A DNA stretch of 64,000 bases from an uncultured Bacteroidales bacterium (GTDB taxonomy: Bacteria > Bacteroidota > Bacteroidia > Bacteroidales > Paludibacteraceae), in contig ONND01000007.1 in NCBI GenBank assembly GCA_900319105.1, positions 55,569 to 119,568 of the forward strand, given 5' to 3'. Shown piece after piece: positions 1-64,000 of the stretch. How positions within the stretch are numbered: position 1 is the stretch's first letter; every line of letters starts with the position of its first letter. Made by a program: the position numbers and the translations under genes. Under the pieces are notes generated by a model. It did not search any database and had not been told where the DNA came from. It saw only the letters and a list, made by a program, of their open reading frames with translations.

Positions 1-1
1 A

Positions 2-199
2 ACCGTCAACGGCAAGACCTTCGTCCAACGTTGTCCAGTCCGTTCAACCAAAGCCCCAACCCCGGCGCAGAACGCCGCCAAACAGCGTTTCGCCGCCATC
101 GCCAAGCTCGTGACACAGATGCTGGCGGAGGGGGCCAAGAAAAGCAGAAAGCAACTGTGGAAAATAGCTACGCAAGCGTATGATGAAGCGAATCAGTAA
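2..199 (+). CDS. Hypothetical protein, 5' end outside window (paralogue of 692..1030)
   Basis: The window opens inside this frame; 65 codons remain before TAA. The visible part (NGKTFVQRC, later AQNAAKQRFAAIAKL) lines up with the middle of the 112-aa protein at 692..1030 (TGKTFTGKL, AQIAAKARFAKVVAA), so the two are paralogues. It is rich in Ala, Lys and Arg and probably helical in its second half. I see no signal peptide, membrane segment or catalytic motif, and the function is unknown. The next small gene overlaps its 3' end by 20 bases, which suggests translational coupling. Confidence 0.55.
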   Translation, partial: TVNGKTFVQRCPVRSTKAPTPAQNAAKQRFAAIAKLVTQMLAEGAKKSRKQLWKIATQAYDEANQ

Positions 200-341
200 A
201 GAGGAGTTGGCGGAGCGGTTGGAGCGCGCGATCGGCGCAAAGGTCGGCATGGCTGGGCTGAACACCCTCCTGTACGGATGGAAGAAATTCCGGAAATACG
301 GAGCCCGATACCTCGATGACGACTTAACGCGAGGGGAGTAG
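180..341 (+). CDS. Small basic hypothetical protein (53 aa)
   Basis: An ATG overlapping the end of the preceding gene opens a 53-codon frame ending in TAG. The product starts MMKRISKEELAERLERAIG and continues with a short segment rich in aromatic and basic residues (LYGWKKFRKYGARYLDDD). A second ATG follows immediately, so the start may be one codon later. It has the same strand and close coupling as the rest of the small-gene cassette. I do not recognise a family. Length, charge and lack of a signal peptide fit a small cytoplasmic, possibly nucleic-acid-binding protein, but that is only a guess. Confidence 0.4.
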   Translation: MMKRISKEELAERLERAIGAKVGMAGLNTLLYGWKKFRKYGARYLDDDLTRGE

Positions 342-558
342 AATCACTTTTGCGCGGCCGATAAGTTGCGTACATCGCAGATTTTTAGTAATTTTGTCGT
401 CGGAATTGAGAGATAAGATAATGAGTTTCCGGGGCGTTTATCGCTTCCTTCTCAGTCTCGGAAACTCAAAAAGGAAGGACTCTAATCCCACGCGTGTAAA
501 AATACTTTGTTAATTACGTCCGGATCTTATCCGGACATTAACCTAAACCTTAACAACT
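342..558. other. Intergenic stretch with possible promoter and a perfect hairpin
   Basis: No gene seen. A TAATTTTG box at 389..396 could be a -7 element, with TTG at 365..367 as a poor -33 partner. A perfect 8-bp palindrome with a 3-base loop (GTCCGGAT-CTT-ATCCGGAC) lies at 518..536, just before the purine/pyrimidine-biased leader of the remnant gene at 559. No U-run follows the hairpin in the + direction. Confidence 0.4.
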
Positions 559-678
559 ATGGCTTTAATTAAACCCGGAGCGTCTTCCCGACGGAACGGG
601 AAGAGCGGCCTCCGCCGGAGCGTCTTCCCGACGGAACGGGAAGAGCGGCCTCCGCCTAGAAGGGCTTTTATAATTTAA
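559..678 (+). pseudogene. Truncated copy of the 692..1030 gene, overrun by a 40-bp tandem repeat
   Basis: The first 17 bases of this frame (ATGGCTTTAATTAAACC) differ at only two positions from the start of the gene at 692 (ATGGCATTTATTAAACC), and both follow the context ..aacTATGGC. After six codons the similarity stops and two exact copies of a 40-bp palindromic unit take over, giving a 39-codon Arg/Pro-rich tail before TAA. The simplest reading is a third paralogue that lost its body when the repeat inserted or recombined. It could still be translated as a short peptide. No function is inferred. Confidence 0.5.
576..655 (+). repeat. Two tandem copies of a 40-bp palindromic GC-rich unit
   Basis: Copies at 576..615 and 616..655 are identical. 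Each contains CTTCCCG and its complement CGGGAAG around ACGGAA, and begins CGGAG and ends CTCCGC, so each can fold as a nested hairpin. It resembles REP-type intergenic palindromes in form only; I cannot assign a family. Confidence 0.85.
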
Positions 679-691
679 TTTTTTATTAACT

Positions 692-1030
692 ATGGCATTT
701 ATTAAACCTATGGCGCTCATCGAAAGTATGCGCAAGAAAGTGTGCATGCACAGCGATGTGTATTTCCGCACAAACAAGCAGACCGGCAAGACCTTCACCG
801 GCAAGCTCTGCAACCCGTCGGACAAGGAACCGAGTGCCGCACAGATCGCCGCGAAAGCACGTTTCGCGAAGGTCGTCGCCGCTGTACGCGCTATCCTCGC
901 CGACCCGACGGAGAAGGCCAAACTGCAGGCGGAGTACAAATCCCAAACCAAGATCGGTTCGCTCTTCGGCTACGCGATGCACAAGCTGAACGGCAACTAC
1001 GACGAGAACGGCGACAAAATAGGAGGCTAA
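692..1030 (+). CDS. Hypothetical protein, 112 aa, small-gene cassette
   Basis: Complete small gene starting ATGGCATTTATT, 112 aa. Residues 1-40 carry MAFIKPMALIESMRKKV and a segment with alternating basic and aromatic residues (HSDVYFRTNKQTGKTF). Residues 50-85 look helical and Ala/Lys-rich, and the C-terminus is Gly/Asn-rich (LNGNYDENGDKIGG). No export signal. It is paralogous to the partial gene at the window edge and to the remnant at 559. The last codons contain the purine-rich AGGAGG just upstream of the lipopeptide gene at 1033, so the two are probably co-translated. The family is not recognised; binding to nucleic acid is possible from the composition but not shown. Confidence 0.65.
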   Translation: MAFIKPMALIESMRKKVCMHSDVYFRTNKQTGKTFTGKLCNPSDKEPSAAQIAAKARFAKVVAAVRAILADPTEKAKLQAEYKSQTKIGSLFGYAMHKLNGNYDENGDKIGG

Positions 1031-1032
1031 TC

Positions 1033-1233
1033 ATGACAAAGAAAGAGATTTTAAAAGTGGTGATCTCCGTGCTGATTGCGGCTCTCACAGCCTTGGCAGC
1101 GGGACTCGGATTGACGAGTTGCAACGTGACGCGGACGATCACGACGCGAAGCGAGGCTTGGCAGAAAGGCGACACCAACGTGGTCATCCAGACCAAGACC
1201 GTCGAGACCTACGACGCGAGCAAGAAACTGTGA
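1033..1233 (+). CDS. Short lipoprotein-like peptide (smalltalk / DUF6486-like)
   Basis: 66 aa. The N-terminus is MTKKEILKVVISVLIAALTA followed by a hydrophobic stretch ending in GLTSC, which reads as one membrane helix or a lipoprotein signal. The tail (NVTRTITTRSEAWQ.., about 35 residues) is polar. The pattern of Lys-rich start, hydrophobic core and TSC matches the short Bacteroidetes proteins annotated as smalltalk or DUF6486, whose role is unknown to me. Start chosen at the ATG two bases after the TAA of the upstream gene, with AGGAGG overlapping that stop. Antisense and alternative-frame readings of this region were discarded. Confidence 0.6.
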   Translation: MTKKEILKVVISVLIAALTALAAGLGLTSCNVTRTITTRSEAWQKGDTNVVIQTKTVETYDASKKL

Positions 1234-1561
1234 TCTTTGAAAGAACATAAACATAGATAAACTATGCAGAGCCGAGGATTATTGATCTGATGATATACTC
1301 GAGGATTACTAATCCGTAGCGATTATTGACCCGCAACGATTTTATCTATGTTTATTGCCGCGGGCGTTTGTACTCCGCAAGGAGTGTGGATTAGGGCGAT
1401 GGAGCGGCATGGAAGCTTGCTTGCAAAGACGCTCAAGCGCACTAAGGCACAGCAGCCCGCAGGGCACAAACGACAAGGTGTTTTATATGTTTATGTTCGT
1501 AAAAAAAATTATTAACTAACCTAAACCCCCTCACGGCGTAGGGAAAAACGCCGAACAATCT
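1234..1561. other. Intergenic region (328 bp) with inverted and direct copies of a 15-19-bp motif
   Basis: No gene seen. The motif TTTATCTATGTTTATGTTC occurs reversed at 1243..1261, its first 15 bases occur directly at 1341..1355, and a variant (TTTTATATGTTTATGTTC) lies at 1481..1498. The first two can pair over 15 bp around a 79-base loop. The block between the second and third copies (about 125 bp) is GC-richer. A similar arrangement recurs at 36783..37027. Confidence 0.5.
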
Positions 1562-1825
1562 ATGGCAAAAGTAGGATGGAGTGCCGGAATTGATTATGTA
1601 TCCGGCGCACTGAGTAAACCCAGTAAGAACGGACAGCACAGCTGTCAGAAAATGCTGCTAGTCAAGGCAGCCGTCAAGACTCGTTCGGAGGACCTCTCCA
1701 AGGTGGATGCCGATCAGGCAGCGTTCCTCGCCCAGAAGGACACCGCAGGTGGCAAGCGCACCATGAACGCCTATCTCTGGAGCCTCGAGTGCGCGACCTA
1801 TGACGCTGCGCACCCGCGTAGCTAA
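1562..1825 (+). CDS. Hypothetical protein, 87 aa
   Basis: Small gene with the same start context (..ctATGGC) as the two paralogues upstream and a leader resembling theirs (ttaactaacctaaacc). The product (MAKVGWSAGIDYVSGALSKP.., 87 aa) is mixed polar with two Cys (HSCQK, LECATYD), no signal peptide and no recognisable motif. It is followed by a strong terminator-like hairpin that closes the cassette. I do not recognise the family. GC-biased codon use matches neighbouring genes, which supports it being real. Confidence 0.55.
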   Translation: MAKVGWSAGIDYVSGALSKPSKNGQHSCQKMLLVKAAVKTRSEDLSKVDADQAAFLAQKDTAGGKRTMNAYLWSLECATYDAAHPRS

Positions 1826-1839
1826 AAGCCTACCCCCAA

Positions 1840-1866
1840 CCCCTCCCTAAAAGGAGGGGCTTTTTC
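1840..1866 (+). terminator. GC-rich hairpin with U-run after the small-gene cassette
   Basis: CCCCTCC (1840..1846) pairs with GGAGGGG (1853..1859), followed by CTTTTTCTT. Read on the other strand the unit continues GGTTGGGGGT, the same layout as the palindrome inside the gene at 11148, so this terminator may be a domesticated repeat copy. Confidence 0.65.
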
Positions 1867-1938
1867 TTATCTCACATTCGTTCGAACGATTAATTTTGCG
1901 ATTTTTCTTATCCTACGGAACGATTATTGATAATTTTC

Positions 1939-1969
1939 TTGCATAATTCAAAAAAAAGCTGTAAATTTG
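1939..1969 (+). promoter_or_regulatory. Bacteroidota promoter for ileS
   Basis: TTG at 1939..1941 and TAAATTTG at 1962..1969, spacer exactly 20 bases with the recurrent A-tract and AGC. Transcription should start near 1975, about 80 bases before ileS. Confidence 0.65.
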
Positions 1970-2056
1970 CAGCCGTTTTTATCGAGTGCGTATGCGCACG
2001 AGGAAAAAACGATCAACTTTGCCATTTTACGGCTTGCAAACGATTACAACTAAAAT

Positions 2057-5000
2057 ATGAAGAAATTTAACGAATACAAACGATTGGATTTGGCTGCGCT
2101 CAGCAAGGAGGTGCTGGCGCAATGGGAGGAAGAAAAACTGTTTGAAAAGAGCGTGAGTACCCGCGAGGGACATCCGCAGTTCTTGTTCTTCGAGGGTCCT
2201 CCTTCGGCAAACGGTATGCCGGGTATTCACCACGTCATGGCGCGTACCATCAAGGATACCTTCTGCCGCTTCAAGACGATGCAGGGTTATCAAGTGCGCC
2301 GAAAGGCGGGGTGGGACACCCACGGCCTGCCGGTGGAGTTAGGCGTAGAGAAAATGCTCGGTATCACCAAAGAGGATATCGGCAAGAAGATCTCCGTCGA
2401 TGAATACAACGCCGCTTGCCGTCGCGAGGTGATGAAATATACCCGCGAATGGACGAACCTCACCAAGCAGATGGGCTACTGGGTCGATCTCGAGGATCCG
2501 TATATCACGTACGATAACAAGTATATCGAGACCCTGTGGTACCTGCTCAAGGAGCTGTACAAGAAAGGTTTCCTTTACAAGGGCTATACGATTCAGCCCT
2601 ATTCACCGGCTGCCGGAACAGGTCTCTCGTCGCACGAGCTCAACCAACCCGGTTGCTACCGTGACGTCAAAGATCTGACGTGTACGGCTAAGTTCCACCT
2701 AAAAGATGGTCGTTATATCATCGCCTGGACGACCACCCCATGGACACTGCCTTCCAACACAGCTCTCTGTGTCGGACCGAAGATCGACTATGTAGCGGTA
2801 GAAACGCCCGCCGGCGACCATATTATCCTCGCGGAAGCGCGTCTGAGTGCTTATCAGAAAGATCTCTGCGGCGTGGACGAGGAAGGCAAGCCCCTGGAGC
2901 CCAAGATTGTTTGGCGCGGCAAAGGTGCTGACCTCGTCGGCCTCGAGTACGAACCCCTCTTCCCCTGGGTCAATCCGGGCGAAGGAGCATTCCGCGTCAT
3001 TCCCGGAGACTACGTTACCACCGAAGATGGTACCGGTATCGTGCATATCGCGCCGACCTTCGGTGCTGACGATAAGAAAGTAGGTGACGCAGCCGGCGTG
3101 CCGGGGCTTTACATGCAGACCAAGAACTACGGTCCCCGTCCGATGGTGGATTTTACCGGTAAGTACTGGAAGATAGAAGACCTCGATGAGGAGTGGGTAA
3201 AAGCCAACGTCAATACCGAGTTGTACGGCAAGTATGCCGGTCGATGGGTGAAGAATGCCTATGACCCGCAGTTCACCGTTGACGGCAAGTACGACGAGGC
3301 TGCTGCATCGAAAGCGGAGTCGCTCGACCTGCACTTGTGTCTCGAGATGAAAAGTGACGGACGTCTCCTCCGTACGGAGAAACACGTTCACTCGTACCCC
3401 CATTGCTGGCGTACCGACAAACCCGTCATCTATTATCCGCTCGACAGTTGGTTTATCCAATCGACCAAGGCACGCGATGAGATGATCGCCCTCAACAAGA
3501 CGATCAACTGGCAACCCGAATCGACCGGAACAGGACGTTTCGGTCAGTGGTTGAATAACCTCAATGACTGGAACCTCTCCCGTTCGCGTTATTGGGGAAC
3601 GCCGCTGCCTATCTGGCGCACCGAAGATGGCGCCGAGGAGATCTGTATCGGTTCGATCGCAGAGTTGTTCGCAGAGATAGACAAATCCGTGAAGGCAGGC
3701 TTCATGCAGGCGAACCCTTGGCCCAAACATATCGTAGGCGACTATAGCAAGGCTAACTATGATCCTTCGGTTATTGATCTCCACCGTCCGTATGTGGACT
3801 CGATCATCCTTGTCTCCCCGTCCGGAAAGCCGATGAAGCGCGAACAGGACCTTATCGATGTATGGTTCGATTCGGGCGCAATGCCTTACGCACAGAACCA
3901 CTATCCGTTTGAGCACGCCGACCTCCCGCGTACCGCTGACTTCATCTCGGAGGGTGTTGACCAGACCCGTGGATGGTTCTTTACGCTCCACGCGATCCAC
4001 ACCATGATAGAAGGAACCGTGGCCTACAAGAATGTCATCTCCAACGGTCTCGTCCTCGATAAGGTAGGCAATAAGATGTCCAAACGTCTGGGTAATGCCG
4101 TGGATCCGTTCGGTGCACTCGATACCTACGGAGCAGATGCTGTTCGGTGGTACATGATGACCAACTCGGCTCCGTGGGAGAACCTCAAGTTCGATCCCGA
4201 AGGTGTGGATGAGGTGCGCCGTAAGTTCTTCGGCACCCTCTATAACACCTATGGCTTCTTTGCCCTCTATGCCAACGTGGACGGGTGGTCGGGTGCGCCC
4301 GACTGCGCGAACAGCCATGCGGCGTTCTCCGAGATCGACAAATGGATCCTTTCCAAACTCAACTCGCTTATCAAAGAGGTTACCGAGGCGTATGAAGCGT
4401 ATGAACCGACCAAAGCAGGACGTGCTATCTCGGATTTTGTACAAGACGACCTCTCTAACTGGTACGTTCGTCTCAACCGCAAACGTTTCTGGGGAGGCGA
4501 GATGAACACGGACAAACAAGCGGCTTACACAACTCTCTATACCTGTCTCAAGACCGTAGCGCAACTCATGGCTCCGAACGCTCCTTTCTATGCCGACCGT
4601 CTCTATCGTGACCTTACGGGCGAAACGGTACACCTCAGCACGTGGCCCAAGGCCGACGAGTCGCTCATTGACAAGACCCTCGAGCGTCAGATGTACCTCG
4701 CGCAGCAGGCAACCTCTACGATCCTCTCTCTCCGCAAACGCGCCGAGAAGAACGTTCGTCAGCCGTTGCAGAAAGCCGTCATCCCGACGCCCGACCAAGA
4801 GACGCAGCGTGCATTGATGCACGTCGCAGACCTCATCAAATCGGAGGTCAACGTCAAGGAACTGGTGATCGTGCCGGCAGAGCAATCGGAGATCCGTCTC
4901 GTCAAGAAGATCAAACCAAATTTCAAAGTGCTCGGTAAGAAAGTGGGTGCGAACATGAAAGCCTTGGCAGCTGCCATCAACGCTATGTCCCAAGACGACA

Positions 5001-5434
5001 TCGCCCAAATGGAAAAAGAAGGTTCTTTTAACTTTCAACTTTCAACTTTCTCCTACACGTTAGTGCAGGAGGATGTAGAAATCCTGACCGAAGACATGCC
5101 GGGCTGGTTGGTAGCAAACAATGGTATTCTGACCATCGCTCTCGACATCGAACTGACGGACGAACTGATCGAAGAAGGTATCGCGCGTGAACTCATCAAC
5201 CGCATCCAGAATCTCCGTAAGTCTTCCGGCCTCGAGATAACCGACCGCATTGAGATTGAACTCGAAGATCGTCCCGAGATCCACAACGCTGTCCTCCATT
5301 GCGGCGAATATATCGCTTCTCAGGTCCTGGCGACCAAACTCGAACTTTCAAACAGCGAAGCGCTCAAACTTTCAAACAGCGAAGCGCTTGAGATGGACGG
5401 CTATAACGTGAATATTAACATTCAAAAAGCATAA
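2057..5434 (+). CDS. ileS: Isoleucine--tRNA ligase
   Basis: Charges tRNA-Ile in the cytoplasm. 1125 aa, the long form of the family. HIGH-type motif GIHH at residues 56-59 within FFEGPPSANGMPGIHH; KMSKR at about 673-677; long connective editing region between them; anticodon-binding domain after about 740. Two oddities lie in the C-terminal part. A heptamer tract (AACTTTC x3) at 5030..5050 adds about seven residues near 992 (NFQLSTF), and two 24-base units at 5339..5386 encode LSNSEAL twice near residues 1095-1110. Both keep the frame, and the C-terminal domain is the most tolerant part of this enzyme. A long open frame on the opposite strand is a shadow. The lipoprotein gene follows 4 bases later. 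Confidence 0.95.
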   Translation: MKKFNEYKRLDLAALSKEVLAQWEEEKLFEKSVSTREGHPQFLFFEGPPSANGMPGIHHVMARTIKDTFCRFKTMQGYQVRRKAGWDTHGLPVELGVEKMLGITKEDIGKKISVDEYNAACRREVMKYTREWTNLTKQMGYWVDLEDPYITYDNKYIETLWYLLKELYKKGFLYKGYTIQPYSPAAGTGLSSHELNQPGCYRDVKDLTCTAKFHLKDGRYIIAWTTTPWTLPSNTALCVGPKIDYVAVETPAGDHIILAEARLSAYQKDLCGVDEEGKPLEPKIVWRGKGADLVGLEYEPLFPWVNPGEGAFRVIPGDYVTTEDGTGIVHIAPTFGADDKKVGDAAGVPGLYMQTKNYGPRPMVDFTGKYWKIEDLDEEWVKANVNTELYGKYAGRWVKNAYDPQFTVDGKYDEAAASKAESLDLHLCLEMKSDGRLLRTEKHVHSYPHCWRTDKPVIYYPLDSWFIQSTKARDEMIALNKTINWQPESTGTGRFGQWLNNLNDWNLSRSRYWGTPLPIWRTEDGAEEICIGSIAELFAEIDKSVKAGFMQANPWPKHIVGDYSKANYDPSVIDLHRPYVDSIILVSPSGKPMKREQDLIDVWFDSGAMPYAQNHYPFEHADLPRTADFISEGVDQTRGWFFTLHAIHTMIEGTVAYKNVISNGLVLDKVGNKMSKRLGNAVDPFGALDTYGADAVRWYMMTNSAPWENLKFDPEGVDEVRRKFFGTLYNTYGFFALYANVDGWSGAPDCANSHAAFSEIDKWILSKLNSLIKEVTEAYEAYEPTKAGRAISDFVQDDLSNWYVRLNRKRFWGGEMNTDKQAAYTTLYTCLKTVAQLMAPNAPFYADRLYRDLTGETVHLSTWPKADESLIDKTLERQMYLAQQATSTILSLRKRAEKNVRQPLQKAVIPTPDQETQRALMHVADLIKSEVNVKELVIVPAEQSEIRLVKKIKPNFKVLGKKVGANMKALAAAINAMSQDDIAQMEKEGSFNFQLSTFSYTLVQEDVEILTEDMPGWLVANNGILTIALDIELTDELIEEGIARELINRIQNLRKSSGLEITDRIEIELEDRPEIHNAVLHCGEYIASQVLATKLELSNSEALKLSNSEALEMDGYNVNINIQKA
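5030..5050 (+). repeat. Heptamer tract (AACTTTC x3) inside ileS
   Basis: Three exact 7-base units, 21 bases in total, so the frame is kept. The same unit recurs after hipA (29471..29503). Confidence 0.85.
5339..5386 (+). repeat. Two tandem 24-bp units inside ileS
   Basis: Copies at 5339..5362 and 5363..5386 differ at one base and encode (L/K)LSNSEAL twice. Each holds an ACTTTCAAACAGCGAAGCG core, combining the ACTTTC heptamer sequence with an AGCGnAGCG core like that of the CGGTCTGTCAG family. Confidence 0.85.
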
Positions 5435-5438
5435 CACA

Positions 5439-5843
5439 ATGAAAAAGTTATTGTATGTGGCATTCATTGCCATCGTAGGCATATGCCTCGTTAGTTGTGA
5501 AAAAGGACAAAAAGAATTCTACCTCTCTGACCTCCAAGGAGAGTGGGTGGAAGATGGAACGACGCACCATGTGCGCTTTACCACAGAGGCGGCTGACGAA
5601 CCCAACTATTTCTGGGGATGCGAATGGGGCGTTGATGATATCGAATATGAAGATCTGGTGTACCATGGTAATGGCTGGTTCAAGTACAACCTGAACGAGA
5701 AAAACCTCCTGGAGGTGCATATGATGGACTATGGCTGGGCAGATATCCCTAAACAGTACATCATGGTAACACTGACCAAATCGAAGATGACCTTCTATCC
5801 GAAGGACTTCAAGAAAGAAAAGAAAAACTTCACTAAACTATAA
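5439..5843 (+). CDS. Small lipoprotein of unknown function
   Basis: 134 aa. N-terminal signal MKKLLYVAFIAIVGICLVSC gives a lipobox (LVSC) with Cys at residue 20, so the product should be anchored to a membrane outside the cytoplasm. The mature part starts EKGQKEFYLSDLQGEWVEDG and is rich in Trp, Tyr and acidic residues, with predicted beta strands; DLQGEW followed by strands is reminiscent of lipocalin-like Bacteroidetes lipoproteins, but this is weak. It sits 4 bases after ileS and 5 bases before the AsmA-like gene, so it is probably in the same transcript. Nothing supports a specific function. Confidence 0.7.
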   Translation: MKKLLYVAFIAIVGICLVSCEKGQKEFYLSDLQGEWVEDGTTHHVRFTTEAADEPNYFWGCEWGVDDIEYEDLVYHGNGWFKYNLNEKNLLEVHMMDYGWADIPKQYIMVTLTKSKMTFYPKDFKKEKKNFTKL

Positions 5844-5848
5844 ACGCT

Positions 5849-8800
5849 ATGAAACGCGCATTCAAAATCATAGGCTGGACACTGTTGGGTCTGGTGCTGA
5901 CGGTAGTGATCGTCGCTTGCGTGGCAATCTACATCGTCTTCACACCCGAGCGTCTGACGCCTATTGCCCGCCAGGCAGCTGCGCAGTACGTAACCTGCGA
6001 GCACGAGATCGGCGAAGTCGATTTGACTTTCTTCTCCACTTTCCCGTATTTCGGACTGTCGGTCAAGGATGTTTTGTTGGTCAATCCCAAGGAAGGCGCA
6101 CAGAACGACACCCTCTTGTCCGTGCCCGAACTGGTAGCTTCCGTCAAACTGCTGGATGCTATTAACGGCGACATTTTTGTTAAGCGTTTTCGCCTCAACA
6201 AGGCTACAGCGAATGTGTTCATTGCGGCGGACGGTACCACCAATTTTGATGTGTTCGCACTGCCTCAGGATACTACGCCTAAACAGGAGGATACGATCCC
6301 GGGATGGCAACTGAAATCCATCGGTTGGGACGAGGACTTGGTAATAGACGCCCGCACATTGACCTTTGTGGACAACAAGGATACAATCACTGCATCGTTG
6401 TATAATACCAATCTTGTATTGGCAGGCTGGGAGAGAGATACCCTGCAGGGCGCTAAGCTGGACCTTGTCTCGGAGCAGGTCAATGCTTCTGTCAAGGGAG
6501 TGGAATATGCCAAGGATATGAAATTGAAGCTCCACTTGCCGGTGTTATACGGCTTGTCAGACGAGGGCAATCATCTCTACATGGAAGGCGTGGAACTGGC
6601 TGTTAATCAGTTTGGTTTGGCGCTGGACGGCGAAGTGAGCACACCCTGTTTCGCTTCTAATCAATATACGATGGACCTCAGCCTGAAGACCGGCGAATGG
6701 CAGATATCCGAGGTGCTGGCGTTGGTGCCTGATAAGTTCAAAGCTGCGCTGAGCGATCTCGCCGTGGACGGCCAGATCCGTTTGGAGGCTGCGGCGCAAG
6801 GCTGTTATGCTGATTCGATCCTTCCGGCTGTGCAAGCGCATGTTGTACTCAAGAATGGCGAAGGAGCATATAAACCTATCCCATACACGCTTCGTGATGT
6901 AACTCTGGACGCAACTGCAGACCTTCATATGAACAAAGGCGAGAAATCAACCGCGACAATCAAGACGCTCAAAGCCAAAACGAAAGAGTCGAGTATCGCC
7001 GCAGAAGGAAAAGTGGAGGACCTGTTGGGCAACTTGATAGCCAACCTTTCTCTGGCTCTGGATGCCAACCTGCCGGACTTCGCCTATTTCATGCCGGAGA
7101 AGATGACCCTCACCGGTACGGCGAAAGGAAAGGCCAAAGCGCGTGTACGACTCGATGACCTCAATCCGTTGCGTCTGGAGAAGAGCAAGGTAGAGGCGGA
7201 CCTCACGCTGAAGGATATCCATTATGCGATGGATTCGATGGTAGTCGATCTGCCAAAGACCCAAGCACGTATCCAACTGCCGAACCCCCAACCCTCGCAG
7301 CCCAAACTCAAATGGGCGCGTATTGACTTGGAGACACAGCAGGTGGATGCCACAATGGCAATGCCGCTGATCGCTTCACTGAAAGCATCGAAGATCCAGC
7401 TGGAGGCAGGTAATGTGCTCTCCAATGATCCGGTTCTTCATGCCGGCTTGGCATTGCAGACGGAGCAACCGATAGGCGTACAGATGGATTCGATGGCAGT
7501 GACCTTAGCCGCTCCCAAACTGAAAGCATTTGTGGCCTACAACACCAAGGATACCACCGTCATGCCGGAGGTGCAGGCATCACTCGACTGCCAGGCGCTG
7601 AACGGCTATTTCAAGGATATCAAGGCCGATCTCCAGCCGACGCAGTTGGAAGCTTCGCTCAGCGGTAGCCGTAGCGACAAGAAGATACCGGTCGTACGCT
7701 CCAAACTGAATACACAAGGCTGCGCCGTGAACATCGGTCAGGAGTTAGCTGCTAAAACCGGAGTGTTAGCTTTAGAAGCCGCTTCGCGCTATACCGCCGA
7801 CGGAGAGAACATACTGCTGCAACTCAACCCGCGCTTGAAAGTGAACCTCAAGAAAGGCGAGTTGTCCATCCCCGAGCGGTTACCCGAGATAGTGAAAATA
7901 CCGTCTATCGAGTTCAGTTATTCGAACCGCGAGATGACGATCGAGAACTCCCGTGTAGAGTTAGGTCATTCGGATTTGAACCTGAAAGGAAACGTGCGCA
8001 ATATCGGTCGGTGGTTCCGGCATGATTCCATCCTGATAGGCGAACTGGATATCGTCTCCGATCATTGCGACGCAAACCAGCTCTTAACATGGTTCAGCGC
8101 GGATAGCGGTTCGGAAGAGAAGCCTGCCGCAGAGGAAACAAAACTGGTAGAAAAGACTGTCGCTACCACTTCCCCTGAGGGGAAGACGGATGTGGTTCCC
8201 GAAAAAGAGCCGTTCCTTGTGCCTACCGATGTCGATCTCGCGCTCAATACGCATATCCGCGAGGTGGAGATCTTTGAGCAGGTAGCCAAAGACCTGAAGG
8301 GCGGACTCTATGTGAAAGACGGTAAACTGATCCTCGATGAGGTCGGTTTCATCTGCCATGCCGCCAAACTGCAGTTGACCGCTATCTATCGCACCCCGAG
8401 ACGTAACCACCTCTATCTCGGACTCGACTATCATATGGTCGATGTGAAGATAGACGAGCTGCTGAAAATGATCCCGAATCTGAACGAGATGGTGCCGATG
8501 CTTAGTTCCTTCAAGGGCGAAGCGGATTTCCACCTGGCGGCTGAGACCTATCTCAATAGCCAGTACCAGCCGAAGATGAGTACCCTCCGCGGCGCGTCGT
8601 CGCTGACCGGAAAAGACCTCGTCGTGATGGATGGTGCTACTTTCTCCAAGATCAGCAAACTGCTGATGTTCAAGAAGAAGACGGAGAACAAGATCGATTC
8701 GCTCAATGCCGAGATCACCGTCTATAAGAATGAGATCGACGTCTATCCGCTCTGCGTTTCGATGGATAACTACATGGTCGCACTCGGCGGACGCCACCGC

Positions 8801-9040
8801 ACGGACATGACCTTCGACTACGATATCAATGTGCTCAAACCGATCTACCTCGGCGTGCATGTAGGCGGAACGATGGACGACCTGCAGATCAAACTCGCGA
8901 AATGTAAGTTCGCTCAGGATTTCCGTCCGCATTGGTACCAGAAAGCCGATACCCAGTCCCTCGAACTGCGTCGTATGATCAAGGCTTCGATGGAGAAAAA
9001 CGTACGTATTAAATCCGATAAAGATAAATCAGAACAATGA
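5849..9040 (+). CDS. AsmA-like envelope protein
   Basis: 1063 aa. One N-terminal membrane helix (about residues 8-32, after MKRAFKIIG) followed by an AsmA-type start (YIVFTPERLTPIARQAAAQY, then FSTFPYFGLSVKDVLLVNP). The rest is long, beta-rich and periplasmic, as in the AsmA/TamB group that forms hydrophobic grooves for lipid movement between membranes; that role is family knowledge, not visible here. The end again looks AsmA-like (DLQIKLAKCKFAQD). A perfect palindrome (CTTCCCC-TGA-GGGGAAG, 8169..8185) lies in a low-complexity linker rich in Glu, Ala and Thr. The next gene starts inside its stop codon region (ATGA overlap), so the pair is coupled. Confidence 0.8.
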   Translation: MKRAFKIIGWTLLGLVLTVVIVACVAIYIVFTPERLTPIARQAAAQYVTCEHEIGEVDLTFFSTFPYFGLSVKDVLLVNPKEGAQNDTLLSVPELVASVKLLDAINGDIFVKRFRLNKATANVFIAADGTTNFDVFALPQDTTPKQEDTIPGWQLKSIGWDEDLVIDARTLTFVDNKDTITASLYNTNLVLAGWERDTLQGAKLDLVSEQVNASVKGVEYAKDMKLKLHLPVLYGLSDEGNHLYMEGVELAVNQFGLALDGEVSTPCFASNQYTMDLSLKTGEWQISEVLALVPDKFKAALSDLAVDGQIRLEAAAQGCYADSILPAVQAHVVLKNGEGAYKPIPYTLRDVTLDATADLHMNKGEKSTATIKTLKAKTKESSIAAEGKVEDLLGNLIANLSLALDANLPDFAYFMPEKMTLTGTAKGKAKARVRLDDLNPLRLEKSKVEADLTLKDIHYAMDSMVVDLPKTQARIQLPNPQPSQPKLKWARIDLETQQVDATMAMPLIASLKASKIQLEAGNVLSNDPVLHAGLALQTEQPIGVQMDSMAVTLAAPKLKAFVAYNTKDTTVMPEVQASLDCQALNGYFKDIKADLQPTQLEASLSGSRSDKKIPVVRSKLNTQGCAVNIGQELAAKTGVLALEAASRYTADGENILLQLNPRLKVNLKKGELSIPERLPEIVKIPSIEFSYSNREMTIENSRVELGHSDLNLKGNVRNIGRWFRHDSILIGELDIVSDHCDANQLLTWFSADSGSEEKPAAEETKLVEKTVATTSPEGKTDVVPEKEPFLVPTDVDLALNTHIREVEIFEQVAKDLKGGLYVKDGKLILDEVGFICHAAKLQLTAIYRTPRRNHLYLGLDYHMVDVKIDELLKMIPNLNEMVPMLSSFKGEADFHLAAETYLNSQYQPKMSTLRGASSLTGKDLVVMDGATFSKISKLLMFKKKTENKIDSLNAEITVYKNEIDVYPLCVSMDNYMVALGGRHRTDMTFDYDINVLKPIYLGVHVGGTMDDLQIKLAKCKFAQDFRPHWYQKADTQSLELRRMIKASMEKNVRIKSDKDKSEQ
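8169..8185. repeat. Perfect palindrome inside the AsmA-like gene
   Basis: CTTCCCC and GGGGAAG around TGA, coding for part of TSPEGKTD in a linker. Similar in type to the CCCTCCC palindrome at 11244. Confidence 0.6.
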
Positions 9041-11151
9041 AAAAAATTCTTTTAGGTGTAGTTGCAATGACGCTACTTGCTTGTAATTCTTCCAACCCCC
9101 TGTTGGAGCAGCCGAATACGCCGTACGGTGTGCCGGCATTTGACAAAGTGAAATTGGAGCACTACCTTCCTGCTTTTGAGGCGGCTATCGCGCAGCAGAA
9201 GGCAGAGGTGGATGCCATCGTGAATAATGAAGCCGAACCGACGTTCGAGAATACGATTGTAGCTCTGGACCGCGCCGGCTTGTTGCTGGACCGCGTGAGC
9301 GGTGTGTTCTTCAACGTGCTGGAGGCGGACGGCAATGACGAGATGAACCAGATAGCCGAGCAGGTGAGCCCGATGCTCTCGGAGTTGAGCGACGGTATCA
9401 TCCTCAACGACAAACTCTTCCAGCGCGTTAAGTTCGTCTATGACCAGCGCGACCAGCTTGGCCTCAACCCCGAGCAGATGCGTCTGGTGACGGAGACCTA
9501 CAAGTCGTTCGCCAATAACGGCGCCAATCTGCCGGAGGATAAGAAAGAGCGACTCAAAGAGATCAATCAGGAACTGGGTCTGCTTTCTCTTAAGTTCGGC
9601 AATAATGTGGTAGCGGAGACCAATAACTGCCAGCGCTTCGTCACCGACGAGGCGGAGCTCAAAGGTCTGCCGGAGTCTGCTAAAGCAGCTGCAGCAGAAG
9701 AGGCAGCCGCGGCAGGACATCCCGGAGAGTGGCTCTTTACGCCCAAGCGCACCTCCTTCACGCCGGTACTCCAGTACTGCGAGAACCGCGAACTGCGCAA
9801 ACAGCTCCTTATGGACTATACCACCCGCGCAAATCATGACAACGAGTTTGATAACAAAGCCGTCATCATCCGCGAGATGGAGCTCCGTATAGAGAAAGCC
9901 AAACTCTTCGGCTATGACAACCCTGCAGATTATATCCTGGCGGACTGCATGGCGAAGGATCATCAGACCGTGGACGCTTTCCTCGCTTCTGTTTGGACTC
10001 CCTCTCTGGAGGCTGCCAAACGTGAGGCGGCGGCTTTGCAGGAAGTGATGGATGCAGAGAAAATGGCGCAAGACCCGCATACCGATGATCAGGTGTTGCT
10101 ACAACCTTGGGATTGGTGGTATTACGCCGAGAAACTGCGTAAAGCCAAATATGCGTTGGATGAGGAGCAGATCAAACCTTATTTTGAGCTCAACAATGTG
10201 CGCAAAGGTGCGTTCGGCGTAGCTACCAAACTGTACGGCCTGCAGTTCGAGAAACTGAACGACATGCCGGTTTATAACCCCGAGGTAGAGGTCTTCAAAG
10301 TGACCGATGCAGACGGTTCGTTTGTAGGTATTCTCTATACCGACTATTTCCCGCGTGCCGGTAAGCGTCCGGGCGCTTGGATGAATAATATCCTGCCGCA
10401 GTATATCGATGCAGAAGGAGTGGATCATCGTCCGGTGATTATCAATGTCGGTAACTTCAACAAGCCGACAGCCGGTAATCCTTCTCTCCTTTCCATGGAT
10501 GATGTAGAGACCCTCTTCCATGAGTTCGGTCACGCTTTGCACGGCTTGCTCTCCAAAGCGCATTATAAATCGCTGAGCGGCACCAACACCCCGCGTGACT
10601 TTGTGGAACTGCCTTCGCAGTTTATGGAGAACTACGCTTACGAGCCCGAAGTGCTCAAGACCTATGCCTTCCATTACCAGACGGGTGAGCTGATCCCCGA
10701 TAGCCTGATCGCGAAGATCAATGCGGCGGGTAAGTTCAACCAGGGTTTTGTGACAACGGAGTTGTTGAGCGCATCTATTCTCGATATGGATTTCCATGAG
10801 TTGACCACAGCCGAAGGACTGGACGTCAATGCGTTCGAGAAGCAGAGCCTCGAGAAGATGGGTATGATACCCGAGATCATCGTTCGCTATCGTCCTACTT
10901 TCTACAACCACATCTTCACTACGGGTTACGAAGCCGGTTATTATAGTTATACCTGGGCAGCCGTGCTCGACGCAGATGCGTTTGCTGCCTTCAAGGAGAC
11001 GGGTAACCTCTTCGAGCCGGAGACCGCGGCACGCTTCCGTCACCTCTTGGAGCAGGGCGGTACGCGCGATGCGCAGGAACTCTATCTTGAGTTCCGCGGC
11101 AAAGCAGCTGACCCGGCTAACCTCTTGCGCCGCAAAGGATTCATCGAGTGA
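9037..11151 (+). CDS. M3 family metallopeptidase lipoprotein (peptidyl-dipeptidase Dcp-like)
   Basis: 704 aa. The signal MKKILLGVVAMTLLACNSS has a lipobox (LLAC), so this copy is exported and lipidated, unlike the cytoplasmic Dcp/oligopeptidase A of enterobacteria. Zinc site HEFGH at residues 495-499 (followed by ALHGLLS), and the distal Glu lies downstream in the usual M3 arrangement. N-terminal half helical, with NPLLEQPNTPYGVPAFDKV at the start of the mature protein, typical of Dcp-like members. It would trim dipeptides or short peptides in the periplasm. Four-base overlap with the AsmA-like gene upstream and with the membrane-protein gene downstream. Confidence 0.9.
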   Translation: MKKILLGVVAMTLLACNSSNPLLEQPNTPYGVPAFDKVKLEHYLPAFEAAIAQQKAEVDAIVNNEAEPTFENTIVALDRAGLLLDRVSGVFFNVLEADGNDEMNQIAEQVSPMLSELSDGIILNDKLFQRVKFVYDQRDQLGLNPEQMRLVTETYKSFANNGANLPEDKKERLKEINQELGLLSLKFGNNVVAETNNCQRFVTDEAELKGLPESAKAAAAEEAAAAGHPGEWLFTPKRTSFTPVLQYCENRELRKQLLMDYTTRANHDNEFDNKAVIIREMELRIEKAKLFGYDNPADYILADCMAKDHQTVDAFLASVWTPSLEAAKREAAALQEVMDAEKMAQDPHTDDQVLLQPWDWWYYAEKLRKAKYALDEEQIKPYFELNNVRKGAFGVATKLYGLQFEKLNDMPVYNPEVEVFKVTDADGSFVGILYTDYFPRAGKRPGAWMNNILPQYIDAEGVDHRPVIINVGNFNKPTAGNPSLLSMDDVETLFHEFGHALHGLLSKAHYKSLSGTNTPRDFVELPSQFMENYAYEPEVLKTYAFHYQTGELIPDSLIAKINAAGKFNQGFVTTELLSASILDMDFHELTTAEGLDVNAFEKQSLEKMGMIPEIIVRYRPTFYNHIFTTGYEAGYYSYTWAAVLDADAFAAFKETGNLFEPETAARFRHLLEQGGTRDAQELYLEFRGKAADPANLLRRKGFIE

Positions 11152-11663
11152 AACGACAAACACAAGTCATACTATACCACCTGTTGCCGATAGCCTTCTG
11201 GCTGTTGGCAGCGGTTGTGTGTGTGGTAACTTATCTCCTCTCTCCCTCCCTTGAGGGGAGGGAAGGGGTGGGGTTCTTCGCTCCGGCCGTTCTCTCGCTT
11301 CTCTCGGTGCGTCTTATCCACCGCATTCCGCGTTTGGGCGACTCTACGGAGCCCTCATTCCAAGTGGCGCTCTTGCTCGGCATAGCCTCTTATTGGCTGC
11401 CGTCCGTATTGTTTCTTATTCCGCCGATATGGATATACCTGATCTATCGGAATATCTTCTCTTTTCGTTCCATCACAGCTACGCTCATAGGGCTGGCGCT
11501 GGTAGCCGTATGGGCTGCTTTGGCGGTCTTCATGGGATGGCTGCCGAATGAATGGGCGGATTTCTTTGCATCAAAAAACGCCCTTGGGTGGATACCCGTA
11601 GGCGCTTTCTTAATCGCGTATATGGCTTCTACCATTGCACGACGAAACCTGCGTGTACGTTAA
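11148..11663 (+). CDS. Hypothetical multi-pass membrane protein
   Basis: 171 aa, GTG start inside the stop of the M3 peptidase gene (GTGA overlap). About five hydrophobic segments: residues 9-28 (LLPIAFWLLAAVVCVVTYLL), 40-57, 75-90, 95-115 and 125-165. Between segments 1 and 2 the sequence SPSLEGREGVGF is encoded by a GC-rich palindrome plus GGGGTGGGG, a unit that looks intergenic in origin. The 3' end overlaps the converging TonB-receptor gene by 35 bases. No family recognised; the C-terminus is basic (RRNLRVR). Confidence 0.6.
   Translation: MKRQTQVILYHLLPIAFWLLAAVVCVVTYLLSPSLEGREGVGFFAPAVLSLLSVRLIHRIPRLGDSTEPSFQVALLLGIASYWLPSVLFLIPPIWIYLIYRNIFSFRSITATLIGLALVAVWAALAVFMGWLPNEWADFFASKNALGWIPVGAFLIAYMASTIARRNLRVR
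11233..11275 (+). repeat. GC-rich palindrome plus GGGGTGGGG inside a coding region
   Basis: CCCTCCC (11244..11250) pairs with GGGAGGG (11256..11262), followed by AAGGGGTGGGG. The terminator at 1840 read on the minus strand has the same order (hairpin, then GGTTGGGGG), so this is probably the same repeat family caught in frame. Confidence 0.6.
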
Positions 11664-13818
11664 TACCCGCTTGCGGCATAAAATAAGCTATGTCGCTATC
11701 TGTCCAGGTATCGTGATACACATAACCGTTGCTTTCATACTTCGCGTTGAAAAGATTATTTACTTGGCATTTAAGGGTAATGTCCGGGCATCTCTTGTAT
11801 TTCTGCAGCGGTAATAGGTATTGCATATTCAGGTTGGTCACCGTATATGCTTTCAGCATGGCGTTCGGATCCTCGTTATTGGCGAGGAACTGCTTGCTGA
11901 TGACAGTTGTCTGTATCTCTGCATTGAATCCTGCTGCGTGGAAGGAGAAGATATTTCCGGCAATCCAGTCGGGCGAGAAGGAGATGGTTCGCCATCTATT
12001 GCCGTCCTGCCATTTGTTACGGCTCCACGTCAGCGTGCCGCTCCAGCTGAACCATTTGGTCCAGTCCACACCGAACTGAAGCTCCGCACCGGTGCGGTAT
12101 GATTTATCTACATTCTTCGTCAGGAAGATAGCGATGCTGTTAATCTCACCGGTGAGTATCAACTGGTCTTTGTAATCCATGAAATAGAGGTTCAGACCGA
12201 TATGCCACGGGATGGCATAACCGCTTTTGGTCACACCCGCGGAAGTATAGTTATAGCCCAACTCGTAGTCGAATAGTTTCTCCGGTTTGGGCTGCGGCTC
12301 GCCTGCCTGCCAGTTGATGAAGTTCGACCGCGCCGGCTCACGGTTGGCTAACGCGAAGGTTGCCGACAGGCGGTGGCCGCTGTTGTCGTATGTCAGACCG
12401 GCTTTCGGGTTGAAGAAATGCCATGTGCGTTGCTCCTCGATGCCTACACGGCTGCCGGGGACGGTGCTGTTGTCATTATCGCCGTACATATGGTGGTGAA
12501 CCAACCGGTACTGCAGATCGCCGTACAGACTCAGTTTTTCTTTCCCGCGGTGCAGTACCCGCCAGTTGGCTTTGGCGTAGATGTTGCCATCCAGTTTGTC
12601 GCCATAGCCGCGGTAGTACTCTGTGAAATTAGTGCCGTAGTTCTGGTCTATGTTGCCGTACGAGACACCGTTGTAGTTATTAAGCGCGATACCTGCTTGT
12701 ACATCTACTTTCTCGTGGATGTATTTGGTGCTGAAGATACCTCCGTAGAAATGATTGCGCAGACCCTTTTGGGCGATACCCATAAGGTTCCATGTATCGA
12801 AGGTCTCCCAATAACCGGTGCCGAAAGTGTAGTGTCCTGTGGCGCTGAGGCTCCAGTGGAGGTTGAAGCGGTGCGTCACGTTCAGGTGCAAATGGTGCTG
12901 CTGGTAGTTGTCCGTCTCGTTGCGGTAGTACTGGGTGTTGCCGTTGGCATCGATGAAGGCGCCGGCGGTGTTCTGGCGTCGGTCTTTCTCTATTTCTTCG
13001 CGTGTCAGACCGTTCCAGGCGAGATAAGTCTTCTCTTTGCCGCCAAAGGAGAGCAGGTTGACTGCCGTCTTGCTGTTCTGCCATCCTATCTGCGCCTGGT
13101 AACTGAAGAGGTCGGAGAAAGCGCGGTCGATATATCCGTCGGAGTTCACCTTGCTGAAACGGCCGCCAACGTGCCATGCGCCTTTAGCACTGTTCTTGTC
13201 ACCCCAATAAGCATCTATCTTTGCCATCTCGCGGAACGTGTTGTACATACCGCCGTTGAAACTCAACTCGGCGTGAACCGGCTGTGCCTTGTAGTCTGTA
13301 GGGATGGTGTTGTCCAGCGTGCTGATGTTGATGCTGGCGCCGAAACTGCTGCCGCCGTTGGCGCTGGTACCGATACCGCGTTGCACGTCCAGTTTGGTGA
13401 TGGACGAACTGATGTCCGTCATGTTCACCCAGAAGACCGTCTGGCTCTCCGCATCGTTCAGCGGCACCTCATTGATAGTCATGTTGATACGCGTGTGATC
13501 GCTACCACGCACGCGGAAATAGGTGTAACCCACGCCCAGACCGTCATCGCTGGTGGTCACCAGCGAGGGAGTCTTCGTCAGCAGCATAGGCAGGTTCTGA
13601 CCCGTGTTCTCGCGGTTCAGTTCTCGGTAACGAATTTCCTCCCTGCTCACAGTCGCCTGTTTCACGGGAGCGCTGATCACTACCTCTTGCAGATTGAAAT
13701 CACTGGCGGACAAAGTGTCCGCGTTCTCCTGCGCACTCAGTTGCGCAATAGACATGAGCGCAAAAGCACCCATACAAATCAACCATGCATGGTTGATGTT
13801 AAAAGAATGTTTGTTCAT
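11629..13818 (-). CDS. TonB-dependent outer-membrane receptor, probable thiamin (vitamin B1) transporter
   Basis: 729 aa from the ATG at 13818 (MNKHSFNINHAWLICMGAF), with a signal peptide ending near AQLSAQ. Plug domain about residues 45-165 (LQEVVISAP, later GVGYTYFRVRGSDHTRINMT); the rest is a 22-strand-type barrel ending in an aromatic C-terminus (HAGFVVQW). A start 15 bases upstream falls inside the riboswitch and is rejected. A TPP riboswitch ends only about six bases before the start, the arrangement known for the Bacteroidetes OMR1 thiamin receptors, so thiamin or a precursor is the likely substrate; this rests on regulation, not on the protein sequence. It has no SusD-like partner. 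The 3' end overlaps the converging membrane-protein gene by 35 bases. Confidence 0.88.
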   Translation of the reverse strand: MNKHSFNINHAWLICMGAFALMSIAQLSAQENADTLSASDFNLQEVVISAPVKQATVSREEIRYRELNRENTGQNLPMLLTKTPSLVTTSDDGLGVGYTYFRVRGSDHTRINMTINEVPLNDAESQTVFWVNMTDISSSITKLDVQRGIGTSANGGSSFGASINISTLDNTIPTDYKAQPVHAELSFNGGMYNTFREMAKIDAYWGDKNSAKGAWHVGGRFSKVNSDGYIDRAFSDLFSYQAQIGWQNSKTAVNLLSFGGKEKTYLAWNGLTREEIEKDRRQNTAGAFIDANGNTQYYRNETDNYQQHHLHLNVTHRFNLHWSLSATGHYTFGTGYWETFDTWNLMGIAQKGLRNHFYGGIFSTKYIHEKVDVQAGIALNNYNGVSYGNIDQNYGTNFTEYYRGYGDKLDGNIYAKANWRVLHRGKEKLSLYGDLQYRLVHHHMYGDNDNSTVPGSRVGIEEQRTWHFFNPKAGLTYDNSGHRLSATFALANREPARSNFINWQAGEPQPKPEKLFDYELGYNYTSAGVTKSGYAIPWHIGLNLYFMDYKDQLILTGEINSIAIFLTKNVDKSYRTGAELQFGVDWTKWFSWSGTLTWSRNKWQDGNRWRTISFSPDWIAGNIFSFHAAGFNAEIQTTVISKQFLANNEDPNAMLKAYTVTNLNMQYLLPLQKYKRCPDITLKCQVNNLFNAKYESNGYVYHDTWTDSDIAYFMPQAGINVHAGFVVQW

Positions 13819-13823
13819 TTTCT

Positions 13824-13890
13824 TTGGCAGCATTACCTGCCCAAGTTCTACGGGTGTAATCTCAGTAATCGCTGAAGCGAGAACACCCCG
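13824..13890 (-). promoter_or_regulatory. TPP (thi-box) riboswitch
   Basis: On the minus strand this reads GGGGTGTTCTCGC.., ACTGAGATTACACCCGTAGA, then ACTTGGGCAGGTAATGCTGCC. The core CTGAGATnACACCCGnnGAAC and the GGTAATGCnnnC end match the conserved THI element. It starts about 19 bases after the stop of the upstream gene and ends six bases before the receptor start, so control of translation initiation is more likely than termination; no U-run hairpin lies between. Confidence 0.9.
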
Positions 13891-13908
13891 AATGATTAAT
13901 ACTATTAA

Positions 13909-14703
13909 TTAGAAGCGATAACTGAACGATACGAACCATCCCCATTCCGCCATATAGCGGTAGGAGGCTCCGTTCTTTTTCGCTAAGTTGTTCAGTCCGA
14001 AGTCATATCCGGCCTGTAGTCGGTATCGGTCCCATTCGATACCGCCGCCCAAGCCCCACTGGGCATTGACGCGTGTGCGGTCTCGATCCATACGGTTGTA
14101 GCCCTCTACCGGAATACCCATGCTTTCGAGCCATTCTTTGGTACGCATAGGATCGTCCTCTTCTTCTTTGTGACTCAATGCAGTTTCCATATGTACATCC
14201 TCCGAGATACCTACATTGATCTGTAATCCCGTAAAGAAGAACAAGTTCAGTTGTTTCCATAGCGGAATCGTATAATAGACTCTTACCGGGACGGTCAGGT
14301 TATGCTCAAATACTGTATTCTTGATTATCTCCGTTTGTGTCGCTTCTATGCTCATCGAGCGCCAGTGCTGCTCGTTCTTACCATAGGTGAACGTGTAGAG
14401 CAGACCGGTCTGCAGGCTGAAATGCATAGGCAGAAGGAAGGTAAACGTGGCACCAAAGCGGAAACCGTCCAGATAGAGTTGCGGGTAGGATAGCTTGCGC
14501 GTACGTTGCGAATGTTGTACATATCCCGCCTCCAGACGGTATTCCACACCGAAATGGTAGGCCTCTTCCTCTACCCGCTTTTTCGTCGGGTCGAAGAAAC
14601 TGTTGTCCGCTATCTGCAGATCGGGTCTCTTCTTCTGGTCGTCCGCGTACGCGCCTGCACATAGCGCGCACGCCAAAAATAATATGGAGATACGTTTTAC
14701 CAT
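13909..14703 (-). CDS. Outer-membrane beta-barrel protein of unknown function
   Basis: 264 aa. Signal peptide MVKRISILFLACALCAGAYA, then a mature region of alternating beta strands (FGVEYRLEAGYVQHS, FGATFTFLLPMHFSLQTGLL, FTGLQINVG) ending FVSFSYRF, with the terminal Phe typical of barrels. It resembles the small porin-like / PorT-type barrels common in Bacteroidetes, but I cannot assign a function. The start ATG overlaps the stop of the M13 peptidase gene by 7 bases, so both are translated from one mRNA. The thiamin riboswitch begins 19 bases after its stop, so the downstream receptor is probably read through from here or has an internal promoter. Confidence 0.7.
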   Translation of the reverse strand: MVKRISILFLACALCAGAYADDQKKRPDLQIADNSFFDPTKKRVEEEAYHFGVEYRLEAGYVQHSQRTRKLSYPQLYLDGFRFGATFTFLLPMHFSLQTGLLYTFTYGKNEQHWRSMSIEATQTEIIKNTVFEHNLTVPVRVYYTIPLWKQLNLFFFTGLQINVGISEDVHMETALSHKEEEDDPMRTKEWLESMGIPVEGYNRMDRDRTRVNAQWGLGGGIEWDRYRLQAGYDFGLNNLAKKNGASYRYMAEWGWFVSFSYRF

Positions 14704-16730
14704 ATACTTACGCGGTTTTCAGGAGCGACATACAGCGGCGAGCTCTCCGTTACGTTCCATGCTTCGTACCAGGCGTTGATCTGCGGAAGGGCGCCGTTCA
14801 CACGCCAGCGGCCTAAAGAGTGGGGGTCGCTCTTCGTGCGGTTCAGGATCTCCTCCGGACGGATGTTGCCTGCCCATACATTGGCGTAGGCTAAGAAGAA
14901 ACGCTGCGCCGGAGTGAAGCCGTCGCGGGTCTGCAGACGCTTGTTGGCCGGCTTGGCTTCTTCGTTGAGCGTGAAGGCTAAGAAGGATACTTGTAATCCG
15001 CCGTGGTCTGCGATATTCTCGCCGAGCGTGAACGCACCGTTGGCATGTACGCCCGGAGCTACCTCAATCTTGTTGAAGGCTTCTTCCATTACCTTGGTGC
15101 GGGCGTCGAAGGCAGCCTTGTCCTCTGCCGTCCACCAGTTCACCATGTTGCCGTCTTTGTCGAACTGGCAACCCTGGTCGTCGAAGCCGTGAGTCATCTC
15201 ATGACCGATAACGACACCGATAGCGCCGTAGTTGAACGCATCGTCTGCACTCATGTCGAAGAACGGGTATTGCAGAATACCTGCCGGGAAGCATATCTCG
15301 TTGCTCGACGGGTTGTAGTAGGCATTTACCGTCTGCGGCGTCATGTACCATTTCTTCTTATCTACCGGCTTGCCTAAGTAACTGAGGCTGTACTCTTGCT
15401 CGAACTTGGCGGCGCGTTGGAGGTTAGCGTAGTACGTATCTTCTGCATTGATATCCAGTTTGCTGTAGTCGCGCCACTCGTCCGGATAACCGATCTTGAT
15501 CGTCATCGCGTTCAGTTTCTCCAGTGCTTTGGCTTTGGTCTCGTCGCTCATCCACGTCAGGTTCTCGATACGGATGCCCAAGGCTTTCTGCAGGTTATGT
15601 ACCAGCGCGAGCATGCGTTCCTTATTCTCCTCGGGGAAATATTTCTTCACGTACATCTGACCCACTGCTTCGCCGAGCGTACCGTTCACGATACCTACGG
15701 CGCGTTTCCATAACGGACTCGGTTCTTCGCGACCCGAGAGTACCTTGCCGTAGAAATCAAACGAAGTCATGTATATCTCGGTGGTCAGATACGATGCTGC
15801 ACCTTCGATCACTTGCCAGGTAAAGAGTGTCTTCAGGTCCTCCAGCGGTTCCTCTGCCAGCATCTTGCCTGCCTCCTGGAGATGCGGTTTCTGACCTACC
15901 GACAGACTGTCAATCGTTACGCCTAAAGCTTCGAAATAAACTTTCCAATCCACCTGCGGTACCAGTTCCTGCAGTTCGGCTATGCTCATCTTGTTGTAGT
16001 TGGCCTGCGGGTCGCGTAATTCCACATTGCTGTAGGCTGCCTTGGCCAGACGGGTCTCCAAACGCAGTACCGTTTGTGCGCGCTCGGCGCCGTCGGCAAA
16101 ACCGAACAGACCGAACATCTTCTCTACATAAGCTACATAGGCGTTACGGATCTTCGTGGTCTGCTCGTCGTTGTCCAGATAATACTCCTTCTCGCCTAAC
16201 GAGAAACCTGCCTGATACTCATTGAGGATATTCATCGAACTATTCATGGCATCGGCATCCACATACATCGCCCATAACTGGTAGTCCATCGCGGCGCCGA
16301 GTACTTTGGATAACTCCTCGCGAGTGCTGATTCCTGCGATTTCATCGAGAGTTTTCTGGACAGGTGCAATACCTTCCTGGTCACGGCGCGCGGTGTCCAT
16401 CGCCAGGTTATACAGGTCGCCGATCTTCTGCGCTACTGTACCTTTGTACTTGGTACTTTGTCCCTTTGTACTTTCTGCGATCTCCTGAATCAGTCCGTTC
16501 ACTTGCTCTAAATTGTTCAGACCCAATTTATCGAAACTGCCAAAACGGCTGTATTCCGGGGTTAAGGGGTTATTCGCCATCCATCCGCCGCAAGCGAACT
16601 GGTAGAAATCATCTTGAGCTACTGCGGTCGTATCCAGATTGGCAGGATCAATACCGGTCGTCTGCTGTTTGTTCGTACATGCTGTTGTCATAAGCGTAAC
16701 TGCTGTCAATGCAAAAATAATTTTTTTCAT
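14697..16730 (-). CDS. M13 family zinc metallopeptidase (PepO / neprilysin-like lipoprotein)
   Basis: 677 aa. Lipoprotein signal MKKIIFALTAVTLMTTAC. Zinc motif HEMTH at residues 510-514 within VIGHEMTHGFDDQG; downstream GENIADHGG carries the third zinc ligand; NAYYNPSSNEICFPAGILQ precedes the active site as in neprilysin relatives; the C-terminus has no CxxW, as is usual in bacteria. It should cleave short peptides in the periplasm or at the surface. Near residues 85-97 a heptamer-like tract (16437..16475) encodes STKGQSTKYKGT, an insertion in the helical N-terminal domain. It follows the NlpC gene by 33 bases. Confidence 0.92.
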   Translation of the reverse strand: MKKIIFALTAVTLMTTACTNKQQTTGIDPANLDTTAVAQDDFYQFACGGWMANNPLTPEYSRFGSFDKLGLNNLEQVNGLIQEIAESTKGQSTKYKGTVAQKIGDLYNLAMDTARRDQEGIAPVQKTLDEIAGISTREELSKVLGAAMDYQLWAMYVDADAMNSSMNILNEYQAGFSLGEKEYYLDNDEQTTKIRNAYVAYVEKMFGLFGFADGAERAQTVLRLETRLAKAAYSNVELRDPQANYNKMSIAELQELVPQVDWKVYFEALGVTIDSLSVGQKPHLQEAGKMLAEEPLEDLKTLFTWQVIEGAASYLTTEIYMTSFDFYGKVLSGREEPSPLWKRAVGIVNGTLGEAVGQMYVKKYFPEENKERMLALVHNLQKALGIRIENLTWMSDETKAKALEKLNAMTIKIGYPDEWRDYSKLDINAEDTYYANLQRAAKFEQEYSLSYLGKPVDKKKWYMTPQTVNAYYNPSSNEICFPAGILQYPFFDMSADDAFNYGAIGVVIGHEMTHGFDDQGCQFDKDGNMVNWWTAEDKAAFDARTKVMEEAFNKIEVAPGVHANGAFTLGENIADHGGLQVSFLAFTLNEEAKPANKRLQTRDGFTPAQRFFLAYANVWAGNIRPEEILNRTKSDPHSLGRWRVNGALPQINAWYEAWNVTESSPLYVAPENRVSIW
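16437..16475 (-). repeat. Imperfect heptamer tract inside the M13 peptidase gene
   Basis: Units such as TGTACTT, GGTACTT and TTGTACT repeat with a 7-base period (CTTTGTAC type, as at 59484 and 17240). In frame, coding for a Ser/Lys/Thr-rich loop. Confidence 0.65.
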
Positions 16731-16763
16731 ATAATATCTATTTATAAATTCCTAATTTACAAA

Positions 16764-17585
16764 CTACAAACGTTTGATTCCAATCAAACGATGGCTGTAG
16801 CCTCCCTGCTCGGCGGAATAGATACCCTGCGCGTCTAATGGCTCTACCTTGACGCGTCCCGAGCAATGGATCACGCGTTCCTTGTCGATGGCTATTCCTA
16901 CGTGTGTGATGCGTTCCTCCCCTTCGTGGGAAAAGAAAACAAGGTCTCCTGCTTTGATCTTCTCAATACCGTTGACGATACGTCCCTGCTTCGCTTGCTC
17001 GGAGGCATTGCGGGGAAGAGACTTGCCAAAGAGACTCATCAGCACCTGCGTGAAGCCCGAGCAATCCATGCCCATCGCGTTCTTCCCGCCCCATAGATAG
17101 GGGATATTGAGGAAGAATCGTGCGGTCTGTAGCAGATGTGCCTCGTCCAAGGGCAGCGGACTCATGATCACCATGTTCGGGTCGATACGGAATCCTACGC
17201 CCAGGAGCTCGAAATGACCGGTCCTTACTTCTCTTCCTTCGTACTGGGTACATTGTACTTCGTACTTCGTTAACTTGGTCCCTGCCGTCAGGGGAATTGT
17301 CTGTCCGTTGTTCTCGCTTACGGCGTAGGTCATCGGGTAGGCGACTGTTGCAGCGGAAGCATAGGCTTTCTTATAGGCAGTATAGTCCTTGCCTTCGATT
17401 GGCGCGATCATCTTTGCGTCCACCCATCCTTCCGCTCCGTCGTTCGCCAACTGTACACGGTACCAACGGGGTTGTTCCTCGATAATAGTGCATAGTTCGC
17501 CGAAGAGCATCTGTGTCTCCTGCTCCGCTCCTTCCCGTGCCTCTGTCCGCACCGGTACCACACTATGTAGCGATATTCCTACCAT
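16764..17585 (-). CDS. NlpC/P60 family peptidoglycan endopeptidase with SH3-type N-terminal domains
   Basis: 273 aa. Two SH3-like segments (residues 1-60, e.g. MLFGELCTIIEEQPRWYRVQ; and about 75-130), then an NlpC/P60 domain: Cys175 in MDCSGFTQVLMSLFG, His228 in THVGIAID and a third polar residue just after (VIHCSG). It would cut gamma-D-Glu-diamino acid links in peptidoglycan, like YkfC. No signal peptide is visible from this start; it overlaps nadB by 7 bases, so either it is exported by another route or the true start is elsewhere. A heptamer tract (17240..17274) encodes LTKYEVQCTQYEG between the SH3 and catalytic regions. Confidence 0.85.
   Translation of the reverse strand: MVGISLHSVVPVRTEAREGAEQETQMLFGELCTIIEEQPRWYRVQLANDGAEGWVDAKMIAPIEGKDYTAYKKAYASAATVAYPMTYAVSENNGQTIPLTAGTKLTKYEVQCTQYEGREVRTGHFELLGVGFRIDPNMVIMSPLPLDEAHLLQTARFFLNIPYLWGGKNAMGMDCSGFTQVLMSLFGKSLPRNASEQAKQGRIVNGIEKIKAGDLVFFSHEGEERITHVGIAIDKERVIHCSGRVKVEPLDAQGIYSAEQGGYSHRLIGIKRL
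17240..17274 (-). repeat. Heptamer tract inside the NlpC/P60 gene
   Basis: CGTACTG, GGTACAT, TGTACTT, CGTACTT and CGTTAAC in sequence: five 7-base units of the GTAC type, translated as a linker. Confidence 0.65.
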
Positions 17586-19180
17586 ACCTCCTGCGGGTGG
17601 TTGTTATCCGTGCGCGGATAGTCAATTGAGTAGTGCAGTCCGCGCGATTCTTTGCGCTCGAGCGCCTGACGGGTGATGAGGTAGCCTACATTGATCATGT
17701 TGCGCAACTCGCATATGTCCTTGGTGGCTTTCACCCGCCGGAACAGGTCCTCCGTCTCTTCGTAGAGCAGATCCAGTCGCTCCCAGGCGCGCCGCAGACG
17801 CATGTCCGAACGGACGATGCCTACATAGGTGGACATGATTTGTCCTACTTCTTTCACGTCCTGCGCAATCAGCACCCGCTCTTCGTTCGTCAGTGTTCCC
17901 TCGTCGTTCCATGCCGGGATTTTGTCGTTGAAATCGTAGTCTTCTATTACGCTGAGGCTGTGTTTGGCAGCTGCATCGGCATACACTACCGCCTCGATGA
18001 GCGAGTTGGATGCCAAACGGTTTCCTCCGTGTAATCCGGTACACGAGCACTCGCCTACAGCGTACAGACGGCGGATAGAGGACTGACCGTCCAGATCCAC
18101 CTTGATACCGCCGCACATGTAATGCGCACACGGAGCTACCGGGATATAATCTTTCGTGATATCAATTCCGATACTGAGGCACTTGGCGTAGATATTCGGG
18201 AAATGATGCTTGGTCTCCTCCGGATCTTTATGCGTCACGTCCAGACATACATGGTCGATAGCGTGAATCTTCATCTCGTTATCGATGGCACGCGCTACGA
18301 TATCGCGCGGAGCAAGGCTCAGACGCGGGTCGTATTTCTGCATGAACTCTTCTCCGTTCGGCAATCGTAAGATACCGCCGTACCCGCGCATGGCTTCTGT
18401 GATCAGATAGGCGGGATGCGTCTCTTTCGGGTTATACAGACTCGTCGGATGGAACTGGACGAACTCCATGTCTTTCACCTGTCCTTTGGCGCGATAGACC
18501 ATGGCGATACCGTCGCCGGTGGCTATCTCGGGGTTCGTCGTCGTGGCATAGACAGCACCCGTACCACCGGTCGCCATCAGCGTGATGCGGCTCAGATAGG
18601 TGTCTATCTTCTGCGTCTCGGGATTCAGGATATACGCGCCGTAGCACTCGATATCCGGAGTGCGGCGGGTCACACGTACGCCTAAGTGGTGCTGCGTGAT
18701 GATCTCTACCGCAAAATGATTCTCCAATACTTCGATATGGGGATTGTTCCGTACCGCTTCCATCAGTCCGCGTTGTATCTCGGCTCCCGTATCGTCCGCG
18801 TGGTGCAGAATACGGAATTCCGAGTGTCCGCCCTCGCGGTGCAGATCGAACTGACCGTCCTCTTTCTTGTCGAATTGTACCCCCCATTGAACCAACTCCT
18901 CAATACCTTTGGGCGCATTACGAACCACCTGCTCTACGGCCGCAGGATCGCTTAACCAGTCGCCGGCTACCATCGTGTCGTGGATATGCTTGTCGAAATC
19001 ATCCACGAGCAGATTGGTCACAGAGGCAATGCCGCCTTGCGCTTTGGCCGTGTTAGCCTCCTCCAAGGTCGTCTTGCAGCATAAGGCTATCTTATACTGA
19101 CCCGATCGCGCTACTTTGAGCGCAAAACTCATACCGGCAACACCGCCGCCGATAATCAGAAAATCGTACTTTCTTGTCAT
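17579..19180 (-). CDS. nadB: L-aspartate oxidase
   Basis: First enzyme of de novo NAD synthesis: FAD-dependent oxidation of L-aspartate to iminoaspartate. 533 aa. N-terminal FAD-binding motif (IIGGGVAGMSFALKVA, residues 8-23); NTAKAQGGIASV near 45; the substrate-binding region DMEFVQFHPTSLYNP; PCAHYMCGGIKVD and LYAVGECSCTGLHGGNRLAS near residues 350-395, the signature of the NadB/SdhA group. The C-terminal helical domain (RAWERLDLLYEE) fits NadB rather than SdhA, and no SdhB gene is near. It has its own promoter at 19200..19230; nadA and nadC are not in the window. The NlpC gene overlaps its 3' end. Confidence 0.95.
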   Translation of the reverse strand: MTRKYDFLIIGGGVAGMSFALKVARSGQYKIALCCKTTLEEANTAKAQGGIASVTNLLVDDFDKHIHDTMVAGDWLSDPAAVEQVVRNAPKGIEELVQWGVQFDKKEDGQFDLHREGGHSEFRILHHADDTGAEIQRGLMEAVRNNPHIEVLENHFAVEIITQHHLGVRVTRRTPDIECYGAYILNPETQKIDTYLSRITLMATGGTGAVYATTTNPEIATGDGIAMVYRAKGQVKDMEFVQFHPTSLYNPKETHPAYLITEAMRGYGGILRLPNGEEFMQKYDPRLSLAPRDIVARAIDNEMKIHAIDHVCLDVTHKDPEETKHHFPNIYAKCLSIGIDITKDYIPVAPCAHYMCGGIKVDLDGQSSIRRLYAVGECSCTGLHGGNRLASNSLIEAVVYADAAAKHSLSVIEDYDFNDKIPAWNDEGTLTNEERVLIAQDVKEVGQIMSTYVGIVRSDMRLRRAWERLDLLYEETEDLFRRVKATKDICELRNMINVGYLITRQALERKESRGLHYSIDYPRTDNNHPQEVW

Positions 19181-19199
19181 GATAAATCAATTCAGCCTG

Positions 19200-19230
19200 C
19201 AAAAGTACTGCTTTTTTTGCATATATGCAA
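19200..19230 (-). promoter_or_regulatory. Promoter for nadB
   Basis: Minus strand: TTG at 19230..19228, 20-base spacer with AAAAAAAGCAG, TACTTTTG at 19207..19200. Transcription begins close to 19194, leaving a leader of about 14 bases. Confidence 0.75.
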
Positions 19231-19252
19231 GAAAAATTTGTATTTTGTTGCG

Positions 19253-19978
19253 TTATCGGGCTTTGCAGAGTGCAAAGACGCTGAATTTTGCACCTCGAAA
19301 AGACCGCATGGAGTGCAAACAGGCCTTCATGGTTTCCCCCGTGGTGATCAGATCGTCCACTAATAAGATATGCTTGTGATACATCTGCTCGGGATGGTTG
19401 ACGGCGAACGCATCGGCTACATTCCTCTTGCGCTCGTCGCCGTCCTGCAGCGCTTGTTTGGGGGTGTTCCGTGTACGGGTCACATGAGTGGTGTCCACCG
19501 GAATACCGGTAATATCGCTTATTCCCCGTGCGATGTATTCCGATTGGTTGTAGCCGCGTTCACGGAGCCGTTTCGGATGAAGCGGCATAGGGATAATAAC
19601 GTCGATTTCATCGAAGAAATTCTCATCTTTGCAGGCCAGAACAGCCTGCTGCGCCAAGTGGTATCCTATTTCCGGTTCGTCTGCATATTTCATGCGATGG
19701 ATAACATGCTGGATAGGATGCTCTTTCTCGAAATACAGATAGGCCCATGCGCGCACCAGATGCATTGCTTTGCGGCCTACAGAAAGAGATGACGCATCGC
19801 TCAGCAGCGCCATCTCTGTTCCGTTATCCGCCGTCTCGTCCTGCTCGGTGCGGGGCAGACGGCGCAAACAATCCGTGCATATCCAATCGATATGCTCTGT
19901 AGCTATGTCCTGACGGCTGATATAACGGCCGCAGAAAGGACAGGTCCGAGGGTAGAACAAACTGGACAGGATGTCCAT
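19253..19978 (-). CDS. comF: ComF family phosphoribosyltransferase-like protein
   Basis: 241 aa. N-terminal zinc-ribbon-like CPFCGR..CTDC (residues about 14-37), middle region with YADEPEIGYHLAQQAV, then a phosphoribosyltransferase fold with the PRPP loop HILLVDDLITTGET near residue 205. Members are linked to DNA uptake in naturally competent bacteria; in Bacteroidetes the role is uncharacterised. The start codon shares one base with the stop of the holin-like gene, placing it last in the metG-ytxH-holin-comF run. The ORF ends shortly before the nadB promoter on the same strand. Confidence 0.85.
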   Translation of the reverse strand: MDILSSLFYPRTCPFCGRYISRQDIATEHIDWICTDCLRRLPRTEQDETADNGTEMALLSDASSLSVGRKAMHLVRAWAYLYFEKEHPIQHVIHRMKYADEPEIGYHLAQQAVLACKDENFFDEIDVIIPMPLHPKRLRERGYNQSEYIARGISDITGIPVDTTHVTRTRNTPKQALQDGDERKRNVADAFAVNHPEQMYHKHILLVDDLITTGETMKACLHSMRSFRGAKFSVFALCKAR

Positions 19979-20472
19979 CAGCCTTTACGCTTCTTGCTGA
20001 AGATAAAACGCCAGATACGTCCGACTATGCTGAGGATCAGGTTCAGACTCTGCGTCGCACCCGCTACCTGATTGTTCAGTTCTATCGACTGCAGCTCTAC
20101 ATTATGCTTGGCCTCAATCATCTTTAGTGCCAGCTCCTCTTCTGTGCTGATCTCCGAATCCATCAGTTTGATGAACGGATGAACGAAAAGCGGCTTGCGG
20201 CATGCGATCACAACGGCGATAAGCAGGAGGTACAACACGCCCAGAATAAGCGCTGCAGCCCATAAAGGCATGTGGTTGGTCAGTGCATCGATGATGGCTA
20301 CCGCGCCGAATGACAACAGCGCGAAAACCAGCAGCAAAACAATGAACATCAGCAGAAAAAGGCCTAACACTCGGCTGATGAGACGAATGAGCCGTAGCCT
20401 GCCTACTTCTCCTAACGACTGGCCGTACAAACTCACCTCCCTCTTGATTTGACCGATCACATCGTGGTCCAT
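19978..20472 (-). CDS. Phage holin family / DUF1469-like membrane protein
   Basis: 164 aa. Two adjacent hydrophobic helices (about residues 32-56, FLLMFIVLLLVFALLSFGAV, and 68-90, LWAAALILGVLYLLLIAVV) flanked by soluble helices: the N-terminus (DVIGQIKREVSLYGQSLGEV) and a C-terminal coiled region. This is the layout of DUF1469 / holin-X proteins that occur beside YtxH genes across Bacteroidetes; despite the name they are chromosomal envelope proteins, and there is no phage context here. One base separates it from the YtxH-like gene. Confidence 0.7.
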   Translation of the reverse strand: MDHDVIGQIKREVSLYGQSLGEVGRLRLIRLISRVLGLFLLMFIVLLLVFALLSFGAVAIIDALTNHMPLWAAALILGVLYLLLIAVVIACRKPLFVHPFIKLMDSEISTEEELALKMIEAKHNVELQSIELNNQVAGATQSLNLILSIVGRIWRFIFSKKRKG

Positions 20473-20473
20473 A

Positions 20474-20683
20474 CTATGCCTCCTTTTCCTGTGTGACGCT
20501 TTCTACTTTGTCCTTCACTTGCTCGCAGAACTCCTGCGCGCGTTCCTTGACATCTTTCGCCAAGTCTTTGAGGTGCTCACGTGCTTCCTTGCCCGATTCC
20601 GGAGCCAGAAGCAATACGACGGCTGCGCCTGCTGCCACTCCGGCAGCAAACACGATCGACGATTTTAACAGATCTTTTAACAT
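20474..20683 (-). CDS. YtxH-like small membrane protein
   Basis: 69 aa. One membrane helix near the N-terminus (SSIVFAAGVAAGAAVVLLLA) followed by APESGKEAREHLKDLAKDVK, the conserved start of the YtxH domain, and an amphipathic helix to the end (EFCEQVKDKVESVTQ). The molecular role is unknown; relatives are stress-associated in Firmicutes. The downstream holin-like gene begins one base later and metG ends about 19 bases upstream, so the set is probably one operon. Confidence 0.75.
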   Translation of the reverse strand: MLKDLLKSSIVFAAGVAAGAAVVLLLAPESGKEAREHLKDLAKDVKERAQEFCEQVKDKVESVTQEKEA

Positions 20684-20701
20684 AATACGGGTATTTTTAG
20701 A

Positions 20702-22777
20702 TTAGCCGACTACGCAGCCGTTCTTAACGGGAGCGGAGACGGTGGTTACTACGAGTTTGCCATCGGCGTCAACTGCCGATAAAATCATGCCCTGACTCTC
20801 GATACCCATCATCTTGCGGGGCGGGAAATTAGCGATGAAAAGGACTTGTTTGCCTACTAATACGGAGGGGTCCGGGTAACTCTGCGCAATACCGCTCAGA
20901 ATCGTGCGACCGCCCATCCCGTCGTCTAATTTGAATTGCAACAGACGCTCGGATTTCTTCACCGGTGTGCACTCCAATACCGTCGCTACACGGATGTCAT
21001 TTTTCTCGAATTCATCGAAAGAATTCGGCTCTTTGACGGGTTCCGGACGCCAGTTCTTGAGGGCTTCTGCCTGAGCGGCCTCTTCGTTCTCTTTCTTGAT
21101 ACGCGCCAAACGATCCAATTGGGCTTGAATAGCGCTGTCTTCGATCTTTTCAAAGAGCAGACTTACCTCACCCAATGCCTGACCTTCCGCCAGCAGATCG
21201 ATACGGCCGAGATCTTCCCATCCGATCTTCTCGTCCAACTGCAGCATCTTCGATAATTTTTCCGATGAAAACGGCAAAAATGGCTCGAAAGCGATCGCTA
21301 AATTAGCGGCAATCTGCAGGGCGAGGTGCAATACCGTTGCGGTACGCTCCATATCCGTCTTGGCGAGTTTCCACGGCTCCGTGTCGGCGAGGTATTTGTT
21401 ACCGATGCGGGCGAGGTTCATCGCCTCTTTCTGCGCGTCGCGGAATCGGAAGGATTCCAGTAACTGCTCCAGGGTCGCCTTCACGTTCTTGAATTCCTCT
21501 ATCGTTGCCCGGTCGTACTCAGTCAGCGTACCGCATGCCGGTACCTTGCCTGCGAAATACTTGTTGGTCAGTACCAGCGCGCGGTTGACGAAATTGCCGT
21601 AGATAGCGACCAACTCATTGTTGTTACGCGCCTGGAAATCCGCCCAGGTGAAGTCGTTGTCCTTCGTCTCTGGCGCATTGGCGGTCAGTACATAACGCAG
21701 CACGTCCTGCTTGCCGGGGAAATCATCGAGATATTCGTTCAACCATACCGCCCAGTTGCGGGAGGTGGAGATCTTGTCGCCCTCGAGGTTCAGGAATTCG
21801 TTCGCGGGTACGTTATCCGGCAGGTTGTACCCCTGGGCCTTGAGCATGGCAGGGAAGACGATGCAGTGGAAAACGATGTTGTCTTTTCCGATGAAATGGA
21901 TCATTCTTGTATCTTCCTGCTTCCACCATTTCTCCCAGTTGCCGTATTTCTCCGGCTGGGCGTTGCATAACTCTTTCGTGTTGGAGATATAGCCGATGGG
22001 GGCGTCAAACCATACGTACAGTACCTTTCCTTCGGCACCCTCTACCGGTACGGGAATACCCCAATCGAGATCACGCGTCACGGCGCGCGGCTTCAGACCG
22101 CCGTCTAACCAACTCTTGCATTGACCATATACGTTCGGCCGCCATTCCTTGTGTCCGTTCAGAATCCAGTCCTCCAGCCATGTCTGATACTTGTCAAGCG
22201 GCAGATACCAGTGCTTGGTCGCTTTCTTGGCTAAAGCATTACCCGTCTCGGCATTGTACGGATTGATCAGTTCGTCCGGCGAGAGCGTGGCCCCGCATTT
22301 CTCGCATTGGTCGCCATAGGCACCCATGCTGTGGCATCGCGGACACTCGCCGCGGATATTACGGTCCGTCAGGAAATGACCCGTCTCCGGATCGTAGAAC
22401 TGCTCACTCGTCTCCTCTACAAACTGACCGGCATCGTACATCTTGCGGAAATAATCCGCGGCAAACTGATGATGGATCGCCGAGGTCGTACGAGAGTAGA
22501 TATCGAAACTTACACCGAACTCCGCAAACGAACGCTTGATCAACTCATGATAGCGATCGACTACTTGCTGGGTCGTGATACCCTCTTTTCGGGCACGGAT
22601 AGTAACGGGCACACCATGCTCGTCGCTTCCGCAAACAAACATTACTTCTTGTCCTTTCAGACGCAGATAGCGGGCGTAAATGTCCGCGGGTACATACACT
22701 CCGGCTAAGTGCCCGATATGAACCGGACCGTTCGCATAAGGGAGTGCTGCAGTGATTAAAGTGCGATTAAATGCCAT
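20702..22777 (-). CDS. metG: Methionine--tRNA ligase
   Basis: 691 aa; charges initiator and elongator tRNA-Met. HIGH motif in [15 protein letters not shown] (residues about 11-25); zinc knuckle [18 protein letters not shown] (about 140-160); KISTSRN (KMSKS equivalent) about 340; anticodon-binding helical domain; C-terminal EMAP/Trbp111-type tRNA-binding domain from about 590 ([17 protein letters not shown], later [14 protein letters not shown]). The full-length two-domain form is usual in this phylum. The divergent gene at 22911 has its own promoter. No clear -33/-7 pair for metG itself is visible (a TAAATTTT box is close to consensus). Confidence 0.96.
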
Positions 22778-22824
22778 ATTTTGTGTAAAATTTATACTAA
22801 ATATTAAAAAAATACATTATTTTC

Positions 22825-22855
22825 TTGCGTATGTCAAAAAAAAGCAGTACTTTTG
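22825..22855 (+). promoter_or_regulatory. Promoter for the barrel protein at 22911
   Basis: TTG 22825..22827, 20-base spacer ending AAAAAAAGCAG, TACTTTTG 22848..22855. A clean example of the module that recurs across the window. Confidence 0.72.
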
Positions 22856-22910
22856 CGGTGCAAAATCGGGTGCAAAGTTACAACAAAAAATCCGAATGTG
22901 CAAATAAAAC

Positions 22911-23945
22911 GTGAAAAATACTAATATTTCAGTGAAAAAACTACAATCATATGGATTTCTTTTGCTCGCTATTCTGCTCTGCGGGACAGCGCATGCGAAG
23001 GTGAATCATTATGTCGGAGGCTATGCGCAGATAGGCGAGTGGTCCTTGCTGCCGTCTAAGAGTGACTATGCCGGGAGTGTGGGCGCTGCCGGTGGGGTGG
23101 GTTTCCTGTATGAGCTTCAGGCGGGTAAGAAATATCGCCCGACGCGTTTCTTGATGGATCTCGGAGTCGGTGCTGCCGGTGGAATGACTGCGTACATGCA
23201 GAGTAGCAGTAAGGTTGAGAAGCTCGAGAACCAGCATGACCTTATGAACCAGCTCTTCGATTATGTCTATGATATCCGTGATCGCAAGGATAAATATACC
23301 AACATCGCGGTCAATGTGCCGATCATGTTCGGTATCCAGTACAAGCGCTTCTACGCCCTCGCGGGTATGAAAGTATATGCCAATATCTATACCAAGTCCC
23401 ATTCGAATGCGAATCTGACTACCTATGGCGATTATGTTGAGTTCGGGGAATTCCGCAATATGCCGGAGTACCAGTTCTTCGAGGACGAGAAAGTCAGTAC
23501 GGCTACGAAGACCTCGTTCAATCTGGATCTGGATCTCAGTGTCGAGATCGGCGGCCGTCTGGGGAACGTCCTGTACGACGTAGGCTACGATGTGCCGAAA
23601 TCGAGAATCGAGTATCGTCTCGCTGCCTTCATGGATTACGGTCTCTTGGATATCCATTCGAAGGGGACGAAGTCGGCGCTTAAACTGCCCGAGAGCTATG
23701 ATATCAATCCTGAGTCGAAGAACTATATCTATCGTACCCGCACGATGGTCGATAACCTCGAGATGAATGATATCATGTCCACCAACGGCTTTGCCTCAGT
23801 GGTGAAGAATCTGGTGGTGGGAATTAAGTTTACCATCCTCTTCCAGCTGCCCGAACCGGGTCAGTGCGTCATCTGCCGCGATAACTACCGCAGCTCAGTT
23901 CGCACTTACACCGGTAGCCGGCGTGGCATGAAGTACGAGGAATAA
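22911..23945 (+). CDS. Outer-membrane protein, beta-barrel type, unknown function
   Basis: 344 aa from GTG at 22911; a second GTG at 22932 would give MKKLQSYGFLLLAILLCGTA, a more typical signal peptide, and may be the true start. The mature part contains alternating strands (HYVGGYAQIGEWSLL, GVGFLYELQAGKKYRPT, AVNVPIMFGIQYKRFYALAG) consistent with an outer-membrane barrel, but the C-terminus (RTYTGSRRGMKYEE) is not barrel-like. The last 51 bases overlap the converging cdaA gene. Monocistronic. No family assigned. Confidence 0.65.
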   Translation: MKNTNISVKKLQSYGFLLLAILLCGTAHAKVNHYVGGYAQIGEWSLLPSKSDYAGSVGAAGGVGFLYELQAGKKYRPTRFLMDLGVGAAGGMTAYMQSSSKVEKLENQHDLMNQLFDYVYDIRDRKDKYTNIAVNVPIMFGIQYKRFYALAGMKVYANIYTKSHSNANLTTYGDYVEFGEFRNMPEYQFFEDEKVSTATKTSFNLDLDLSVEIGGRLGNVLYDVGYDVPKSRIEYRLAAFMDYGLLDIHSKGTKSALKLPESYDINPESKNYIYRTRTMVDNLEMNDIMSTNGFASVVKNLVVGIKFTILFQLPEPGQCVICRDNYRSSVRTYTGSRRGMKYEE

Positions 23946-24686
23946 CTCGTCAGCGGTCACTTCACGGATATTACCCTCCCGGGTGACGGATATATGACCG
24001 GTCTCTTCCGATACGACAATGCAAGTTGTGGTATCGGTTTTTTCTGCTATACCCAGTGCGGCACGGTGACGCAGGCCGTAATGCTGCGGGATATTCTGGT
24101 TCTTGCTCACCGGTAAGATGCAGGCAGCGGCTACCATACGTCCGTCGCGGATGACCAGCGCACCGTCGTGCAGCGGCGTGTTCTTGAAGAAGATGTTCTC
24201 TATCAACCGGGCGGATACCCGGGCGTCTAACAGCTCTCCGGTGTCCACGATGTCTTTCAGACTATCCTCGCCGGCTATCACGATCAGTGCACCCGTCTTC
24301 GTGGAGGCCATATGACGGCATGCTTGTGTGATCTCTAAGATCTGCTGACGCGAGGCGGTCTCCTCTTCGGGGTTGTTACGTACGAAAAGCTTCCAGGATG
24401 AGAAACGCGAACCGATACGGTAGAAGAACATACGGATCTCTTCCTGGAAAATGACAATCAGCGCGATCGCACCTACTGAGATGATGCGGTCGAAGAGCGC
24501 ACCCGTCAGATCCAGTTGGAAAACGAAACTCACGAGAAACCATACGATCAGAAACGCCAATATACCCCAGAACAAGTTCGCTGCTCCCGTACGACGCAGT
24601 AGACGGTACGTCTCGTATAGGATGAAGGCTACCAGCAGGATGTCAATCACATCCTTGAATCCAAAAGAAAAAGCTAAGATATGCAT
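23895..24686 (-). CDS. cdaA: Diadenylate cyclase, CdaA type
   Basis: 263 aa; makes c-di-AMP from two ATP at the membrane. Three N-terminal helices (e.g. VIDILLVAFILYETYRLL, FWGILAFLIVWFLVSFVF) followed by a DAC domain with DGALVIRDG (about residues 172-180) and RHRAALGIAEKTD (about 208-220), both catalytic motifs intact. Overlaps folP by 13 bases, a pairing common in Bacteroidetes, so the two are co-transcribed. The 3' end overlaps the converging barrel gene. The regulator CdaR is absent, as expected outside Firmicutes. Confidence 0.93.
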   Translation of the reverse strand: MHILAFSFGFKDVIDILLVAFILYETYRLLRRTGAANLFWGILAFLIVWFLVSFVFQLDLTGALFDRIISVGAIALIVIFQEEIRMFFYRIGSRFSSWKLFVRNNPEEETASRQQILEITQACRHMASTKTGALIVIAGEDSLKDIVDTGELLDARVSARLIENIFFKNTPLHDGALVIRDGRMVAAACILPVSKNQNIPQHYGLRHRAALGIAEKTDTTTCIVVSEETGHISVTREGNIREVTADELFLVLHATPATGVSAN

Positions 24687-25396
24687 AATTGATTATACAA
24701 TGTTATTATATCGCGCGTGGCGCGCGTGTCATGTGTGCGGAGAATAGTGGCTCCGTGCTCTAATGCGTATAACTGCAACGCCATCGTGGGCGTCAGGCTC
24801 GTTTCAGGAGTCAATCCCAAGGGCTTATATATCATCGATTTGCGACTGACCCCTACTAATATAGGACGCCCGTAGTCACGCAACCGGTCCATCTGACGAA
24901 GACACGCATAGTCTTTCTCTACGCTTCCGATGAAGCCGAACCCCGGATCGAGGATCAGATCCATATCGTTCATCTCCGGATGTTGCGAGGGTAACTCCAA
25001 ATCGCCTCGCAAGGTCCATATATATGGTACGCCGTAGGTCCGTACAACCTCATACATCGCCTCGCTTCCGCCGGAGATGTCGTTGATCGTCAGCGGACCG
25101 AACTGCTCAATCGCTTTCCTCGCTATCTCGGCCCGGAACGTATCGACGGAAATCGGCACATCCGGCATCGCTCCGCGGATAGCCTCTAACGCCGGAGCTA
25201 ATCGCTCCCATTCGTCTGCGCTATCAACGGGATCACTGCCCGGACGGGTCGAACAGGCACCTATATCAAGTATAGAGGCACCCCCCTCTATCGCTTCTTG
25301 AGCCCAAGAGACGATAGAGTCCGGACCGCTCAAACGAGAGGCGGCGTAAAAACTGTCCGGCGTCACATTGCCGATGGCCATAATCTGGATATCCAT
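24674..25396 (-). CDS. folP: Dihydropteroate synthase
   Basis: Joins p-aminobenzoate to dihydropterin pyrophosphate in folate synthesis; the target of sulfonamides. 240 aa, on the short side of the family. Signature IGNVTPDSFYAASR (residues 7-20), GGASILDIGACSTRPGSD (37-54), SVDTFRAEIARKAI (82-95), TINDISGG near 105, DPGFGFIG near 150 and a C-terminal RTHDTRATRDII. The N-terminus is trimmed to the first strand. A TAATTTTG box at 25429..25422 (minus) is a plausible -7 element, but a -33 partner is not evident. Confidence 0.93.
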   Translation of the reverse strand: MDIQIMAIGNVTPDSFYAASRLSGPDSIVSWAQEAIEGGASILDIGACSTRPGSDPVDSADEWERLAPALEAIRGAMPDVPISVDTFRAEIARKAIEQFGPLTINDISGGSEAMYEVVRTYGVPYIWTLRGDLELPSQHPEMNDMDLILDPGFGFIGSVEKDYACLRQMDRLRDYGRPILVGVSRKSMIYKPLGLTPETSLTPTMALQLYALEHGATILRTHDTRATRDIITLYNQLCIS

Positions 25397-25524
25397 GGAC
25401 CGTTTTTTGCTTTATGCGCTGCAAAATTAGTAAAAATTTCTCGAAAAATTGACGTTTTTGGGAGAAAAATGCATTTTTTTTTAATTTTTTAGCGAAAACA
25501 TTAGAATGTTTCAGAAAAAATGTG

Positions 25525-25532
25525 TATCTTTG
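25525..25532 (+). promoter_or_regulatory. -7 box (TATCTTTG) for the gldJ-like gene
   Basis: TATCTTTG at 25525..25532 with TTAG at 25501..25504 in place of TTTG, 20 bases upstream. Transcription would start near 25538. Confidence 0.5.
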
Positions 25533-25576
25533 CAGGCTGAAACGTGTGCGCATACACATAAACATATCAAAAATAT

Positions 25577-27169
25577 ATGAAAAACGGTATTAAGTTTTTA
25601 TTGATTGCTTCGGTAGCGATGGTCGCTATCTCGTGTCAGAAACGTGAGTTGAACACCCGCGTAAGTAATACGACAGGTTGGAATTATTTCGACCAGCGTA
25701 CTACGAATTTTGAGGCGAACGAAGGAGTAGGTAACGTCAATCCGGTTGGTATGGTGCCTGTACAGGGTGGTACCTTCACAGTTGGTGAGAAGGATGAGTT
25801 TATTACTTCTCCGCGTAACAACGAGACGCGTAGCCTTACCGTTAGTTCGTTCTACATGGACAAGTATGAGGTGACGAACCTGAACTGGAATGAGTACCTC
25901 CATTGGTTGGAATTCGTCTTCGGTGCGGTGGCTCCGGAGTTGGTGGACAAAGCCCGTCCGGATCACACGGTTTGGCGTGAGGACCTGGCGTACAATGATC
26001 CTTATGAGGACAACTATTTCGAGCACCCCGCTTTCTCCTTCTATCCGGTGGTGGGCGTTACATGGGAGCAGGCTATGGCGTACTGCCAATGGCGTACCGA
26101 CCGTGTCAACGAGATGGCGCTGATCAATGCCGGCGCTATCGTTGTGCCCCCGTTTGCTGATCTCCAGCCGACGGACGACGAGGCTTATAAAGATGAATGG
26201 GAGCAGCAAACAGGATACGAGATGTTCTCCTATGAGGAGGTTAGCCCCGAGGATCCCGAGCAAACGGTGACGATGTATCGCCCCAGCTACGAGTGGATTC
26301 GTGATAAGTTTGTCTTCAATACGGAGAAATACCTGATGGACGATTCCTATCAGCCCGAGTACGGACGTCATCCGAAATTGGATAGCTATGGTACCGAGCG
26401 TAAGGTCAATACTGCCGATGGTATTTTCGTTACCGGTTATCGTCTGCCGACGGAGACCGAGTGGGAGTTTGCCGCTTATGCCCCTGTGGCGGGTGAAGAC
26501 GGCCTGACTGTAGAGGGTAAGATTTATCCTTGGTCGGGATACCATCCGCGCGATATGTCGAAGAAAAACCTCGGACAGATGCAGGCTAACTTCGTTCGCG
26601 GCCGTGGCGATATGATGGGTGTCAGCGGTGCCCTCAACGACCGTTATGTCATCACCAACCCGGTGGATGCGTTCGAGCCCAATGATTTCGGACTCTATAA
26701 CATGGCGGGTAATGTTAACGAATGGGTGATGGATGTTTATCGTGAGACTACGTTCCAGGATGCTACGGAGTATAACTCCTATCGTGGTAATATCTTCAGC
26801 CGCCCGGTTCTTGATGAGAACGGTAAGTTCGGTATTGACTCTACCGGTGTTATTAAGATCACCTGGGGTAAGGACGACGATAAGCGTGACGTGCTCGATG
26901 GTGATTTCGCCAGCCTCCTCGATACCGATTATCCGCTCGATACAGTGGGCGTGGAGAACCTGACCGAGATCAAGAATGATCCGACCGATGTACTCGCTCC
27001 GCGTGTTACCAAGAAGAGCCGCGTGTATAAAGGTGGTTCGTGGGCGGATCGTATCTATTGGCTCAACCCCTCCAACCGTCGCTATCTCGACCAGGACAAG
27101 GCTTCCTCGAAGATCGGTTTCCGTTGTGCAATGTCCACGCTTGGCGACCAGATCCCCAGCGGCATGTAA
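25577..27169 (+). CDS. gldJ: GldJ-like lipoprotein, T9SS / gliding-associated FGE-sulfatase domain
   Basis: 530 aa. Lipobox signal MKNGIKFLLIASVAMVAISC. The mature part starts with a conserved TGWNY segment, then a formylglycine-generating-enzyme-like domain: VPVQGGTFTVGE (about 61-72), SFYMDKYEVTNLNWNEYLHW, NYFEHPAFSFYPVVGVTWEQ, GYRLPTETEWEFAAY, NMAGNVNEWVMDVY, RVYKGGSWADRIYWL and IGFRCAM at the end. This order is that of GldJ/GldK, structural lipoproteins of the type IX secretion machine, rather than true sulfatase-activating enzymes. GldJ is favoured by TGWNY and the VWREDLAYNDPY segment. The other T9SS gene in the window is at 46554. Confidence 0.82.
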   Translation: MKNGIKFLLIASVAMVAISCQKRELNTRVSNTTGWNYFDQRTTNFEANEGVGNVNPVGMVPVQGGTFTVGEKDEFITSPRNNETRSLTVSSFYMDKYEVTNLNWNEYLHWLEFVFGAVAPELVDKARPDHTVWREDLAYNDPYEDNYFEHPAFSFYPVVGVTWEQAMAYCQWRTDRVNEMALINAGAIVVPPFADLQPTDDEAYKDEWEQQTGYEMFSYEEVSPEDPEQTVTMYRPSYEWIRDKFVFNTEKYLMDDSYQPEYGRHPKLDSYGTERKVNTADGIFVTGYRLPTETEWEFAAYAPVAGEDGLTVEGKIYPWSGYHPRDMSKKNLGQMQANFVRGRGDMMGVSGALNDRYVITNPVDAFEPNDFGLYNMAGNVNEWVMDVYRETTFQDATEYNSYRGNIFSRPVLDENGKFGIDSTGVIKITWGKDDDKRDVLDGDFASLLDTDYPLDTVGVENLTEIKNDPTDVLAPRVTKKSRVYKGGSWADRIYWLNPSNRRYLDQDKASSKIGFRCAMSTLGDQIPSGM

Positions 27170-27171
27170 TA

Positions 27172-27226
27172 AAATGGTAAATCGTAAATAAATCGTACAT
27201 CGTAAATCGTTAAATAGTAAATAATC
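27172..27226 (+). repeat. Heptamer-like tract before gcvH
   Basis: Successive 7-base units such as GTAAATC, GTACATC and GTTAAAT fill the space between the gldJ-like gene and gcvH. The gcvH start codon follows directly. Confidence 0.65.
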
Positions 27227-27601
27227 ATGAATTTTCCTAAAGATATTCGCTATACCAGCGAGCATGAATGGATTCGCGTAGAGGGTGATGAGGCTTATGT
27301 CGGCATCACGGACTATGCTCAGTCGGAATTAGGCGAGATCGTCTTCATCGATGTACCTACAGTAGGTGAAACGGTAGGCCAGGGTGAGGTCTTCGGCTCG
27401 GTAGAGGCCGTAAAGACCGTTAGCGACCTCAATATGCCGGTTACCGGCGAGGTCCTCGAACTCAATGAGGAACTCGACGCAGCGCCGGAACTGGTCAATA
27501 ACGACCCGTATGGCAAGGGATGGATCATCAAGATCAGCGTCAAGGACGCTTCCGAGCTTGGCTCCCTCATGGATGCAGCTGCATACGAAGCGTCCCTCTA
27601 A
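27227..27601 (+). CDS. gcvH: Glycine cleavage system H protein
   Basis: 124 aa; lipoylated carrier that shuttles the aminomethyl group between the P, T and L proteins. Contains the lipoyl-lysine region [20 protein letters not shown] with Lys near residue 65, preceded by [12 protein letters not shown] and followed by [15 protein letters not shown], all standard. gcvP and gcvT are not in the window. Separated from gldJ by a 7-base-period tract and closed by a terminator hairpin. Confidence 0.96.
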
Positions 27602-27631
27602 TCACGCCCACACGCGTATATAATAAGGAAT

Positions 27632-27661
27632 AGGCACCTCCCCGCGAGGTGCCTTCCTTTT
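27632..27661 (+). terminator. Terminator after gcvH
   Basis: AGGCACCTC (27633..27641) pairs with GAGGTGCCT (27646..27654) around CCCGC, followed by TCCTTTTA. Confidence 0.75.
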
Positions 27662-27728
27662 ACATATTATATTATTTTCTACCCACACCCCGCATGGATT
27701 TTCGTCATTTTTCTCTTTTTTTTGATTA

Positions 27729-27779
27729 CACCATACACTCTACACCGTACACCGTACACCTTTATCTATGTTTATGTTC
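27729..27779 (+). repeat. Heptamer tract (CACCGTA type) followed by the TTTATCTATG module
   Basis: CACCATA, CACTCTA, CACCGTA and CACCGTA, then CACC and TTTATCTATGTTTATGTTC. A near-identical junction (TACACCGTACAC next to TTTATCTATG) occurs at 31055..31086. Confidence 0.75.
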
Positions 27780-27812
27780 TTATAAAAACTAACAAAAAAA
27801 TCTTTGATTTTC

Positions 27813-27843
27813 TTGCATAATTCAAAAAAAAGCAGTACCTTTG
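27813..27843 (+). promoter_or_regulatory. Promoter for the HipB/HipA-like pair
   Basis: TTG 27813..27815, 20-base spacer ending AAAAAAAAGCAG, TACCTTTG 27836..27843, followed by CACCGGATTTTAAAATA, which is nearly repeated after the promoter at 29671. Confidence 0.75.
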
Positions 27844-27914
27844 CACCGGATTTTAAAATATCATAAAATATAGCAGATTTATCATACTACTTTATTTTAA
27901 GATAGATTACGAAT

Positions 27915-28232
27915 ATGTCAAAGAGTACACTTGGAAATAATTTACCGCGCAGAGCGGAGCGCAACTTACAGATAGTAGGTGAGCAAATCCGCCTGGCGCG
28001 TCTGCGCCGGGATCTGAGTATCGCGCAGATAGCGGAGCGGGCGAGTTGCAGCGAGTTGACCGTCATGCGCGTGGAGAAAGGCACCCCGACGGTGGCTATC
28101 GGTATATACTTGCGTATCCTGTTCGCGCTTGGGCTGGATGAGAGTATCTTGTTCCTTGCCAAAGATGACGAGATGGGACGCACGTTGCAGGATCTGGATT
28201 TGAAACATCGCCAAAGAGCATCTAAGAAATGA
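27915..28232 (+). CDS. HipB-like XRE family transcriptional regulator (antitoxin candidate)
   Basis: 105 aa. Helix-turn-helix about residues 20-75: GEQIRLARLRRDLSIAQIAE, then RASCSELTVMRVEKG, the recognition helix of XRE/HipB proteins. The first residues and the basic tail (LKHRQRASKK) are polar. It overlaps the HipA-like gene by 4 bases (ATGA), the usual order of HipBA toxin-antitoxin pairs in which HipB represses its own promoter and neutralises HipA. Operators would lie in the 27836-27914 leader; I see no clear inverted repeat there. Confidence 0.82.
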   Translation: MSKSTLGNNLPRRAERNLQIVGEQIRLARLRRDLSIAQIAERASCSELTVMRVEKGTPTVAIGIYLRILFALGLDESILFLAKDDEMGRTLQDLDLKHRQRASKK

Positions 28233-29479
28233 AGCACATACAAATCAATATGGACGCCAAGGGGTTCTCTCCGGCAAGGCCGGTAGGTACGCTTGGCTAC
28301 GATACGATACGCGGCAATGCAGCGTACCAATGGGAGTACGATGCACAATGGCTGCATGATTACCGGCAGGTTTGGCTTAGCGGTGATTTGCAGAACGCAG
28401 GCGGATCGCAATATGGGACGGGACGTTTGTTTGGTTTTCTGCAGGATGCCATGCCGGATAGATGGGGCCGGAGGCTAATCGATAAGCGCGAGCGACTATT
28501 GGCATCGCAAGAAGGACGACCCGTGCGGCATCTGACGGATGTCGATTACCTCACGCAGATCGATGACACAACCCGCATGGGCGCTTTACGCTTACGCGAA
28601 GGCGAGCAATTATTAGGAACGCGCTTTGCGAATACCCCGGTGCCTCCTCTGGCGCATCTTCGTGAGTTCGTGGATATGGCGCAGGAGTATGAACGGCAGG
28701 ATGAACAAGGCGGTACGGTGCGTGAGGAATGGTTGCTGAACTTATACAAGCAAGGTTCTTCTCTGGGAGGAGCTCGTCCGAAAGCGAACGTGCGAGATAC
28801 AGATGGTTCTTTATGGATAGCTAAGATACCCTCTGTCAACGATGATTATGATGTAGCATTATGGGAGTTTTGGGCGCATCAGATGGCGAGTATTGCAGGC
28901 ATCGAAGTGCCTCAGATGCGGTTGTTGACGCTACCGGGGCAGAAGTATCACACCCTGTTATCTAAGCGATTTGACAGAGAGGGCGAGCAACGGATTCATT
29001 TCGCGTCCGCGATGACGCTCTGCGGACTGCAAGACGGAGCAGATGCTACGACCGGGAATGGTTATCTGGATATCGTCGATGTGATTGTCGGGAATGCAGG
29101 ATTTGTAGATCCGCAGGAGGCTTTGGAGCAGCTATACAGGCGTGTGGCGTTCTCTATATGTATTCATAACCACGATGATCATTTTCGTAACCACGGCTTC
29201 TTGCTAACGGAGAAAGGGTGGGTATGGTCTCCGGCTTACGACCTTAATCCGTCCGATTTTAGTACGCAAAGTTTGCTTGTCTCGCGCGATAGTAATGAGT
29301 CTTCTTTAGAGGTGTTATTAGCAGCCGCAGGAGACTACATGCTGAGTTCTGCCCAAGCTGAGAGGATTATTGGCGAGGTACGTGCAGCGATGGCCAATGC
29401 CCGCTCGGTAGCCCGCCGTTGCGGCATCTCCGATAGCGAAACGGAGCGCTTTTTTCTTACTTTCAACTCTAAACTTTAA
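28229..29479 (+). CDS. HipA-like serine/threonine kinase (toxin candidate)
   Basis: 416 aa. N-terminal HipA_N-like domain (VGTLGYDTIRGNAAYQWEY, GDLQNAGGSQYGTGRLFGF), glycine loop GSSLGGARPKA near residue 178, ATP-binding IAKIPS near 195, catalytic HNHDDHFRNHGF about 313-324 and SPAYDLNPSDF about 335-345. All kinase motifs look intact, so activity is likely. HipA of E. coli phosphorylates GltX; the target here is unknown. The last codons (LTFNSKL) are encoded by an ACTTTC heptamer tract that continues past the stop, so the C-terminus may have been set by the repeat. Confidence 0.85.
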   Translation: MKHIQINMDAKGFSPARPVGTLGYDTIRGNAAYQWEYDAQWLHDYRQVWLSGDLQNAGGSQYGTGRLFGFLQDAMPDRWGRRLIDKRERLLASQEGRPVRHLTDVDYLTQIDDTTRMGALRLREGEQLLGTRFANTPVPPLAHLREFVDMAQEYERQDEQGGTVREEWLLNLYKQGSSLGGARPKANVRDTDGSLWIAKIPSVNDDYDVALWEFWAHQMASIAGIEVPQMRLLTLPGQKYHTLLSKRFDREGEQRIHFASAMTLCGLQDGADATTGNGYLDIVDVIVGNAGFVDPQEALEQLYRRVAFSICIHNHDDHFRNHGFLLTEKGWVWSPAYDLNPSDFSTQSLLVSRDSNESSLEVLLAAAGDYMLSSAQAERIIGEVRAAMANARSVARRCGISDSETERFFLTFNSKL

Positions 29480-29503
29480 ACGTTAAACTTTCAACTTTCA
29501 ACG
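29457..29503 (+). repeat. Heptamer tract (AAACTTT / CAACTTT) at the 3' end of the hipA-like gene
   Basis: Units AAACTTT, AAACGTT, AAACTTT, CAACTTT and CAACGGA. It covers the stop codon of the gene; same unit family as 5030..5050. Confidence 0.75.
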
Positions 29504-29522
29504 GAAAATTCGTGGAATTTTC

Positions 29523-29589
29523 TTGCGTAATTCAAAAGTTTGAGTACCTTCGAGGGCACCGACACGGCAACAATGCCGTCCCACCTCGA
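29523..29589 (+). other. Decayed promoter copy and nested hairpin
   Basis: TTG at 29523..29525 and TACCTTCG at 29545..29552 with a 19-base spacer look like a damaged version of the promoter module. Directly after, TCGAGG (29550..29555) can pair with CCTCGA (29584..29589), enclosing ACGGCA-ACAA-TGCCGT. A third hairpin, TTGTGC-TCAT-GCACAA, follows near 29607..29622. No gene seen in this gap. Confidence 0.45.
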
Positions 29590-29670
29590 AAGTACAGTCG
29601 CACCTTTGTGCTCATGCACAAGTCTTTTGTCATAAAAATTCAAATAAATTCGATTTTTACGCCAAAATCC

Positions 29671-29701
29671 TTGCGTATGTCAAACTTTTGTAGTACCTTT
29701 G
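29671..29701 (+). promoter_or_regulatory. Promoter for the DUF4143 ATPase gene
   Basis: TTG 29671..29673, 20-base spacer, TACCTTTG 29694..29701, followed by CACCGGATTTTATAAAATA as after the hipBA promoter. Confidence 0.7.
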
Positions 29702-29766
29702 CACCGGATTTTATAAAATACTATATAATAAATATTTGCTAATTTATAAAACAACATTTAATAAAT

Positions 29767-31035
29767 ATGGATAAGCAGGTACTGAAACAAGTCCTTTTGG
29801 ACAATGCACAATTGGTGGCAAAAATAGAGGTACTTCCTCGTGATTACGACTTGGATGAGTCGGTGAATTATGTGTTTACCGGTGTACGTCGTGCCGGCAA
29901 GTCATATATGATGTATGCCATCATCAAGCAGTTGTTGCAGAACGGATTGTCCATTGAGGACATCCTTTATCTTAATTTTGAGGATGAGCGAATAGAAAAC
30001 TTCACGGTTGCGGATTTTAACCTTCTTTTGGAGTGTCATCAAGAGATTTACGGCCGTAAACCGCGTATCTTCCTGGATGAGATGCAAAACATAGACGGAT
30101 GGGAGAAGTTCGCGCGCCGTATGGCGGATAGCAAGGCGCATATATGCCTCACCGGTAGCAATGCCAAGATGCTGAGCAAGGAAGTAATGAGTACGCTTGG
30201 TGGGCGATTCATACCGAAAGATATCTATCCGTATAGTTTCAAAGAGTATCTAAACGCGATGCAGGTACCGTATAGCGAAAAAGCACTATTGTCCACTGCC
30301 GGAAGGGCGTTGTTCTTTCGGCAATACCGGGAGTATTTCTTCTGGGGCGGTATGCCGGAATCGGTAGGAATGAAGATCAAGCGCGACTACCTCAGCAGTA
30401 CCTATCAGAAGATATATCTGAACGATATCGTCTCGCGCAATAAAATCAGCAATATTGGTGCTTTGCGACTGTTGATTAAGAAGATGGCAGAATCGGTGAA
30501 GCAGCCTGTCTCCTACAACCGGTTGAGTAATATCCTTTCGACTATAGGAGGTAAGATTTCCGTGCCGACCGTTCAGAGTTATATTACCCATACCGAAGAT
30601 GCATGGTTTGTGTTGCGTCTGCGCAATATCGCAGGTGCCCTAACTGAAAAGGAAAGTATCTGCAAGTACTATTTCATTGATAACGGCTTCTTGAACCTCT
30701 TTTTGCTGGATGGTGAATCGTCCTTATTGGAGAACATGGTAGCGATAGAACTCTTCCGTCGTTTTGGTCATGACCCTGAGAACGATACGGTCTATTTCTA
30801 TAATGCCGGAGAAGAAGTGGATTTCTATATTCCGGAAGCGGAATGGGCCATACAAGTGGCGTATAACTTATCCGAAGAAACTACTCGCCATTGCGAAGTG
30901 GCTGCGTTAACAAAGATTGTTAATGCACTACCATGCAAACGACGTACTATCATCACTTTCGACTCCAAAGACACCGTCACTGACGCCCACGGTGAGATAG
31001 AGGTCATTCCTTGTTGGGAGTGGTTGTTGCATTAG
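29767..31035 (+). CDS. AAA-type ATPase with DUF4143 C-terminal domain
   Basis: 422 aa, cytoplasmic. Walker A in TGVRRAGKSYMM (about residues 37-48), Walker B in RIFLDEMQNIDGW (about 99-111), sensor-like ICLTGSNAKML, and GGRFIPKDIYPYSFKEYL, which is typical of the AAA_14/DUF4143 family. The C-terminal half (e.g. NAGEEVDFYIPEAEWAIQVA) carries a PD-(D/E)xK-like pattern EVDF..IQV as in other DUF4143 proteins. The role of the family is unclear; copies are numerous, mobile and often strain-specific. Alone in its transcript, behind a promoter almost shared with hipBA. Confidence 0.88.
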   Translation: MDKQVLKQVLLDNAQLVAKIEVLPRDYDLDESVNYVFTGVRRAGKSYMMYAIIKQLLQNGLSIEDILYLNFEDERIENFTVADFNLLLECHQEIYGRKPRIFLDEMQNIDGWEKFARRMADSKAHICLTGSNAKMLSKEVMSTLGGRFIPKDIYPYSFKEYLNAMQVPYSEKALLSTAGRALFFRQYREYFFWGGMPESVGMKIKRDYLSSTYQKIYLNDIVSRNKISNIGALRLLIKKMAESVKQPVSYNRLSNILSTIGGKISVPTVQSYITHTEDAWFVLRLRNIAGALTEKESICKYYFIDNGFLNLFLLDGESSLLENMVAIELFRRFGHDPENDTVYFYNAGEEVDFYIPEAEWAIQVAYNLSEETTRHCEVAALTKIVNALPCKRRTIITFDSKDTVTDAHGEIEVIPCWEWLLH

Positions 31036-31484
31036 CAGAACCACACCCCACACTGTACACCGTACACTTTATCTATGTTTATTTTCTAAATTTATCACAA
31101 CAGTACTATTGAGGCAAAATCTATCAAAAATACCAATTCGTAAATATCAGAAAATGAGCACTTTCTGAACATGATGTAAGGGGCATCTCGGAGTAATCTC
31201 GAAGGCATCCCGAGGGCAACGAGGGTGTAATGACTCAAAAAGCCGCCACGACAACCTCTGTGCACTTTTGTCGCATCCTTGCGACAAGCTCACACCTCGC
31301 ATGGATTTTCGTCATTTTTTGTAAGCGTCAGCGCATTTTTGATTAACTAAAAATTTATCCCCTTAAAATGCACAATAAATGTTACAAAAACTACTTTTTT
31401 TGCATTTTTTTGCGGTTTTGTTTGTGTGATTGAATAATTTTTCGTAATTTTGCCGCGGATTTTATGCTTTTATAAACCGCACAT
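31036..31484. other. Intergenic region (449 bp) built from shared repeat modules
   Basis: Contains heptamer tract 31042..31067 with module TTTATCTATGTTTATTTTC at 31068..31086; hairpin TTGTCGCA-TCCT-TGCGACAA at 31268..31287; module CGCATGGATTTTCGTC at 31298..31313; CATTTTTGATTAACTAAAAA at 31334..31353 (shared with 37061..37080); promoter 31421..31452. Two small stem-loop candidates also occur between 31180 and 31250. No gene seen. Confidence 0.6.
31421..31452 (+). promoter_or_regulatory. Promoter for the InlB-repeat surface protein
   Basis: TTTG 31421..31424, 20-base spacer, TAATTTTG 31445..31452. Confidence 0.65.
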
Positions 31485-34400
31485 ATGCACACACGTAAAT
31501 ATATATTGACGATTTTTACTACTTTGACGGCCTTGCTGATGATGGTCGTTTCTCTCCCTGTATGTTCCCAAGAAATAGCTCTTCAGGATACCCTTTTGGT
31601 GAATGATTCTCTTGCGGTGGATACAATAGTTACTAATGATCCCGAGTGGTACGTAGCCCCTATGACGCACGACCTTACGCGCGCGCCTTTCCGTGCTCCG
31701 GCGGCTGCATGCCCTATTGATTCGGTACGTACGTTCAATGTGGACTCCGTGCTGGAGAGCGTCTCGGTCTATGAGTACGGCGATACGACGAGGACGATGA
31801 TCTGGACGGTTAACCCGGACGGCACCCGCTACGGTTCCGGTCGTGAAGAGTCGGCTTCGACTGCGTCTTCTACGTACAAGGCTACCTACGCTTGGGATAA
31901 GACGACCAACGACTGGGCGGGTGTCTCCCGCGAGGAGCACTATTTCGCAGCAGGCAAGGATACGGCGTGGCTCGTTTATGCCTGGGTGAACAATGCCTGG
32001 GTGGTGAATACGAAATATACCTACGTCCGTGATGCTTTCGGTCGTGAGATAGAGTTCACTACCTATCAGCGCAATGCCGCTACCGGTGAACTAGCTTATT
32101 CGAAACAACGTATCCGTGAGTACAACGCCGCCGGAAAGACGACGCTGGATATTCAATATACTGCCCATAACGGCTCTGCATGGACAGCCGGCACGAAAGA
32201 GGTTTTGGCGTTTAACGCATCGAATTTGCAGACTCTCCATGAGAAATACACCTTGGCTAATAGCGATTGGACAGTAACCCTGCGCGAGATAAAAGGGTAT
32301 GACGCAGCCAATAATAATGATTTGATTGAGAATTACGCTCTCCAGAATAACGTATGGAATGGAACGAAGAAAGAGGCGTACGTATTCGATAGCAGCAAGA
32401 AGAAAACCAGTTCGATTGTTTATACTTGGTCGAACAATGCATGGGTTAATTCCACCAAAGAAATATGGGAGTTCAACGGTCCGTCGAGCAAACAGACCCT
32501 CCATGAGAAATATAGCTGGGCAAATAGCGATTGGTCTATTACCCTTCAGGAGAATTCCGGCTATGATGCAGCCGGCAATAATAATGCCGTTGAGAACTAT
32601 ACGTACGCCAACGGCGTGAAGACTGGTTCTAAGAAAGAGGAGTATGTCTTTGTCGGAACCAAGAAAACAGAGACAGTTAGATATACATGGGTGGTAGCGT
32701 CAGCGGATTGGACGAGAAGTACTAAGGCTATCAATAACGTGGATGCAGCAGGCAATGTGGTTGAAATGGCAAATTATTTATGGGTCAATGATGCATGGAA
32801 GGGAAATGGTAACCGTGTGCTGAAGACCTATAATGATGCCAAAAAGGAAACCGAGCAAATTACGCAATCTTGGTCTACGGGTGTGGCTGCTTGGGTGAAT
32901 TCTTCTCGCAAGACGACTGAATATTCAGGCGCAAAAACCACCCAAGAGGCTATCTATACATGGTCAACAGAGACAAATGATTGGGTGGGAACCTCTCGTA
33001 GCGACTGGCATTACAATGCCAAAGATCAGAACGATACTATTAAGACCTATACGAACAACGGCACCGAGTGGATTTATTCCAACCGCACGGTGAATACCTA
33101 TAACGCAGCAGGTACGAATATCATGACCCATAAAGCTCAGTGGAATGGAGAAAAATGGGTGATGATCTCCATGACTCGCACGGATATATTGGACCATACA
33201 GTAGATGGAGTTCGTCAGACGCTGAATGCCTCGTGGAAATGTAGTGCAGACTCGGTGTGGATGGGTGTTAAAAAGGATACGGTATCCTATTCTGCAACAA
33301 ATAAGAAATTGTATGAGGCTCATTTTACCTCATGGGCGAATAATGATTGGGTTCCTTCGTATAAGACAGAGTACGAATATGACAATGTAGATCGCTTGAA
33401 ATCTGAGCAGCGCTTTGATTGGACGGGAACTGCATGGAAAGGCAACTATCGCAACGAATATGGATTTGATGAACAGGGACGTCAAAATATGACAGCTAGA
33501 TACATCAGCTGGAGTACCACTACAAATAATTGGATTGGCTCTACCAAGACAGAACAAACCTATGATGAAAACGGCAGAGTAGCAGTTTCTGTTTCGTCTT
33601 TCTGGGGAACTGATACATGGCGTCCTGCATTTCGTTATGTATATACGTATGATGCATCGGGTCGGGAAATAGAACAAGTAACAGAAAACTATGCGAATGA
33701 CGCGTGGTCTTATTTCAGAAAATACTCAAAAGAGTATAATGGGAATACGCAGACAAAAGACAATGAGTATAGATGGCTGAACGATCAATGGATGTATATT
33801 TCTCGTAACGAGTCTTATTATGATGAAGATGCACAAGCAAAACTCCGTCGCGAAATAATCGGATCATGGAATAGCAATACCGGTGCGCTTATCTCCTTTG
33901 CGGATAACTACTACTGCTATGCTTGCGATCCGAAATTGGCTTTTATCATCCGTTTCGAGAATGAGAACGGTGTTTTGCTGGAGTCCCAAGAGGTAAAGAA
34001 CGGCGCTATGCCTGTCTATGGCGGCGAGAAACCGACCAAGGAGAATACGGCACAATATACCTATTCGTTTAAAGGCTGGGACAAGGACATTGTAGCGGCT
34101 ACCGGTGATGCTACGTATGTAGCTATGTTCGATAGCATTGTCAATGCCTACCTCATCACTTTCAAGAACGGCGAAGAAGTACTCCAGAGCGAAGTGCTGG
34201 CGTATGGTAAAGTGCCGACGTATGACGGCGAGAAACCGGCTAAGCAGAGCAATGCACAATATACCTATTCGTTCAAGGGCTGGGATGCAGAGATTGTAGC
34301 GGTAACAGGTGAGGCTACCTATTCGGCTATGTTCGACAGCATCGTCAATACCTACTTCATTACCTTCAAGAACGGCGAGAGCATACTCCAAAGCACCGAG

Positions 34401-34505
34401 GTAGAGTACGGAGTGGCACCTGTTTATACAGGCGAGATGCCATCTCGTCCTGCAACCGCGCTGAATATACCTATGCCTTTAAGGGTTGGGATGCTGAGAT
34501 TGTAG
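31485..34505 (+). CDS. Surface protein, N-terminal part of a frameshifted InlB-repeat protein
   Basis: 1006 aa before a premature stop. Signal peptide after MHTRKYILTIFTTLTALLMM; residues about 70-800 form some fifteen imperfect repeats with a W..S.KE..Y.. pattern (e.g. WANSDWSITLQE, YDAAGNNNAVENYTY), reminiscent of YD-type or Bacteroidetes adhesin repeats. From about 815, InlB-type (Flg_new) beta repeats start (FKGWDKDIVAATGDATY, FKGWDAEIVAVTGEATY). In the third repeat the frame changes at about 34456..34462, where the end becomes TALNIPMPLRVGMLRL; frame 2 from 34460 continues the same repeat as AEYTYAFKGWDAEIVA. The rest is annotated at 34535. Exported and probably cell-surface; adhesion is a guess. 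Confidence 0.75.
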   Translation: MHTRKYILTIFTTLTALLMMVVSLPVCSQEIALQDTLLVNDSLAVDTIVTNDPEWYVAPMTHDLTRAPFRAPAAACPIDSVRTFNVDSVLESVSVYEYGDTTRTMIWTVNPDGTRYGSGREESASTASSTYKATYAWDKTTNDWAGVSREEHYFAAGKDTAWLVYAWVNNAWVVNTKYTYVRDAFGREIEFTTYQRNAATGELAYSKQRIREYNAAGKTTLDIQYTAHNGSAWTAGTKEVLAFNASNLQTLHEKYTLANSDWTVTLREIKGYDAANNNDLIENYALQNNVWNGTKKEAYVFDSSKKKTSSIVYTWSNNAWVNSTKEIWEFNGPSSKQTLHEKYSWANSDWSITLQENSGYDAAGNNNAVENYTYANGVKTGSKKEEYVFVGTKKTETVRYTWVVASADWTRSTKAINNVDAAGNVVEMANYLWVNDAWKGNGNRVLKTYNDAKKETEQITQSWSTGVAAWVNSSRKTTEYSGAKTTQEAIYTWSTETNDWVGTSRSDWHYNAKDQNDTIKTYTNNGTEWIYSNRTVNTYNAAGTNIMTHKAQWNGEKWVMISMTRTDILDHTVDGVRQTLNASWKCSADSVWMGVKKDTVSYSATNKKLYEAHFTSWANNDWVPSYKTEYEYDNVDRLKSEQRFDWTGTAWKGNYRNEYGFDEQGRQNMTARYISWSTTTNNWIGSTKTEQTYDENGRVAVSVSSFWGTDTWRPAFRYVYTYDASGREIEQVTENYANDAWSYFRKYSKEYNGNTQTKDNEYRWLNDQWMYISRNESYYDEDAQAKLRREIIGSWNSNTGALISFADNYYCYACDPKLAFIIRFENENGVLLESQEVKNGAMPVYGGEKPTKENTAQYTYSFKGWDKDIVAATGDATYVAMFDSIVNAYLITFKNGEEVLQSEVLAYGKVPTYDGEKPAKQSNAQYTYSFKGWDAEIVAVTGEATYSAMFDSIVNTYFITFKNGESILQSTEVEYGVAPVYTGEMPSRPATALNIPMPLRVGMLRL

Positions 34506-34534
34506 CGGTAACAGGTGAGGCTACGTATTCGGCT

Positions 34535-35707
34535 ATGTTCGACAGCATCGTCAATACCTACCTCGTTACCTTTATCAATGGCGAGGATACGCTCCAGAGC
34601 GAGCGGGTGGCGTATGGTACGGAGCCGATCTATAATGGTCAAACTCCGACCAAGCCTGCCGATGAGCAGCACTCATATGTGTTCGCCGGCTGGGATGCGG
34701 AACTCGTAGCGGTAACAGGTGAAGCTACTTATACGGCTACGTTCACGGTAACGGAGAAGACATATGTCATTACTTGGCTCAATAACGACGGCTCGGAGAT
34801 CGGCCGTGATACCTTGAAATACGGCGCAACGCCTACTCCGGCGGAGGCAACGAAAGAGAACACGGCGGAGTTTACCTATACCTTCACCGGGTGGGATAAG
34901 GCCATCGTTCCGGTGGCAGGCGATGCTACCTATACGGCGCAATACGATAGTGTCCGCAATAAATATACCATTACTTTCTATTTCGATGACGGCAAAACGG
35001 TAATAGAGACGATGGTAGTGGAGTACGGTCAGATGCCGGATCCGACCAAAACACCTTCCAAGATCGCGGAGGAGCATCACTACTATACTTTCAAGGGTTG
35101 GGAACCGGCTCTCGCACCTGTTACGGGTGACGCAAGTTACAAGGCGGTCTTTGATGTAGTTCCTCAGGAGTACCTCATTACTTTTAAGAACTACAATGGT
35201 ATGGTGCTGCAGAAGAAGAACGTGGCGTATGGTACTATTCCGGAATATACAGGCGCAACGCCGACCAAACCGCGTACACAGCAGTATTCCTACACCTTCG
35301 CGGGCTGGTCTCCGGAATTGACCGAGGTATCCGGCGCGGCTACCTATACGGCGCGGTATGAGGAAGTACTGAACCAATACACCATTATCTTCGTCGATGA
35401 GGATGGCACGGAGTTGGAGCGCCAGGAGGTAGAGTATGGTAAGAAACCGGTCTATCAAGGTGAGACACCGGTAAAGGCGGAGGATGAGCAACACACCTAT
35501 ACCTTCGCAGGCTGGACACCGGCTATCGTAGCGGTAACGAAGAATGCCACCTATCGCGCTACCTATACGCCGCATGATAAGTCGCAAGGCCTCTGGGATG
35601 TACAGGATGGCGCAGCCACCTCCACCAAGGTCATTCGCAACGGCACCTTATATATAATACGCGCGGGTAAGACCTACACCACCGATGGTGTCCTGATAGA
35701 ACAATAA
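34535..35707 (+). CDS. C-terminal part of the frameshifted InlB-repeat surface protein
   Basis: 390 aa as read from the first ATG, but the frame is open from about 34460, where it joins the preceding gene. Five more InlB-type repeats follow (e.g. YVFAGWDAELVAVTGEATY, YTFAGWSPELTEVSGAATY), then a C-terminal TKVIRNGTLYIIRAGKTY.., which looks like a T9SS sorting or anchoring end. Without the frameshift the complete protein would be about 1400 aa with eight repeats and its export signal at the far N-terminus; read alone this fragment has no signal peptide and would not be exported. Sequencing error, genuine inactivation and reversible phase variation are all possible. Confidence 0.65.
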   Translation: MFDSIVNTYLVTFINGEDTLQSERVAYGTEPIYNGQTPTKPADEQHSYVFAGWDAELVAVTGEATYTATFTVTEKTYVITWLNNDGSEIGRDTLKYGATPTPAEATKENTAEFTYTFTGWDKAIVPVAGDATYTAQYDSVRNKYTITFYFDDGKTVIETMVVEYGQMPDPTKTPSKIAEEHHYYTFKGWEPALAPVTGDASYKAVFDVVPQEYLITFKNYNGMVLQKKNVAYGTIPEYTGATPTKPRTQQYSYTFAGWSPELTEVSGAATYTARYEEVLNQYTIIFVDEDGTELERQEVEYGKKPVYQGETPVKAEDEQHTYTFAGWTPAIVAVTKNATYRATYTPHDKSQGLWDVQDGAATSTKVIRNGTLYIIRAGKTYTTDGVLIEQ

Positions 35708-35714
35708 CGACAAA

Positions 35715-35742
35715 TAACTGAATACTGACAACTGAATACTAA
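35715..35742 (+). repeat. Heptamer tract (AACTGAA/TACTGAC) after the InlB-repeat gene
   Basis: AACTGAA, TACTGAC, AACTGAA, TACTAAC: four units of 7 with a 14-base super-period. Confidence 0.75.
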
Positions 35743-35875
35743 CAATTTTATAGGTGTCTATCAATAAAATGAACAAAGAAATGAAGAAAACGACAAAGAT
35801 AGTAACTCTAAATTTCATTGTCTCGTAATGTTTAACAGAGCTACATTGCGGTGTGGCTCGCAACATTAGAGACAT

Positions 35876-36121
35876 ATGAGTAAAAGTAGAAAAAGGATTC
35901 CTTCCGGCACATGGACCTTATGTAAATCCAGAAAGAAGGGGAAACAACTTAGTCATCGACGTTTTCGTAGATATGAGCACGTAGCAGTAGCCTCTAAAAG
36001 AGAAGATTCTCTACCATATCGTCAAATCGAACTGACATGTCCTTGGGACTTAGGAGGGGATGGGAAATGGTGCTATTGGGGAATTTTAGATGATGAAATG
36101 AAGCGTTACATGCGCAAGTAG
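35876..36121 (+). CDS. Small basic hypothetical protein (81 aa)
   Basis: MSKSRKRIPSGTWTLCKSRK and GKQLSHRRFRRYEHVAVASK: very basic N-terminal half, then EDSLPYRQIELTCPWDLGGD and aromatic GKWCYWGILDDEMKRYM. Charge suggests nucleic-acid binding. No family recognised. Codon use is less GC-biased than in the housekeeping genes, consistent with the accessory character of this region. It is followed by the PIN-toxin pair, on the same strand, but 81 bases separate them, so it may be transcribed with them. Confidence 0.55.
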   Translation: MSKSRKRIPSGTWTLCKSRKKGKQLSHRRFRRYEHVAVASKREDSLPYRQIELTCPWDLGGDGKWCYWGILDDEMKRYMRK

Positions 36122-36202
36122 AATCAGTAACAAAGCGCACGAATTTTAAATGATTCGCCGATTTATGACAACAAATAAACTAACAACAAAACAAACAACA
36201 AT

Positions 36203-36328
36203 ATGACAGAAAAAGAAGCAAAACAGGGAAAAGAAAATGCACTAAAGAAAGTGCTTAGCAGAACATGGGAGGCCGCTATGAGGCTGAGAGGAAATGTGGT
36301 TGTTAATGATGCAACATTGTTCCTTTGA
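36203..36328 (+). CDS. Mini-antitoxin candidate upstream of PIN toxin (41 aa)
   Basis: MTEKEAKQGKENALKKVLSR..., 41 aa, Lys/Glu-rich helical, ending NVVVNDATLFL with the TGA sharing bases with the ATG of the next gene (TGATG). That overlap and the order small basic/acidic protein then PIN protein are those of VapBC-type pairs. It has no recognisable DNA-binding fold at this length, so the antitoxin assignment rests on context. Too short for standard gene finders and likely missed elsewhere. Confidence 0.55.
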   Translation: MTEKEAKQGKENALKKVLSRTWEAAMRLRGNVVVNDATLFL

Positions 36329-36750
36329 TGCGCTATCTCATAGATACAAATATCTTTGTATATTTGGCAACAGACCCTGAATTGTTGCACAAAGATGTAC
36401 AAGCGATTATCCAAGATCCCGACAATGTCTTGTGCATGAGTATGGAATCAGTTAAGGAATTAATCGTCGCATATCGCCGCAAGGGACTATGGTCAAAGCG
36501 TTGGCATACGTCTGAGGATATTATAAACTCAATAAAAAACGAATACTTCATTGAAGTGCTGATGATTAAGGAAGAACATATGCGCACCTTTGCTCGGTTG
36601 GAAATTAACGAGGCGCAAGGACATACTGATCCTTCTGACCATATGATTATAGCTCATGCTCTTACTGAACATATGCCTATTATATCAAGCGATCGACTCT
36701 TTGCATTTTATAAAAAGCAAGGTTTAGATCTAATTTATAACGACAAATAA
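36328..36750 (+). CDS. PIN-domain ribonuclease, VapC-like toxin
   Basis: 140 aa. PIN fold: MRYLIDTNIFVYLATDPELL with the first acidic ligand Asp6; SMESVKELIVAYRRKG carries the next acidic residue (Glu) near 45; HTDPSDHMIIAHAL near 100 holds the third and fourth; ISSDRLFAFY near the C-terminus. The quartet looks complete, so RNase activity is plausible. Targets of VapC enzymes are usually tRNA or rRNA; not inferable here. ATG at 36328 chosen because it overlaps the antitoxin stop; a TTG one codon upstream is unlikely. Confidence 0.8.
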   Translation: MRYLIDTNIFVYLATDPELLHKDVQAIIQDPDNVLCMSMESVKELIVAYRRKGLWSKRWHTSEDIINSIKNEYFIEVLMIKEEHMRTFARLEINEAQGHTDPSDHMIIAHALTEHMPIISSDRLFAFYKKQGLDLIYNDK

Positions 36751-37246
36751 CAATTATAACGATAGTAAAGAAAAGGAAAAAATTTATTTATGTTTATGTC
36801 TTTTGAGTGCTTAAACTCGCAGAGTTGCGGACTTTCCTTGGGGTCCTCGCAAATTTTAATTTGAGGGGAGAGCGAGAGCATCCGCGTAACTACCCATAAA
36901 ACAAAGTTTTGTGGCGCTTACTAAGGATAGCTCGCGCGAGGGAGTTCACTCACAAGGAGTTTTAAGCAGCAAAGCACATAAGGAGCGAAGCTCAAAAGCA
37001 ATCAAAAGTGTTTTATATGTTTTGTTTCTATCGGTTAGACAACACGCTGCATAGATTTTTGACATTTTTGATTAACTAAAAATAAAAGAAAAAATAAACA
37101 ATTAACAATAATTATTAACCCTCAAAAAATTATTTAAAAAACAAGAAAACAAAAAAAACAATTTTTTATTAACGAAGCCTCAAGGCTTCAAAGTTTAACA
37201 AATTAAACAAAATTAATTTATTTTTTAATTTTTAATTAACAAAATT
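36751..37246. other. Long intergenic region (496 bp) before the big surface protein
   Basis: No gene seen. Module TTTATTTATGTTTATGTC at 36783..36800, then about 200 bases of mixed composition with several short inverted repeats, then GTGTTTTATATGTTTTG at 37009..37025, GATTAACTAAAAA near 37068, and an A-rich run to the start codon. The order matches 1341..1500. Likely the leader of the 37247 gene; no clear -7 box found. Confidence 0.5.
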
Positions 37247-40200
37247 ATGAAAAATCTTTATTCACTCGTGCTGATGGCAACAGCGTTGCTGATTGGCACA
37301 AACGTCTGGGCAACCACGCAGGCTGACATCCAGGATGTCTTCAACAACGGAGGAAACATCACGTTGACCTCCGACGTGGTTGTTACAAGCCCTCTTCAAA
37401 TGTATGCTAAGAAAGCAGAGACAGGTAAAACCGTTAACCTCAATTTAGGTGGTTTCACAATTTCCAACCACGCAGATTTGGGACAGAAGGCTCTTATTGA
37501 ACTCTACAAAGGAACGCTGAACATCACCAATGGACAGATTGCAACGACTGCAAACTGTGAAGCTATCAAGGTGTTTGGTGCCTACGAAGATGTGGCAAAC
37601 TGGTCTATTCTTAACGTTGGCGCAGGCGTTACAGTATCTTCTACATATTCTGGAACTGCTACCTTAAAAGCTAACGCGATTTCCATTTTGGAATTCAAGG
37701 CAAGCTCCTGTACTTATATTAAGAAAGAATATGCAGGTCAAGAACTTAGTGATGAATATGGTTTTAATTCAGTAGATCCTAATGATTATAAGGTTACTTA
37801 TTATGTCTACAAGGATACAGAAGGACAGGCACGGAAAAGTGCTACTGTTTCAGCTGGTAATGCTTTAGTAGATAATGGTACCATTGATTATTCTTCAACT
37901 TTTTACAAAGCAGGAACCACTGTATATAGTTTGAAGGATAGTAAAGGCCGTGGCCCGTATGAGTATGTTAAACTTTCTTCCGAGGCAGCAGCTTTTGGTG
38001 CAAATGTTAATATCTTAGAAGGTGCACTTGTTCATGGTGACAAATATGGTATTAAAATCAACGGTACTATTAAGGCTGATGGTATCAATGTACCGAAAGT
38101 TCATATAGCTAATGGTGCTGAAGTTAAAGCAGATGCAAATGCACCAGAGGCAACGGCTGTATATTCATCCGGTAATGGTGTATTCGTTATTGAGGGCAAT
38201 GTTCATGGTTCCACCGGTGTATATGTAAAGGGTGGTTCTGTTACCGTTGAAGAAGGTGCGACTATCAAATCCGATAATACAGCTGGTGCTGGTATTTCGA
38301 CAACGGGAAAAAGTTCCGGTATTGACGCAGGTGGTAATGCTATCGCTATTGAAGGCAACAATGCAGCTTACACAAGCGAAGGTATTAGCGTACAAATCAA
38401 TGGTGGTGAAATCATTGCCGGTAAGGAAGGATACGCAGTTCAAAACCTGAACAATGAAGCAGCTCAATCCAATCCGAACGCTGTAACGATCTCCGGTGGT
38501 GAGTTCGAAGGTGGCGCAGCCGGTTGTGTTACCATTGACAATACGAAAGGTAATGTTGATGTAGAGTTGGAGGGTGGTACCTTCACAGGTAATATTGAGA
38601 CTCTGATTGCTGCTACCGGTGATGAAGATAAAATCATTCAGGAGGTTGTAGCTCAAGAAGGTGGTCAAGCAACCGTTGTAATTGGTCAAAAAGAAGCTGG
38701 TGACGTAGTTGAGCAACCGGCTACTCCTCAAGAGAAGCAAGACTTTGTATTCGTTAACAATATGTCTAACGACATCGTTAAACTGGATGCTACTACTGCA
38801 AATATCGCAAAGACTCTTCCTACTGGCGAGACCGTAGTTAAATACCTCTCGCTGACCGGTACCGGTGCTTATACTTCTACCGTAACTGTTGAGGCTGGCA
38901 AGACTCTCAAAGTTGGTCAGATCGTTATGAATGCTAACGGCCGTCTGATCGTTGAGGCTGGTGCAACCCTCGTTGTAACCGGTTCTAATGGTATCTTCGC
39001 TGACAATGTTGAGAACCTCGTTCTGGAGACCGAAGAGGGTAACCACTCCAGCTTCCTCCTCCACCCGAGCGTAGCTAACAACCAACACCCGAAAGCAACT
39101 GTTCAGTTCGTTTCGAAATCGTACAATGTCTCTGCTACTGATTATAGAAACCAACGTTTTGGTATTCCAACGATTGGCGCAGTAGAGAGCATTACCGCAG
39201 AATACCAAGGATCTCCTGTACAGACTCGTATCTGGGGCTACTTCAATGGTAGTTGGGATGTTATTGGCGATTTGAATACTGGTTCTACCTTTGATGTTAG
39301 CAAACTGAACCAACCGTTTGCATATTATCAGATGAATAATAAGGCAGCGGATAAAGGTTCTGTTATTACTATGACAGGTAACTTAGTCGGTATTGCTGAT
39401 CCTGAGTTGGAAGTAACTGCTAATAACTGGTCTACATTCACAAATAGCTTTATGGCAGACATGAATGCTGAGCAGATGATGTCCATGTTTGATGGTCATG
39501 ACAATATTGATGCTACTCTGCAAACTTATACTCCGACAAGTGCTAATACTTTTGCTTGGTTCCCGTTCAACTATTCTGACGTTATCGTTGGTTCAGTGGT
39601 TCGTATTGAGCCGATGCAGGCATTCATCATTAAGAACAATGGTGCAGCTGATAAGCTGCAGATGAGCTACAAAAATATGGTATGGAATCCTATGTTCCCG
39701 AGTGAAGCAGTTATGGCTCCCCGTCGTGTAGTAGCTGCTTCTGATCTGACTACCGCTCGTGTTGAGGTTCGTAATGCAGCCGGTGTTTATGACTATGTAA
39801 CGCTTTTGGCTGGTGACCAGTTCACAGCTGAGTATAACAATGGTTACGATGCAGAGAAAATCATGAATAACACCCTTGATCTCTACACCGTAGGTACAAA
39901 GAACCAAGCTACTCTGGCTACCGACGATCTGAACAACACCATTCTTGGTCTGAACTGCGTAGAGGCTGGTACATATACCATCAGTTTCTCCCATATCAAC
40001 GGCGAAGAACTGACTCTTATTGACCACGCTACCGGCGCACAAGTTGCAATGGTTGAGGGCGCTACCTATGAGTTCACCGCAGAGGCTAACAGCACCAACG
40101 ACTATCGTTTCGAGATCGTAAGTGCTGCTAAGATGCCGACTGCTATCGAGAACGCTGAGGCTGTTAAGAGCGCTAAGGGTATCTACACCATCACCGGTCA

Positions 40201-40279
40201 ATACGTAGGTGAGATGAATGTATGGAATACGCTTCCTGCAGGTATCTACGTAGTTAACGGCGAGAAGCTCGTAAAATAA
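37247..40279 (+). CDS. Large secreted beta-helix surface protein with T9SS-type C-terminus
   Basis: 1010 aa. Signal peptide MKNLYSLVLMATALLIGTNV ending at WA. Residues 40-480 look like a right-handed beta-helix (repeated short strands with Asn and Gly turns, e.g. NITNGQIATTANCEAIKV, ISVQINGGEIIAGKEGYAVQ), then Val/Thr-rich segments and a last region with a T9SS type A-like tail (AKGIYTITGQYVGEMNVW, then AGIYVVNGEKLVK). It should be exported by the type IX system to the cell surface; the ligand is unknown. AT-richer composition and looser codon use than the flanking housekeeping genes suggest an accessory gene. A 47-aa companion and a 234-aa secreted protein follow. Confidence 0.78.
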   Translation: MKNLYSLVLMATALLIGTNVWATTQADIQDVFNNGGNITLTSDVVVTSPLQMYAKKAETGKTVNLNLGGFTISNHADLGQKALIELYKGTLNITNGQIATTANCEAIKVFGAYEDVANWSILNVGAGVTVSSTYSGTATLKANAISILEFKASSCTYIKKEYAGQELSDEYGFNSVDPNDYKVTYYVYKDTEGQARKSATVSAGNALVDNGTIDYSSTFYKAGTTVYSLKDSKGRGPYEYVKLSSEAAAFGANVNILEGALVHGDKYGIKINGTIKADGINVPKVHIANGAEVKADANAPEATAVYSSGNGVFVIEGNVHGSTGVYVKGGSVTVEEGATIKSDNTAGAGISTTGKSSGIDAGGNAIAIEGNNAAYTSEGISVQINGGEIIAGKEGYAVQNLNNEAAQSNPNAVTISGGEFEGGAAGCVTIDNTKGNVDVELEGGTFTGNIETLIAATGDEDKIIQEVVAQEGGQATVVIGQKEAGDVVEQPATPQEKQDFVFVNNMSNDIVKLDATTANIAKTLPTGETVVKYLSLTGTGAYTSTVTVEAGKTLKVGQIVMNANGRLIVEAGATLVVTGSNGIFADNVENLVLETEEGNHSSFLLHPSVANNQHPKATVQFVSKSYNVSATDYRNQRFGIPTIGAVESITAEYQGSPVQTRIWGYFNGSWDVIGDLNTGSTFDVSKLNQPFAYYQMNNKAADKGSVITMTGNLVGIADPELEVTANNWSTFTNSFMADMNAEQMMSMFDGHDNIDATLQTYTPTSANTFAWFPFNYSDVIVGSVVRIEPMQAFIIKNNGAADKLQMSYKNMVWNPMFPSEAVMAPRRVVAASDLTTARVEVRNAAGVYDYVTLLAGDQFTAEYNNGYDAEKIMNNTLDLYTVGTKNQATLATDDLNNTILGLNCVEAGTYTISFSHINGEELTLIDHATGAQVAMVEGATYEFTAEANSTNDYRFEIVSAAKMPTAIENAEAVKSAKGIYTITGQYVGEMNVWNTLPAGIYVVNGEKLVK

Positions 40280-40339
40280 GTTTATTCATTAGTCAGTCCC
40301 TGTGCGTGAGCACGGGGCTGGCTAAGATATTTTAAGGCT

Positions 40340-40483
40340 ATGAAAAAGATTTATTTAACTCCTGCAGTAGAGACCTTGGAAATAAACCCGATGGGAGTGT
40401 TGATGGAATCTAACACTGATCCTACGTCTGAACTACACTGGATGCCTGCAAGGAAAAATGATGTTTTTTTAATAAACAATTAA
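40340..40483 (+). CDS. Small peptide downstream of the surface protein (47 aa)
   Basis: MKKIYLTPAVETLEINPMGV.. then LMESNTDPTSELHWMPARKN, 47 codons, 60 bases after the surface gene and 16 bases before the next gene. The opening (MKKxYxxPxxExxEI) is a pattern I associate with short peptides that accompany surface proteins in Prevotella and relatives. No signal peptide. Kept because the spacing and strand fit an operon; the evidence for translation is modest. Confidence 0.45.
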   Translation: MKKIYLTPAVETLEINPMGVLMESNTDPTSELHWMPARKNDVFLINN

Positions 40484-40499
40484 AATCAAAATTTCAAAT

Positions 40500-41204
40500 A
40501 TGAAAAAAATTATGTTATCGTTGCTGGCAATTGCCGCAACAATGAATGTGATGGCAGCTATCAATATTGATGCTAAAGCCAAAATCACTATTTCTGCTAG
40601 TGGAGCAGAATCTTCTTTGATCTTGATCCAATCATCTGATCTGAATGAAGGTTGGAATAACGGTTATTGCGGTGAGATCTATGACCTCAGCGAGTTCCCC
40701 TTGGCATTGTACGTACAATACGGAGGAAAGAATTATGCTTCGTTTGGTACCAAGGATTTGACTTCTAACGATATCGTATTGGCAGCTAAAGACAATGGCG
40801 CATCGGAGTACACGATTACCGTTTCCAATGCAACCAATACCACTCCGCTCAAGTTGATGTTTGGTGCGAAAGAGATTCCTTTTGAGGATGGTACTTACAC
40901 GCTGACCGCTGCTGAGTTGGCTGCTGCTACAAAAGTTGCTTCTGCTGCTGTTAAGGGCATCTGCAACAACTATGACAAACTGCAGATCACAGGTTATGCT
41001 GGTGCGCAGCTTGAAGTGCTCAACTATGCAGACAAAGCTTCTGTGTTTACCGAGACAGTAGCCGGCGACAATGTAGAAATCGACCTCGAAACTAAAGGTT
41101 TGACTGCTAACACGCAATACTTCGTTAAGCTGACCCCTGCCGGTGAAACAGCTAAGGAGTATGTGATCAAGTACAAACCCGCAGTTACTCCTGCTAACCC
41201 CTAA
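40500..41204 (+). CDS. Secreted protein of unknown function (234 aa)
   Basis: Signal peptide MKKIMLSLLAIAATMNVMAA, then beta-rich segments rich in Ala, Thr and Asn (e.g. NIDAKAKITISASGAESSLI, YTITVSNATNTTPLKLMFGA, LTANTQYFVKLTPAGETAKE). The C-terminal strand (FVKLTPAG..YVIKY) looks fibronectin III-like. It lacks a clear T9SS C-terminal domain, so it may be periplasmic or an outer-membrane partner of the large surface protein upstream. No family recognised. Same strand and probably same transcript as the 37247 gene. Confidence 0.6.
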   Translation: MKKIMLSLLAIAATMNVMAAINIDAKAKITISASGAESSLILIQSSDLNEGWNNGYCGEIYDLSEFPLALYVQYGGKNYASFGTKDLTSNDIVLAAKDNGASEYTITVSNATNTTPLKLMFGAKEIPFEDGTYTLTAAELAAATKVASAAVKGICNNYDKLQITGYAGAQLEVLNYADKASVFTETVAGDNVEIDLETKGLTANTQYFVKLTPAGETAKEYVIKYKPAVTPANP

Positions 41205-41330
41205 TTATTAGGGCCAAGCGTGCGTAGTCTTTGAATTAGCCCTGCCTCATGGCGTAAAACCGAGGCGATGACCTTTGACATATTGGATTACCGCAAAAAT
41301 GCACTAAATTTGCATTTTGTTGCTTATTTA

Positions 41331-41362
41331 TTTGCATATATCATTTTTTTGTTGTAATTTTG
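41331..41362 (+). promoter_or_regulatory. Promoter for the membrane-peptide pair
   Basis: TTTG 41331..41334, 20-base spacer, TAATTTTG 41355..41362, about 22 bases before the ATG at 41385. A second TAAATTTG at 41305..41312 is also possible. Confidence 0.65.
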
Positions 41363-41384
41363 CAGCGCAAAATCAAAATGATGT

Positions 41385-41636
41385 ATGCCGGAAAAGAAAT
41401 CTAAAAGCAAAACAACTGAGGTACAGGATTTTGTGCCATCGGGTAAGTCAAGACGTGAGAAATTCAGTAACTATCTTATTGATATTTCTAAATATGTCAT
41501 GACAGGTGTTGTAATAGCATCCTTGTTTAAAGATTTTAGCGACAATCGTCCAATGATTTACCTTGGAGGCTTATTTATTGCTTTCATGGCATTGGGCGCA
41601 GGTTTAGTATTAACAGATAAAAAGAAAGGAAAATAG
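41385..41636 (+). CDS. Small membrane protein (83 aa), possibly DUF6722-like
   Basis: MPEKKSKSKTTEVQDFVPSG then a soluble basic part (KSRREKFSNYLIDISKY) and two hydrophobic segments (VMTGVVIASLFKDF; MIYLGGLFIAFMALGAGLVL). The composition is that of a short two-helix membrane protein; similarity to DUF6722 is recalled only weakly. The next peptide starts one base after its stop, so the two act together. Own promoter and terminator show that this is an independent transcript. Confidence 0.6.
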   Translation: MPEKKSKSKTTEVQDFVPSGKSRREKFSNYLIDISKYVMTGVVIASLFKDFSDNRPMIYLGGLFIAFMALGAGLVLTDKKKGK

Positions 41637-41637
41637 T

Positions 41638-41748
41638 ATGGGTGTTTATTTAGTAGCATTAACAGTTGGAGTTCCGTGTCTAGTATTCCTTCTGTATTGC
41701 CTCACTCCGAAAGGAAAGAGTTGGTTAAAGCATAATAATATGCTCTAA
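41638..41748 (+). CDS. One-helix membrane peptide (36 aa)
   Basis: MGVYLVALTVGVPCLVFLLY then CLTPKGKSWLKHNNML: a single membrane helix with a basic tail. It starts one base after the stop of the 83-aa membrane protein and ends before the terminator at 41814, making a two-gene unit. No homologue recognised. Its size puts it below normal annotation thresholds. Confidence 0.5.
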   Translation: MGVYLVALTVGVPCLVFLLYCLTPKGKSWLKHNNML

Positions 41749-41813
41749 TTTAATTCGAAAGCATCATTACTTTTCTCAGGCGTAGCACACACATCATGTG
41801 TTACGAATGTTTT

Positions 41814-41849
41814 AAGCGGTAATCTAATAAAACGGTTTACCGCTTTTTT
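41814..41849 (+). terminator. Terminator after the membrane-peptide pair
   Basis: AAGCGGTAA (41814..41822) pairs with TTACCGCTT (41837..41845), loop about 14 bases, then TTTTT. Confidence 0.75.
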
Positions 41850-41922
41850 GTCATATTCATTTATTATTCAAAGACCAAGCGCAAATCAACATCAATAATC
41901 CTACCAAAAGAAAGGATATATA

Positions 41923-44181
41923 ATGTTGGGTAAAAAAGTTAACATATTATTATTAACCCTGCTGACGCTCCTCTCTACGGCGGTGTCCGCGGCTGTCAAT
42001 ACGCAGTATAATGCTACTGTGTGCGGCTCCGGTACATACCTCTTCGGTTGCAAGCAACTTACCTCTTCGGGCACGAAGACCAATACGCTCGGCGATAGTA
42101 CGGTGACTCTTCACCTGCTCTTCGCTCCGCTGAAGGCTACCTCCTATACCGCCACGATAGAGCCCGGACAGACCTATCTGTTCGGTTGCCAGCAACTGAC
42201 GGCGGATACGGTGACCTCCAATACCTTGCAGCAAGTCGGTTGCGGGTGCGATAGCACCGTGACCCTCACGCTCAAGGTGCAGGCTGCTCCGACGAAAGTG
42301 GTGGTAGGCTATACCGCTACTATCCAAAAGGGCGAGACATACCTCTTCGGATGTGCTACGTATGCTTCGGATACAACCGTTAGCGATACGCTGCATCTGA
42401 CCTATACCGCTACTATCCAAAAGGGCGAGACATACCTCTTCGGATGTGCTACGTACGCTTCGGATACAACCGTTAGCGATACGTTGCATCTGGCGGGCAA
42501 GGATAGCATCGTTGTCCTGACGCTCAAGGTAGAGGAGACTCCTGTGGAGGTTAAGGTGCAGTACAGCTCGGAGATCACAACAGATGATACCTATCTGTTG
42601 GGGTGCAAGGCCTATCATTTCGCAGACCCCGGTTTGTATAAGCTGATGGATACGCTCCATCTCGCCGGCATAGATAGTATTACTATCGTGAACCTGACGG
42701 TTGCTGCCGGAGGTGGTGGACAAGCGGCTGTGACAGTAGCATATACGGCTACGATCGAGTATGGCCAGACCTACCTCTTCGGTTGCCAGCAGCTATCTGC
42801 AGCCGGTACGTATTACGATACAGTGCCGAGTCTCATGTTGATAGGTGATAGTGCTACGATCCTGACGCTCAAGGTAGAGTCTCCTGTTCTGCCGGATACG
42901 ACGGTAGCTTATACGGCTACTATCAAGCAGGGTGAGACATACCTGTTCGGTTGCCAGCAGTTGACCGCAGCCGATACGTACAGGGATACGCTCCACTTGG
43001 CGGGTAAGGATAGTATTACCGTCCTGACGCTCAAGGTTTGCCAGCCGGATTCGAGTGAGTTGTCGCTCACGGTTTGTGATTCCATCACATGGAAGGGTAC
43101 CAAGTATACCACCTCTGGTGACTATACCTTCGATACCTTGACCGTAGCCGGTTGTGATTCGGTAATCACGTTGCACCTGACGGTTAACCACTCTGATTCG
43201 AGTGAGTTGTCGCTCACGGTTTGTGATTCCATCACATGGAAGGGTACCAAGTATACCACCTCCGATTATACCTTTGATACGCTGACCGTAACCGGTTGTG
43301 ATTCGGTTATCACGTTGCACCTGACGGTTAACCACTCGGGTTCGAGTGAAGTGACCCTTGCGGAATGTGATTCCATCACATGGAAGGGAACCAAGTATAC
43401 CACCTCTGGTGACTATACCTTCGATACCTTGACCGTAACCGGTTGTGACTCGGTTATCACGTTGCACCTGACGATCTATCATTCTGAGTCGTCTACGGAA
43501 GTTGTTGATACCTGTAATATGTACACATGGCACGGCGTGCGTTATACTAAGACCGGTATTTATTATGATACCTTGCAGACCGTTCACGGCTGTGACTCGA
43601 TCTGTAAGCTCGATCTGACCATTACTCTCCCGTATCAGGATACCCTGACACTCGAGCACTACTATGGCGATCGTGTTATCATGATCAACCGTCATGAGAT
43701 TAACGCATTAGGATGGAAACTCGACTCGCTCGATCTGGATCATCCGGAGTACGTGAAATGGTATCGTATTAACGCACCTGGAGATACTACCTTCCTGGAT
43801 AAAGGATATTATTATACCCTGACCAGCGGTGAACCGCTGCCGGCTGGTACCTATTACGCTGTGATAGATATCGAACCGACAGGCGGTGCTCGATGCGGCG
43901 GAAAGGGTGTTACGGAGGAATATACTGTCAAGGGTGCTGCGCCTGCTCCGGCTCTCATGCCGTCGCTTGCACGCCCGGGTCAGGATATCCGTATCGTCAA
44001 CCTCAATCCGATGGTTCAGACGAACGTACGTATCTACTCCGCGGATGGTTTGGTACAAGGTAGTTATACCGTTTCCGGTGAGGAAAGCTATACCATCAAG
44101 GCTGCCGGCACTACCGGATTCTATCTCGTAGAGCTGTACAACGAAGGTATGAAATCAACATTACGTTACATCGTTAAATAA
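41923..44181 (+). CDS. Repeat-rich Cys-containing surface protein with T9SS-like C-terminus
   Basis: 752 aa. Signal peptide from MLGKKVNILLLTLLTLLSTA. Two repeat types: (a) residues 25-360, about seven copies of a Y.ATI..G.TYLFGC.. unit; (b) residues 375-560, copies of a CDSITWKGTKYTTS..YTF-DTLTV-GCDSVITLHLTV unit of about 48 residues. One type (a) unit is duplicated at the DNA level (42310..42495, 93-base period). The C-terminus (YIVK preceded by NEGMKSTLR) fits T9SS sorting or anchoring. Many Cys pairs suggest a disulfide-stabilised, stalk-like surface structure. The barrel gene follows 14 bases later, so the two are probably co-expressed. Confidence 0.75.
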   Translation: MLGKKVNILLLTLLTLLSTAVSAAVNTQYNATVCGSGTYLFGCKQLTSSGTKTNTLGDSTVTLHLLFAPLKATSYTATIEPGQTYLFGCQQLTADTVTSNTLQQVGCGCDSTVTLTLKVQAAPTKVVVGYTATIQKGETYLFGCATYASDTTVSDTLHLTYTATIQKGETYLFGCATYASDTTVSDTLHLAGKDSIVVLTLKVEETPVEVKVQYSSEITTDDTYLLGCKAYHFADPGLYKLMDTLHLAGIDSITIVNLTVAAGGGGQAAVTVAYTATIEYGQTYLFGCQQLSAAGTYYDTVPSLMLIGDSATILTLKVESPVLPDTTVAYTATIKQGETYLFGCQQLTAADTYRDTLHLAGKDSITVLTLKVCQPDSSELSLTVCDSITWKGTKYTTSGDYTFDTLTVAGCDSVITLHLTVNHSDSSELSLTVCDSITWKGTKYTTSDYTFDTLTVTGCDSVITLHLTVNHSGSSEVTLAECDSITWKGTKYTTSGDYTFDTLTVTGCDSVITLHLTIYHSESSTEVVDTCNMYTWHGVRYTKTGIYYDTLQTVHGCDSICKLDLTITLPYQDTLTLEHYYGDRVIMINRHEINALGWKLDSLDLDHPEYVKWYRINAPGDTTFLDKGYYYTLTSGEPLPAGTYYAVIDIEPTGGARCGGKGVTEEYTVKGAAPAPALMPSLARPGQDIRIVNLNPMVQTNVRIYSADGLVQGSYTVSGEESYTIKAAGTTGFYLVELYNEGMKSTLRYIVK
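42310..42495 (+). repeat. Near-identical 93-bp tandem duplication in the surface protein gene
   Basis: Copies start at 42310 and 42403 and encode the same TATIQKGETYLFGCATYA.. unit; they differ at a handful of third positions. Downstream, units with the shared TGTGATTCCATCACATGG core start at 43075, 43222 and 43366. Confidence 0.85.
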
Positions 44182-44195
44182 GGAGGGAGAAAACA

Positions 44196-45647
44196 ATGAA
44201 AACTGTTAAATCAATTCTTATTGCAACGACTCTGATATGCGCTTCTGTTGTGTCGACGCTGTCGGCACAGCAGCAAGCACAGCCTGCGCAGAAACATGAG
44301 TTCAAACTGGCTATTGGCGACTCCGTCATGATTAAGCGCGAGTGCCAAAAGTATTGCACCGGTGAGACTCCTTCTACATGGGTTTGGGATAAAGTTCATA
44401 CCGTACGTCAGTTGGGTACCAAGCGGTTCCCCGATGGTGTACTGTTGATGAATATCTATTCCTGGATGTGTGAGGACTGTTTGATTCCCGTGAACGGAAA
44501 AGCGGAAGAATCTGCTGCCAAAGCTGCTGAAGAGCAGAAGGGCGACAAAGCTGCTTTCGAAGGACAGTCTAAGGCGGAGCGTGACTCGATAGCCGACGCT
44601 GCCGAGAAGGCACGCCAAGCCGCCGCGGCTAAGAAAGCCGAGGAGGAAGCTGCTGCTGCCGCTGCTGCCGCTGCTACTGCTCCAAAGGAGGAAGAGAAAA
44701 CTCCTGAGAAGCCCGCTACGGTGGAACCGGCTAAAGCGGATTCCGTGGCTCCTGCTCAGCAAACGCAGACTGCCAAAGGTGATTCCATTCACACCAAGCA
44801 GAACTTCAAGAAGAGCTATGATCGGTTCACGATCGGCGTTCGTGGAGGTGCTTCGGCACTCATGCATAATGCAGAGAAGGGAAAATGGACCTGCGGAGGT
44901 GACGTAGTGCTCGACCTGCAATATGCCCATTACTGGGCAAAAGACGGTCGTCCGGTTGATCTCGGTATCATCGTGGGACTCGGAATCGGATATCAGCAGA
45001 GCGGTTTGAAAACGGCATATGATTCTACGGGCTTCCAACGCCCCGATCCGTATGTCGCTACCGATAACATCAACTATACGGTAGTTGCGAAAGATGTGAA
45101 GGAAACCGACCGTCAATTGCAACTGGAGATCCCCTTGATGTTCTCGCTGATTCATGATAACGGACTCTTCTTTAACGTCGGTCCGAAACTCATGATGCCG
45201 GTTTACACCCCCTATAAGCAGTCGGTCAATAAGGAAGGAACCCAAATCTCGGCTTACTTCGAGAAAACCGGTATTACCATGGTGGACAACCCCGTTACGG
45301 GTCGTTATGATGGTCAACAGCCGGAAGAGAAAAATGGCATTCAATTTAATTTGAACCTCATGTTAACCGCTGAAATCGGTTACGAGTGGGTCCTCAAATC
45401 CGGCAACTCGCTTGGTTTGGGTGCGTACGCCAACTATGGATGGAACCTCACGTATAAGAATCAGACGAACTCTGAGGGCCTGTTTAACCTCACCGCGCCT
45501 ACCGATATGAGTAAGGCGAATCTGGAAGTGCTGTCCGCTACCCATGCGTACGCAGACAAACTCAGCTTCTTTGATGTGGGTGTGAAACTGGCATACCATT
45601 TCAACTTCCCGAAGAAGAGATACTTTAAGGACGCTAAGTTGTTCTAA
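44196..45647 (+). CDS. Outer-membrane barrel protein with Ala/Glu-rich linker
   Basis: 483 aa. Signal peptide after MKTVKSILIATTLICASVVS. Residues 25-95 form a small domain with several Cys (KRECQKYC, WMCEDC). Residues about 105-195 are a low-complexity linker of Ala, Glu and Lys that probably spans the periplasm or forms a coiled coil. Residues 205-483 are a beta barrel (FTIGVRGGASALM, LGIIVGLGIGYQQ, FFNVGPKLMMPV, SFFDVGVKLAYHF). It follows the repeat-rich surface gene by 14 bases and may anchor or display it. No family named; an OmpA-like C-terminus is not present. Confidence 0.7.
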   Translation: MKTVKSILIATTLICASVVSTLSAQQQAQPAQKHEFKLAIGDSVMIKRECQKYCTGETPSTWVWDKVHTVRQLGTKRFPDGVLLMNIYSWMCEDCLIPVNGKAEESAAKAAEEQKGDKAAFEGQSKAERDSIADAAEKARQAAAAKKAEEEAAAAAAAAATAPKEEEKTPEKPATVEPAKADSVAPAQQTQTAKGDSIHTKQNFKKSYDRFTIGVRGGASALMHNAEKGKWTCGGDVVLDLQYAHYWAKDGRPVDLGIIVGLGIGYQQSGLKTAYDSTGFQRPDPYVATDNINYTVVAKDVKETDRQLQLEIPLMFSLIHDNGLFFNVGPKLMMPVYTPYKQSVNKEGTQISAYFEKTGITMVDNPVTGRYDGQQPEEKNGIQFNLNLMLTAEIGYEWVLKSGNSLGLGAYANYGWNLTYKNQTNSEGLFNLTAPTDMSKANLEVLSATHAYADKLSFFDVGVKLAYHFNFPKKRYFKDAKLF

Positions 45648-45653
45648 TACGGT

Positions 45654-46469
45654 ATGACGATATTATGTATCGAAACAAGTACATCGGTTTGTTCGGCCGC
45701 CATCTGTAAGGATGGCGTGCCGGCCAAGCAATGTATCCATTACGAAGGTAGCAACCATGCACGGTTGCTGCCTTTGTATATTGATGAGTTACTCCAGTAT
45801 GCCCGCGAGAACGGACTTACTATCGACGCTGTGGCGCTATCCGAAGGACCGGGAAGCTATACCGGACTCCGTATCGGAACCAGTACGGCGAAAGGGCTCT
45901 GCTACGGGTTGAATGTACCCCTTATCCCCATCCCTACGCTGGACGTGCTCTGCGCAGCTGCCAAAAGAAGTCTGTCCTCTGTCAGTCCGCAGGACGGTCT
46001 GTGCTCTGTCAGTCCGCAGGACGGTCTGTGTTCTGTCAGCGAGCAAAGCGAGCGGTCTGTCAGCGCAGCGGTCTTTATCCCCATGATCGACGCCCGTCGC
46101 ATGGAGGTCTATACGGCTATCTTTGATAGCGAGTCGAAAGTCGAAAGTCGAAAGTCGGAAGAAGAACGCGTGCGTGCAGTCGTGGTGGAGAATGAAGAGA
46201 GTCTGTACTCTGTCAGCGAAGCCGGTCTGTCAGCGCAGCGGTCTATATTTTACTTCGGCGACGGCGCAGCCAAATGTCAAGCCGTGCTGACGTCTCCCAA
46301 CTGGCACTACCTGCCGAATATCGTTCCCGAAGCACAATACGTCGGACGATTAGCGGAACAAATCGCCGTACACTGTACGCCGTACACCGTACACCAACTC
46401 GCCTACTACGAGCCTTTCTATCTGAAAGAATTTATTGCAGCACCCAGTCATGTCAAAGGTTTAAATTAG
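45654..46469 (+). CDS. tsaB: tRNA threonylcarbamoyladenosine biosynthesis protein TsaB
   Basis: Partner of TsaD in making t6A37 in tRNAs that read ANN codons. 271 aa; the ASKHA-type fold starts MTILCIETSTSVCSAAICKD, then HARLLPLYIDELLQYARENG and LSEGPGSYTGLRIGTSTAKG (residues about 63-82), the TsaB signature. Four separate low-complexity insertions interrupt the rest: CGGTCTGTCAG-family tracts at 45969..46076 (residues 106-141, with SVSPQDGLC twice) and 46201..46246, and heptamer tracts at 46134..46161 (ESKVESRKSE) and 46366..46393 (TPYTVHQ). They keep the frame and lie after the conserved N-terminal half, in the more variable region. The gene begins 6 bases after the barrel gene. Confidence 0.9.
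   Translation: MTILCIETSTSVCSAAICKDGVPAKQCIHYEGSNHARLLPLYIDELLQYARENGLTIDAVALSEGPGSYTGLRIGTSTAKGLCYGLNVPLIPIPTLDVLCAAAKRSLSSVSPQDGLCSVSPQDGLCSVSEQSERSVSAAVFIPMIDARRMEVYTAIFDSESKVESRKSEEERVRAVVVENEESLYSVSEAGLSAQRSIFYFGDGAAKCQAVLTSPNWHYLPNIVPEAQYVGRLAEQIAVHCTPYTVHQLAYYEPFYLKEFIAAPSHVKGLN
45969..46076 (+). repeat. CGGTCTGTCAG-family cluster inside tsaB
   Basis: Two exact 27-base units (CTCTGTCAGTCCGCAGGACG plus GTCTGTG, coding SVSPQDGLC), then CTGTCAGcgagcaaagcgagCGGT and CTGTCAGcgcagCGGTCT. Each unit holds a short stem-loop (for example GTCC-gca-GGAC). Confidence 0.9.
46134..46161 (+). repeat. Heptamer tract (TCGAAAG x3 + TCGGAAG) inside tsaB
   Basis: Four 7-base units, 28 bases, coding for a Ser/Lys/Glu-rich loop. 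Confidence 0.85.
46201..46246 (+). repeat. CGGTCTGTCAG-family unit inside tsaB (second site)
   Basis: Reads tctgtactCTGTCAGcgaag, CCGGTCTGTCAGcgcagCGG and TCT, the same architecture as 45969..46076. Confidence 0.85.
46366..46393 (+). repeat. Heptamer tract (CCGTACA type) inside tsaB
   Basis: CCGTACA, CTGTACG, CCGTACA, CCGTACA, translated as part of VHCTPYTVHQ. Confidence 0.8.
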
Positions 46470-46553
46470 AAGAAATAGAAGCCTGACCCTGCGTACTGGT
46501 AACGAAGTGGTAACGGGATTGAAGGCTGAATAAGGGCTGAATGAAGGTTAAAG

Positions 46554-49187
46554 ATGCTTAGATTACTCAAACATATACATGTATCGCGGTTAATCATTTT
46601 GGGATTAGCCGTGACCTCACTTTCCTCTTGCTCTACCCAGAAAAACACATGGGCGACTCGTTCGTTCCATCAGACGAAAGTCAAATATAATATTCTCTAT
46701 AACGGGAATATAGCTTACGAAGAAGGATTAAAAGCCATCCGTGATGCCAACAAGGATGACTATTCCCATATATTATCGCTCTATCCGGTTAGTAACCATC
46801 AGGCAGCGCAAGCGGCTACGTCCCAGATGGACAAGACCATAGAGAAATGCCGCAAATGTATCAAGTTACATTCTATCAAAACGAAACCCAAACGTAACCC
46901 CAAGAAAGCCAATGACCCGAAATACAAACTCTGGTTGCAATCGGAGGAGTTCAACGCGAACATGGGCTTGGCGTGGATCCGCTTAGGCGAGGCGGAATTC
47001 CATAAAGGCGATTTCTTGGGGGCTGTCAGTACGTTCAATTATATCATCAATCATTACCAGAACAACCCGGATATGATCGCGCAGAGCCAGTTGTGGATCG
47101 CGCGCGCTTATGCGGAGATGGGATGGCAATACGAGGCGGAAGATATGCTGCAGCGTGTACAGATCGACGCCCTGAGCAAGAAGCACGCACGCCTCTATTC
47201 GGCGGTCAAAGCAGATGTGTTGCTGCACGGACAGAGCTATCACGAGGCGATCCCCTTTATCAAGATCGCTATGCCTCACGAGAAACGCACGGTCTATCGT
47301 CCGCGCTTCGCCTATGTCTTAGGACAGCTGTATGAGAAAGAAGGGAAGCGAGACGATGCTATTCATGCCTTCAAATCGGTGGTACGCATGGCACCGCCGA
47401 CAGAGATGGAGTTCAATGCCCGCATCCGCATGGCGGAGTTGGGAGGCAAAAACTCCCTCCGTAAGTTGCGCACGATGAGCAAGCAGTCGAAATACAAGGA
47501 TAAGTTAGACCAGATCTACGGCGCAATGGGAAATATATACCTCGCTCAAGGCGATACCGCACACGCCTTGGAGATGTACCGGAAAGCCATTGCGGAAGCA
47601 ACGCAAGCCGGTCCCGCCAAAGCAGCGGTTCTCGTCCGCGCGGGTGATATCTATTATGAGCAACGCGCGTACGCACAAGCGCAACCCTATTATCGCGAGG
47701 CGGTTACCATCCTGACCGCGGAGAACCCCGAATACGCACGTATCCAGAAGCGCTCGGAGGTGCTGGATGAACTGATCGTAGCGTACGAGCAAGCCCAGTT
47801 ACAGGACTCGCTCCAACGGCTGGGACATATGACCGAAGAAGAGCAGCGCGCGATAGTGGATCGAATCATCGCTGATCTCATCGCGGCGGAGAAAGCGGAT
47901 TCCACCAAGCAGGCGCAACAAGAGCGCGATGCCACGATAGCGGGACCTTCGCTGCGAAGCGTCGATACGCGGAACATGCTCGGCGGCGGTAATGCGCAGA
48001 AAGGCGAATGGTATTTCTACAACCCGCAACTGATCCAGCAAGGCAAGCAGGACTGGATCCGCAAATGGGGTAACCGCAAACTGGAGGATAACTGGAGAAG
48101 ACAGAACAAGCAGGTGATTGTCAATGACGAAATGGCCGCTGCACCCAATGATGAAAACGGTGAATTATCCCCGGATAGCCTGACTCTCGACTCGACGGCG
48201 GTACAGCCGCAGAAGATAGAGACCGATGACCATAAGCCCGAGTATTACCTGCAGCAGATACCCCGTACGCCGCAGGACTATGCCGTGAGCGACAGTCTAT
48301 GGCGTGAGGCGATGGTAGCGCTCTATTATATCTATCGCGATAAAGTGGAGGATGAAACCTTGGCGGAAGAGACCCTACGTGCCCTATCGGAGCGTTTCCC
48401 CGGACATCCTTGTCTGGCGGATATCTTAGAGGACTTGCGGTTGCGTGCGCTGCGCAATGACACCGCGTATATAGCCGGCATGCTGAAGATGTTGGCAGAG
48501 CAGGATTCGCTTTATGCCGCTACGTATGTCGCTTATACGAAAGGTCAGTATGCGACGGTGAAAACCAATAAGCAGTATGCCCAGAAGGAGTTCCCGCAAA
48601 GCAAACTCATCCCGCGCTTCCTCTTCCTCAACGCCGTTGCAGTGGCCCGTACGGAGGGACAGAAAGCCTTCATCGCAGAGTTGCAGGAACTGGTAGCCAA
48701 CTACGGCGAGACGGAGTTAGGCGCGATGGCGAAAGATATGCTGGCGATGATGGGACAAGGAATGGAGAGCAAGAAAGGTGGCGCGACAGGCGACCTGGCG
48801 GAATTGCGCGGACAGACAACCGATGATACAGACCAGACGGACACATCGGATTCTACTCTGGTATGGAGCGAGGACCGCAAACAACCGTCTATTGTACTGC
48901 TGATCCTTCCGACTGCGGACGAAGAGGCACTCAATGAACTGCTCTATGAAGTGGCGTTGTTCAACTTCTCGCAGTTCCTCATCCGTGATTTCGATTTGCA
49001 GAAGATGCCTGTCTTCAAAGAGGGTTGTGCTTTGCGCGTCAGCGGCTTCGCCGACCTCGATGAAGCCGAGTGGTGGGTGGACTTGGTGAAGAAGAACAGC
49101 GACATGCAATTGGTGCTTGCCGGCGTGACGATACAAGCATTGGCAGAGGTCAACCTGCCGCTCGCACAAAAAAAGGATGGCCTCTAA
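46554..49187 (+). CDS. sprE: Type IX secretion lipoprotein SprE/PorW
   Basis: 877 aa. Lipobox after a helix (IILGLAVTSLSSC), then STQKNTWATRSFHQTKVKYN, YILYNGNIAYEEGL-like opening and tetratricopeptide repeats through residues 120-450 (e.g. GDFLGAVSTFNYIINHY, QGDTAHALEMYRKAI). This N-terminal pattern (CSTQKN..., KVKYNILYNGNIAYEEG) is that of SprE/PorW, an outer-membrane-associated lipoprotein needed for T9SS export. Together with GldJ it makes a second T9SS component in this window. The last 17 bases overlap half of a terminator hairpin shared with the tRNA gene on the other strand. Confidence 0.85.
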   Translation: MLRLLKHIHVSRLIILGLAVTSLSSCSTQKNTWATRSFHQTKVKYNILYNGNIAYEEGLKAIRDANKDDYSHILSLYPVSNHQAAQAATSQMDKTIEKCRKCIKLHSIKTKPKRNPKKANDPKYKLWLQSEEFNANMGLAWIRLGEAEFHKGDFLGAVSTFNYIINHYQNNPDMIAQSQLWIARAYAEMGWQYEAEDMLQRVQIDALSKKHARLYSAVKADVLLHGQSYHEAIPFIKIAMPHEKRTVYRPRFAYVLGQLYEKEGKRDDAIHAFKSVVRMAPPTEMEFNARIRMAELGGKNSLRKLRTMSKQSKYKDKLDQIYGAMGNIYLAQGDTAHALEMYRKAIAEATQAGPAKAAVLVRAGDIYYEQRAYAQAQPYYREAVTILTAENPEYARIQKRSEVLDELIVAYEQAQLQDSLQRLGHMTEEEQRAIVDRIIADLIAAEKADSTKQAQQERDATIAGPSLRSVDTRNMLGGGNAQKGEWYFYNPQLIQQGKQDWIRKWGNRKLEDNWRRQNKQVIVNDEMAAAPNDENGELSPDSLTLDSTAVQPQKIETDDHKPEYYLQQIPRTPQDYAVSDSLWREAMVALYYIYRDKVEDETLAEETLRALSERFPGHPCLADILEDLRLRALRNDTAYIAGMLKMLAEQDSLYAATYVAYTKGQYATVKTNKQYAQKEFPQSKLIPRFLFLNAVAVARTEGQKAFIAELQELVANYGETELGAMAKDMLAMMGQGMESKKGGATGDLAELRGQTTDDTDQTDTSDSTLVWSEDRKQPSIVLLILPTADEEALNELLYEVALFNFSQFLIRDFDLQKMPVFKEGCALRVSGFADLDEAEWWVDLVKKNSDMQLVLAGVTIQALAEVNLPLAQKKDGL

Positions 49188-49198
49188 CCATCCTTTTG
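49171..49198. terminator. Bidirectional terminator shared by sprE and tRNA-Pro
   Basis: AAAAGGATGG (49171..49180) and CCATCCTTTT (49188..49197) form a 10-bp stem around CCTCTAA, with U-runs in both directions. The left arm lies inside the last codons of sprE. Confidence 0.75.
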
Positions 49199-49272
49199 TC
49201 GGGAAGACGTGATTCGAACACGCGACCTCCGGTCCCCCAGACCGTTGCGCTACCGGGCTGCGCCACTTCCCG
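49199..49272 (-). tRNA. tRNA-Pro (anticodon GGG)
   Basis: Minus strand from 49272: CGGGAAG acceptor, D-arm with GCGCAGCCCGGTAGCGC, anticodon loop CTGGGGG (anticodon GGG), T-arm GCGTG-TTCGAAT-CACGT, acceptor CTTCCCG and discriminator A; no CCA encoded. The acceptor stem is fully paired. One mismatch is possible at the base of the anticodon stem. It has its own promoter and a terminator on both sides. Confidence 0.92.
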
Positions 49273-49293
49273 CGCTTTTCACGAAAGCGGGTG

Positions 49294-49325
49294 CAAAGTT
49301 ACAGCTTTTTTTTGATATATGCAAA
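49294..49325 (-). promoter_or_regulatory. Promoter for tRNA-Pro
   Basis: Minus strand: TTTG 49325..49322, 20-base spacer with AAAAAAAAGCTG, TAACTTTG 49301..49294. Confidence 0.7.
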
Positions 49326-49329
49326 TAAA

Positions 49330-50712
49330 ATGACAAAAAAATTTTATATTGAGACATACGGATGTCAAATGAATGTCGCGGATAGCGAGGTCGTTGCGGC
49401 TATTATGCAGACCACAGACGCGGAGATGACAGAGCGTTGGGAGGATGCTGATATCATTCTGCTCAACACCTGCTCCATCCGCGATAACGCGGAGCAGAAA
49501 GTTGGTTCCCGCCTCCGCGAACTGAAAAGTCTTTTAGCGAAGCGGTCTGTCAGTGAAACGGTCTGTCAGGCCGCAGGGCCGGTCTGTCAGCGTAAGCGGT
49601 CTATTATAGGCGTCATCGGATGTATGGCGGAGCGAATGGGACAGGAGTTGATCGATGAGTATGGGGTGGATTTCGTAGCCGGTCCGGACGCTTATCTCGA
49701 TATCCCTAATCTGCTGGCGCAATGCGAGGCGGGGCATAAGGCGATGAATGTGGAGTTGAGTACGACGGAGACTTACCGTCAGATCATCCCGGCGCGTATA
49801 GGCCGCTCGATAAGCGGGTTCGTGTCCATCATGCGTGGGTGTAATAATTTCTGCTCCTATTGCGTAGTGCCTTACACGCGCGGTCGCGAGCGAAGTCGTG
49901 ACGTGGAGTCTATCCTTCAGGAGGTGCGTGATCTCCAGGCGAAAGGGTACAAAGAAGTGACCCTACTTGGTCAGAACGTCAATTCCTATCGCTACCAGCC
50001 AACAGCCAACAGCCAACAGCCAACAGCCGTTATTGATTTCGCCGACCTGCTGGAGATCGTAGCGGACGCGGTGCCGGATATGCGTATCCGCTTCACGACG
50101 AGCCATCCCAAAGATATGTCTGATAAGACCCTGGAGGCCATTAGCCGGCATAAGAACCTCTGTAAGTTCATTCATCTGGCGGTACAATCGGGTTCGAATC
50201 ACGTCCTCAAACTCATGAACCGCAAATATACGCGGGAATGGTATCTGGATCGTATAGCCGCCATCCGGCGTATCTTACCTACCGCCGCCATCAGTACGGA
50301 TATCTTCTGCGGGTTCCACGATGAGACGCTGGAGGATCATGCGCAGACGCTGAGTCTCATGCGCGAAGTGGGATTCGACTCCGCATTCATGTTCAAGTAC
50401 TCGGAGCGGCCGGGGACGTATGCGCAGAAACATCTGCCGGATAACATACCGGAGGAAGAGAAGATCCGCCGCCTGAATGAGATCATCGCCCTGCAAAACC
50501 AGTTGTCTTTAGAATCGAACCAACGCGAGATAGGAAAGACCGTGGAAGTGCTTGTGGAGGGCTTCTCCAAACGCAGCCGAGAGGACATGTACGGAAGAAC
50601 AGAACAGTACAAAACGGTAGTCTTTCCGAGAACGGATCAGAAGATAGGCGATCTGGTCCAAGTACAGGTTTTAGAGGCCTCTGCAGCTACGCTGAGAGGG
50701 AAAATAGTGTAA
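49330..50712 (+). CDS. miaB: tRNA-2-methylthio-N6-dimethylallyladenosine synthase (MiaB)
   Basis: 460 aa from ATG 49330 (MTKKFYIETYGCQMNVADSE); an upstream in-frame start overlaps the tRNA promoter and is rejected. N-terminal UPF0004 domain with three Cys (GCQMN, LNTCSIRD, IGVIGCMAE) for the second 4Fe-4S cluster; radical SAM motif CNNFCSYCVVPY near residue 175; TRAM domain at the end. It adds the methylthio group to A37 of tRNAs reading UNN codons. A CGGTCTGTCAG tract (49536..49607, about residues 69-93) splits the first domain, and a heptamer tract (49995..50028) adds QPTANSQQPTA near residue 225; both are in frame. Confidence 0.94.
   Translation: MTKKFYIETYGCQMNVADSEVVAAIMQTTDAEMTERWEDADIILLNTCSIRDNAEQKVGSRLRELKSLLAKRSVSETVCQAAGPVCQRKRSIIGVIGCMAERMGQELIDEYGVDFVAGPDAYLDIPNLLAQCEAGHKAMNVELSTTETYRQIIPARIGRSISGFVSIMRGCNNFCSYCVVPYTRGRERSRDVESILQEVRDLQAKGYKEVTLLGQNVNSYRYQPTANSQQPTAVIDFADLLEIVADAVPDMRIRFTTSHPKDMSDKTLEAISRHKNLCKFIHLAVQSGSNHVLKLMNRKYTREWYLDRIAAIRRILPTAAISTDIFCGFHDETLEDHAQTLSLMREVGFDSAFMFKYSERPGTYAQKHLPDNIPEEEKIRRLNEIIALQNQLSLESNQREIGKTVEVLVEGFSKRSREDMYGRTEQYKTVVFPRTDQKIGDLVQVQVLEASAATLRGKIV
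49536..49607 (+). repeat. CGGTCTGTCAG-family cluster inside miaB
   Basis: CGGTCTGTCAG three times with variable 5- to 10-base centres (one is the stem-loop GCC-gcag-GGC), closed by CGGTCTAT. Encodes a Ser/Val/Cys-rich loop. Confidence 0.9.
49995..50028 (+). repeat. Heptamer tract (AGCCAAC x4) inside miaB
   Basis: Four exact AGCCAAC units plus AGCC, coding for alternating Gln, Pro, Thr, Ala, Asn and Ser. Confidence 0.9.
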
Positions 50713-50757
50713 AAAATGACGCATTTTGAAGAAAAAACACATTTTTTTGCATAAAAA

Positions 50758-50789
50758 TTTGGTCATATCAAATAAAAGCAGTACTTTTG
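50758..50789 (+). promoter_or_regulatory. Promoter for the leader RNA before greA
   Basis: TTTG 50758..50761, 20-base spacer, TACTTTTG 50782..50789. Confidence 0.7.
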
Positions 50790-50794
50790 TATCG

Positions 50795-50869
50795 AAAACA
50801 AATAAATTTTCATAGTTAAGGTTTAGGTTTAATGGCAATAGGAGGCTGTGAAGTTTCCTATTGTTTTTT
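50795..50869 (+). ncRNA. Short leader RNA ending in a terminator (attenuator candidate)
   Basis: Between the promoter and a 36-aa gene lies about 75 bases ending in a strong intrinsic terminator: CAATAGGA (50836..50843) pairs with TCCTATTG (50856..50863), then TTTTTT. The middle carries CATAGTTAAGGTTTAGGTTT, similar in layout to the RNA at 53882..53954. Either a small RNA, or a leader controlling readthrough into the 36-aa gene and greA. It recalls Rfam Bacteroidales-1-type RNAs, but a covariance search is needed. Confidence 0.55.
50836..50869 (+). terminator. Intrinsic terminator of the leader RNA
   Basis: Perfect 8-bp stem, 12-base loop, six U. The next gene starts 14 bases later, so some readthrough must occur if that gene is expressed from this promoter. 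Confidence 0.8.
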
Positions 50870-50883
50870 AGACAAAAGATAGA

Positions 50884-50994
50884 ATGGAAGATAAAAATTG
50901 TTTTTTAGACTCCCTCCCCATCCCGGATTTGACGGATGCAGAGGAGGTACGCAAGGCCATCCTTGCGAACGAAATATTGAATAAAAAATACTAA
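50884..50994 (+). CDS. Small acidic protein (36 aa) upstream of greA
   Basis: MEDKNCFLDSLPIPDLTDAE then EVRKAILANEILNKKY. The ending xxRKAIxxxEILNxKY resembles a short conserved tail I associate with small Bacteroidales proteins, but I cannot verify this here. It lies 14 bases after the terminator and 7 bases before greA, so it is probably co-translated with greA. Function unknown. Confidence 0.5.
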   Translation: MEDKNCFLDSLPIPDLTDAEEVRKAILANEILNKKY

Positions 50995-51001
50995 ATATAT
51001 T

Positions 51002-51472
51002 ATGGCAGTAACGTACATGACCGAAGAAGGTCTGCAAAAATTAAAAGAGGAGCTCCAGCACTTGGAGACTGTAGAGCGCCCGCGTGTGATTGCCGCTATA
51101 GCGGAAGCCCGTGAGAAAGGCGACTTGAGTGAGAACGCGGAATATGATGCCGCCAAAGAAGAGCAGGGTGCTTTAGAGAGCAAGATTGCTCAGATCAAAA
51201 CCCGTTTGATGGAGGCGCGTGTGCTCAACACCGATGATGTCAAGACGGATGAGGTTCAGATCCTGACCAAAGTGCGCGTACGCGTACGTAATACAGGTAA
51301 GGAGAAGACCTACCAGTTGGTAACCGAAGGTGAGGCTAATTCGCTGGAGGGTAAGATCTCCGTCACCACGCCGATCGCAAAAGGTCTGCTTGGCAAGAAA
51401 GTAGGCGAAGTAGCCCAAGTTCAAGTTCCCGCCGGATTGATGGAGTACGAGATCCTGGAAATCTCTCTCTAA
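51002..51472 (+). CDS. greA: Transcription elongation factor GreA
   Basis: 156 aa; rescues backtracked RNA polymerase by stimulating its RNA cleavage. N-terminal coiled coil (TEEGLQKLKEELQHLETVER and AKEEQGALESKIAQIKTRL) with the acidic tip DLSENAEYDAAKEE containing Asp-Glu near residues 41-45, then the globular FKBP-like domain ending EYEILEISL. The stop codon lies in the first unit of a heptamer tract (AAATGGT) that fills the gap to the HIT gene. Confidence 0.95.
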   Translation: MAVTYMTEEGLQKLKEELQHLETVERPRVIAAIAEAREKGDLSENAEYDAAKEEQGALESKIAQIKTRLMEARVLNTDDVKTDEVQILTKVRVRVRNTGKEKTYQLVTEGEANSLEGKISVTTPIAKGLLGKKVGEVAQVQVPAGLMEYEILEISL

Positions 51473-51518
51473 ATGGTAAATGGCAAATGGTAAATGGTAA
51501 ATGACCAAATGGTAAATT
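51471..51518 (+). repeat. Heptamer tract (AAATGGT x4+) between greA and the HIT gene
   Basis: AAATGGT, AAATGGC, AAATGGT, AAATGGT, AAATGAC and further related units; includes the last two bases of the greA stop codon. Confidence 0.85.
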
Positions 51519-51521
51519 GCT

Positions 51522-51929
51522 ATGACTCTCTTTACGAAAATTATCAAGGGTGAGATCCCGAGTTATAAGGTAGCGGAGGACGAGAAGAACTATGCGTTCC
51601 TGGATATCAATCCGCTGACGAAGGGCCACACGCTGGTTATTCCGAAGTTGTCGGAGCCGGAGAGTGACTACTTGTTTGATCTGGAGGACGAGCAGTACGC
51701 GAGTCTGATGCGTTTTGCCAAACGGGTAGCGAAAGGTGTGAAGGCGGCTACGGGTTGTAAACGCGTAGGCGTAGCGGTATTAGGCATGGAGGTGAACCAT
51801 GTTCATATTCATCTTATTCCGCTCAATTCGGAGAAAGATATGCTCTTCAGCAATCCGAAGCTCAGCCTGCCGGCAGAAGAGATGGCGATGATCGCCAACT
51901 CTATCGCCGAGGCCGTGGAGAAAAACTAA
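51522..51929 (+). CDS. HIT family nucleotide hydrolase/transferase
   Basis: 135 aa. Histidine triad in GMEVNHVHIHLIPLNSEKDM (His at about residues 90, 92, 94), preceded by the conserved IIKGEIPSYKVAED and HTLVIPKLSEPE of Hint-type proteins. Such enzymes hydrolyse phosphoramidates or dinucleoside polyphosphates; the substrate is not deducible. It follows greA after the heptamer tract and converges with psuG 4 bases later. Confidence 0.9.
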   Translation: MTLFTKIIKGEIPSYKVAEDEKNYAFLDINPLTKGHTLVIPKLSEPESDYLFDLEDEQYASLMRFAKRVAKGVKAATGCKRVGVAVLGMEVNHVHIHLIPLNSEKDMLFSNPKLSLPAEEMAMIANSIAEAVEKN

Positions 51930-51933
51930 ACGG

Positions 51934-52845
51934 TTAGTTCGCCATAGCGACCGCAGTGCGGGCCGCCAGACGGGCATTATTGAGTACCAGTTGGATATTC
52001 GCAGCCAGGCTGTCACCGCCCGTCAAATCTTTCACTTTGGCTAACAGGAAAGGTGTGCATTGTTTACCATGCACGCCTTTTTTGTCGGCTTCTGCGAGCG
52101 CTTGTTCGATAGCGGCATTGATGACATCCGCCGGCATGGAGAACTCCTCCGGAATAGGATTGGTCACTAACATACCGCCCTTGAGCCCACATTCGATCTT
52201 GGCTTTGAACGCTGCGGCTAATTCTTCGGGTGTGTCAATACGATAGTCCACGCCGAAACCGCTGTGACGGGTATAGAAAGCCGGTAACTCGTCTGTACCA
52301 AAACCGATGACGGGTACTCCTTTGGTCTCAAGATATTCGAGCGTCAGACCGAGGTCGAGGATGGACTTGGCTCCCGCGCAGATGACCATGACGGGCGTTT
52401 GCGCCAGTTCTTCGAGGTCGGCAGAGATATCGAAAGTCTGCTGTGCGCCGCGGTGTACGCCGCCGATACCGCCGGTTGCGAAGATCTTAATGCCTGCCAT
52501 GGCGGCGATGATCATGGTGGTGGTAACCGTCGTAGCTCCGTCTTCCTGACGGGCGATGAGAACCGGAAGATCCCGACGCGAAGCCTTGGTGACCGCCTGA
52601 CCTTTCTTACCCAGGTATTCGATTTCCTCCGGAGTGCATCCGGCTTTCAGTTTGCCGCCGATGATAGCGATGGTGGCGGGAACGGCGCCGTTGTCCCGGA
52701 TCGTTTGTTCAACGCGCAGAGCCGTCTCTACGTTCTGCGGATAGGGCATACCGTGACTGATGATGGTGGATTCCAATGCCACGACGGGTTTGCCTGCTTT
52801 CAGTGCCTCTTGCACTTCCGGCGATATACTTAGATATTTATTCAT
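51934..52845 (-). CDS. psuG: Pseudouridine-5'-phosphate glycosidase
   Basis: 303 aa; reversibly splits pseudouridine 5'-phosphate into uracil and ribose 5-phosphate. Family features: [19 protein letters not shown] (residues about 19-37), Lys-containing [13 protein letters not shown] near 75, [20 protein letters not shown] near 118, [15 protein letters not shown] and TPEELAAAF. The gene is immediately downstream of a PfkB-type kinase on the same strand, which would supply its substrate, as in the PsuK-PsuG pathway of E. coli. A TAATTTA heptamer tract separates the two genes. Confidence 0.95.
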
Positions 52846-52848
52846 TCT

Positions 52849-52869
52849 TAATTTATAATTTATAATTTA
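52849..52869 (-). repeat. Heptamer tract (TAATTTA x3) between psuK-like and psuG
   Basis: Three exact TAATTTA units at 52849, 52856 and 52863. Confidence 0.85.
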
Positions 52870-53763
52870 CAATAGGATATTAGCAATATCAGGATTAACA
52901 GCTTTGGGGCTCATGAGTGCTGCCCGAGCGGCCATGAGTCCGTATTGGGCTGTTTGCGGGAAGTCGAGCCCTTTCGCGTAAGCATAGACGACTCCGGCGA
53001 GGAAAGCGTCTCCTGCTCCGGTGGTATTGACGATTTCGCCCGGAAGGGCGGGGTAGAGCCATTCTTCTGCGGCATTACGGCAATAGACGCCTTCTGCGCC
53101 GAGGGTGATATAGACATGTGCCGCTCCCTTGTCAAGAAGCGCCTGTGCCGCCTCGGCGTAAGTCTGGGCCTGGGTGATCGCCAGAGCCTCCTTGAGGTTG
53201 AGCTTGAGCGTGTGGAGGTACGGCAGTTTGGCTTTGGTCAGCGCATTGATGACGCGGAAAGCCTTGGTGGAACTGACTCCGTCGATGAAGAGCGGGGCGG
53301 TGACGTTCTCCATAAGCCAGCGGATGGCGTCCTCGGTGATATTCGTGTCTGCCACCACATAATCGGAGGTGTTGAGTTCACCGCTCCGTTTATCGAGCCA
53401 TTCGGGCGTAATGGAACGAATAGCCTCCGTGTCCGCCACTGCCGCAATCATCTCGCCGCCGTGATTATTGATGCAGAGATAAACGCCGGAGCGAAGCGAT
53501 GTGATTCGCTCGGATAGATGGACGTCAATACCTTGCTGAATACAATGGTCGTGCAGCAGACCGCCGAAGAGATCTCCGCCGAAGATCGTGAGCAATTGGG
53601 TCTTGGCTCCGAGCAACGATAAGTTATGCGCGATATTACGCGCTACACCGCCATAGCTGATGTCTATATGCCCGGGATTAGAGTCCGCCGCGATGAAGGC
53701 GTCGTTCAGCGCAGCCAGCAGATCGACATTCGCGCCACCGATAACAGAAACAAATGTGTCCAT
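52867..53763 (-). CDS. PfkB family sugar kinase, probable pseudouridine kinase
   Basis: 298 aa from ATG 53763 (MDTFVSVIGGANVDLLAALN); a longer frame starting at 53853 crosses the promoter and is not credible. PfkB signatures: SYGGVARNIAHNLSLLGAKT (residues about 40-60), LFIDGVSSTKAFRV and the C-terminal NTTGAGDAFLAGVVYAYAKG with the catalytic Asp. Adjacency to psuG on the same transcript makes pseudouridine the likely substrate; a general ribokinase-type role is the alternative. The promoter lies 22 bases upstream of the ATG. Confidence 0.85.
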   Translation of the reverse strand: MDTFVSVIGGANVDLLAALNDAFIAADSNPGHIDISYGGVARNIAHNLSLLGAKTQLLTIFGGDLFGGLLHDHCIQQGIDVHLSERITSLRSGVYLCINNHGGEMIAAVADTEAIRSITPEWLDKRSGELNTSDYVVADTNITEDAIRWLMENVTAPLFIDGVSSTKAFRVINALTKAKLPYLHTLKLNLKEALAITQAQTYAEAAQALLDKGAAHVYITLGAEGVYCRNAAEEWLYPALPGEIVNTTGAGDAFLAGVVYAYAKGLDFPQTAQYGLMAARAALMSPKAVNPDIANILL

Positions 53764-53784
53764 GGTACATCTCTTTTTCGGGTA

Positions 53785-53815
53785 CAAAGGTACTGCTTTT
53801 TTTTGAATTGTGCAA
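53785..53815 (-). promoter_or_regulatory. Promoter for the pseudouridine kinase and psuG
   Basis: Minus strand: TTG 53815..53813, 20-base spacer with AAAAAAAAGCAG, TACCTTTG 53792..53785. Confidence 0.78.
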
Positions 53816-53881
53816 GAAAAAAACGCAGTTTTGAGTAGAAAGTCGAAAGACAATAGACAAAAGACTACGAGTTAGAACTAT

Positions 53882-53954
53882 AAAAAACAAAGAAGGATGT
53901 CTCCCGACATCCCAATCTTTTTACTTAACCTTAAATCTAATACCATGAAAAACA
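53882..53954 (-). ncRNA. Short RNA with terminator (Bacteroidales-1-like candidate)
   Basis: Starts about 6 bases after TACCTTTG and ends at a strong terminator: GGATGTC-GGGA-GACATCC (53912..53895) followed by TTCTTTGTTTTTT. The 5' part reads TTTTTCATGGTATTAGATTT and AAGGTTAAGTAAAAAGATTG, close to the layout of the leader at 50795. No adequate start codon or conserved peptide (a 13-codon frame MKNTVQRYC.. on the other strand is a shadow). Likely a stand-alone small RNA. Confidence 0.55.
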
Positions 53955-53959
53955 CGGTG

Positions 53960-53991
53960 CAAAGGTACTGCTTTTTGGCGAACTGACCAAA
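53960..53991 (-). promoter_or_regulatory. Promoter for the short RNA
   Basis: Minus strand: TTTG 53991..53988, 20-base spacer, TACCTTTG 53967..53960. Confidence 0.72.
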
Positions 53992-54075
53992 TATTTGAGC
54001 GAAAAAATGTTAAAAAACATATTTTTGTCAATCCCATTTGGCAAAAGAGGGGTAGTGGCGCGAATATACGATATT

Positions 54076-54756
54076 TTAGCCCTCATCTAATAAATCGGGT
54101 CTGCGCTCCCTGGTATGCTCGAGGGATTGCTCGTATTGCCATTCTTCGATCTTGGCTTGGTGCCCCGAGAGGAGAATCTCCGGTACTTTCCATCCCTTAT
54201 AGTCTGCTGGGCGGGTATAGACACCGGCTTCGAGCAGGCCGTCTTGGAAGGAATCGTTAAGCGCCGACTCCACGTCGCCGAGTGCGCCCGGCAGGAGACG
54301 GACGATCGCGTCGGTCATCATAGCCGCCGGCATCTCTCCGCCGGTCAGTACAAAATCGCCGATGCTGTACTCCTTTGTGATAAAATGATCGCGCACGCGT
54401 TGGTCCACCCCCTTATAGTGGCCGCAAAGGATGATGATGTTCTCTTTGAGCGAGAGGGTGTTGGCGGCTTTTTGGTCAAAGCGTTCGCCGTCTGGGGCAG
54501 TGAAGATGATCTCGTCGTAATGGCGTTCAGCGGTCAGATGGGAGATGCAGCGGTCGATAGGCTCGATCTGCAGCACCATGCCGGCGCCGAAACCAAAGGC
54601 ATAGTCATCTACCTTACGATGTTTGTCAAGTGTCCAGTCGCGGAGATTATGCACGTAGATTTCGCAAAGGCCTTTATCCTTCGCGCGTTGAATGATAGAA
54701 TGGTTGAGAGGCGATTCTAACAATTCCGGGCAACAAGTGATAATATCGATTCGCAT
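54076..54756 (-). CDS. trmD: tRNA (guanine37-N1)-methyltransferase TrmD
   Basis: 226 aa from [20 protein letters not shown]; the nine codons upstream lack the family start. SPOUT knot with [20 protein letters not shown] and [20 protein letters not shown] (residues about 108-150); a short C-terminal helical domain ([16 protein letters not shown]). It methylates G37 in tRNAs with G36, preventing +1 frameshifts. On the same strand as yidD, rnpA and hemD but 73 bases downstream of yidD, so it may have a separate promoter or belong to that run. Confidence 0.94.
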
Positions 54757-54828
54757 TTCTATCCGTTTAATGTTTTTATGCAATAAAAACCATTTTACTA
54801 TTTAACCGATTAACGTGATGCAGTTACT

Positions 54829-55077
54829 CTAAGGCACCGGGTCGTAGCCGGAGCCGCCCCAGGGATGGCAACGGCAGATACGCTTGATACCCATCCAACC
54901 GCCTTTGAAAATACCATATTTGAGCACCGCTTCTACCATGTACTGGCTGCAGGTAGGTGTATAGCGGCACGACGGAGGCGTCAGCGGGGAGATGAAGAAC
55001 CGGTAGAAATAGACAGGCAAAAGAAAAATATTGCGCAGCACTATTTTTATTCTATGTACCATTGGTTCATTTCCCAT
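54829..55077 (-). CDS. yidD: Membrane protein insertion efficiency factor YidD
   Basis: 82 aa. Core [20 protein letters not shown] (residues about 23-43), then [20 protein letters not shown] and [17 protein letters not shown] at the end, the full YidD signature with its Cys. It helps the YidC/Sec route insert membrane proteins; cytoplasmic face of the inner membrane. Eight bases after rnpA on the same strand, the conserved rnpA-yidD order. yidC itself is not in the window. Confidence 0.94.
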
Positions 55078-55084
55078 GTATCAT

Positions 55085-55486
55085 TTATTTAGTCATTTGG
55101 TCATTGATCTTCCGGAGTGCTTTTATCACCGCTTTTTCGATGACGGAGTAGGGTTGAGGCTCCTTGTCCATATAATTGAAGGCGATTAATAGACCGCCCT
55201 GCGGGCTGACAGAAGACAGACCGCTATCGCTGATAGACCGCTTTGCTGACAGAATGTCTTGATGGAGACGGTACGCTTCCCTCATGAGCCGGCGGAGATG
55301 ATTGCGCTGCACGGCATGCTTGAAGAGCGATTTGGGCGCCCAGACTAATACTTGGCTGTTAGGACTATTCGCTGGCATATACGTGACGCGCAGCGGCCAC
55401 GACGTAAATCGCTTGCCTTGTTTGTATAACTGCGCTATGCGTTCTTGTCCGCATAGTTTATTCTGTTTCGGAAACGTATTCGCCAT
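55085..55486 (-). CDS. rnpA: Ribonuclease P protein component
   Basis: 133 aa; with the RNA subunit it removes 5' leaders of tRNA precursors. MANTFPKQNKLCGQERIAQL opens it, followed by FTSWPLRVTYMP and the RNR-type motif AVQRNHLRRLMREAYRLHQ near residues 60-78. A CGGTCTGTCAG-family tract (55191..55253) then adds about 20 residues (SAKRSISDSGLSSVSPQG) before the last helix, an unusual interruption in so small a protein. The ATG at 55486 is chosen because it gives the family start; upstream codons are in a heptamer-rich spacer. Confidence 0.9.
   Translation of the reverse strand: MANTFPKQNKLCGQERIAQLYKQGKRFTSWPLRVTYMPANSPNSQVLVWAPKSLFKHAVQRNHLRRLMREAYRLHQDILSAKRSISDSGLSSVSPQGGLLIAFNYMDKEPQPYSVIEKAVIKALRKINDQMTK
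55191..55253 (-). repeat. CGGTCTGTCAG-family cluster inside rnpA
   Basis: Minus strand: CTGTCAGcaaagCGGTCT, ATCAGcgatagCGGTCTGTC and CTGTCAGcccgcagggCGGT. Same consensus and the same hairpin-type centre as in miaB and tsaB. Confidence 0.9.
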
Positions 55487-55489
55487 CCC

Positions 55490-55523
55490 TTCGTACATCG
55501 TACATCGCCCCTTTGTACATTTA
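55490..55523 (-). repeat. Heptamer tract (GTACATC type) between hemD and rnpA
   Basis: TTCGTAC, ATCGTAC, ATCGCCC, CTTTGTA and CATTTAC in sequence; includes the end of hemD. Confidence 0.7.
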
Positions 55524-56264
55524 CTGGTTTTTATCCAGATAATCAGCGATAGCCATAGGCAGGGATGCAAACGCCTTACCCGGTCCTGCCTCTATATCCA
55601 CGCGGTAGCCCGCCTCATCGAGCGCACGGATCGTGCCTTCGCCAAAAGCAGCGATGAGGGTCCTGCCTTGTTTCCAATTCGGGAAATTCTCATTGAGCGA
55701 GGTCACACCGGCAGGCGTGAAGAGAGCGATCATGTCATATTCGAACGGCATGTCCTGCGGCCACGGCGTTGTGACCGTGCGGTACATGATAGCCGGAGTC
55801 ACTTCGACGCCGTTCTCGGCGAACATGTTGATCTGGTCCTTGGTATGGATATTGGAGAGTACCATGAGGTAGCGCTCGTTGGGGCGGCGGTGCATCGCCG
55901 GCAGGAGATCTTCGAACTTATTACCGGTCTCCGGGAAGAAGACCTTGCGCTTACGATAGTTGATGAATTTCTGCAGATACAGTCCTACTTGCTCGGAATT
56001 GCAGTAGTAGTGCATGGAGTCGGGTACATTGAGCCGCATCTCTTCGCACAAACGGAAATAATGCTCTGCGCCTAATTTGGAATTCAGAATGACCGCCGTA
56101 TAGTCCATCGGGTTGATATGTTGCTGGCGGAACTCGCGCGCGGAGAGTCCTTCGATATGAATGAACTGATGAAAATCACACTGCACATCGAATTGCTCCT
56201 CCAGTCGGGAGTAGGGATTATGCGCCGTCTCAGGGCGCGGCTGCGAGAATAGAATTTTTATCAT
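55521..56264 (-). CDS. hemD: Uroporphyrinogen-III synthase
   Basis: 247 aa from MIKILFSQPRPETAHNPYSR; the 78 codons further upstream lie inside the DUF4271 gene in another frame. HemD folds have weak signatures: LNSKLGAEHYFRLCEEMRLN (about 80-100), DMIALFTPAGVTSLNENFPN (about 178-198) and AFGEGTIRALDEAGYRVDIE (about 208-227). It cyclises hydroxymethylbilane in tetrapyrrole synthesis. Four-base overlap with the DUF4271 gene, a conserved neighbour in Bacteroidetes. Confidence 0.88.
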   Translation of the reverse strand: MIKILFSQPRPETAHNPYSRLEEQFDVQCDFHQFIHIEGLSAREFRQQHINPMDYTAVILNSKLGAEHYFRLCEEMRLNVPDSMHYYCNSEQVGLYLQKFINYRKRKVFFPETGNKFEDLLPAMHRRPNERYLMVLSNIHTKDQINMFAENGVEVTPAIMYRTVTTPWPQDMPFEYDMIALFTPAGVTSLNENFPNWKQGRTLIAAFGEGTIRALDEAGYRVDIEAGPGKAFASLPMAIADYLDKNQ

Positions 56265-56920
56265 ATACAAACTATCATTTTCGAAGATAAATAGAGTAAT
56301 GCGCCGAACGGTACCACCTCCAGCGTTGCTATATACAGCAGCACATACAAGATGGCACTGAGCGAGCGGATATAGATACCCGCCATCCGGTACAGGCAAA
56401 CGAGCACAAAAAGTGCGGCGATGATGCCTAATGCCCACAGGCTGAGTTCGGGACGGCCGATACGCATGAAAACCAGCAGGCACGGGTAAAGCACACAAGC
56501 TGTGATCGTAGCGAGGTCGCCGTATTGCTCATACACCGGCATGAAGCGGCGCGAGAGGGAGAAAGTATAGTCCAACAAGATGTTACAGAGCATCTTGAGC
56601 AGAATAAAAGCTAAAACCAATCCGCAGACAGCAGCAAAAGAGGCGAAACGGAAAGAGCCTCCTGCGTACTCACAGAGGCAGATAGCCATTGCGAGCGTGC
56701 CGATGCGGAAGATGGAGATAAGGAACTGGGCGGGCGTGTTGGTCGGTGCATCCTTGTAGGTGCGCTCTGTGCGCGCCAAGATAGAGACATGCGACTGGGA
56801 GATGATACCGGGTTGCATCACTTCGCTGAAGACCGCGCAGAGAAACAACAACAGCATCGTCCATCCGCACCAAGCTGCCGACATCGGGGAGATAATATGT
56901 GCTATTTGAGATAGGAGCAT
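56261..56920 (-). CDS. DUF4271 domain-containing membrane protein
   Basis: 219 aa, six or so hydrophobic helices (e.g. AAWCGWTMLLLFLCAVFSEV, FASFAAVCGLVLAFILLKML, ALGIIAALFVLVCLYRMAGI). The family is confined to Bacteroidetes and usually sits next to hemD; role unknown. It overlaps hemD by 4 bases and starts 7 bases after the U32 gene, so U32, DUF4271 and hemD are one operon. Confidence 0.85.
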   Translation of the reverse strand: MLLSQIAHIISPMSAAWCGWTMLLLFLCAVFSEVMQPGIISQSHVSILARTERTYKDAPTNTPAQFLISIFRIGTLAMAICLCEYAGGSFRFASFAAVCGLVLAFILLKMLCNILLDYTFSLSRRFMPVYEQYGDLATITACVLYPCLLVFMRIGRPELSLWALGIIAALFVLVCLYRMAGIYIRSLSAILYVLLYIATLEVVPFGALLYLSSKMIVCI

Positions 56921-56927
56921 TCAGATG

Positions 56928-58211
56928 TCAGGATTCAGATTCCCAGATATAGAGTTTATCGCCGCGACGGATGAGACGGTCGGTCTTGAGCGAGAAGAAC
57001 TCGCCTTTGTTCACGCACGAAGCCGGATTGCCGTGGGTATCCCGCAGGCCTTCCGCCTTGCACTCATAGACGCCGGTGGTCTCGCCGGTGATGAGGAGTT
57101 GTTGTCCTTCGCGGATAGCATCCACCGCCTCCACGACGAACTCAGCGACACTCAGGTTCTTGAAGAAATTAGTGCATTTGGCAGCGTATATCTTGGTCCG
57201 CGTTGCTTTATTGCCGTACGAGCGGGTCCATTCACCTAACCGCTGACCTTGATAATACCCATCCCAGAAACCGCGGTTGAAGACCCGGCTGAGCCGTTCG
57301 TTCCAGTCGGCTATCTTTGCCTCTATGCCGCATGGTTGTTCGCTTCCGGATGCGATCCGGTCGTCGGCGTACTCGCCTTTCTGCCAGGCTTCGACCGCCT
57401 CTTTGTAGCAACGGACGACCGTGTCCACGTATTCCGCTCCGCGTGCGCGGCCTTCGATCTTGAGCACCCGCACACCGGCATCGAGCATCTTGTTGAGGAA
57501 ATGAATGGTCTTGAGGTCCTTGGGAGACATGATATATTGGTTGTCGATGTCGAGTTCGAGGTCCGAGGACTTGTCCTTGACCGTATAGCCGCGTCGGCAC
57601 ACCTGAACACATGCTCCTCTATTGGCGCTGAGGCCGTAGTTATTGAGGCTGAGGTAGCATTTGCCGCTGACCGCCATGCACAAAGCGCCATGGCAGAACA
57701 TCTCAATACGGATCGGCTTGCCGCTACGACCGCATATATGTTGCTCCTGGATGTCGCGATAGATGGACGCTACCTGGTCCATGTTCAGCTCACGCGCCAG
57801 GACTACCACATCGGCAAACTGGGCATAGAACTTGAGCGCTTCGGTGTTGGCGATGTTGAGTTGGGTGGAGAGATGCACCTCCTGACCGATGGCGTTGGCA
57901 TACTGCATGACAGCGATATCGGAAGCGATGACAGCGTCCACGCCTACGGCATGCGCCTTATCGACGATCTCGCGCATCAGCGGCAGGTCCTCCGGATACA
58001 TGACCGTATTGACCGTGAGGTAGGTCTTGACGCCTGCTTTGCGGCAAGTGGCGACGATGGTCGCCATGTCGTCGGTCGTAAAATTGACCGAACTGCGGGC
58101 ACGCATATTGAGATGTTCGATCCCGAAATAGACGCTGGTCGCACCGGCTTGGATAGCCGCTGCCAAACTCTCCCAGCACCCTACGGGAGCCATGATCTCG
58201 ATATTTGCCAT
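56928..58211 (-). CDS. U32 family peptidase
   Basis: 427 aa from MANIEIMAPVGCWESLAAAI; five extra codons at the front are encoded by a heptamer-like stretch. U32 signature: EMFCHGALCMAVSGKCYLSL and NRGACVQVCRRGYTV, with four conserved Cys (residues about 165-205), and FLNKMLDAGVRVLKIEGRAR. Related enzymes (TrhP, YegQ, UbiU/V) are radical-type or prephenate-using RNA/quinone enzymes rather than proteases; tRNA hydroxylation is the best-supported bacterial role for this subgroup, but I cannot tell which branch this is. The 3' end overlaps nothing; the DUF4271 gene starts 8 bases downstream. Confidence 0.85.
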   Translation of the reverse strand: MANIEIMAPVGCWESLAAAIQAGATSVYFGIEHLNMRARSSVNFTTDDMATIVATCRKAGVKTYLTVNTVMYPEDLPLMREIVDKAHAVGVDAVIASDIAVMQYANAIGQEVHLSTQLNIANTEALKFYAQFADVVVLARELNMDQVASIYRDIQEQHICGRSGKPIRIEMFCHGALCMAVSGKCYLSLNNYGLSANRGACVQVCRRGYTVKDKSSDLELDIDNQYIMSPKDLKTIHFLNKMLDAGVRVLKIEGRARGAEYVDTVVRCYKEAVEAWQKGEYADDRIASGSEQPCGIEAKIADWNERLSRVFNRGFWDGYYQGQRLGEWTRSYGNKATRTKIYAAKCTNFFKNLSVAEFVVEAVDAIREGQQLLITGETTGVYECKAEGLRDTHGNPASCVNKGEFFSLKTDRLIRRGDKLYIWESES

Positions 58212-58232
58212 TGGGTCATTTACCATGTATCT

Positions 58233-59246
58233 TTATTCTGTCAGCGCAGCGGTCTTTATTAGGTACTCGGCTATTTGTACGGCATTCAATGCGGCACCTT
58301 TGCGGATCTGGTCGCTTACGCACCAGAAACTAAGGCCGTTCTCGTCGGTCAGGTCCTTGCGGATGCGGCCGATGAAGACTTCATCTTTGCCGCTGAGGAA
58401 CAACGGCATGGGGTAGATCTTCTTGTCCGGCTCGTCCATGAGGACACAACCCTGTGCATTGGCGAAGGCTGTTTTGGCCTCCTCTACGCTGACGGGGCGC
58501 TCGGTCTCTACCCATACACTCTCGCTATGGGCGCGCAGCGAAGGGACGCGAACGCAGGTGGCGCTCACTTTGACATCCGAGTGCATGATCTTACGCGTCT
58601 CGTTGTACATCTTCATCTCCTCTTTGGTGTACCCGTTGTCAGTGAAGACATCGATATGCGGGATGACGTTGAAAGCCAACTGATAGGCGAACTTATCTAC
58701 GGTAGCCGGTTCGCCGTTCAGCACCTGGCGGTACTGGGTCTCCAGTTCCTTCATCGCCTGTGCTCCGGCCCCTGAGGCCGCCTGATAGGTAGAGACATGC
58801 ACACGGCGGATGTGGCTCAGGCGCTCTATCGCCTGCAGCGCCACCACCATCTGTATTGTTGTGCAATTCGGATTAGCGATGATGTTACGCGGACGCACCA
58901 AAGCATCCGAAGCATTCACTTCGGGAACCACTAATGGCACATCTTCGTCCATCCGAAAAGCCGATGAATTATCAATCATGATTGCGCCGAAGCGCGTGAT
59001 ATCCTCCGCATACGCACGTGACACGCCTGCGCCCGCGGAGACAAAAGCAATATCGACGCCCTTGAAAGCGTCGTCGTGTTGCAGCAGTTGAACGGTATAT
59101 TCTTTGTTGCGGAAGAAATATGTCTTGCCGGCACTTCGTTCCGAACCGAATAGTCGTAGTTCGGAGACCGGGAATTGCCGCTGTTCAAGAACAGCAAGCA
59201 ACTCCTGTCCGACGGCGCCTGATGCGCCAACGATAGCAATGACCAT
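58233..59246 (-). CDS. asd: Aspartate-semialdehyde dehydrogenase
   Basis: 337 aa. [20 protein letters not shown] (NADP-binding), active-site Cys in [18 protein letters not shown] (about residues 125-142) and the His near [20 protein letters not shown]. It makes L-aspartate 4-semialdehyde for lysine/DAP, threonine and methionine. The last residues (LIKTAALTE) and the stop codon are encoded by a reversed CGGTCTGTCAG-family unit (58235..58256), so the natural C-terminus has been replaced by repeat sequence. The winged-helix gene lies 2 bases upstream. Confidence 0.95.
58235..58256 (+). repeat. CGGTCTGTCAG-family unit at the end of asd
   Basis: Plus strand reads TCTGTCAGcgcagCGGTCTT, opposite in orientation to the asd gene. 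The same 18 bases occur in tsaB. Confidence 0.85.
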
Positions 59247-59248
59247 AC

Positions 59249-59443
59249 TTATGCCAGAGCTACGATCGTGTCAGCCTCTGTCTCGTTGAAGGTCAGTTTG
59301 CCTTCGCGAGCGAGCCAACCGAGAGCCAAATAGAGCTCTTCATTTTTCAGTTTGGTAGCTTTCTTGATAGCTTTGATGCCCTGGGCACCATTCTGCAGTG
59401 CACCCCATACGAGGCCTGCATTCTCACCGATTTTGTTAATCAT
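59249..59443 (-). CDS. Winged helix-turn-helix protein (DUF2582-like)
   Basis: 64 aa. [20 protein letters not shown], then [20 protein letters not shown] and [13 protein letters not shown]: three helices and a short wing, the DUF2582 layout. Presumed DNA-binding; regulator targets unknown. Two bases before asd on the same strand, so co-transcribed. An upstream tract (59484..59530) of GTACAT/CCTTTGT heptamers fills the space to fabF. Confidence 0.85.
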
Positions 59444-59483
59444 AACACCTTAAATTTTTAAATAAAAAGACTAATATAATTAG

Positions 59484-59530
59484 TTGTACATCGTCCCTTT
59501 GTACATTGTACATCGTTCCTTTGTACATTA
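59484..59530 (-). repeat. Heptamer tract (TTGTACA / CCTTTGT type) between fabF and the winged-helix gene
   Basis: TTGTACA, TCGTCCC, TTTGTAC, ATTGTAC, ATCGTTC, CTTTGTA in sequence. Confidence 0.75.
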
Positions 59531-59532
59531 AC

Positions 59533-60792
59533 TTACTCTTCCCATTTCCTGAATATCAAGCAAGCGTTGTGACCTCCGAAGCCGAAGGTGTTGCTCAACG
59601 CATACTTAATGTCGCGCTTCTGCGCTTTGTCGAAAGTGAAGTTGATACGATAGTCGATGTTCTCGTCCAGATCCTCCGGGTCATGATTGATGGTCGGCGG
59701 GATGATCCCGTCCTTGAGCGCCATGATGCACGCGAGCGCTTCCACAGCACCTGTTGCGCCTATCAGGTGGCCCGTCATGGATTTGGTGGAGTCGAGGTTC
59801 ATGTCATAGACATGCTCGCCAAAGACGCGTTGGATAGCCTTGATCTCCGTCACATCGCCAAGCGGCGTAGAGGTACCGTGGGTGTTGACATAATCCACGT
59901 CCTCCGGCTTGATACCTGCATCTTTGATGGCGAGCCGCATTACGCGTTCTGCTCCTTTTCCCTCGGGATCCGGCGCCGTCATATGATACGCATCCGACGT
60001 CATTCCTTCGCCGATAATCTCTGCGTAAATCTTCGCGCCGCGCGCTTTGGCATGCTCGTACTCCTCCATGATGAGGCAAGCCGCTCCTTCGCCTAAAACG
60101 AACCCGTCGCGCGATTTGGAGAAAGGCCGGCTGGCGGTATAAGGCGAGTCATTGCGCGTAGAGAGGGCATGGAGCGAGTTGAATCCGCCGATGCCGGTGT
60201 AGGTCACGTCTGCGTCTGCGCCGCCCGTGAGCAGCACATCGGCATGACCCAGACGAATCTGGTCGAACGCGGACCCTACGGCATGCGAAGACGAGGAGCA
60301 GGCGGTAGAAACCGAGAAACTCGGGCCGCCCAACCCGAAACGGATAGATATCTGGCCGGCAGCAATACTCGGAATAGCCTTCGGAATCATGAACGGGTTG
60401 AAGCGCGGCACACCGTCACCTTTCGCGAAATCAATGATCTCCTCTTCGGTGGACTGCAAACCGCCCATACCGCTACCCCAGATCACACCTACGCGGCTGC
60501 GATCCTCTTTCTCAAGATCCAAACCACTGTCGCGCAATGCTTCGTCGGCTACGCACACAGAGAATTGCGAATAGCGATCCATCTTGCGCGCCTCCTTGCG
60601 GTCGATGACTGCTGAAGGATCAAAACCCTTTACCTCACCGGCAAACTGGGTCTTGAATAAACTTGCATCAAAGGCCGTAATGGGGGCGATGCCGTTCTTG
60701 CCTGCTATTAATGCCGCCCATGTCTCAGGCGCTGAATTACCTACCGGTGTCAGTGCTCCGAGACCCGTTATAACAACTCGTCTTAACTCCAT
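59533..60792 (-). CDS. fabF: 3-oxoacyl-[ACP] synthase II (FabF)
   Basis: 419 aa from MELRRVVITGLGALTPVGNS; the nine codons before are not conserved. Active-site Cys in SFSVSTACSSSSHAVGSAFD (about residues 155-174), His in VNTHGTSTPLGDVTE (about 300) and KSMTGHLIGATG (about 335): the Cys-His-His triad of elongating beta-ketoacyl-ACP synthases. It lies 76 bases after acpP on the same strand, separated by a 12-bp palindrome that may set the relative expression of the two genes. Confidence 0.96.
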   Translation of the reverse strand: MELRRVVITGLGALTPVGNSAPETWAALIAGKNGIAPITAFDASLFKTQFAGEVKGFDPSAVIDRKEARKMDRYSQFSVCVADEALRDSGLDLEKEDRSRVGVIWGSGMGGLQSTEEEIIDFAKGDGVPRFNPFMIPKAIPSIAAGQISIRFGLGGPSFSVSTACSSSSHAVGSAFDQIRLGHADVLLTGGADADVTYTGIGGFNSLHALSTRNDSPYTASRPFSKSRDGFVLGEGAACLIMEEYEHAKARGAKIYAEIIGEGMTSDAYHMTAPDPEGKGAERVMRLAIKDAGIKPEDVDYVNTHGTSTPLGDVTEIKAIQRVFGEHVYDMNLDSTKSMTGHLIGATGAVEALACIMALKDGIIPPTINHDPEDLDENIDYRINFTFDKAQKRDIKYALSNTFGFGGHNACLIFRKWEE

Positions 60793-60817
60793 CTTTGAAC
60801 AATCGTAATAAAATAGC

Positions 60818-60850
60818 ATACGAGTTTACAGTATGCCCGTAAACTCGTAT
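60818..60850 (-). promoter_or_regulatory. 12-bp palindrome between acpP and fabF
   Basis: ATACGAGTTTAC (60818..60829) and GTAAACTCGTAT (60839..60850), 9-base loop. On the minus strand it is followed by GCTATTTTATT, so a weak attenuator or an RNA-stability element is likelier than a full terminator. Confidence 0.55.
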
Positions 60851-60868
60851 TCCTTTTGTGGATTTGAA

Positions 60869-61105
60869 TTACTTCGTCGCATTCTCAACGTAAGCGATAG
60901 CATCACCTACGGTAGCAATCTTCTGCGTGTCCTCATCCGGAATAGAGATACCGAACTCTTTCTCAAACTCCATGATCATCTCTACTGTGTCCAGAGAATC
61001 TGCACCAAGATCCGTTTGGAAATTGGCATCGTTGGTTACTTGAGATTCCTCTACGCCAAGTTTATCAACGATGATTGCTTTTACTTTTGCTTCAATTTCT
61101 GCCAT
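60869..61105 (-). CDS. acpP: Acyl carrier protein
   Basis: 78 aa. [20 protein letters not shown] then [20 protein letters not shown] with the 4'-phosphopantetheine Ser38, and [20 protein letters not shown]. The standard primary-metabolism ACP, upstream of fabF. Own promoter at 61191..61222 with a leader of about 80 bases. Confidence 0.97.
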
Positions 61106-61190
61106 AATTGTTAATTTTTTAGATTAATCTATGTGTGTGTTTTATTAATATATTTATATTAATATATCCGCGCTTTACGGAAATTCGGCA

Positions 61191-61222
61191 CAAAATTACT
61201 GCTTTTTTCTGATATACGCAAA
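61191..61222 (-). promoter_or_regulatory. Promoter for acpP-fabF
   Basis: Minus strand: TTTG 61222..61219, 20-base spacer with AGAAAAAAGCAG, TAATTTTG 61198..61191. Confidence 0.72.
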
Positions 61223-61231
61223 TATTTTTTA

Positions 61232-62056
61232 TTATTTTTTGCTTTTGTCACCTAAAAATAGCATAATTTTACCTAAATAGGCACCACTCTTACTCATTTG
61301 GCACACCGGAATGCTGTCTCCGTCCAGATTTGCGATGCGTAGATGGTCGTATAATTTGTGGGTGTGACCGCCAATAATGACATCGATGCCGCGTGTGTGT
61401 GCCGCAAGGGTGGTGTCGCATAGATCTTCCGGTGCTTTACCAAACGTACCCATATGGCTCAGACAAACCACCACGTCGCAATCCTGCGCCCGTAAAGTGT
61501 CCGCCATAGCCTGGGCTACAGGGTAGGGATGGAGAAACCGAGCAGGCAGGAAATTCTTGTCGGCAATCAGTCCCTTCGGATCGCATCCCAAACCGAAAAT
61601 ACCTATTTTGAGTTGCCCTTTGCGAAGGATCGTGTAGGGTGGTACAAGTCCCTCGAGGGCGGTACCCGTAAAATCATAGTTCGCACAAACGAAGGGGAAC
61701 TTGGCTAATTTCAGGATAGTGGCTAATGTGTCCAGACCGTTGTCAAACTCATGGTTGCCCAGCGTGGCTGCGTCGTATCCCATCTTGTTCATCGCGTCGA
61801 TCTCCACGCGGCCTTTGTAGATGTTGAAATACGGTGTACCCTGACAAAAATCCCCGGCGTCCACCAGTAGCAGGTTTTTGTCCGCCTTGCGTTCTTGCTC
61901 AATCAACCCCATCCGGCGGGCATAGCCTCCCTGGTTATTGGACTTGGGCTCCACCTGCGAATGGGTGTCGTTGGTATGCAGGATAGTGAGGTGATCCGGT
62001 GTCGTGCAGGCTACTGCCATTACCGCCACCAAAAGATAGAAAAAGGAGTGCTTCAT
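61232..62056 (-). CDS. Metallophosphatase / 5'-nucleotidase-like lipoprotein
   Basis: 274 aa from MKHSFFYLLVAVMAVACTTP; the long upstream extension in the same frame lies inside mutL. Lipobox VAVACTT. Calcineurin-type metal ligands: LTILHTNDTHSQ (residues about 24-35), VDAGDFCQG, LGNHEFDNGLDT (about 104-115), CLSHMGTFG and IGGHTHKLYD (about 226-235). It covers only the N-terminal catalytic domain of UshA-type 5'-nucleotidases, with no C-terminal substrate domain, so the substrate may differ. Starts 28 bases after mutL, same strand. Confidence 0.85.
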   Translation of the reverse strand: MKHSFFYLLVAVMAVACTTPDHLTILHTNDTHSQVEPKSNNQGGYARRMGLIEQERKADKNLLLVDAGDFCQGTPYFNIYKGRVEIDAMNKMGYDAATLGNHEFDNGLDTLATILKLAKFPFVCANYDFTGTALEGLVPPYTILRKGQLKIGIFGLGCDPKGLIADKNFLPARFLHPYPVAQAMADTLRAQDCDVVVCLSHMGTFGKAPEDLCDTTLAAHTRGIDVIIGGHTHKLYDHLRIANLDGDSIPVCQMSKSGAYLGKIMLFLGDKSKK

Positions 62057-62084
62057 AGTATTTGTGTTATGAATAGTCAGTTGG

Positions 62085-63881
62085 TTAGAATCGTTTGCCG
62101 ATCTCTTCGTCGGAGAGCAGTGAAACGATAGTCTTGCCGTTGGGTAGGCGGCGGTAGTTAGCCGTCTGTACCAGGCGAGTGAGGATATCCCGCATCTCTT
62201 CCTCAGTGAGGTTTTTGCCGTACGGGATAGCGGCATTGTTGGCAAGCGACATCGCTATCTGTTCGCGCCACTCGGCTTGGGTGTCTGCATCCCGGTCGCG
62301 TACTTGCAGGATGATGTCCTGGAGGATGGGGACGGCAGACATGTTCGCTATCTGCGCCGGAACGCCTTGGATCGAGTAACTGTCCGGACTTAACTGCTCG
62401 ATGTCAAAACCGATGGCGCGCAGATCGCCGAGCATGGTGTTGACTAATACCATCTCGTCTTTGGGCAATGCCAGCACTTCCGGGAAAAGCAGTTGTTGCA
62501 TCGCGCCCTGCATGTGCTTGAGCTGCTCGATGAATTGTGCGTAGAGCACGGCTATGTGAGCCCGGTGCTGGTTGATGAACACCAGTCCGTTTGCGGTTGG
62601 AGCCAGGATATACTTGCCGCCGTACTGCCATAGCGGACAGGTCTCGGCATCGGCAAGGCTCAGGATACCCGGATCGCTTGGTTGAGCCGGATGAGTCTGT
62701 ATGTTAGGCAGCCCCTCGTATAGGTCCTCCCAGTTCCTCGGCGCTCTGTCCGGATAGATAGCTCCGCGGGTATGGAAAGGGTTGTAAGTGGGATCTACCG
62801 TGACCTGTGGCTGACTGACTGGCTTGGAACTCGGCTGCGGAAAATCCAACGGGTCAGGATTCTCGAAATCAATCGTCGGCGCCAGACTGAACTTACCCAA
62901 AGCCTCCCGGACGGATGCCATGAGGATCTGGAAGATCGTCTGCTCGTCGGCAAACTTAATCTCCGTCTTCGTCGGGTGGATATTGACGTCTATCGCCTCC
63001 GGGTTGATGTCGAAATAGATAAAGAATGAAGGCTGGTACTCGCCGGTAAGCATGCCCGAATAGGCGGTCAAGACGGCTTTCTGGAAATACGGATGGCGCA
63101 TGTAACGACCGTTGACGAAGAAATACTGTTCCGCTTTCTTGGTCGCATTCTCCGGCTTGATGACAAACCCGTGGATGTTAACCATCTCCGTTTCCGTATT
63201 GATATCCACGAAGGCGGAGGTATAGACATTCCGTTTGGGGTTGCCGAAAATAGCCTCGATACGCTGTTTCTCGGTGCCTGCCGGCAGTTCCAATAGGATC
63301 TCGTCGTTGTGAACAAAGGTGAAATTGACCTTGGGATAGACGAGTACTATATGGTAGAACTCCGTCAGCAGGTTGCGTAACTCAGTCTGGTCGGTCTTGA
63401 GGAACTTACGCCGAACCGGCACGTTAAAAAAGAGGTTGCTGACCTTGATGTTGGTGCCTACCGGACAACTGCAAACCTCTTGCCGAACGACGTCCGAACC
63501 GTGGATCTCAATCAGCGTTCCTGTCTCATCTTCGGCGCGGCGGGTGGTCATCTCCACTTGCGCTACGGCGCATATACTGGCTAACGCTTCGCCGCGGAAA
63601 CCCATCGTGCGCAGCGAGAAGAGGTCCTGTGCTTCTCGGATCTTACTGGTGGCATGGCGTTCGAAAGCCAGACGGGCGTCCATCTCACTCATGCCACAAC
63701 CGTCATCTATCACCTGCAACAGCGTGCGTCCGGCATCGCGAACGATCACCTGCACGCGGTGGGCACCCGCGTCCAAGCTGTTCTCCACCAGTTCTTTGAG
63801 GCAGGAGGCAGGGCGTTGAATAACCTCGCCTGCCGCGATCTGGTTGGCTACACTGTCCGGTAATAAATGAATGAGGTCCAT
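62085..63881 (-). CDS. mutL: DNA mismatch repair protein MutL
   Basis: 598 aa from MDLIHLLPDSVANQIAAGEV; 20 further codons upstream are not conserved. GHKL ATPase: VANQIAAGEVIQRPASCLKE, IDDGCGMSEMDARLAFERHA, SLRTMGFRGEALASICAVAQ and GTNIKVSNLFFNVPVRRKFL. Middle linker rich in Pro and Gln; the C-terminal dimerisation domain contains NQHRAHIAVLYAQFIEQ. This position corresponds to the DQHAxxExxxxE endonuclease motif of many MutL, but here it reads NQHRAHI... and lacks the acidic residues, so nicking activity may be absent. It converges with nothing; the lipoprotein phosphatase follows. Confidence 0.94.
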   Translation of the reverse strand: MDLIHLLPDSVANQIAAGEVIQRPASCLKELVENSLDAGAHRVQVIVRDAGRTLLQVIDDGCGMSEMDARLAFERHATSKIREAQDLFSLRTMGFRGEALASICAVAQVEMTTRRAEDETGTLIEIHGSDVVRQEVCSCPVGTNIKVSNLFFNVPVRRKFLKTDQTELRNLLTEFYHIVLVYPKVNFTFVHNDEILLELPAGTEKQRIEAIFGNPKRNVYTSAFVDINTETEMVNIHGFVIKPENATKKAEQYFFVNGRYMRHPYFQKAVLTAYSGMLTGEYQPSFFIYFDINPEAIDVNIHPTKTEIKFADEQTIFQILMASVREALGKFSLAPTIDFENPDPLDFPQPSSKPVSQPQVTVDPTYNPFHTRGAIYPDRAPRNWEDLYEGLPNIQTHPAQPSDPGILSLADAETCPLWQYGGKYILAPTANGLVFINQHRAHIAVLYAQFIEQLKHMQGAMQQLLFPEVLALPKDEMVLVNTMLGDLRAIGFDIEQLSPDSYSIQGVPAQIANMSAVPILQDIILQVRDRDADTQAEWREQIAMSLANNAAIPYGKNLTEEEMRDILTRLVQTANYRRLPNGKTIVSLLSDEEIGKRF

Positions 63882-63889
63882 CTCCTTAT

Positions 63890-64000
63890 TTATAATATAT
63901 AATAGAAGGCAAACAACAGCAATCCCAAAAGAACCAGCCAAAAAGTCAGTTTGGATTGCTTTTTCTTCCGCAACTCGGTCATGTTCTTCTCATGCTCCTC
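63890..64000 (-). CDS. C-terminal end of a membrane protein, runs off the window
   Basis: 36 codons visible before TAA: EEHEKNMTELRKKKQSKL, then one hydrophobic helix (TFWLVLLGLLLFAFYYIL) forming the very C-terminus. A tail-anchored or single-helix protein; identity cannot be judged. It ends about 9 bases before mutL on the same strand, so it probably heads the same operon. Confidence 0.5.
   Translation of the reverse strand, partial: EEHEKNMTELRKKKQSKLTFWLVLLGLLLFAFYYIL

Follow-up and report, generated by a model that had tools for sequence, protein, structure and literature searches.

The window, a stretch of DNA of 64,000 nt, contains a short repeat, CTGTCAG-N5-13-CGGTCT, inside the reading frames of tsaB, miaB and rnpA and at the end of asd. 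What is copied and kept could be the DNA, an RNA or the encoded peptide.

The repeat in the window

The repeat was proposed from the letters of the window, and it proved to be real in all four genes with all coordinates confirmed, Table 1. There were 12 exact CTGTCAGN{5,13}CGGTCT units in the window against none in 100 dinucleotide shuffles, and every copy lay in an open frame. The unit does form the end of asd as proposed, but only its last seven codons.

Table 1. Repeat-bearing genes of the window and the arrays within them.
Feature	Position	Strand	Basis or remark	Exact units
tsaB (t6A37 pathway), three repeat-filled loops	45654..46469	+	ORF; Pfam PF00814, E 3.2e-19	
Array of 4 mini-hairpin units, TsaB loop A (SVSPQDGLCSVSPQDGLCSVSEQSERSVSAA)	45979..46074	+	pattern match; translation	45979-46000, 46006-46027, 46033-46058, 46057-46074 (+)
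Heptamer (AGTCGAA)n array, a similar filler of a TsaB loop	46132..46161	+	loop variable in relatives	
Array of 2 units, TsaB loop B	46210..46244	+	relatives: other versions or no unit	46210-46228, 46227-46244 (+)
Heptamer (CCGTACA)n array, TsaB loop C	46366..46395	+	loop variable in relatives	
miaB (ms2i6A37 methylthiotransferase)	49330..50712	+	ATG 49330 taken as start; Pfam UPF0004, Radical_SAM, TRAM	
Degenerate first unit (TCTTTTAGCGAAGCGG...) in miaB	49530..49546	+	common to several relatives; read from sequence	
Array of 3 units within MiaB UPF0004 domain	49547..49602	+	pattern match; translation; Pfam	49547-49564, 49563-49585, 49584-49602 (+)
Heptamer (CAGCCAA)n array in MiaB	49996..50028	+	absent in relative G022	
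rnpA (RNase P protein)	55085..55570	-	start codon putative; Pfam PF00825	
2 exact units with one variant unit (ATCAGCGATAGCGGTCT) between, near RnpA C-terminus, in frame	55191..55252	-		55191-55212, 55235-55252 (-)
asd (aspartate-semialdehyde dehydrogenase)	58233..59246	-	Pfam	
Single unit antisense to asd, encoding the last seven Asd residues, KTAALTE	58238..58255	+		58238-58255 (+)

The minimal unit was TCT-NN-CA-(mini-hairpin)-GG-TCT, giving a repeat length of 16 nt (TCT to TCT) with the 7-mer GCGNAGC as hairpin; units ranged from 16 to 27 nt and were found singly, as inverted pairs or in tandem, in the last case often with an additional TCTNNNN spacer of 7 nt. A 27-base unit of exactly nine codons exists as described in the sequence-only reading, but for most units, 71 of the 89 in clusters with Pfam support, the length from TCT to TCT is not a whole number of codons. 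Duplication of a TCT target site in multiples of three was not supported by the frame, the span modulo 3 being 0, 1 and 2 in 17, 14 and 10 of 41 clusters respectively.

The AlphaFold model of TsaB matched solved YeaZ/TsaB structures (best E 3.5e-16), and its only segment of at least three residues with pLDDT below 50, residues 114-131, was that of insert A. At the position of loop A, relatives carry heptamers, a smaller number of units or a short loop. A census of the corresponding MiaB loop in 29 orthologues found hairpin units in 7, heptamers in 10 and neither in 12, after two ‘hairpin’ assignments (L102 and L113) had been left out as chance matches; with these the counts were 9, 10 and 10.

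Structure of the unit

Small stem-loops at the repeat centres had been noticed in the sequence-only reading and they are real, though more regular than could be seen from the window. For the structure, counts were made on 247 units whose loci had been picked without a GNA-containing pattern. The second pair of the stem was complementary in 75/85 seven-nt cores (shuffle mean 49.8, maximum 59) and in 28/28 eleven-nt cores (shuffle mean 13.0, maximum 19), where it was TA in 17, CG in 8 and GC in 3. A GNA loop was present in 59/85 seven-nt and 26/28 eleven-nt cores, eight-nt cores had a GNNA loop in 18/21, and GA faced GA in 14/24 fifteen-nt cores. The source genome (G000) taken alone gave complementary second pairs in 51/57 and 22/22 and GNA loops in 39/57 and 21/22 of the seven-nt and eleven-nt cores. 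The loop rule is a preference and not absolute, as 26/85 seven-nt cores had other loops, AAA being the commonest of these. A larger set of 819 units gave second pairs of 422/438 and 58/61, and GNA in 376/438, and another count gave GA facing GA in 25/47, but these counts are inflated because many of the loci were fetched with a pattern which itself fixes the GNA loop.

The same preference was visible when the stem was held constant. In ∼460 kb of G000, GCGNAGC occurred 23 times in full unit context while seven other loops on this stem did so in 0/188, 1/158, 11/328 (GCANAGC), 0/250, 0/201, 0/357 and 0/357 cases. ViennaRNA folding of four typical units with DNA parameters gave energies which were not unusual (z 0.89, -1.78, -0.16 and 1.72) and RNA-mode energies were likewise not unusual. 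To our knowledge the DNA parameters contain no GNA bonus. Folding energy was therefore dropped as proof of a hairpin, and the case for one rests on covariation and loop preference.

According to PMC4686876, DNA mini-hairpins with GNA or GNNA loops, such as d(GCGAAGC), are ultra-stable and resist nucleases. Judged from the cores, the loop preference of the unit follows this DNA rule and not the GNRA rule of RNA. The stem-loop rule is thus shared with the synthetic mini-hairpins, which are known as in vitro chemistry, whereas the unit here is a dispersed natural repeat. A search of the open-licence literature found no other dispersed natural repeat built on a GNA/GNNA mini-hairpin.

Distribution in the source genome

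The pattern CTGTCAGN{3,20}CGGTCT had 129 matches (73 + 56) across G000 and none when read backwards. The claim that this is a protein-tolerated repeat which has spread within coding sequence is supported, since copies are genome-wide, in frame and in genes recognised by Pfam. Copies occurred both in genes and between genes and those in genes kept the gene in frame, the inserts being located in loops, linkers and domain edges. Among 48 G000 clusters examined, 41 were in Pfam-supported genes and 25 of these 41 were wholly within one Pfam match. Four of the 45 clusters in ORFs (L053:7072, L054, L066 and L068) were left out as probably or possibly outside genes; three had no Pfam match and the L054 unit lies upstream of the start of a kinase. 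Chorismate synthase was not counted among the 25, as its best Pfam stretch starts within the inserted segment, with a second stretch given besides.

The roles of TsaB, MiaB and RnpA had suggested a special link to enzymes acting upon tRNA. This found no support, for the 41 clusters were spread over 34 genes recognised by Pfam, and these are of widely differing kinds. These include further tRNA-acting enzymes (ArgRS, MnmE and a CCA/polyA polymerase type) as well as DapA, chorismate synthase, DAHP synthase/chorismate mutase, UvrD, Mfd, MutS2, DnaG, ABC ATPases and peptidases.

Enrichment in coding sequence was also rejected for G000. Clusters fell in ORFs of at least 120 codons in 45/48 cases (94%) compared with 1867/2000 random 50-nt windows (93%), so the copies do not avoid genes and are as frequent there as random positions. 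The figure was 81/102 for the Bacteroidales loci and 5/9 for copies in far genomes, the random background applying to G000 only. No replication-strand bias was seen relative to GC skew (23 versus 22), the skew being weak here, and strand was not clustered by contig in G000 or G007 (P 0.32 and 0.78; 41 merged places in each, among the matches listed of 129 and 161).

The sequence-only reading had set equal use of the three frames together with disrupted genes as a result that would speak against it. All three frames were indeed used in the sense direction (34/23/19 of 76 units in G000) but the genes were intact, because the total insert length keeps the frame. With every frame in use, what spreads is not the peptide.

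Versions in relatives and distant bacteria

The core CAGCGNAGCGGTC was present in 54/61 genus genomes and at 13–52 copies in seven genomes of Flavobacteriales, Saprospiraceae and Lentisphaera, and was found in Flavobacterium sp. CYK-55 and Lentisphaera marina IMCC 11369. The commonest spacer dinucleotide varied by genome and versions were mixed within genomes, for example AA 31, TT 14, GA 7, CA 5, AT 1 and GT 1 among 59 units in G024. CTGTCAG is one version of a wider repeat family; the sequence-only reading had missed this, and also that the core is for the most part a DNA mini-hairpin with a GNA loop.

The same protein loops in relatives held other unit versions, heptamer arrays or neither, and array length differed between sibling species. 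Comparison with G002, G022, G061 and G026 gave no clean pair of empty and filled sites and no exact boundary, because the aligned relatives are only about 70–80% alike in DNA, and no insertion event itself was caught among them.

How the unit may spread

We consider it probable, though by no means certain, that the unit is a selfish SDR/REP-like mini-hairpin repeat which is copied as DNA and whose presence in loops the proteins tolerate. The DNA would be what gets copied, and the folded single DNA strand may be the selected feature because the loop preference is that of the published ultra-stable DNA mini-hairpins. New copies would be pasted into new sites, or homogenised, via an enzyme or a recombination route. 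The proteins would merely tolerate the extra residues in loops and linkers, selection would remove copies which break the frame, and tandem units are probably gained and lost by slippage.

If instead the encoded peptide were selected as a useful loop or linker, the location of the inserts in loops, linkers and domain edges would be expected. However, unrelated peptides result from the three sense frames and from antisense copies, and relatives have unrelated fillers at the same loop. The peptide-selection reading is largely refuted by the frame use and we give it next to no credence. An RNA-level element, such as a regulatory hairpin, a terminator or a stretch that is spliced out or that ribosomes skip, seems very improbable to us. 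It would suit the excess of sense copies in genes (33/45 clusters, or 27/43 in a relaxed set) and the occurrence of some intergenic copies as inverted pairs near stop codons, but the remaining 12/45 and 16/43 are antisense, and a skipped or removed segment would need neither an open frame nor the keeping of the frame. Furthermore, only 5 of the 18 GNNA loops were GNRA and no Rfam family was found on the units of the window.

Two routes of copying at the DNA level were weighed. The units could be a family of REPs, with RAYT-like (Y1 HUH) transposases of the genus mobilising them. Matches to RAYT-like genes were present in 42/61 genus genomes, core copies were more numerous where these genes occurred (median 19 versus 3, P 2.3e-4), the association held in each of two groups defined by MiaB identity (P 0.044 and 0.012) and inverted intergenic pairs of units resemble REPINs. 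Placed on a poorly resolved MiaB tree, RAYT presence and copy number gave only two independent pairs, on starred branches, which weigh neither for nor against. Against RAYT mobilisation, CAG-N-CGGTCT lay within 1.2 kb of 3/26 RAYT-like loci, with true hairpin units at two (L071 and L293), two MAGs of Flavobacterium that hold 40 and 24 core copies had no PF01797 match, a GNA/GNNA unit was within ∼1.5 kb of 0/14 Y1 loci in far genomes and the unit bears no GTAG or CGTC tag. No mobilising enzyme for the unit and no RAYT-like locus with a cognate flanking array was found among the 26 genus and 14 far loci, and we judge RAYT mobilisation improbable. A route without any dedicated enzyme, where hairpin-protected fragments or nascent strands re-anneal by TCT microhomology in replication, with slippage and template switching multiplying both the units and the heptamers, is rather unlikely in our estimate but deserves more weight, and it overlaps the selfish-repeat explanation, which is tied to no one copying route. 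Units and 7-bp arrays alternate at the same loops, 7-nt spacers occur within unit arrays, array length varies between sibling species and GNA hairpins resist nucleases according to PMC4686876. The presence of one 13-nt core at tens of copies in different phyla is not readily explained by this route.

A bolder form of the selfish-repeat explanation is offered only tentatively, as one that may well be wrong. The unit would be a mobile element of 13–16 nt, among the smallest known, with an ultra-stable GNA-loop single-stranded DNA mini-hairpin as its sole functional part. It would copy via a DNA intermediate and inhabit the protein loops of essential genes, its core being kept across phyla while the two-base spacer drifts. 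The chemistry of GNA/GNNA mini-hairpins dates from 1989, and we know of no earlier natural role of this kind for them. Should the DNA hairpin be what replicates, it would be a very small selfish element and would give these mini-hairpins their first such role. Across species, repeats occupy and reoccupy those loops of conserved enzymes that tolerate insertion, which gives a direct view of new protein segments arising from sequence not selected as protein. The presence of the core in records titled as strains makes the hypothesis amenable to culture work.

Comparison with known repeats

The SDR elements of Nostoc (Elhai et al. 2008, Genome Res 18:1484, a paper cited in PMC3116915) are reportedly dispersed hairpin repeats of 21–27 nt with compensatory changes, often in heptamer arrays and thought to be mobile. 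By that definition the unit is similar, being a dispersed hairpin repeat of about 20 nt with compensatory changes and an association with heptamers, although here the heptamers are alternative fillers at the same loops and embedding in an array is seen only as 7-nt spacers. It differs in host and probably in sequence, in its GNA/GNNA preference, in lying in frame in conserved genes and in having versions in distant groups. MITEs (70–300 bp, with the terminal inverted repeats of insertion sequences) were ruled out, as the units are 16–27 nt and no such ends were seen.

PMC3733652, PMC3116915 and PMC6006769 describe REPs as small palindromic repeats of high copy number in inverted pairs, mostly intergenic with some intragenic, and bearing a GTAG or CGTC tag; in subclass 2.4 of the Bacteroidetes tnpAREP genes, REPs lie in frame within their own gene. 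The unit resembles REPs and REPINs in being small, palindromic, abundant, sometimes inverted in pairs and sometimes intragenic. It differs in its shorter hairpin, the lack of a tag (the aligned flanks are TCTNNCA and GGTCT), the lack, among the loci read, of a RAYT flanked by a cognate array and the lack of depletion from G000 genes, 45/48 clusters being in ORFs. Inverted pairs were seen in G018 and G000, but most G000 clusters were single or direct arrays. Other hairpins were noticed in or beside at least several of the RAYT-like genes.

The Rickettsia elements RPE-1, -4 and -6 are palindromic repeats in frame within working genes, according to PMC3733652, and they are comparable in residing in conserved proteins, as with the 25/41 clusters wholly in one Pfam match here. 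Compared by that description, the unit is distinguished by its length of 16–27 nt and its expansion as arrays. TAACTGA heptamer repeats are reported in Beggiatoaceae, Cyanobacteria and a few Bacteroidetes in PMC4679880. Heptamer arrays lack a hairpin and change sequence from site to site, unlike the hairpin unit, and in the genomes studied here they are found at the very loops that hairpin units occupy. PMC10349097 and PMC3050690 each contain 12 bases of the unit, in both cases within PCR primers.

Abundance of the repeat and its versions

The pattern CTGTCAGN{5,13}CGGTCT gave 12 exact matches in the window and none in 100 dinucleotide shuffles, which confirms the repeat positions that the sequence-only reading had reported in tsaB, miaB, rnpA and asd. 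The claim that the repeat has spread also held beyond the window: a slightly wider pattern, CTGTCAGN{3,20}CGGTCT, found 129 matches (73 forward, 56 reverse) in the source genome, G000, a 2.26 Mb draft with the window on contig C12; read backwards, the same pattern had none.

CTGTCAG is one version among several of this unit. The core CAGCGNAGCGGTC, a short conserved sequence used for counting, was found in 54 of 61 genomes sampled from a larger genus, with 0 to 2 for controls. Cores and CTGTCAG units number 56 and 129 in G000, 82 and 143 in G002 and 108 and 161 in G007 (G-handles are genomes of this genus), while G024 has 196 cores versus just 5 CTGTCAG units. The commonest dinucleotide spacer between GGTCT and CAG varies by genome, though versions mix, as follows from the tandem-core counts: AA 31, TT 14, GA 7, CA 5, AT 1 and GT 1 in G024 (n = 59); TT in G077 (8/12) and G071 (2/2); AA in G001 (3/5); TA in G026 (2/3), G061 (2/2), G032 (2/3) and G065 (2/5); and three different spacers in G080. 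G014 had no tandem-core match in this comparison. The spacer was GT in 98 of 113 G000 hairpin units, many of these loci having been fetched by the GT version.

Among the matches listed, most named contigs with the tandem core come from rumen and gut MAGs placed in Paludibacteraceae or in Bacteroidales without further classification; G000 probably belongs with them. Those beyond Bacteroidales are Flavobacterium, a Flavobacteriales MAG, Saprospiraceae, Lentisphaera marina and a Nanoarchaeota MAG. Whole-genome core counts were 40, 52 and 24 in three Flavobacterium, 29 in Flavobacteriales, 43 and 36 in Saprospiraceae, 13 in L. marina and 4 in the Nanoarchaeota MAG, which could be misbinned; controls in these genomes gave 0 or 1.

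The hairpin at the centre of the unit

The aligned consensus is T-CTGTCA-[hairpin]-GGTCT-NT, with T at -1 in 48/48 clusters and as the second base after GGTCT in 33/48. Tandem units either share TCT (16-nt period) or have 7 nt extra between them (TCT plus four bases). Hairpin statistics were made on 247 units, after removal of the loci fetched by a GNA-fixing pattern that were part of an earlier 819-unit count. In 7-nt cores, G-C-loop-G-C, the second pair was complementary in 75/85 (shuffle mean 49.8, maximum 59; CG 61, TA 13), and in 11-nt cores in 28/28 (shuffle mean 13.0, maximum 19), where the pair was of three kinds (TA 17, CG 8, GC 3). GNA loops occurred in 59/85 7-nt, 19/28 9-nt and 26/28 11-nt cores, and 18/21 8-nt cores had a GNNA loop, five of them GNRA. 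In 14/24 15-nt cores GA lies opposite GA, an arrangement that would fit sheared G.A pairs in tandem. The G000 units alone gave complementary second pairs in 51/57 (7-nt) and 22/22 (11-nt), GNA loops in 39/57 and 21/22 respectively, and GNNA in 11/13 8-nt cores.

In about 460 kb of G000, 23 of 414 occurrences of GCGNAGC lay in full unit context. With the same stem and other loops the counts were GCCNAGC 0/188, GCTNAGC 1/158 and GCANAGC 11/328; GCGNCGC (0/250), GCGNGGC (0/201), GCGNTGC (0/357) and GCANCGC (0/357) were never in this context. Standard folding energies of the units gave no sign of extraordinary hairpin stability. DNA mini-hairpins with GNA or GNNA loops and at least two G-C pairs are described in PMC4686876 as extraordinarily stable (78 C for GCGAAGC) and markedly nuclease-resistant. 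The genomic loop preference agrees with this chemical rule for DNA and does not follow the GNRA rule of RNA; this fit points to single-stranded DNA as the selected form of the unit. An additional centre of non-GNA type, CAGGTCAACCTG-like and set within the frame of the unit, was seen in G002 tsaB.

Location in genes and reading frames

Location was examined for 101 units in 48 clusters, taken from the window and from G000 stretches that were fetched among the matches listed of the 129. An ORF of at least 120 codons holds 45 of these clusters. Since 1867 of 2000 random 50-nt windows of G000 also fall in ORFs, this is no enrichment; genes are simply not avoided. The ORF share was 81/102 in Bacteroidales loci fetched by the tandem core and 5/9 in far genomes, both given without a background rate.

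Pfam matched 35 of 38 unit-bearing G000 ORFs scanned. Leaving out a cytidylate kinase ORF, where the unit precedes the likely start, 41 clusters were placed in 34 recognised genes. For 25 of the 41, on recount, a single Pfam match encloses the whole insert in its best stretch, and therefore the domain picks up again in the same frame. Chorismate synthase has two Pfam stretches, the better beginning within the insert; the remaining clusters sit in linkers, at domain edges or at termini. The tRNA-enzyme theme proposed from the window was not sustained, the 34 genes including chorismate synthase, DAHP synthase/chorismate mutase and ABC ATPases, and was mainly a coincidence of the window.

By orientation, 33 clusters were sense and 12 antisense; a relaxed set gave 27 and 16, with 2 more lying between genes. 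By frame, the 94 units of these 45 clusters were 34/23/19 sense and 8/5/5 antisense, and the length was not a multiple of three in 71/89 units; the genes are nonetheless open and in frame. Of the outcome that the sequence-only reading had set against itself, equal frames with disrupted genes, the use of all frames was thus observed and gene disruption was not. Because all frames are used and few units have a length divisible by three, the encoded peptide is not the conserved feature. The segments are most likely translated, since a segment removed from the mRNA would require neither open frames nor frame retention.

Inserts (from Pfam matches) and other features
Feature	Position	Remark
MiaB insert	residues 112-130	inside UPF0004 43-157 (Pfam)
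Dihydrodipicolinate synthase insert	residues 207-223	inside Pfam match 10-320
NadD, MnmE, ArgRS, Ham1, M16 and M24 peptidases, ABC ATPases		insert inside domain
A pseudouridine synthase, GSCFA, others		insert inside domain (Pfam)
DAHP synthase/chorismate mutase gene		3 clusters, 2 inside a domain (Pfam)
7-bp arrays	5025-5050, 17237-17270, 27727-27760, 29459-29502	window; others besides
7-bp arrays	46132-46161, 46366-46395, 49996-50028, 51470-51517	window
Bacteroidetes FopS sRNA family RF04319	53881-53955 (-)	Rfam match, 72.9 bits
Long tandem repeats	34017-34619, 42309-43511	204, 93 and 147 bp; perhaps repeated surface-protein domains

The MiaB and TsaB loops

With two chance hairpin matches dropped, the MiaB loop between RELK and GVIGC was compared in 29 orthologues: 7 have hairpin units there, 10 have heptamer (7-bp) arrays and 12 lack both. 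By eye, most arrays at this loop carry the spacer that prevails in the genome they belong to. The hairpin state requires 6 changes when mapped on the best MiaB tree, and no fewer than 2 if well-supported branches alone are counted. TsaB has three such variable loops and strong conservation elsewhere. G022 has a heptamer in place of G000's hairpin units in MiaB, and 51 bases fewer in TsaB loop A.

The AlphaFold model of TsaB (mean pLDDT 81.5, pTM 0.81) resembles solved YeaZ/TsaB structures, and pLDDT falls below 50 over at least three consecutive residues nowhere except at 114-131, in the loop A insert. The MiaB model (mean pLDDT 76.4, pTM 0.67) has in its insert region a low segment, 83-85, following a long helix; it is weaker support, because low stretches also occur away from the insert (12-16, 142-176, 180-186).

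Many 7-bp tandem arrays of varied sequence were seen in the window, several in frame inside genes, and in relatives such arrays fill those MiaB and TsaB loops in which hairpin units also occur.

Candidate mover and known kinds of repeat

RAYT-like Y1 transposases (PF01797), one rather unlikely candidate for the mover, matched in 42/61 genus genomes, and their presence correlates with core copy number. At 26 RAYT-like loci the unit pattern lay within 1.2 kb in 3, with true hairpin units in 2; several of the loci examined carry other hairpins. PF01797 matched in 5/7 far genomes and in neither of two unit-rich Flavobacterium MAGs; no GNA/GNNA-loop unit was found near Y1 genes at 14 far-genome loci. 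No strand bias of the units was found.

The unit differs from a REP in tag, in location and in its relation to RAYT genes. It behaves most like Nostoc SDR elements. According to PMC3733652, REPs are mostly intergenic, whereas the unit does not avoid genes in G000; it also behaves like the intragenic REPs and RPEs of that source. No description of the unit was found among open-licence papers, and two literature string matches were PCR primers, not the repeat.

The RAYT-like proteins are about 330-440 aa (five loci: L071, L072, L079, L080, L084). Several of the genes have distinct hairpins alongside, and some have others in frame within the gene (CCGAAT-loop-ATTCGG, peptides like SPNxIRDN); in-frame hairpins in the gene itself are likewise described for tnpAREP subclass 2.4 in PMC6006769. 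Three loci of G018 (L273, L274, L275; at about 6.5-6.9 kb) carry intergenic inverted unit pairs flanking a shared CCGAATTACACCATGCGGATGGTAAATCGG-like segment; these pairs are REPIN-like, some directly after stop codons.
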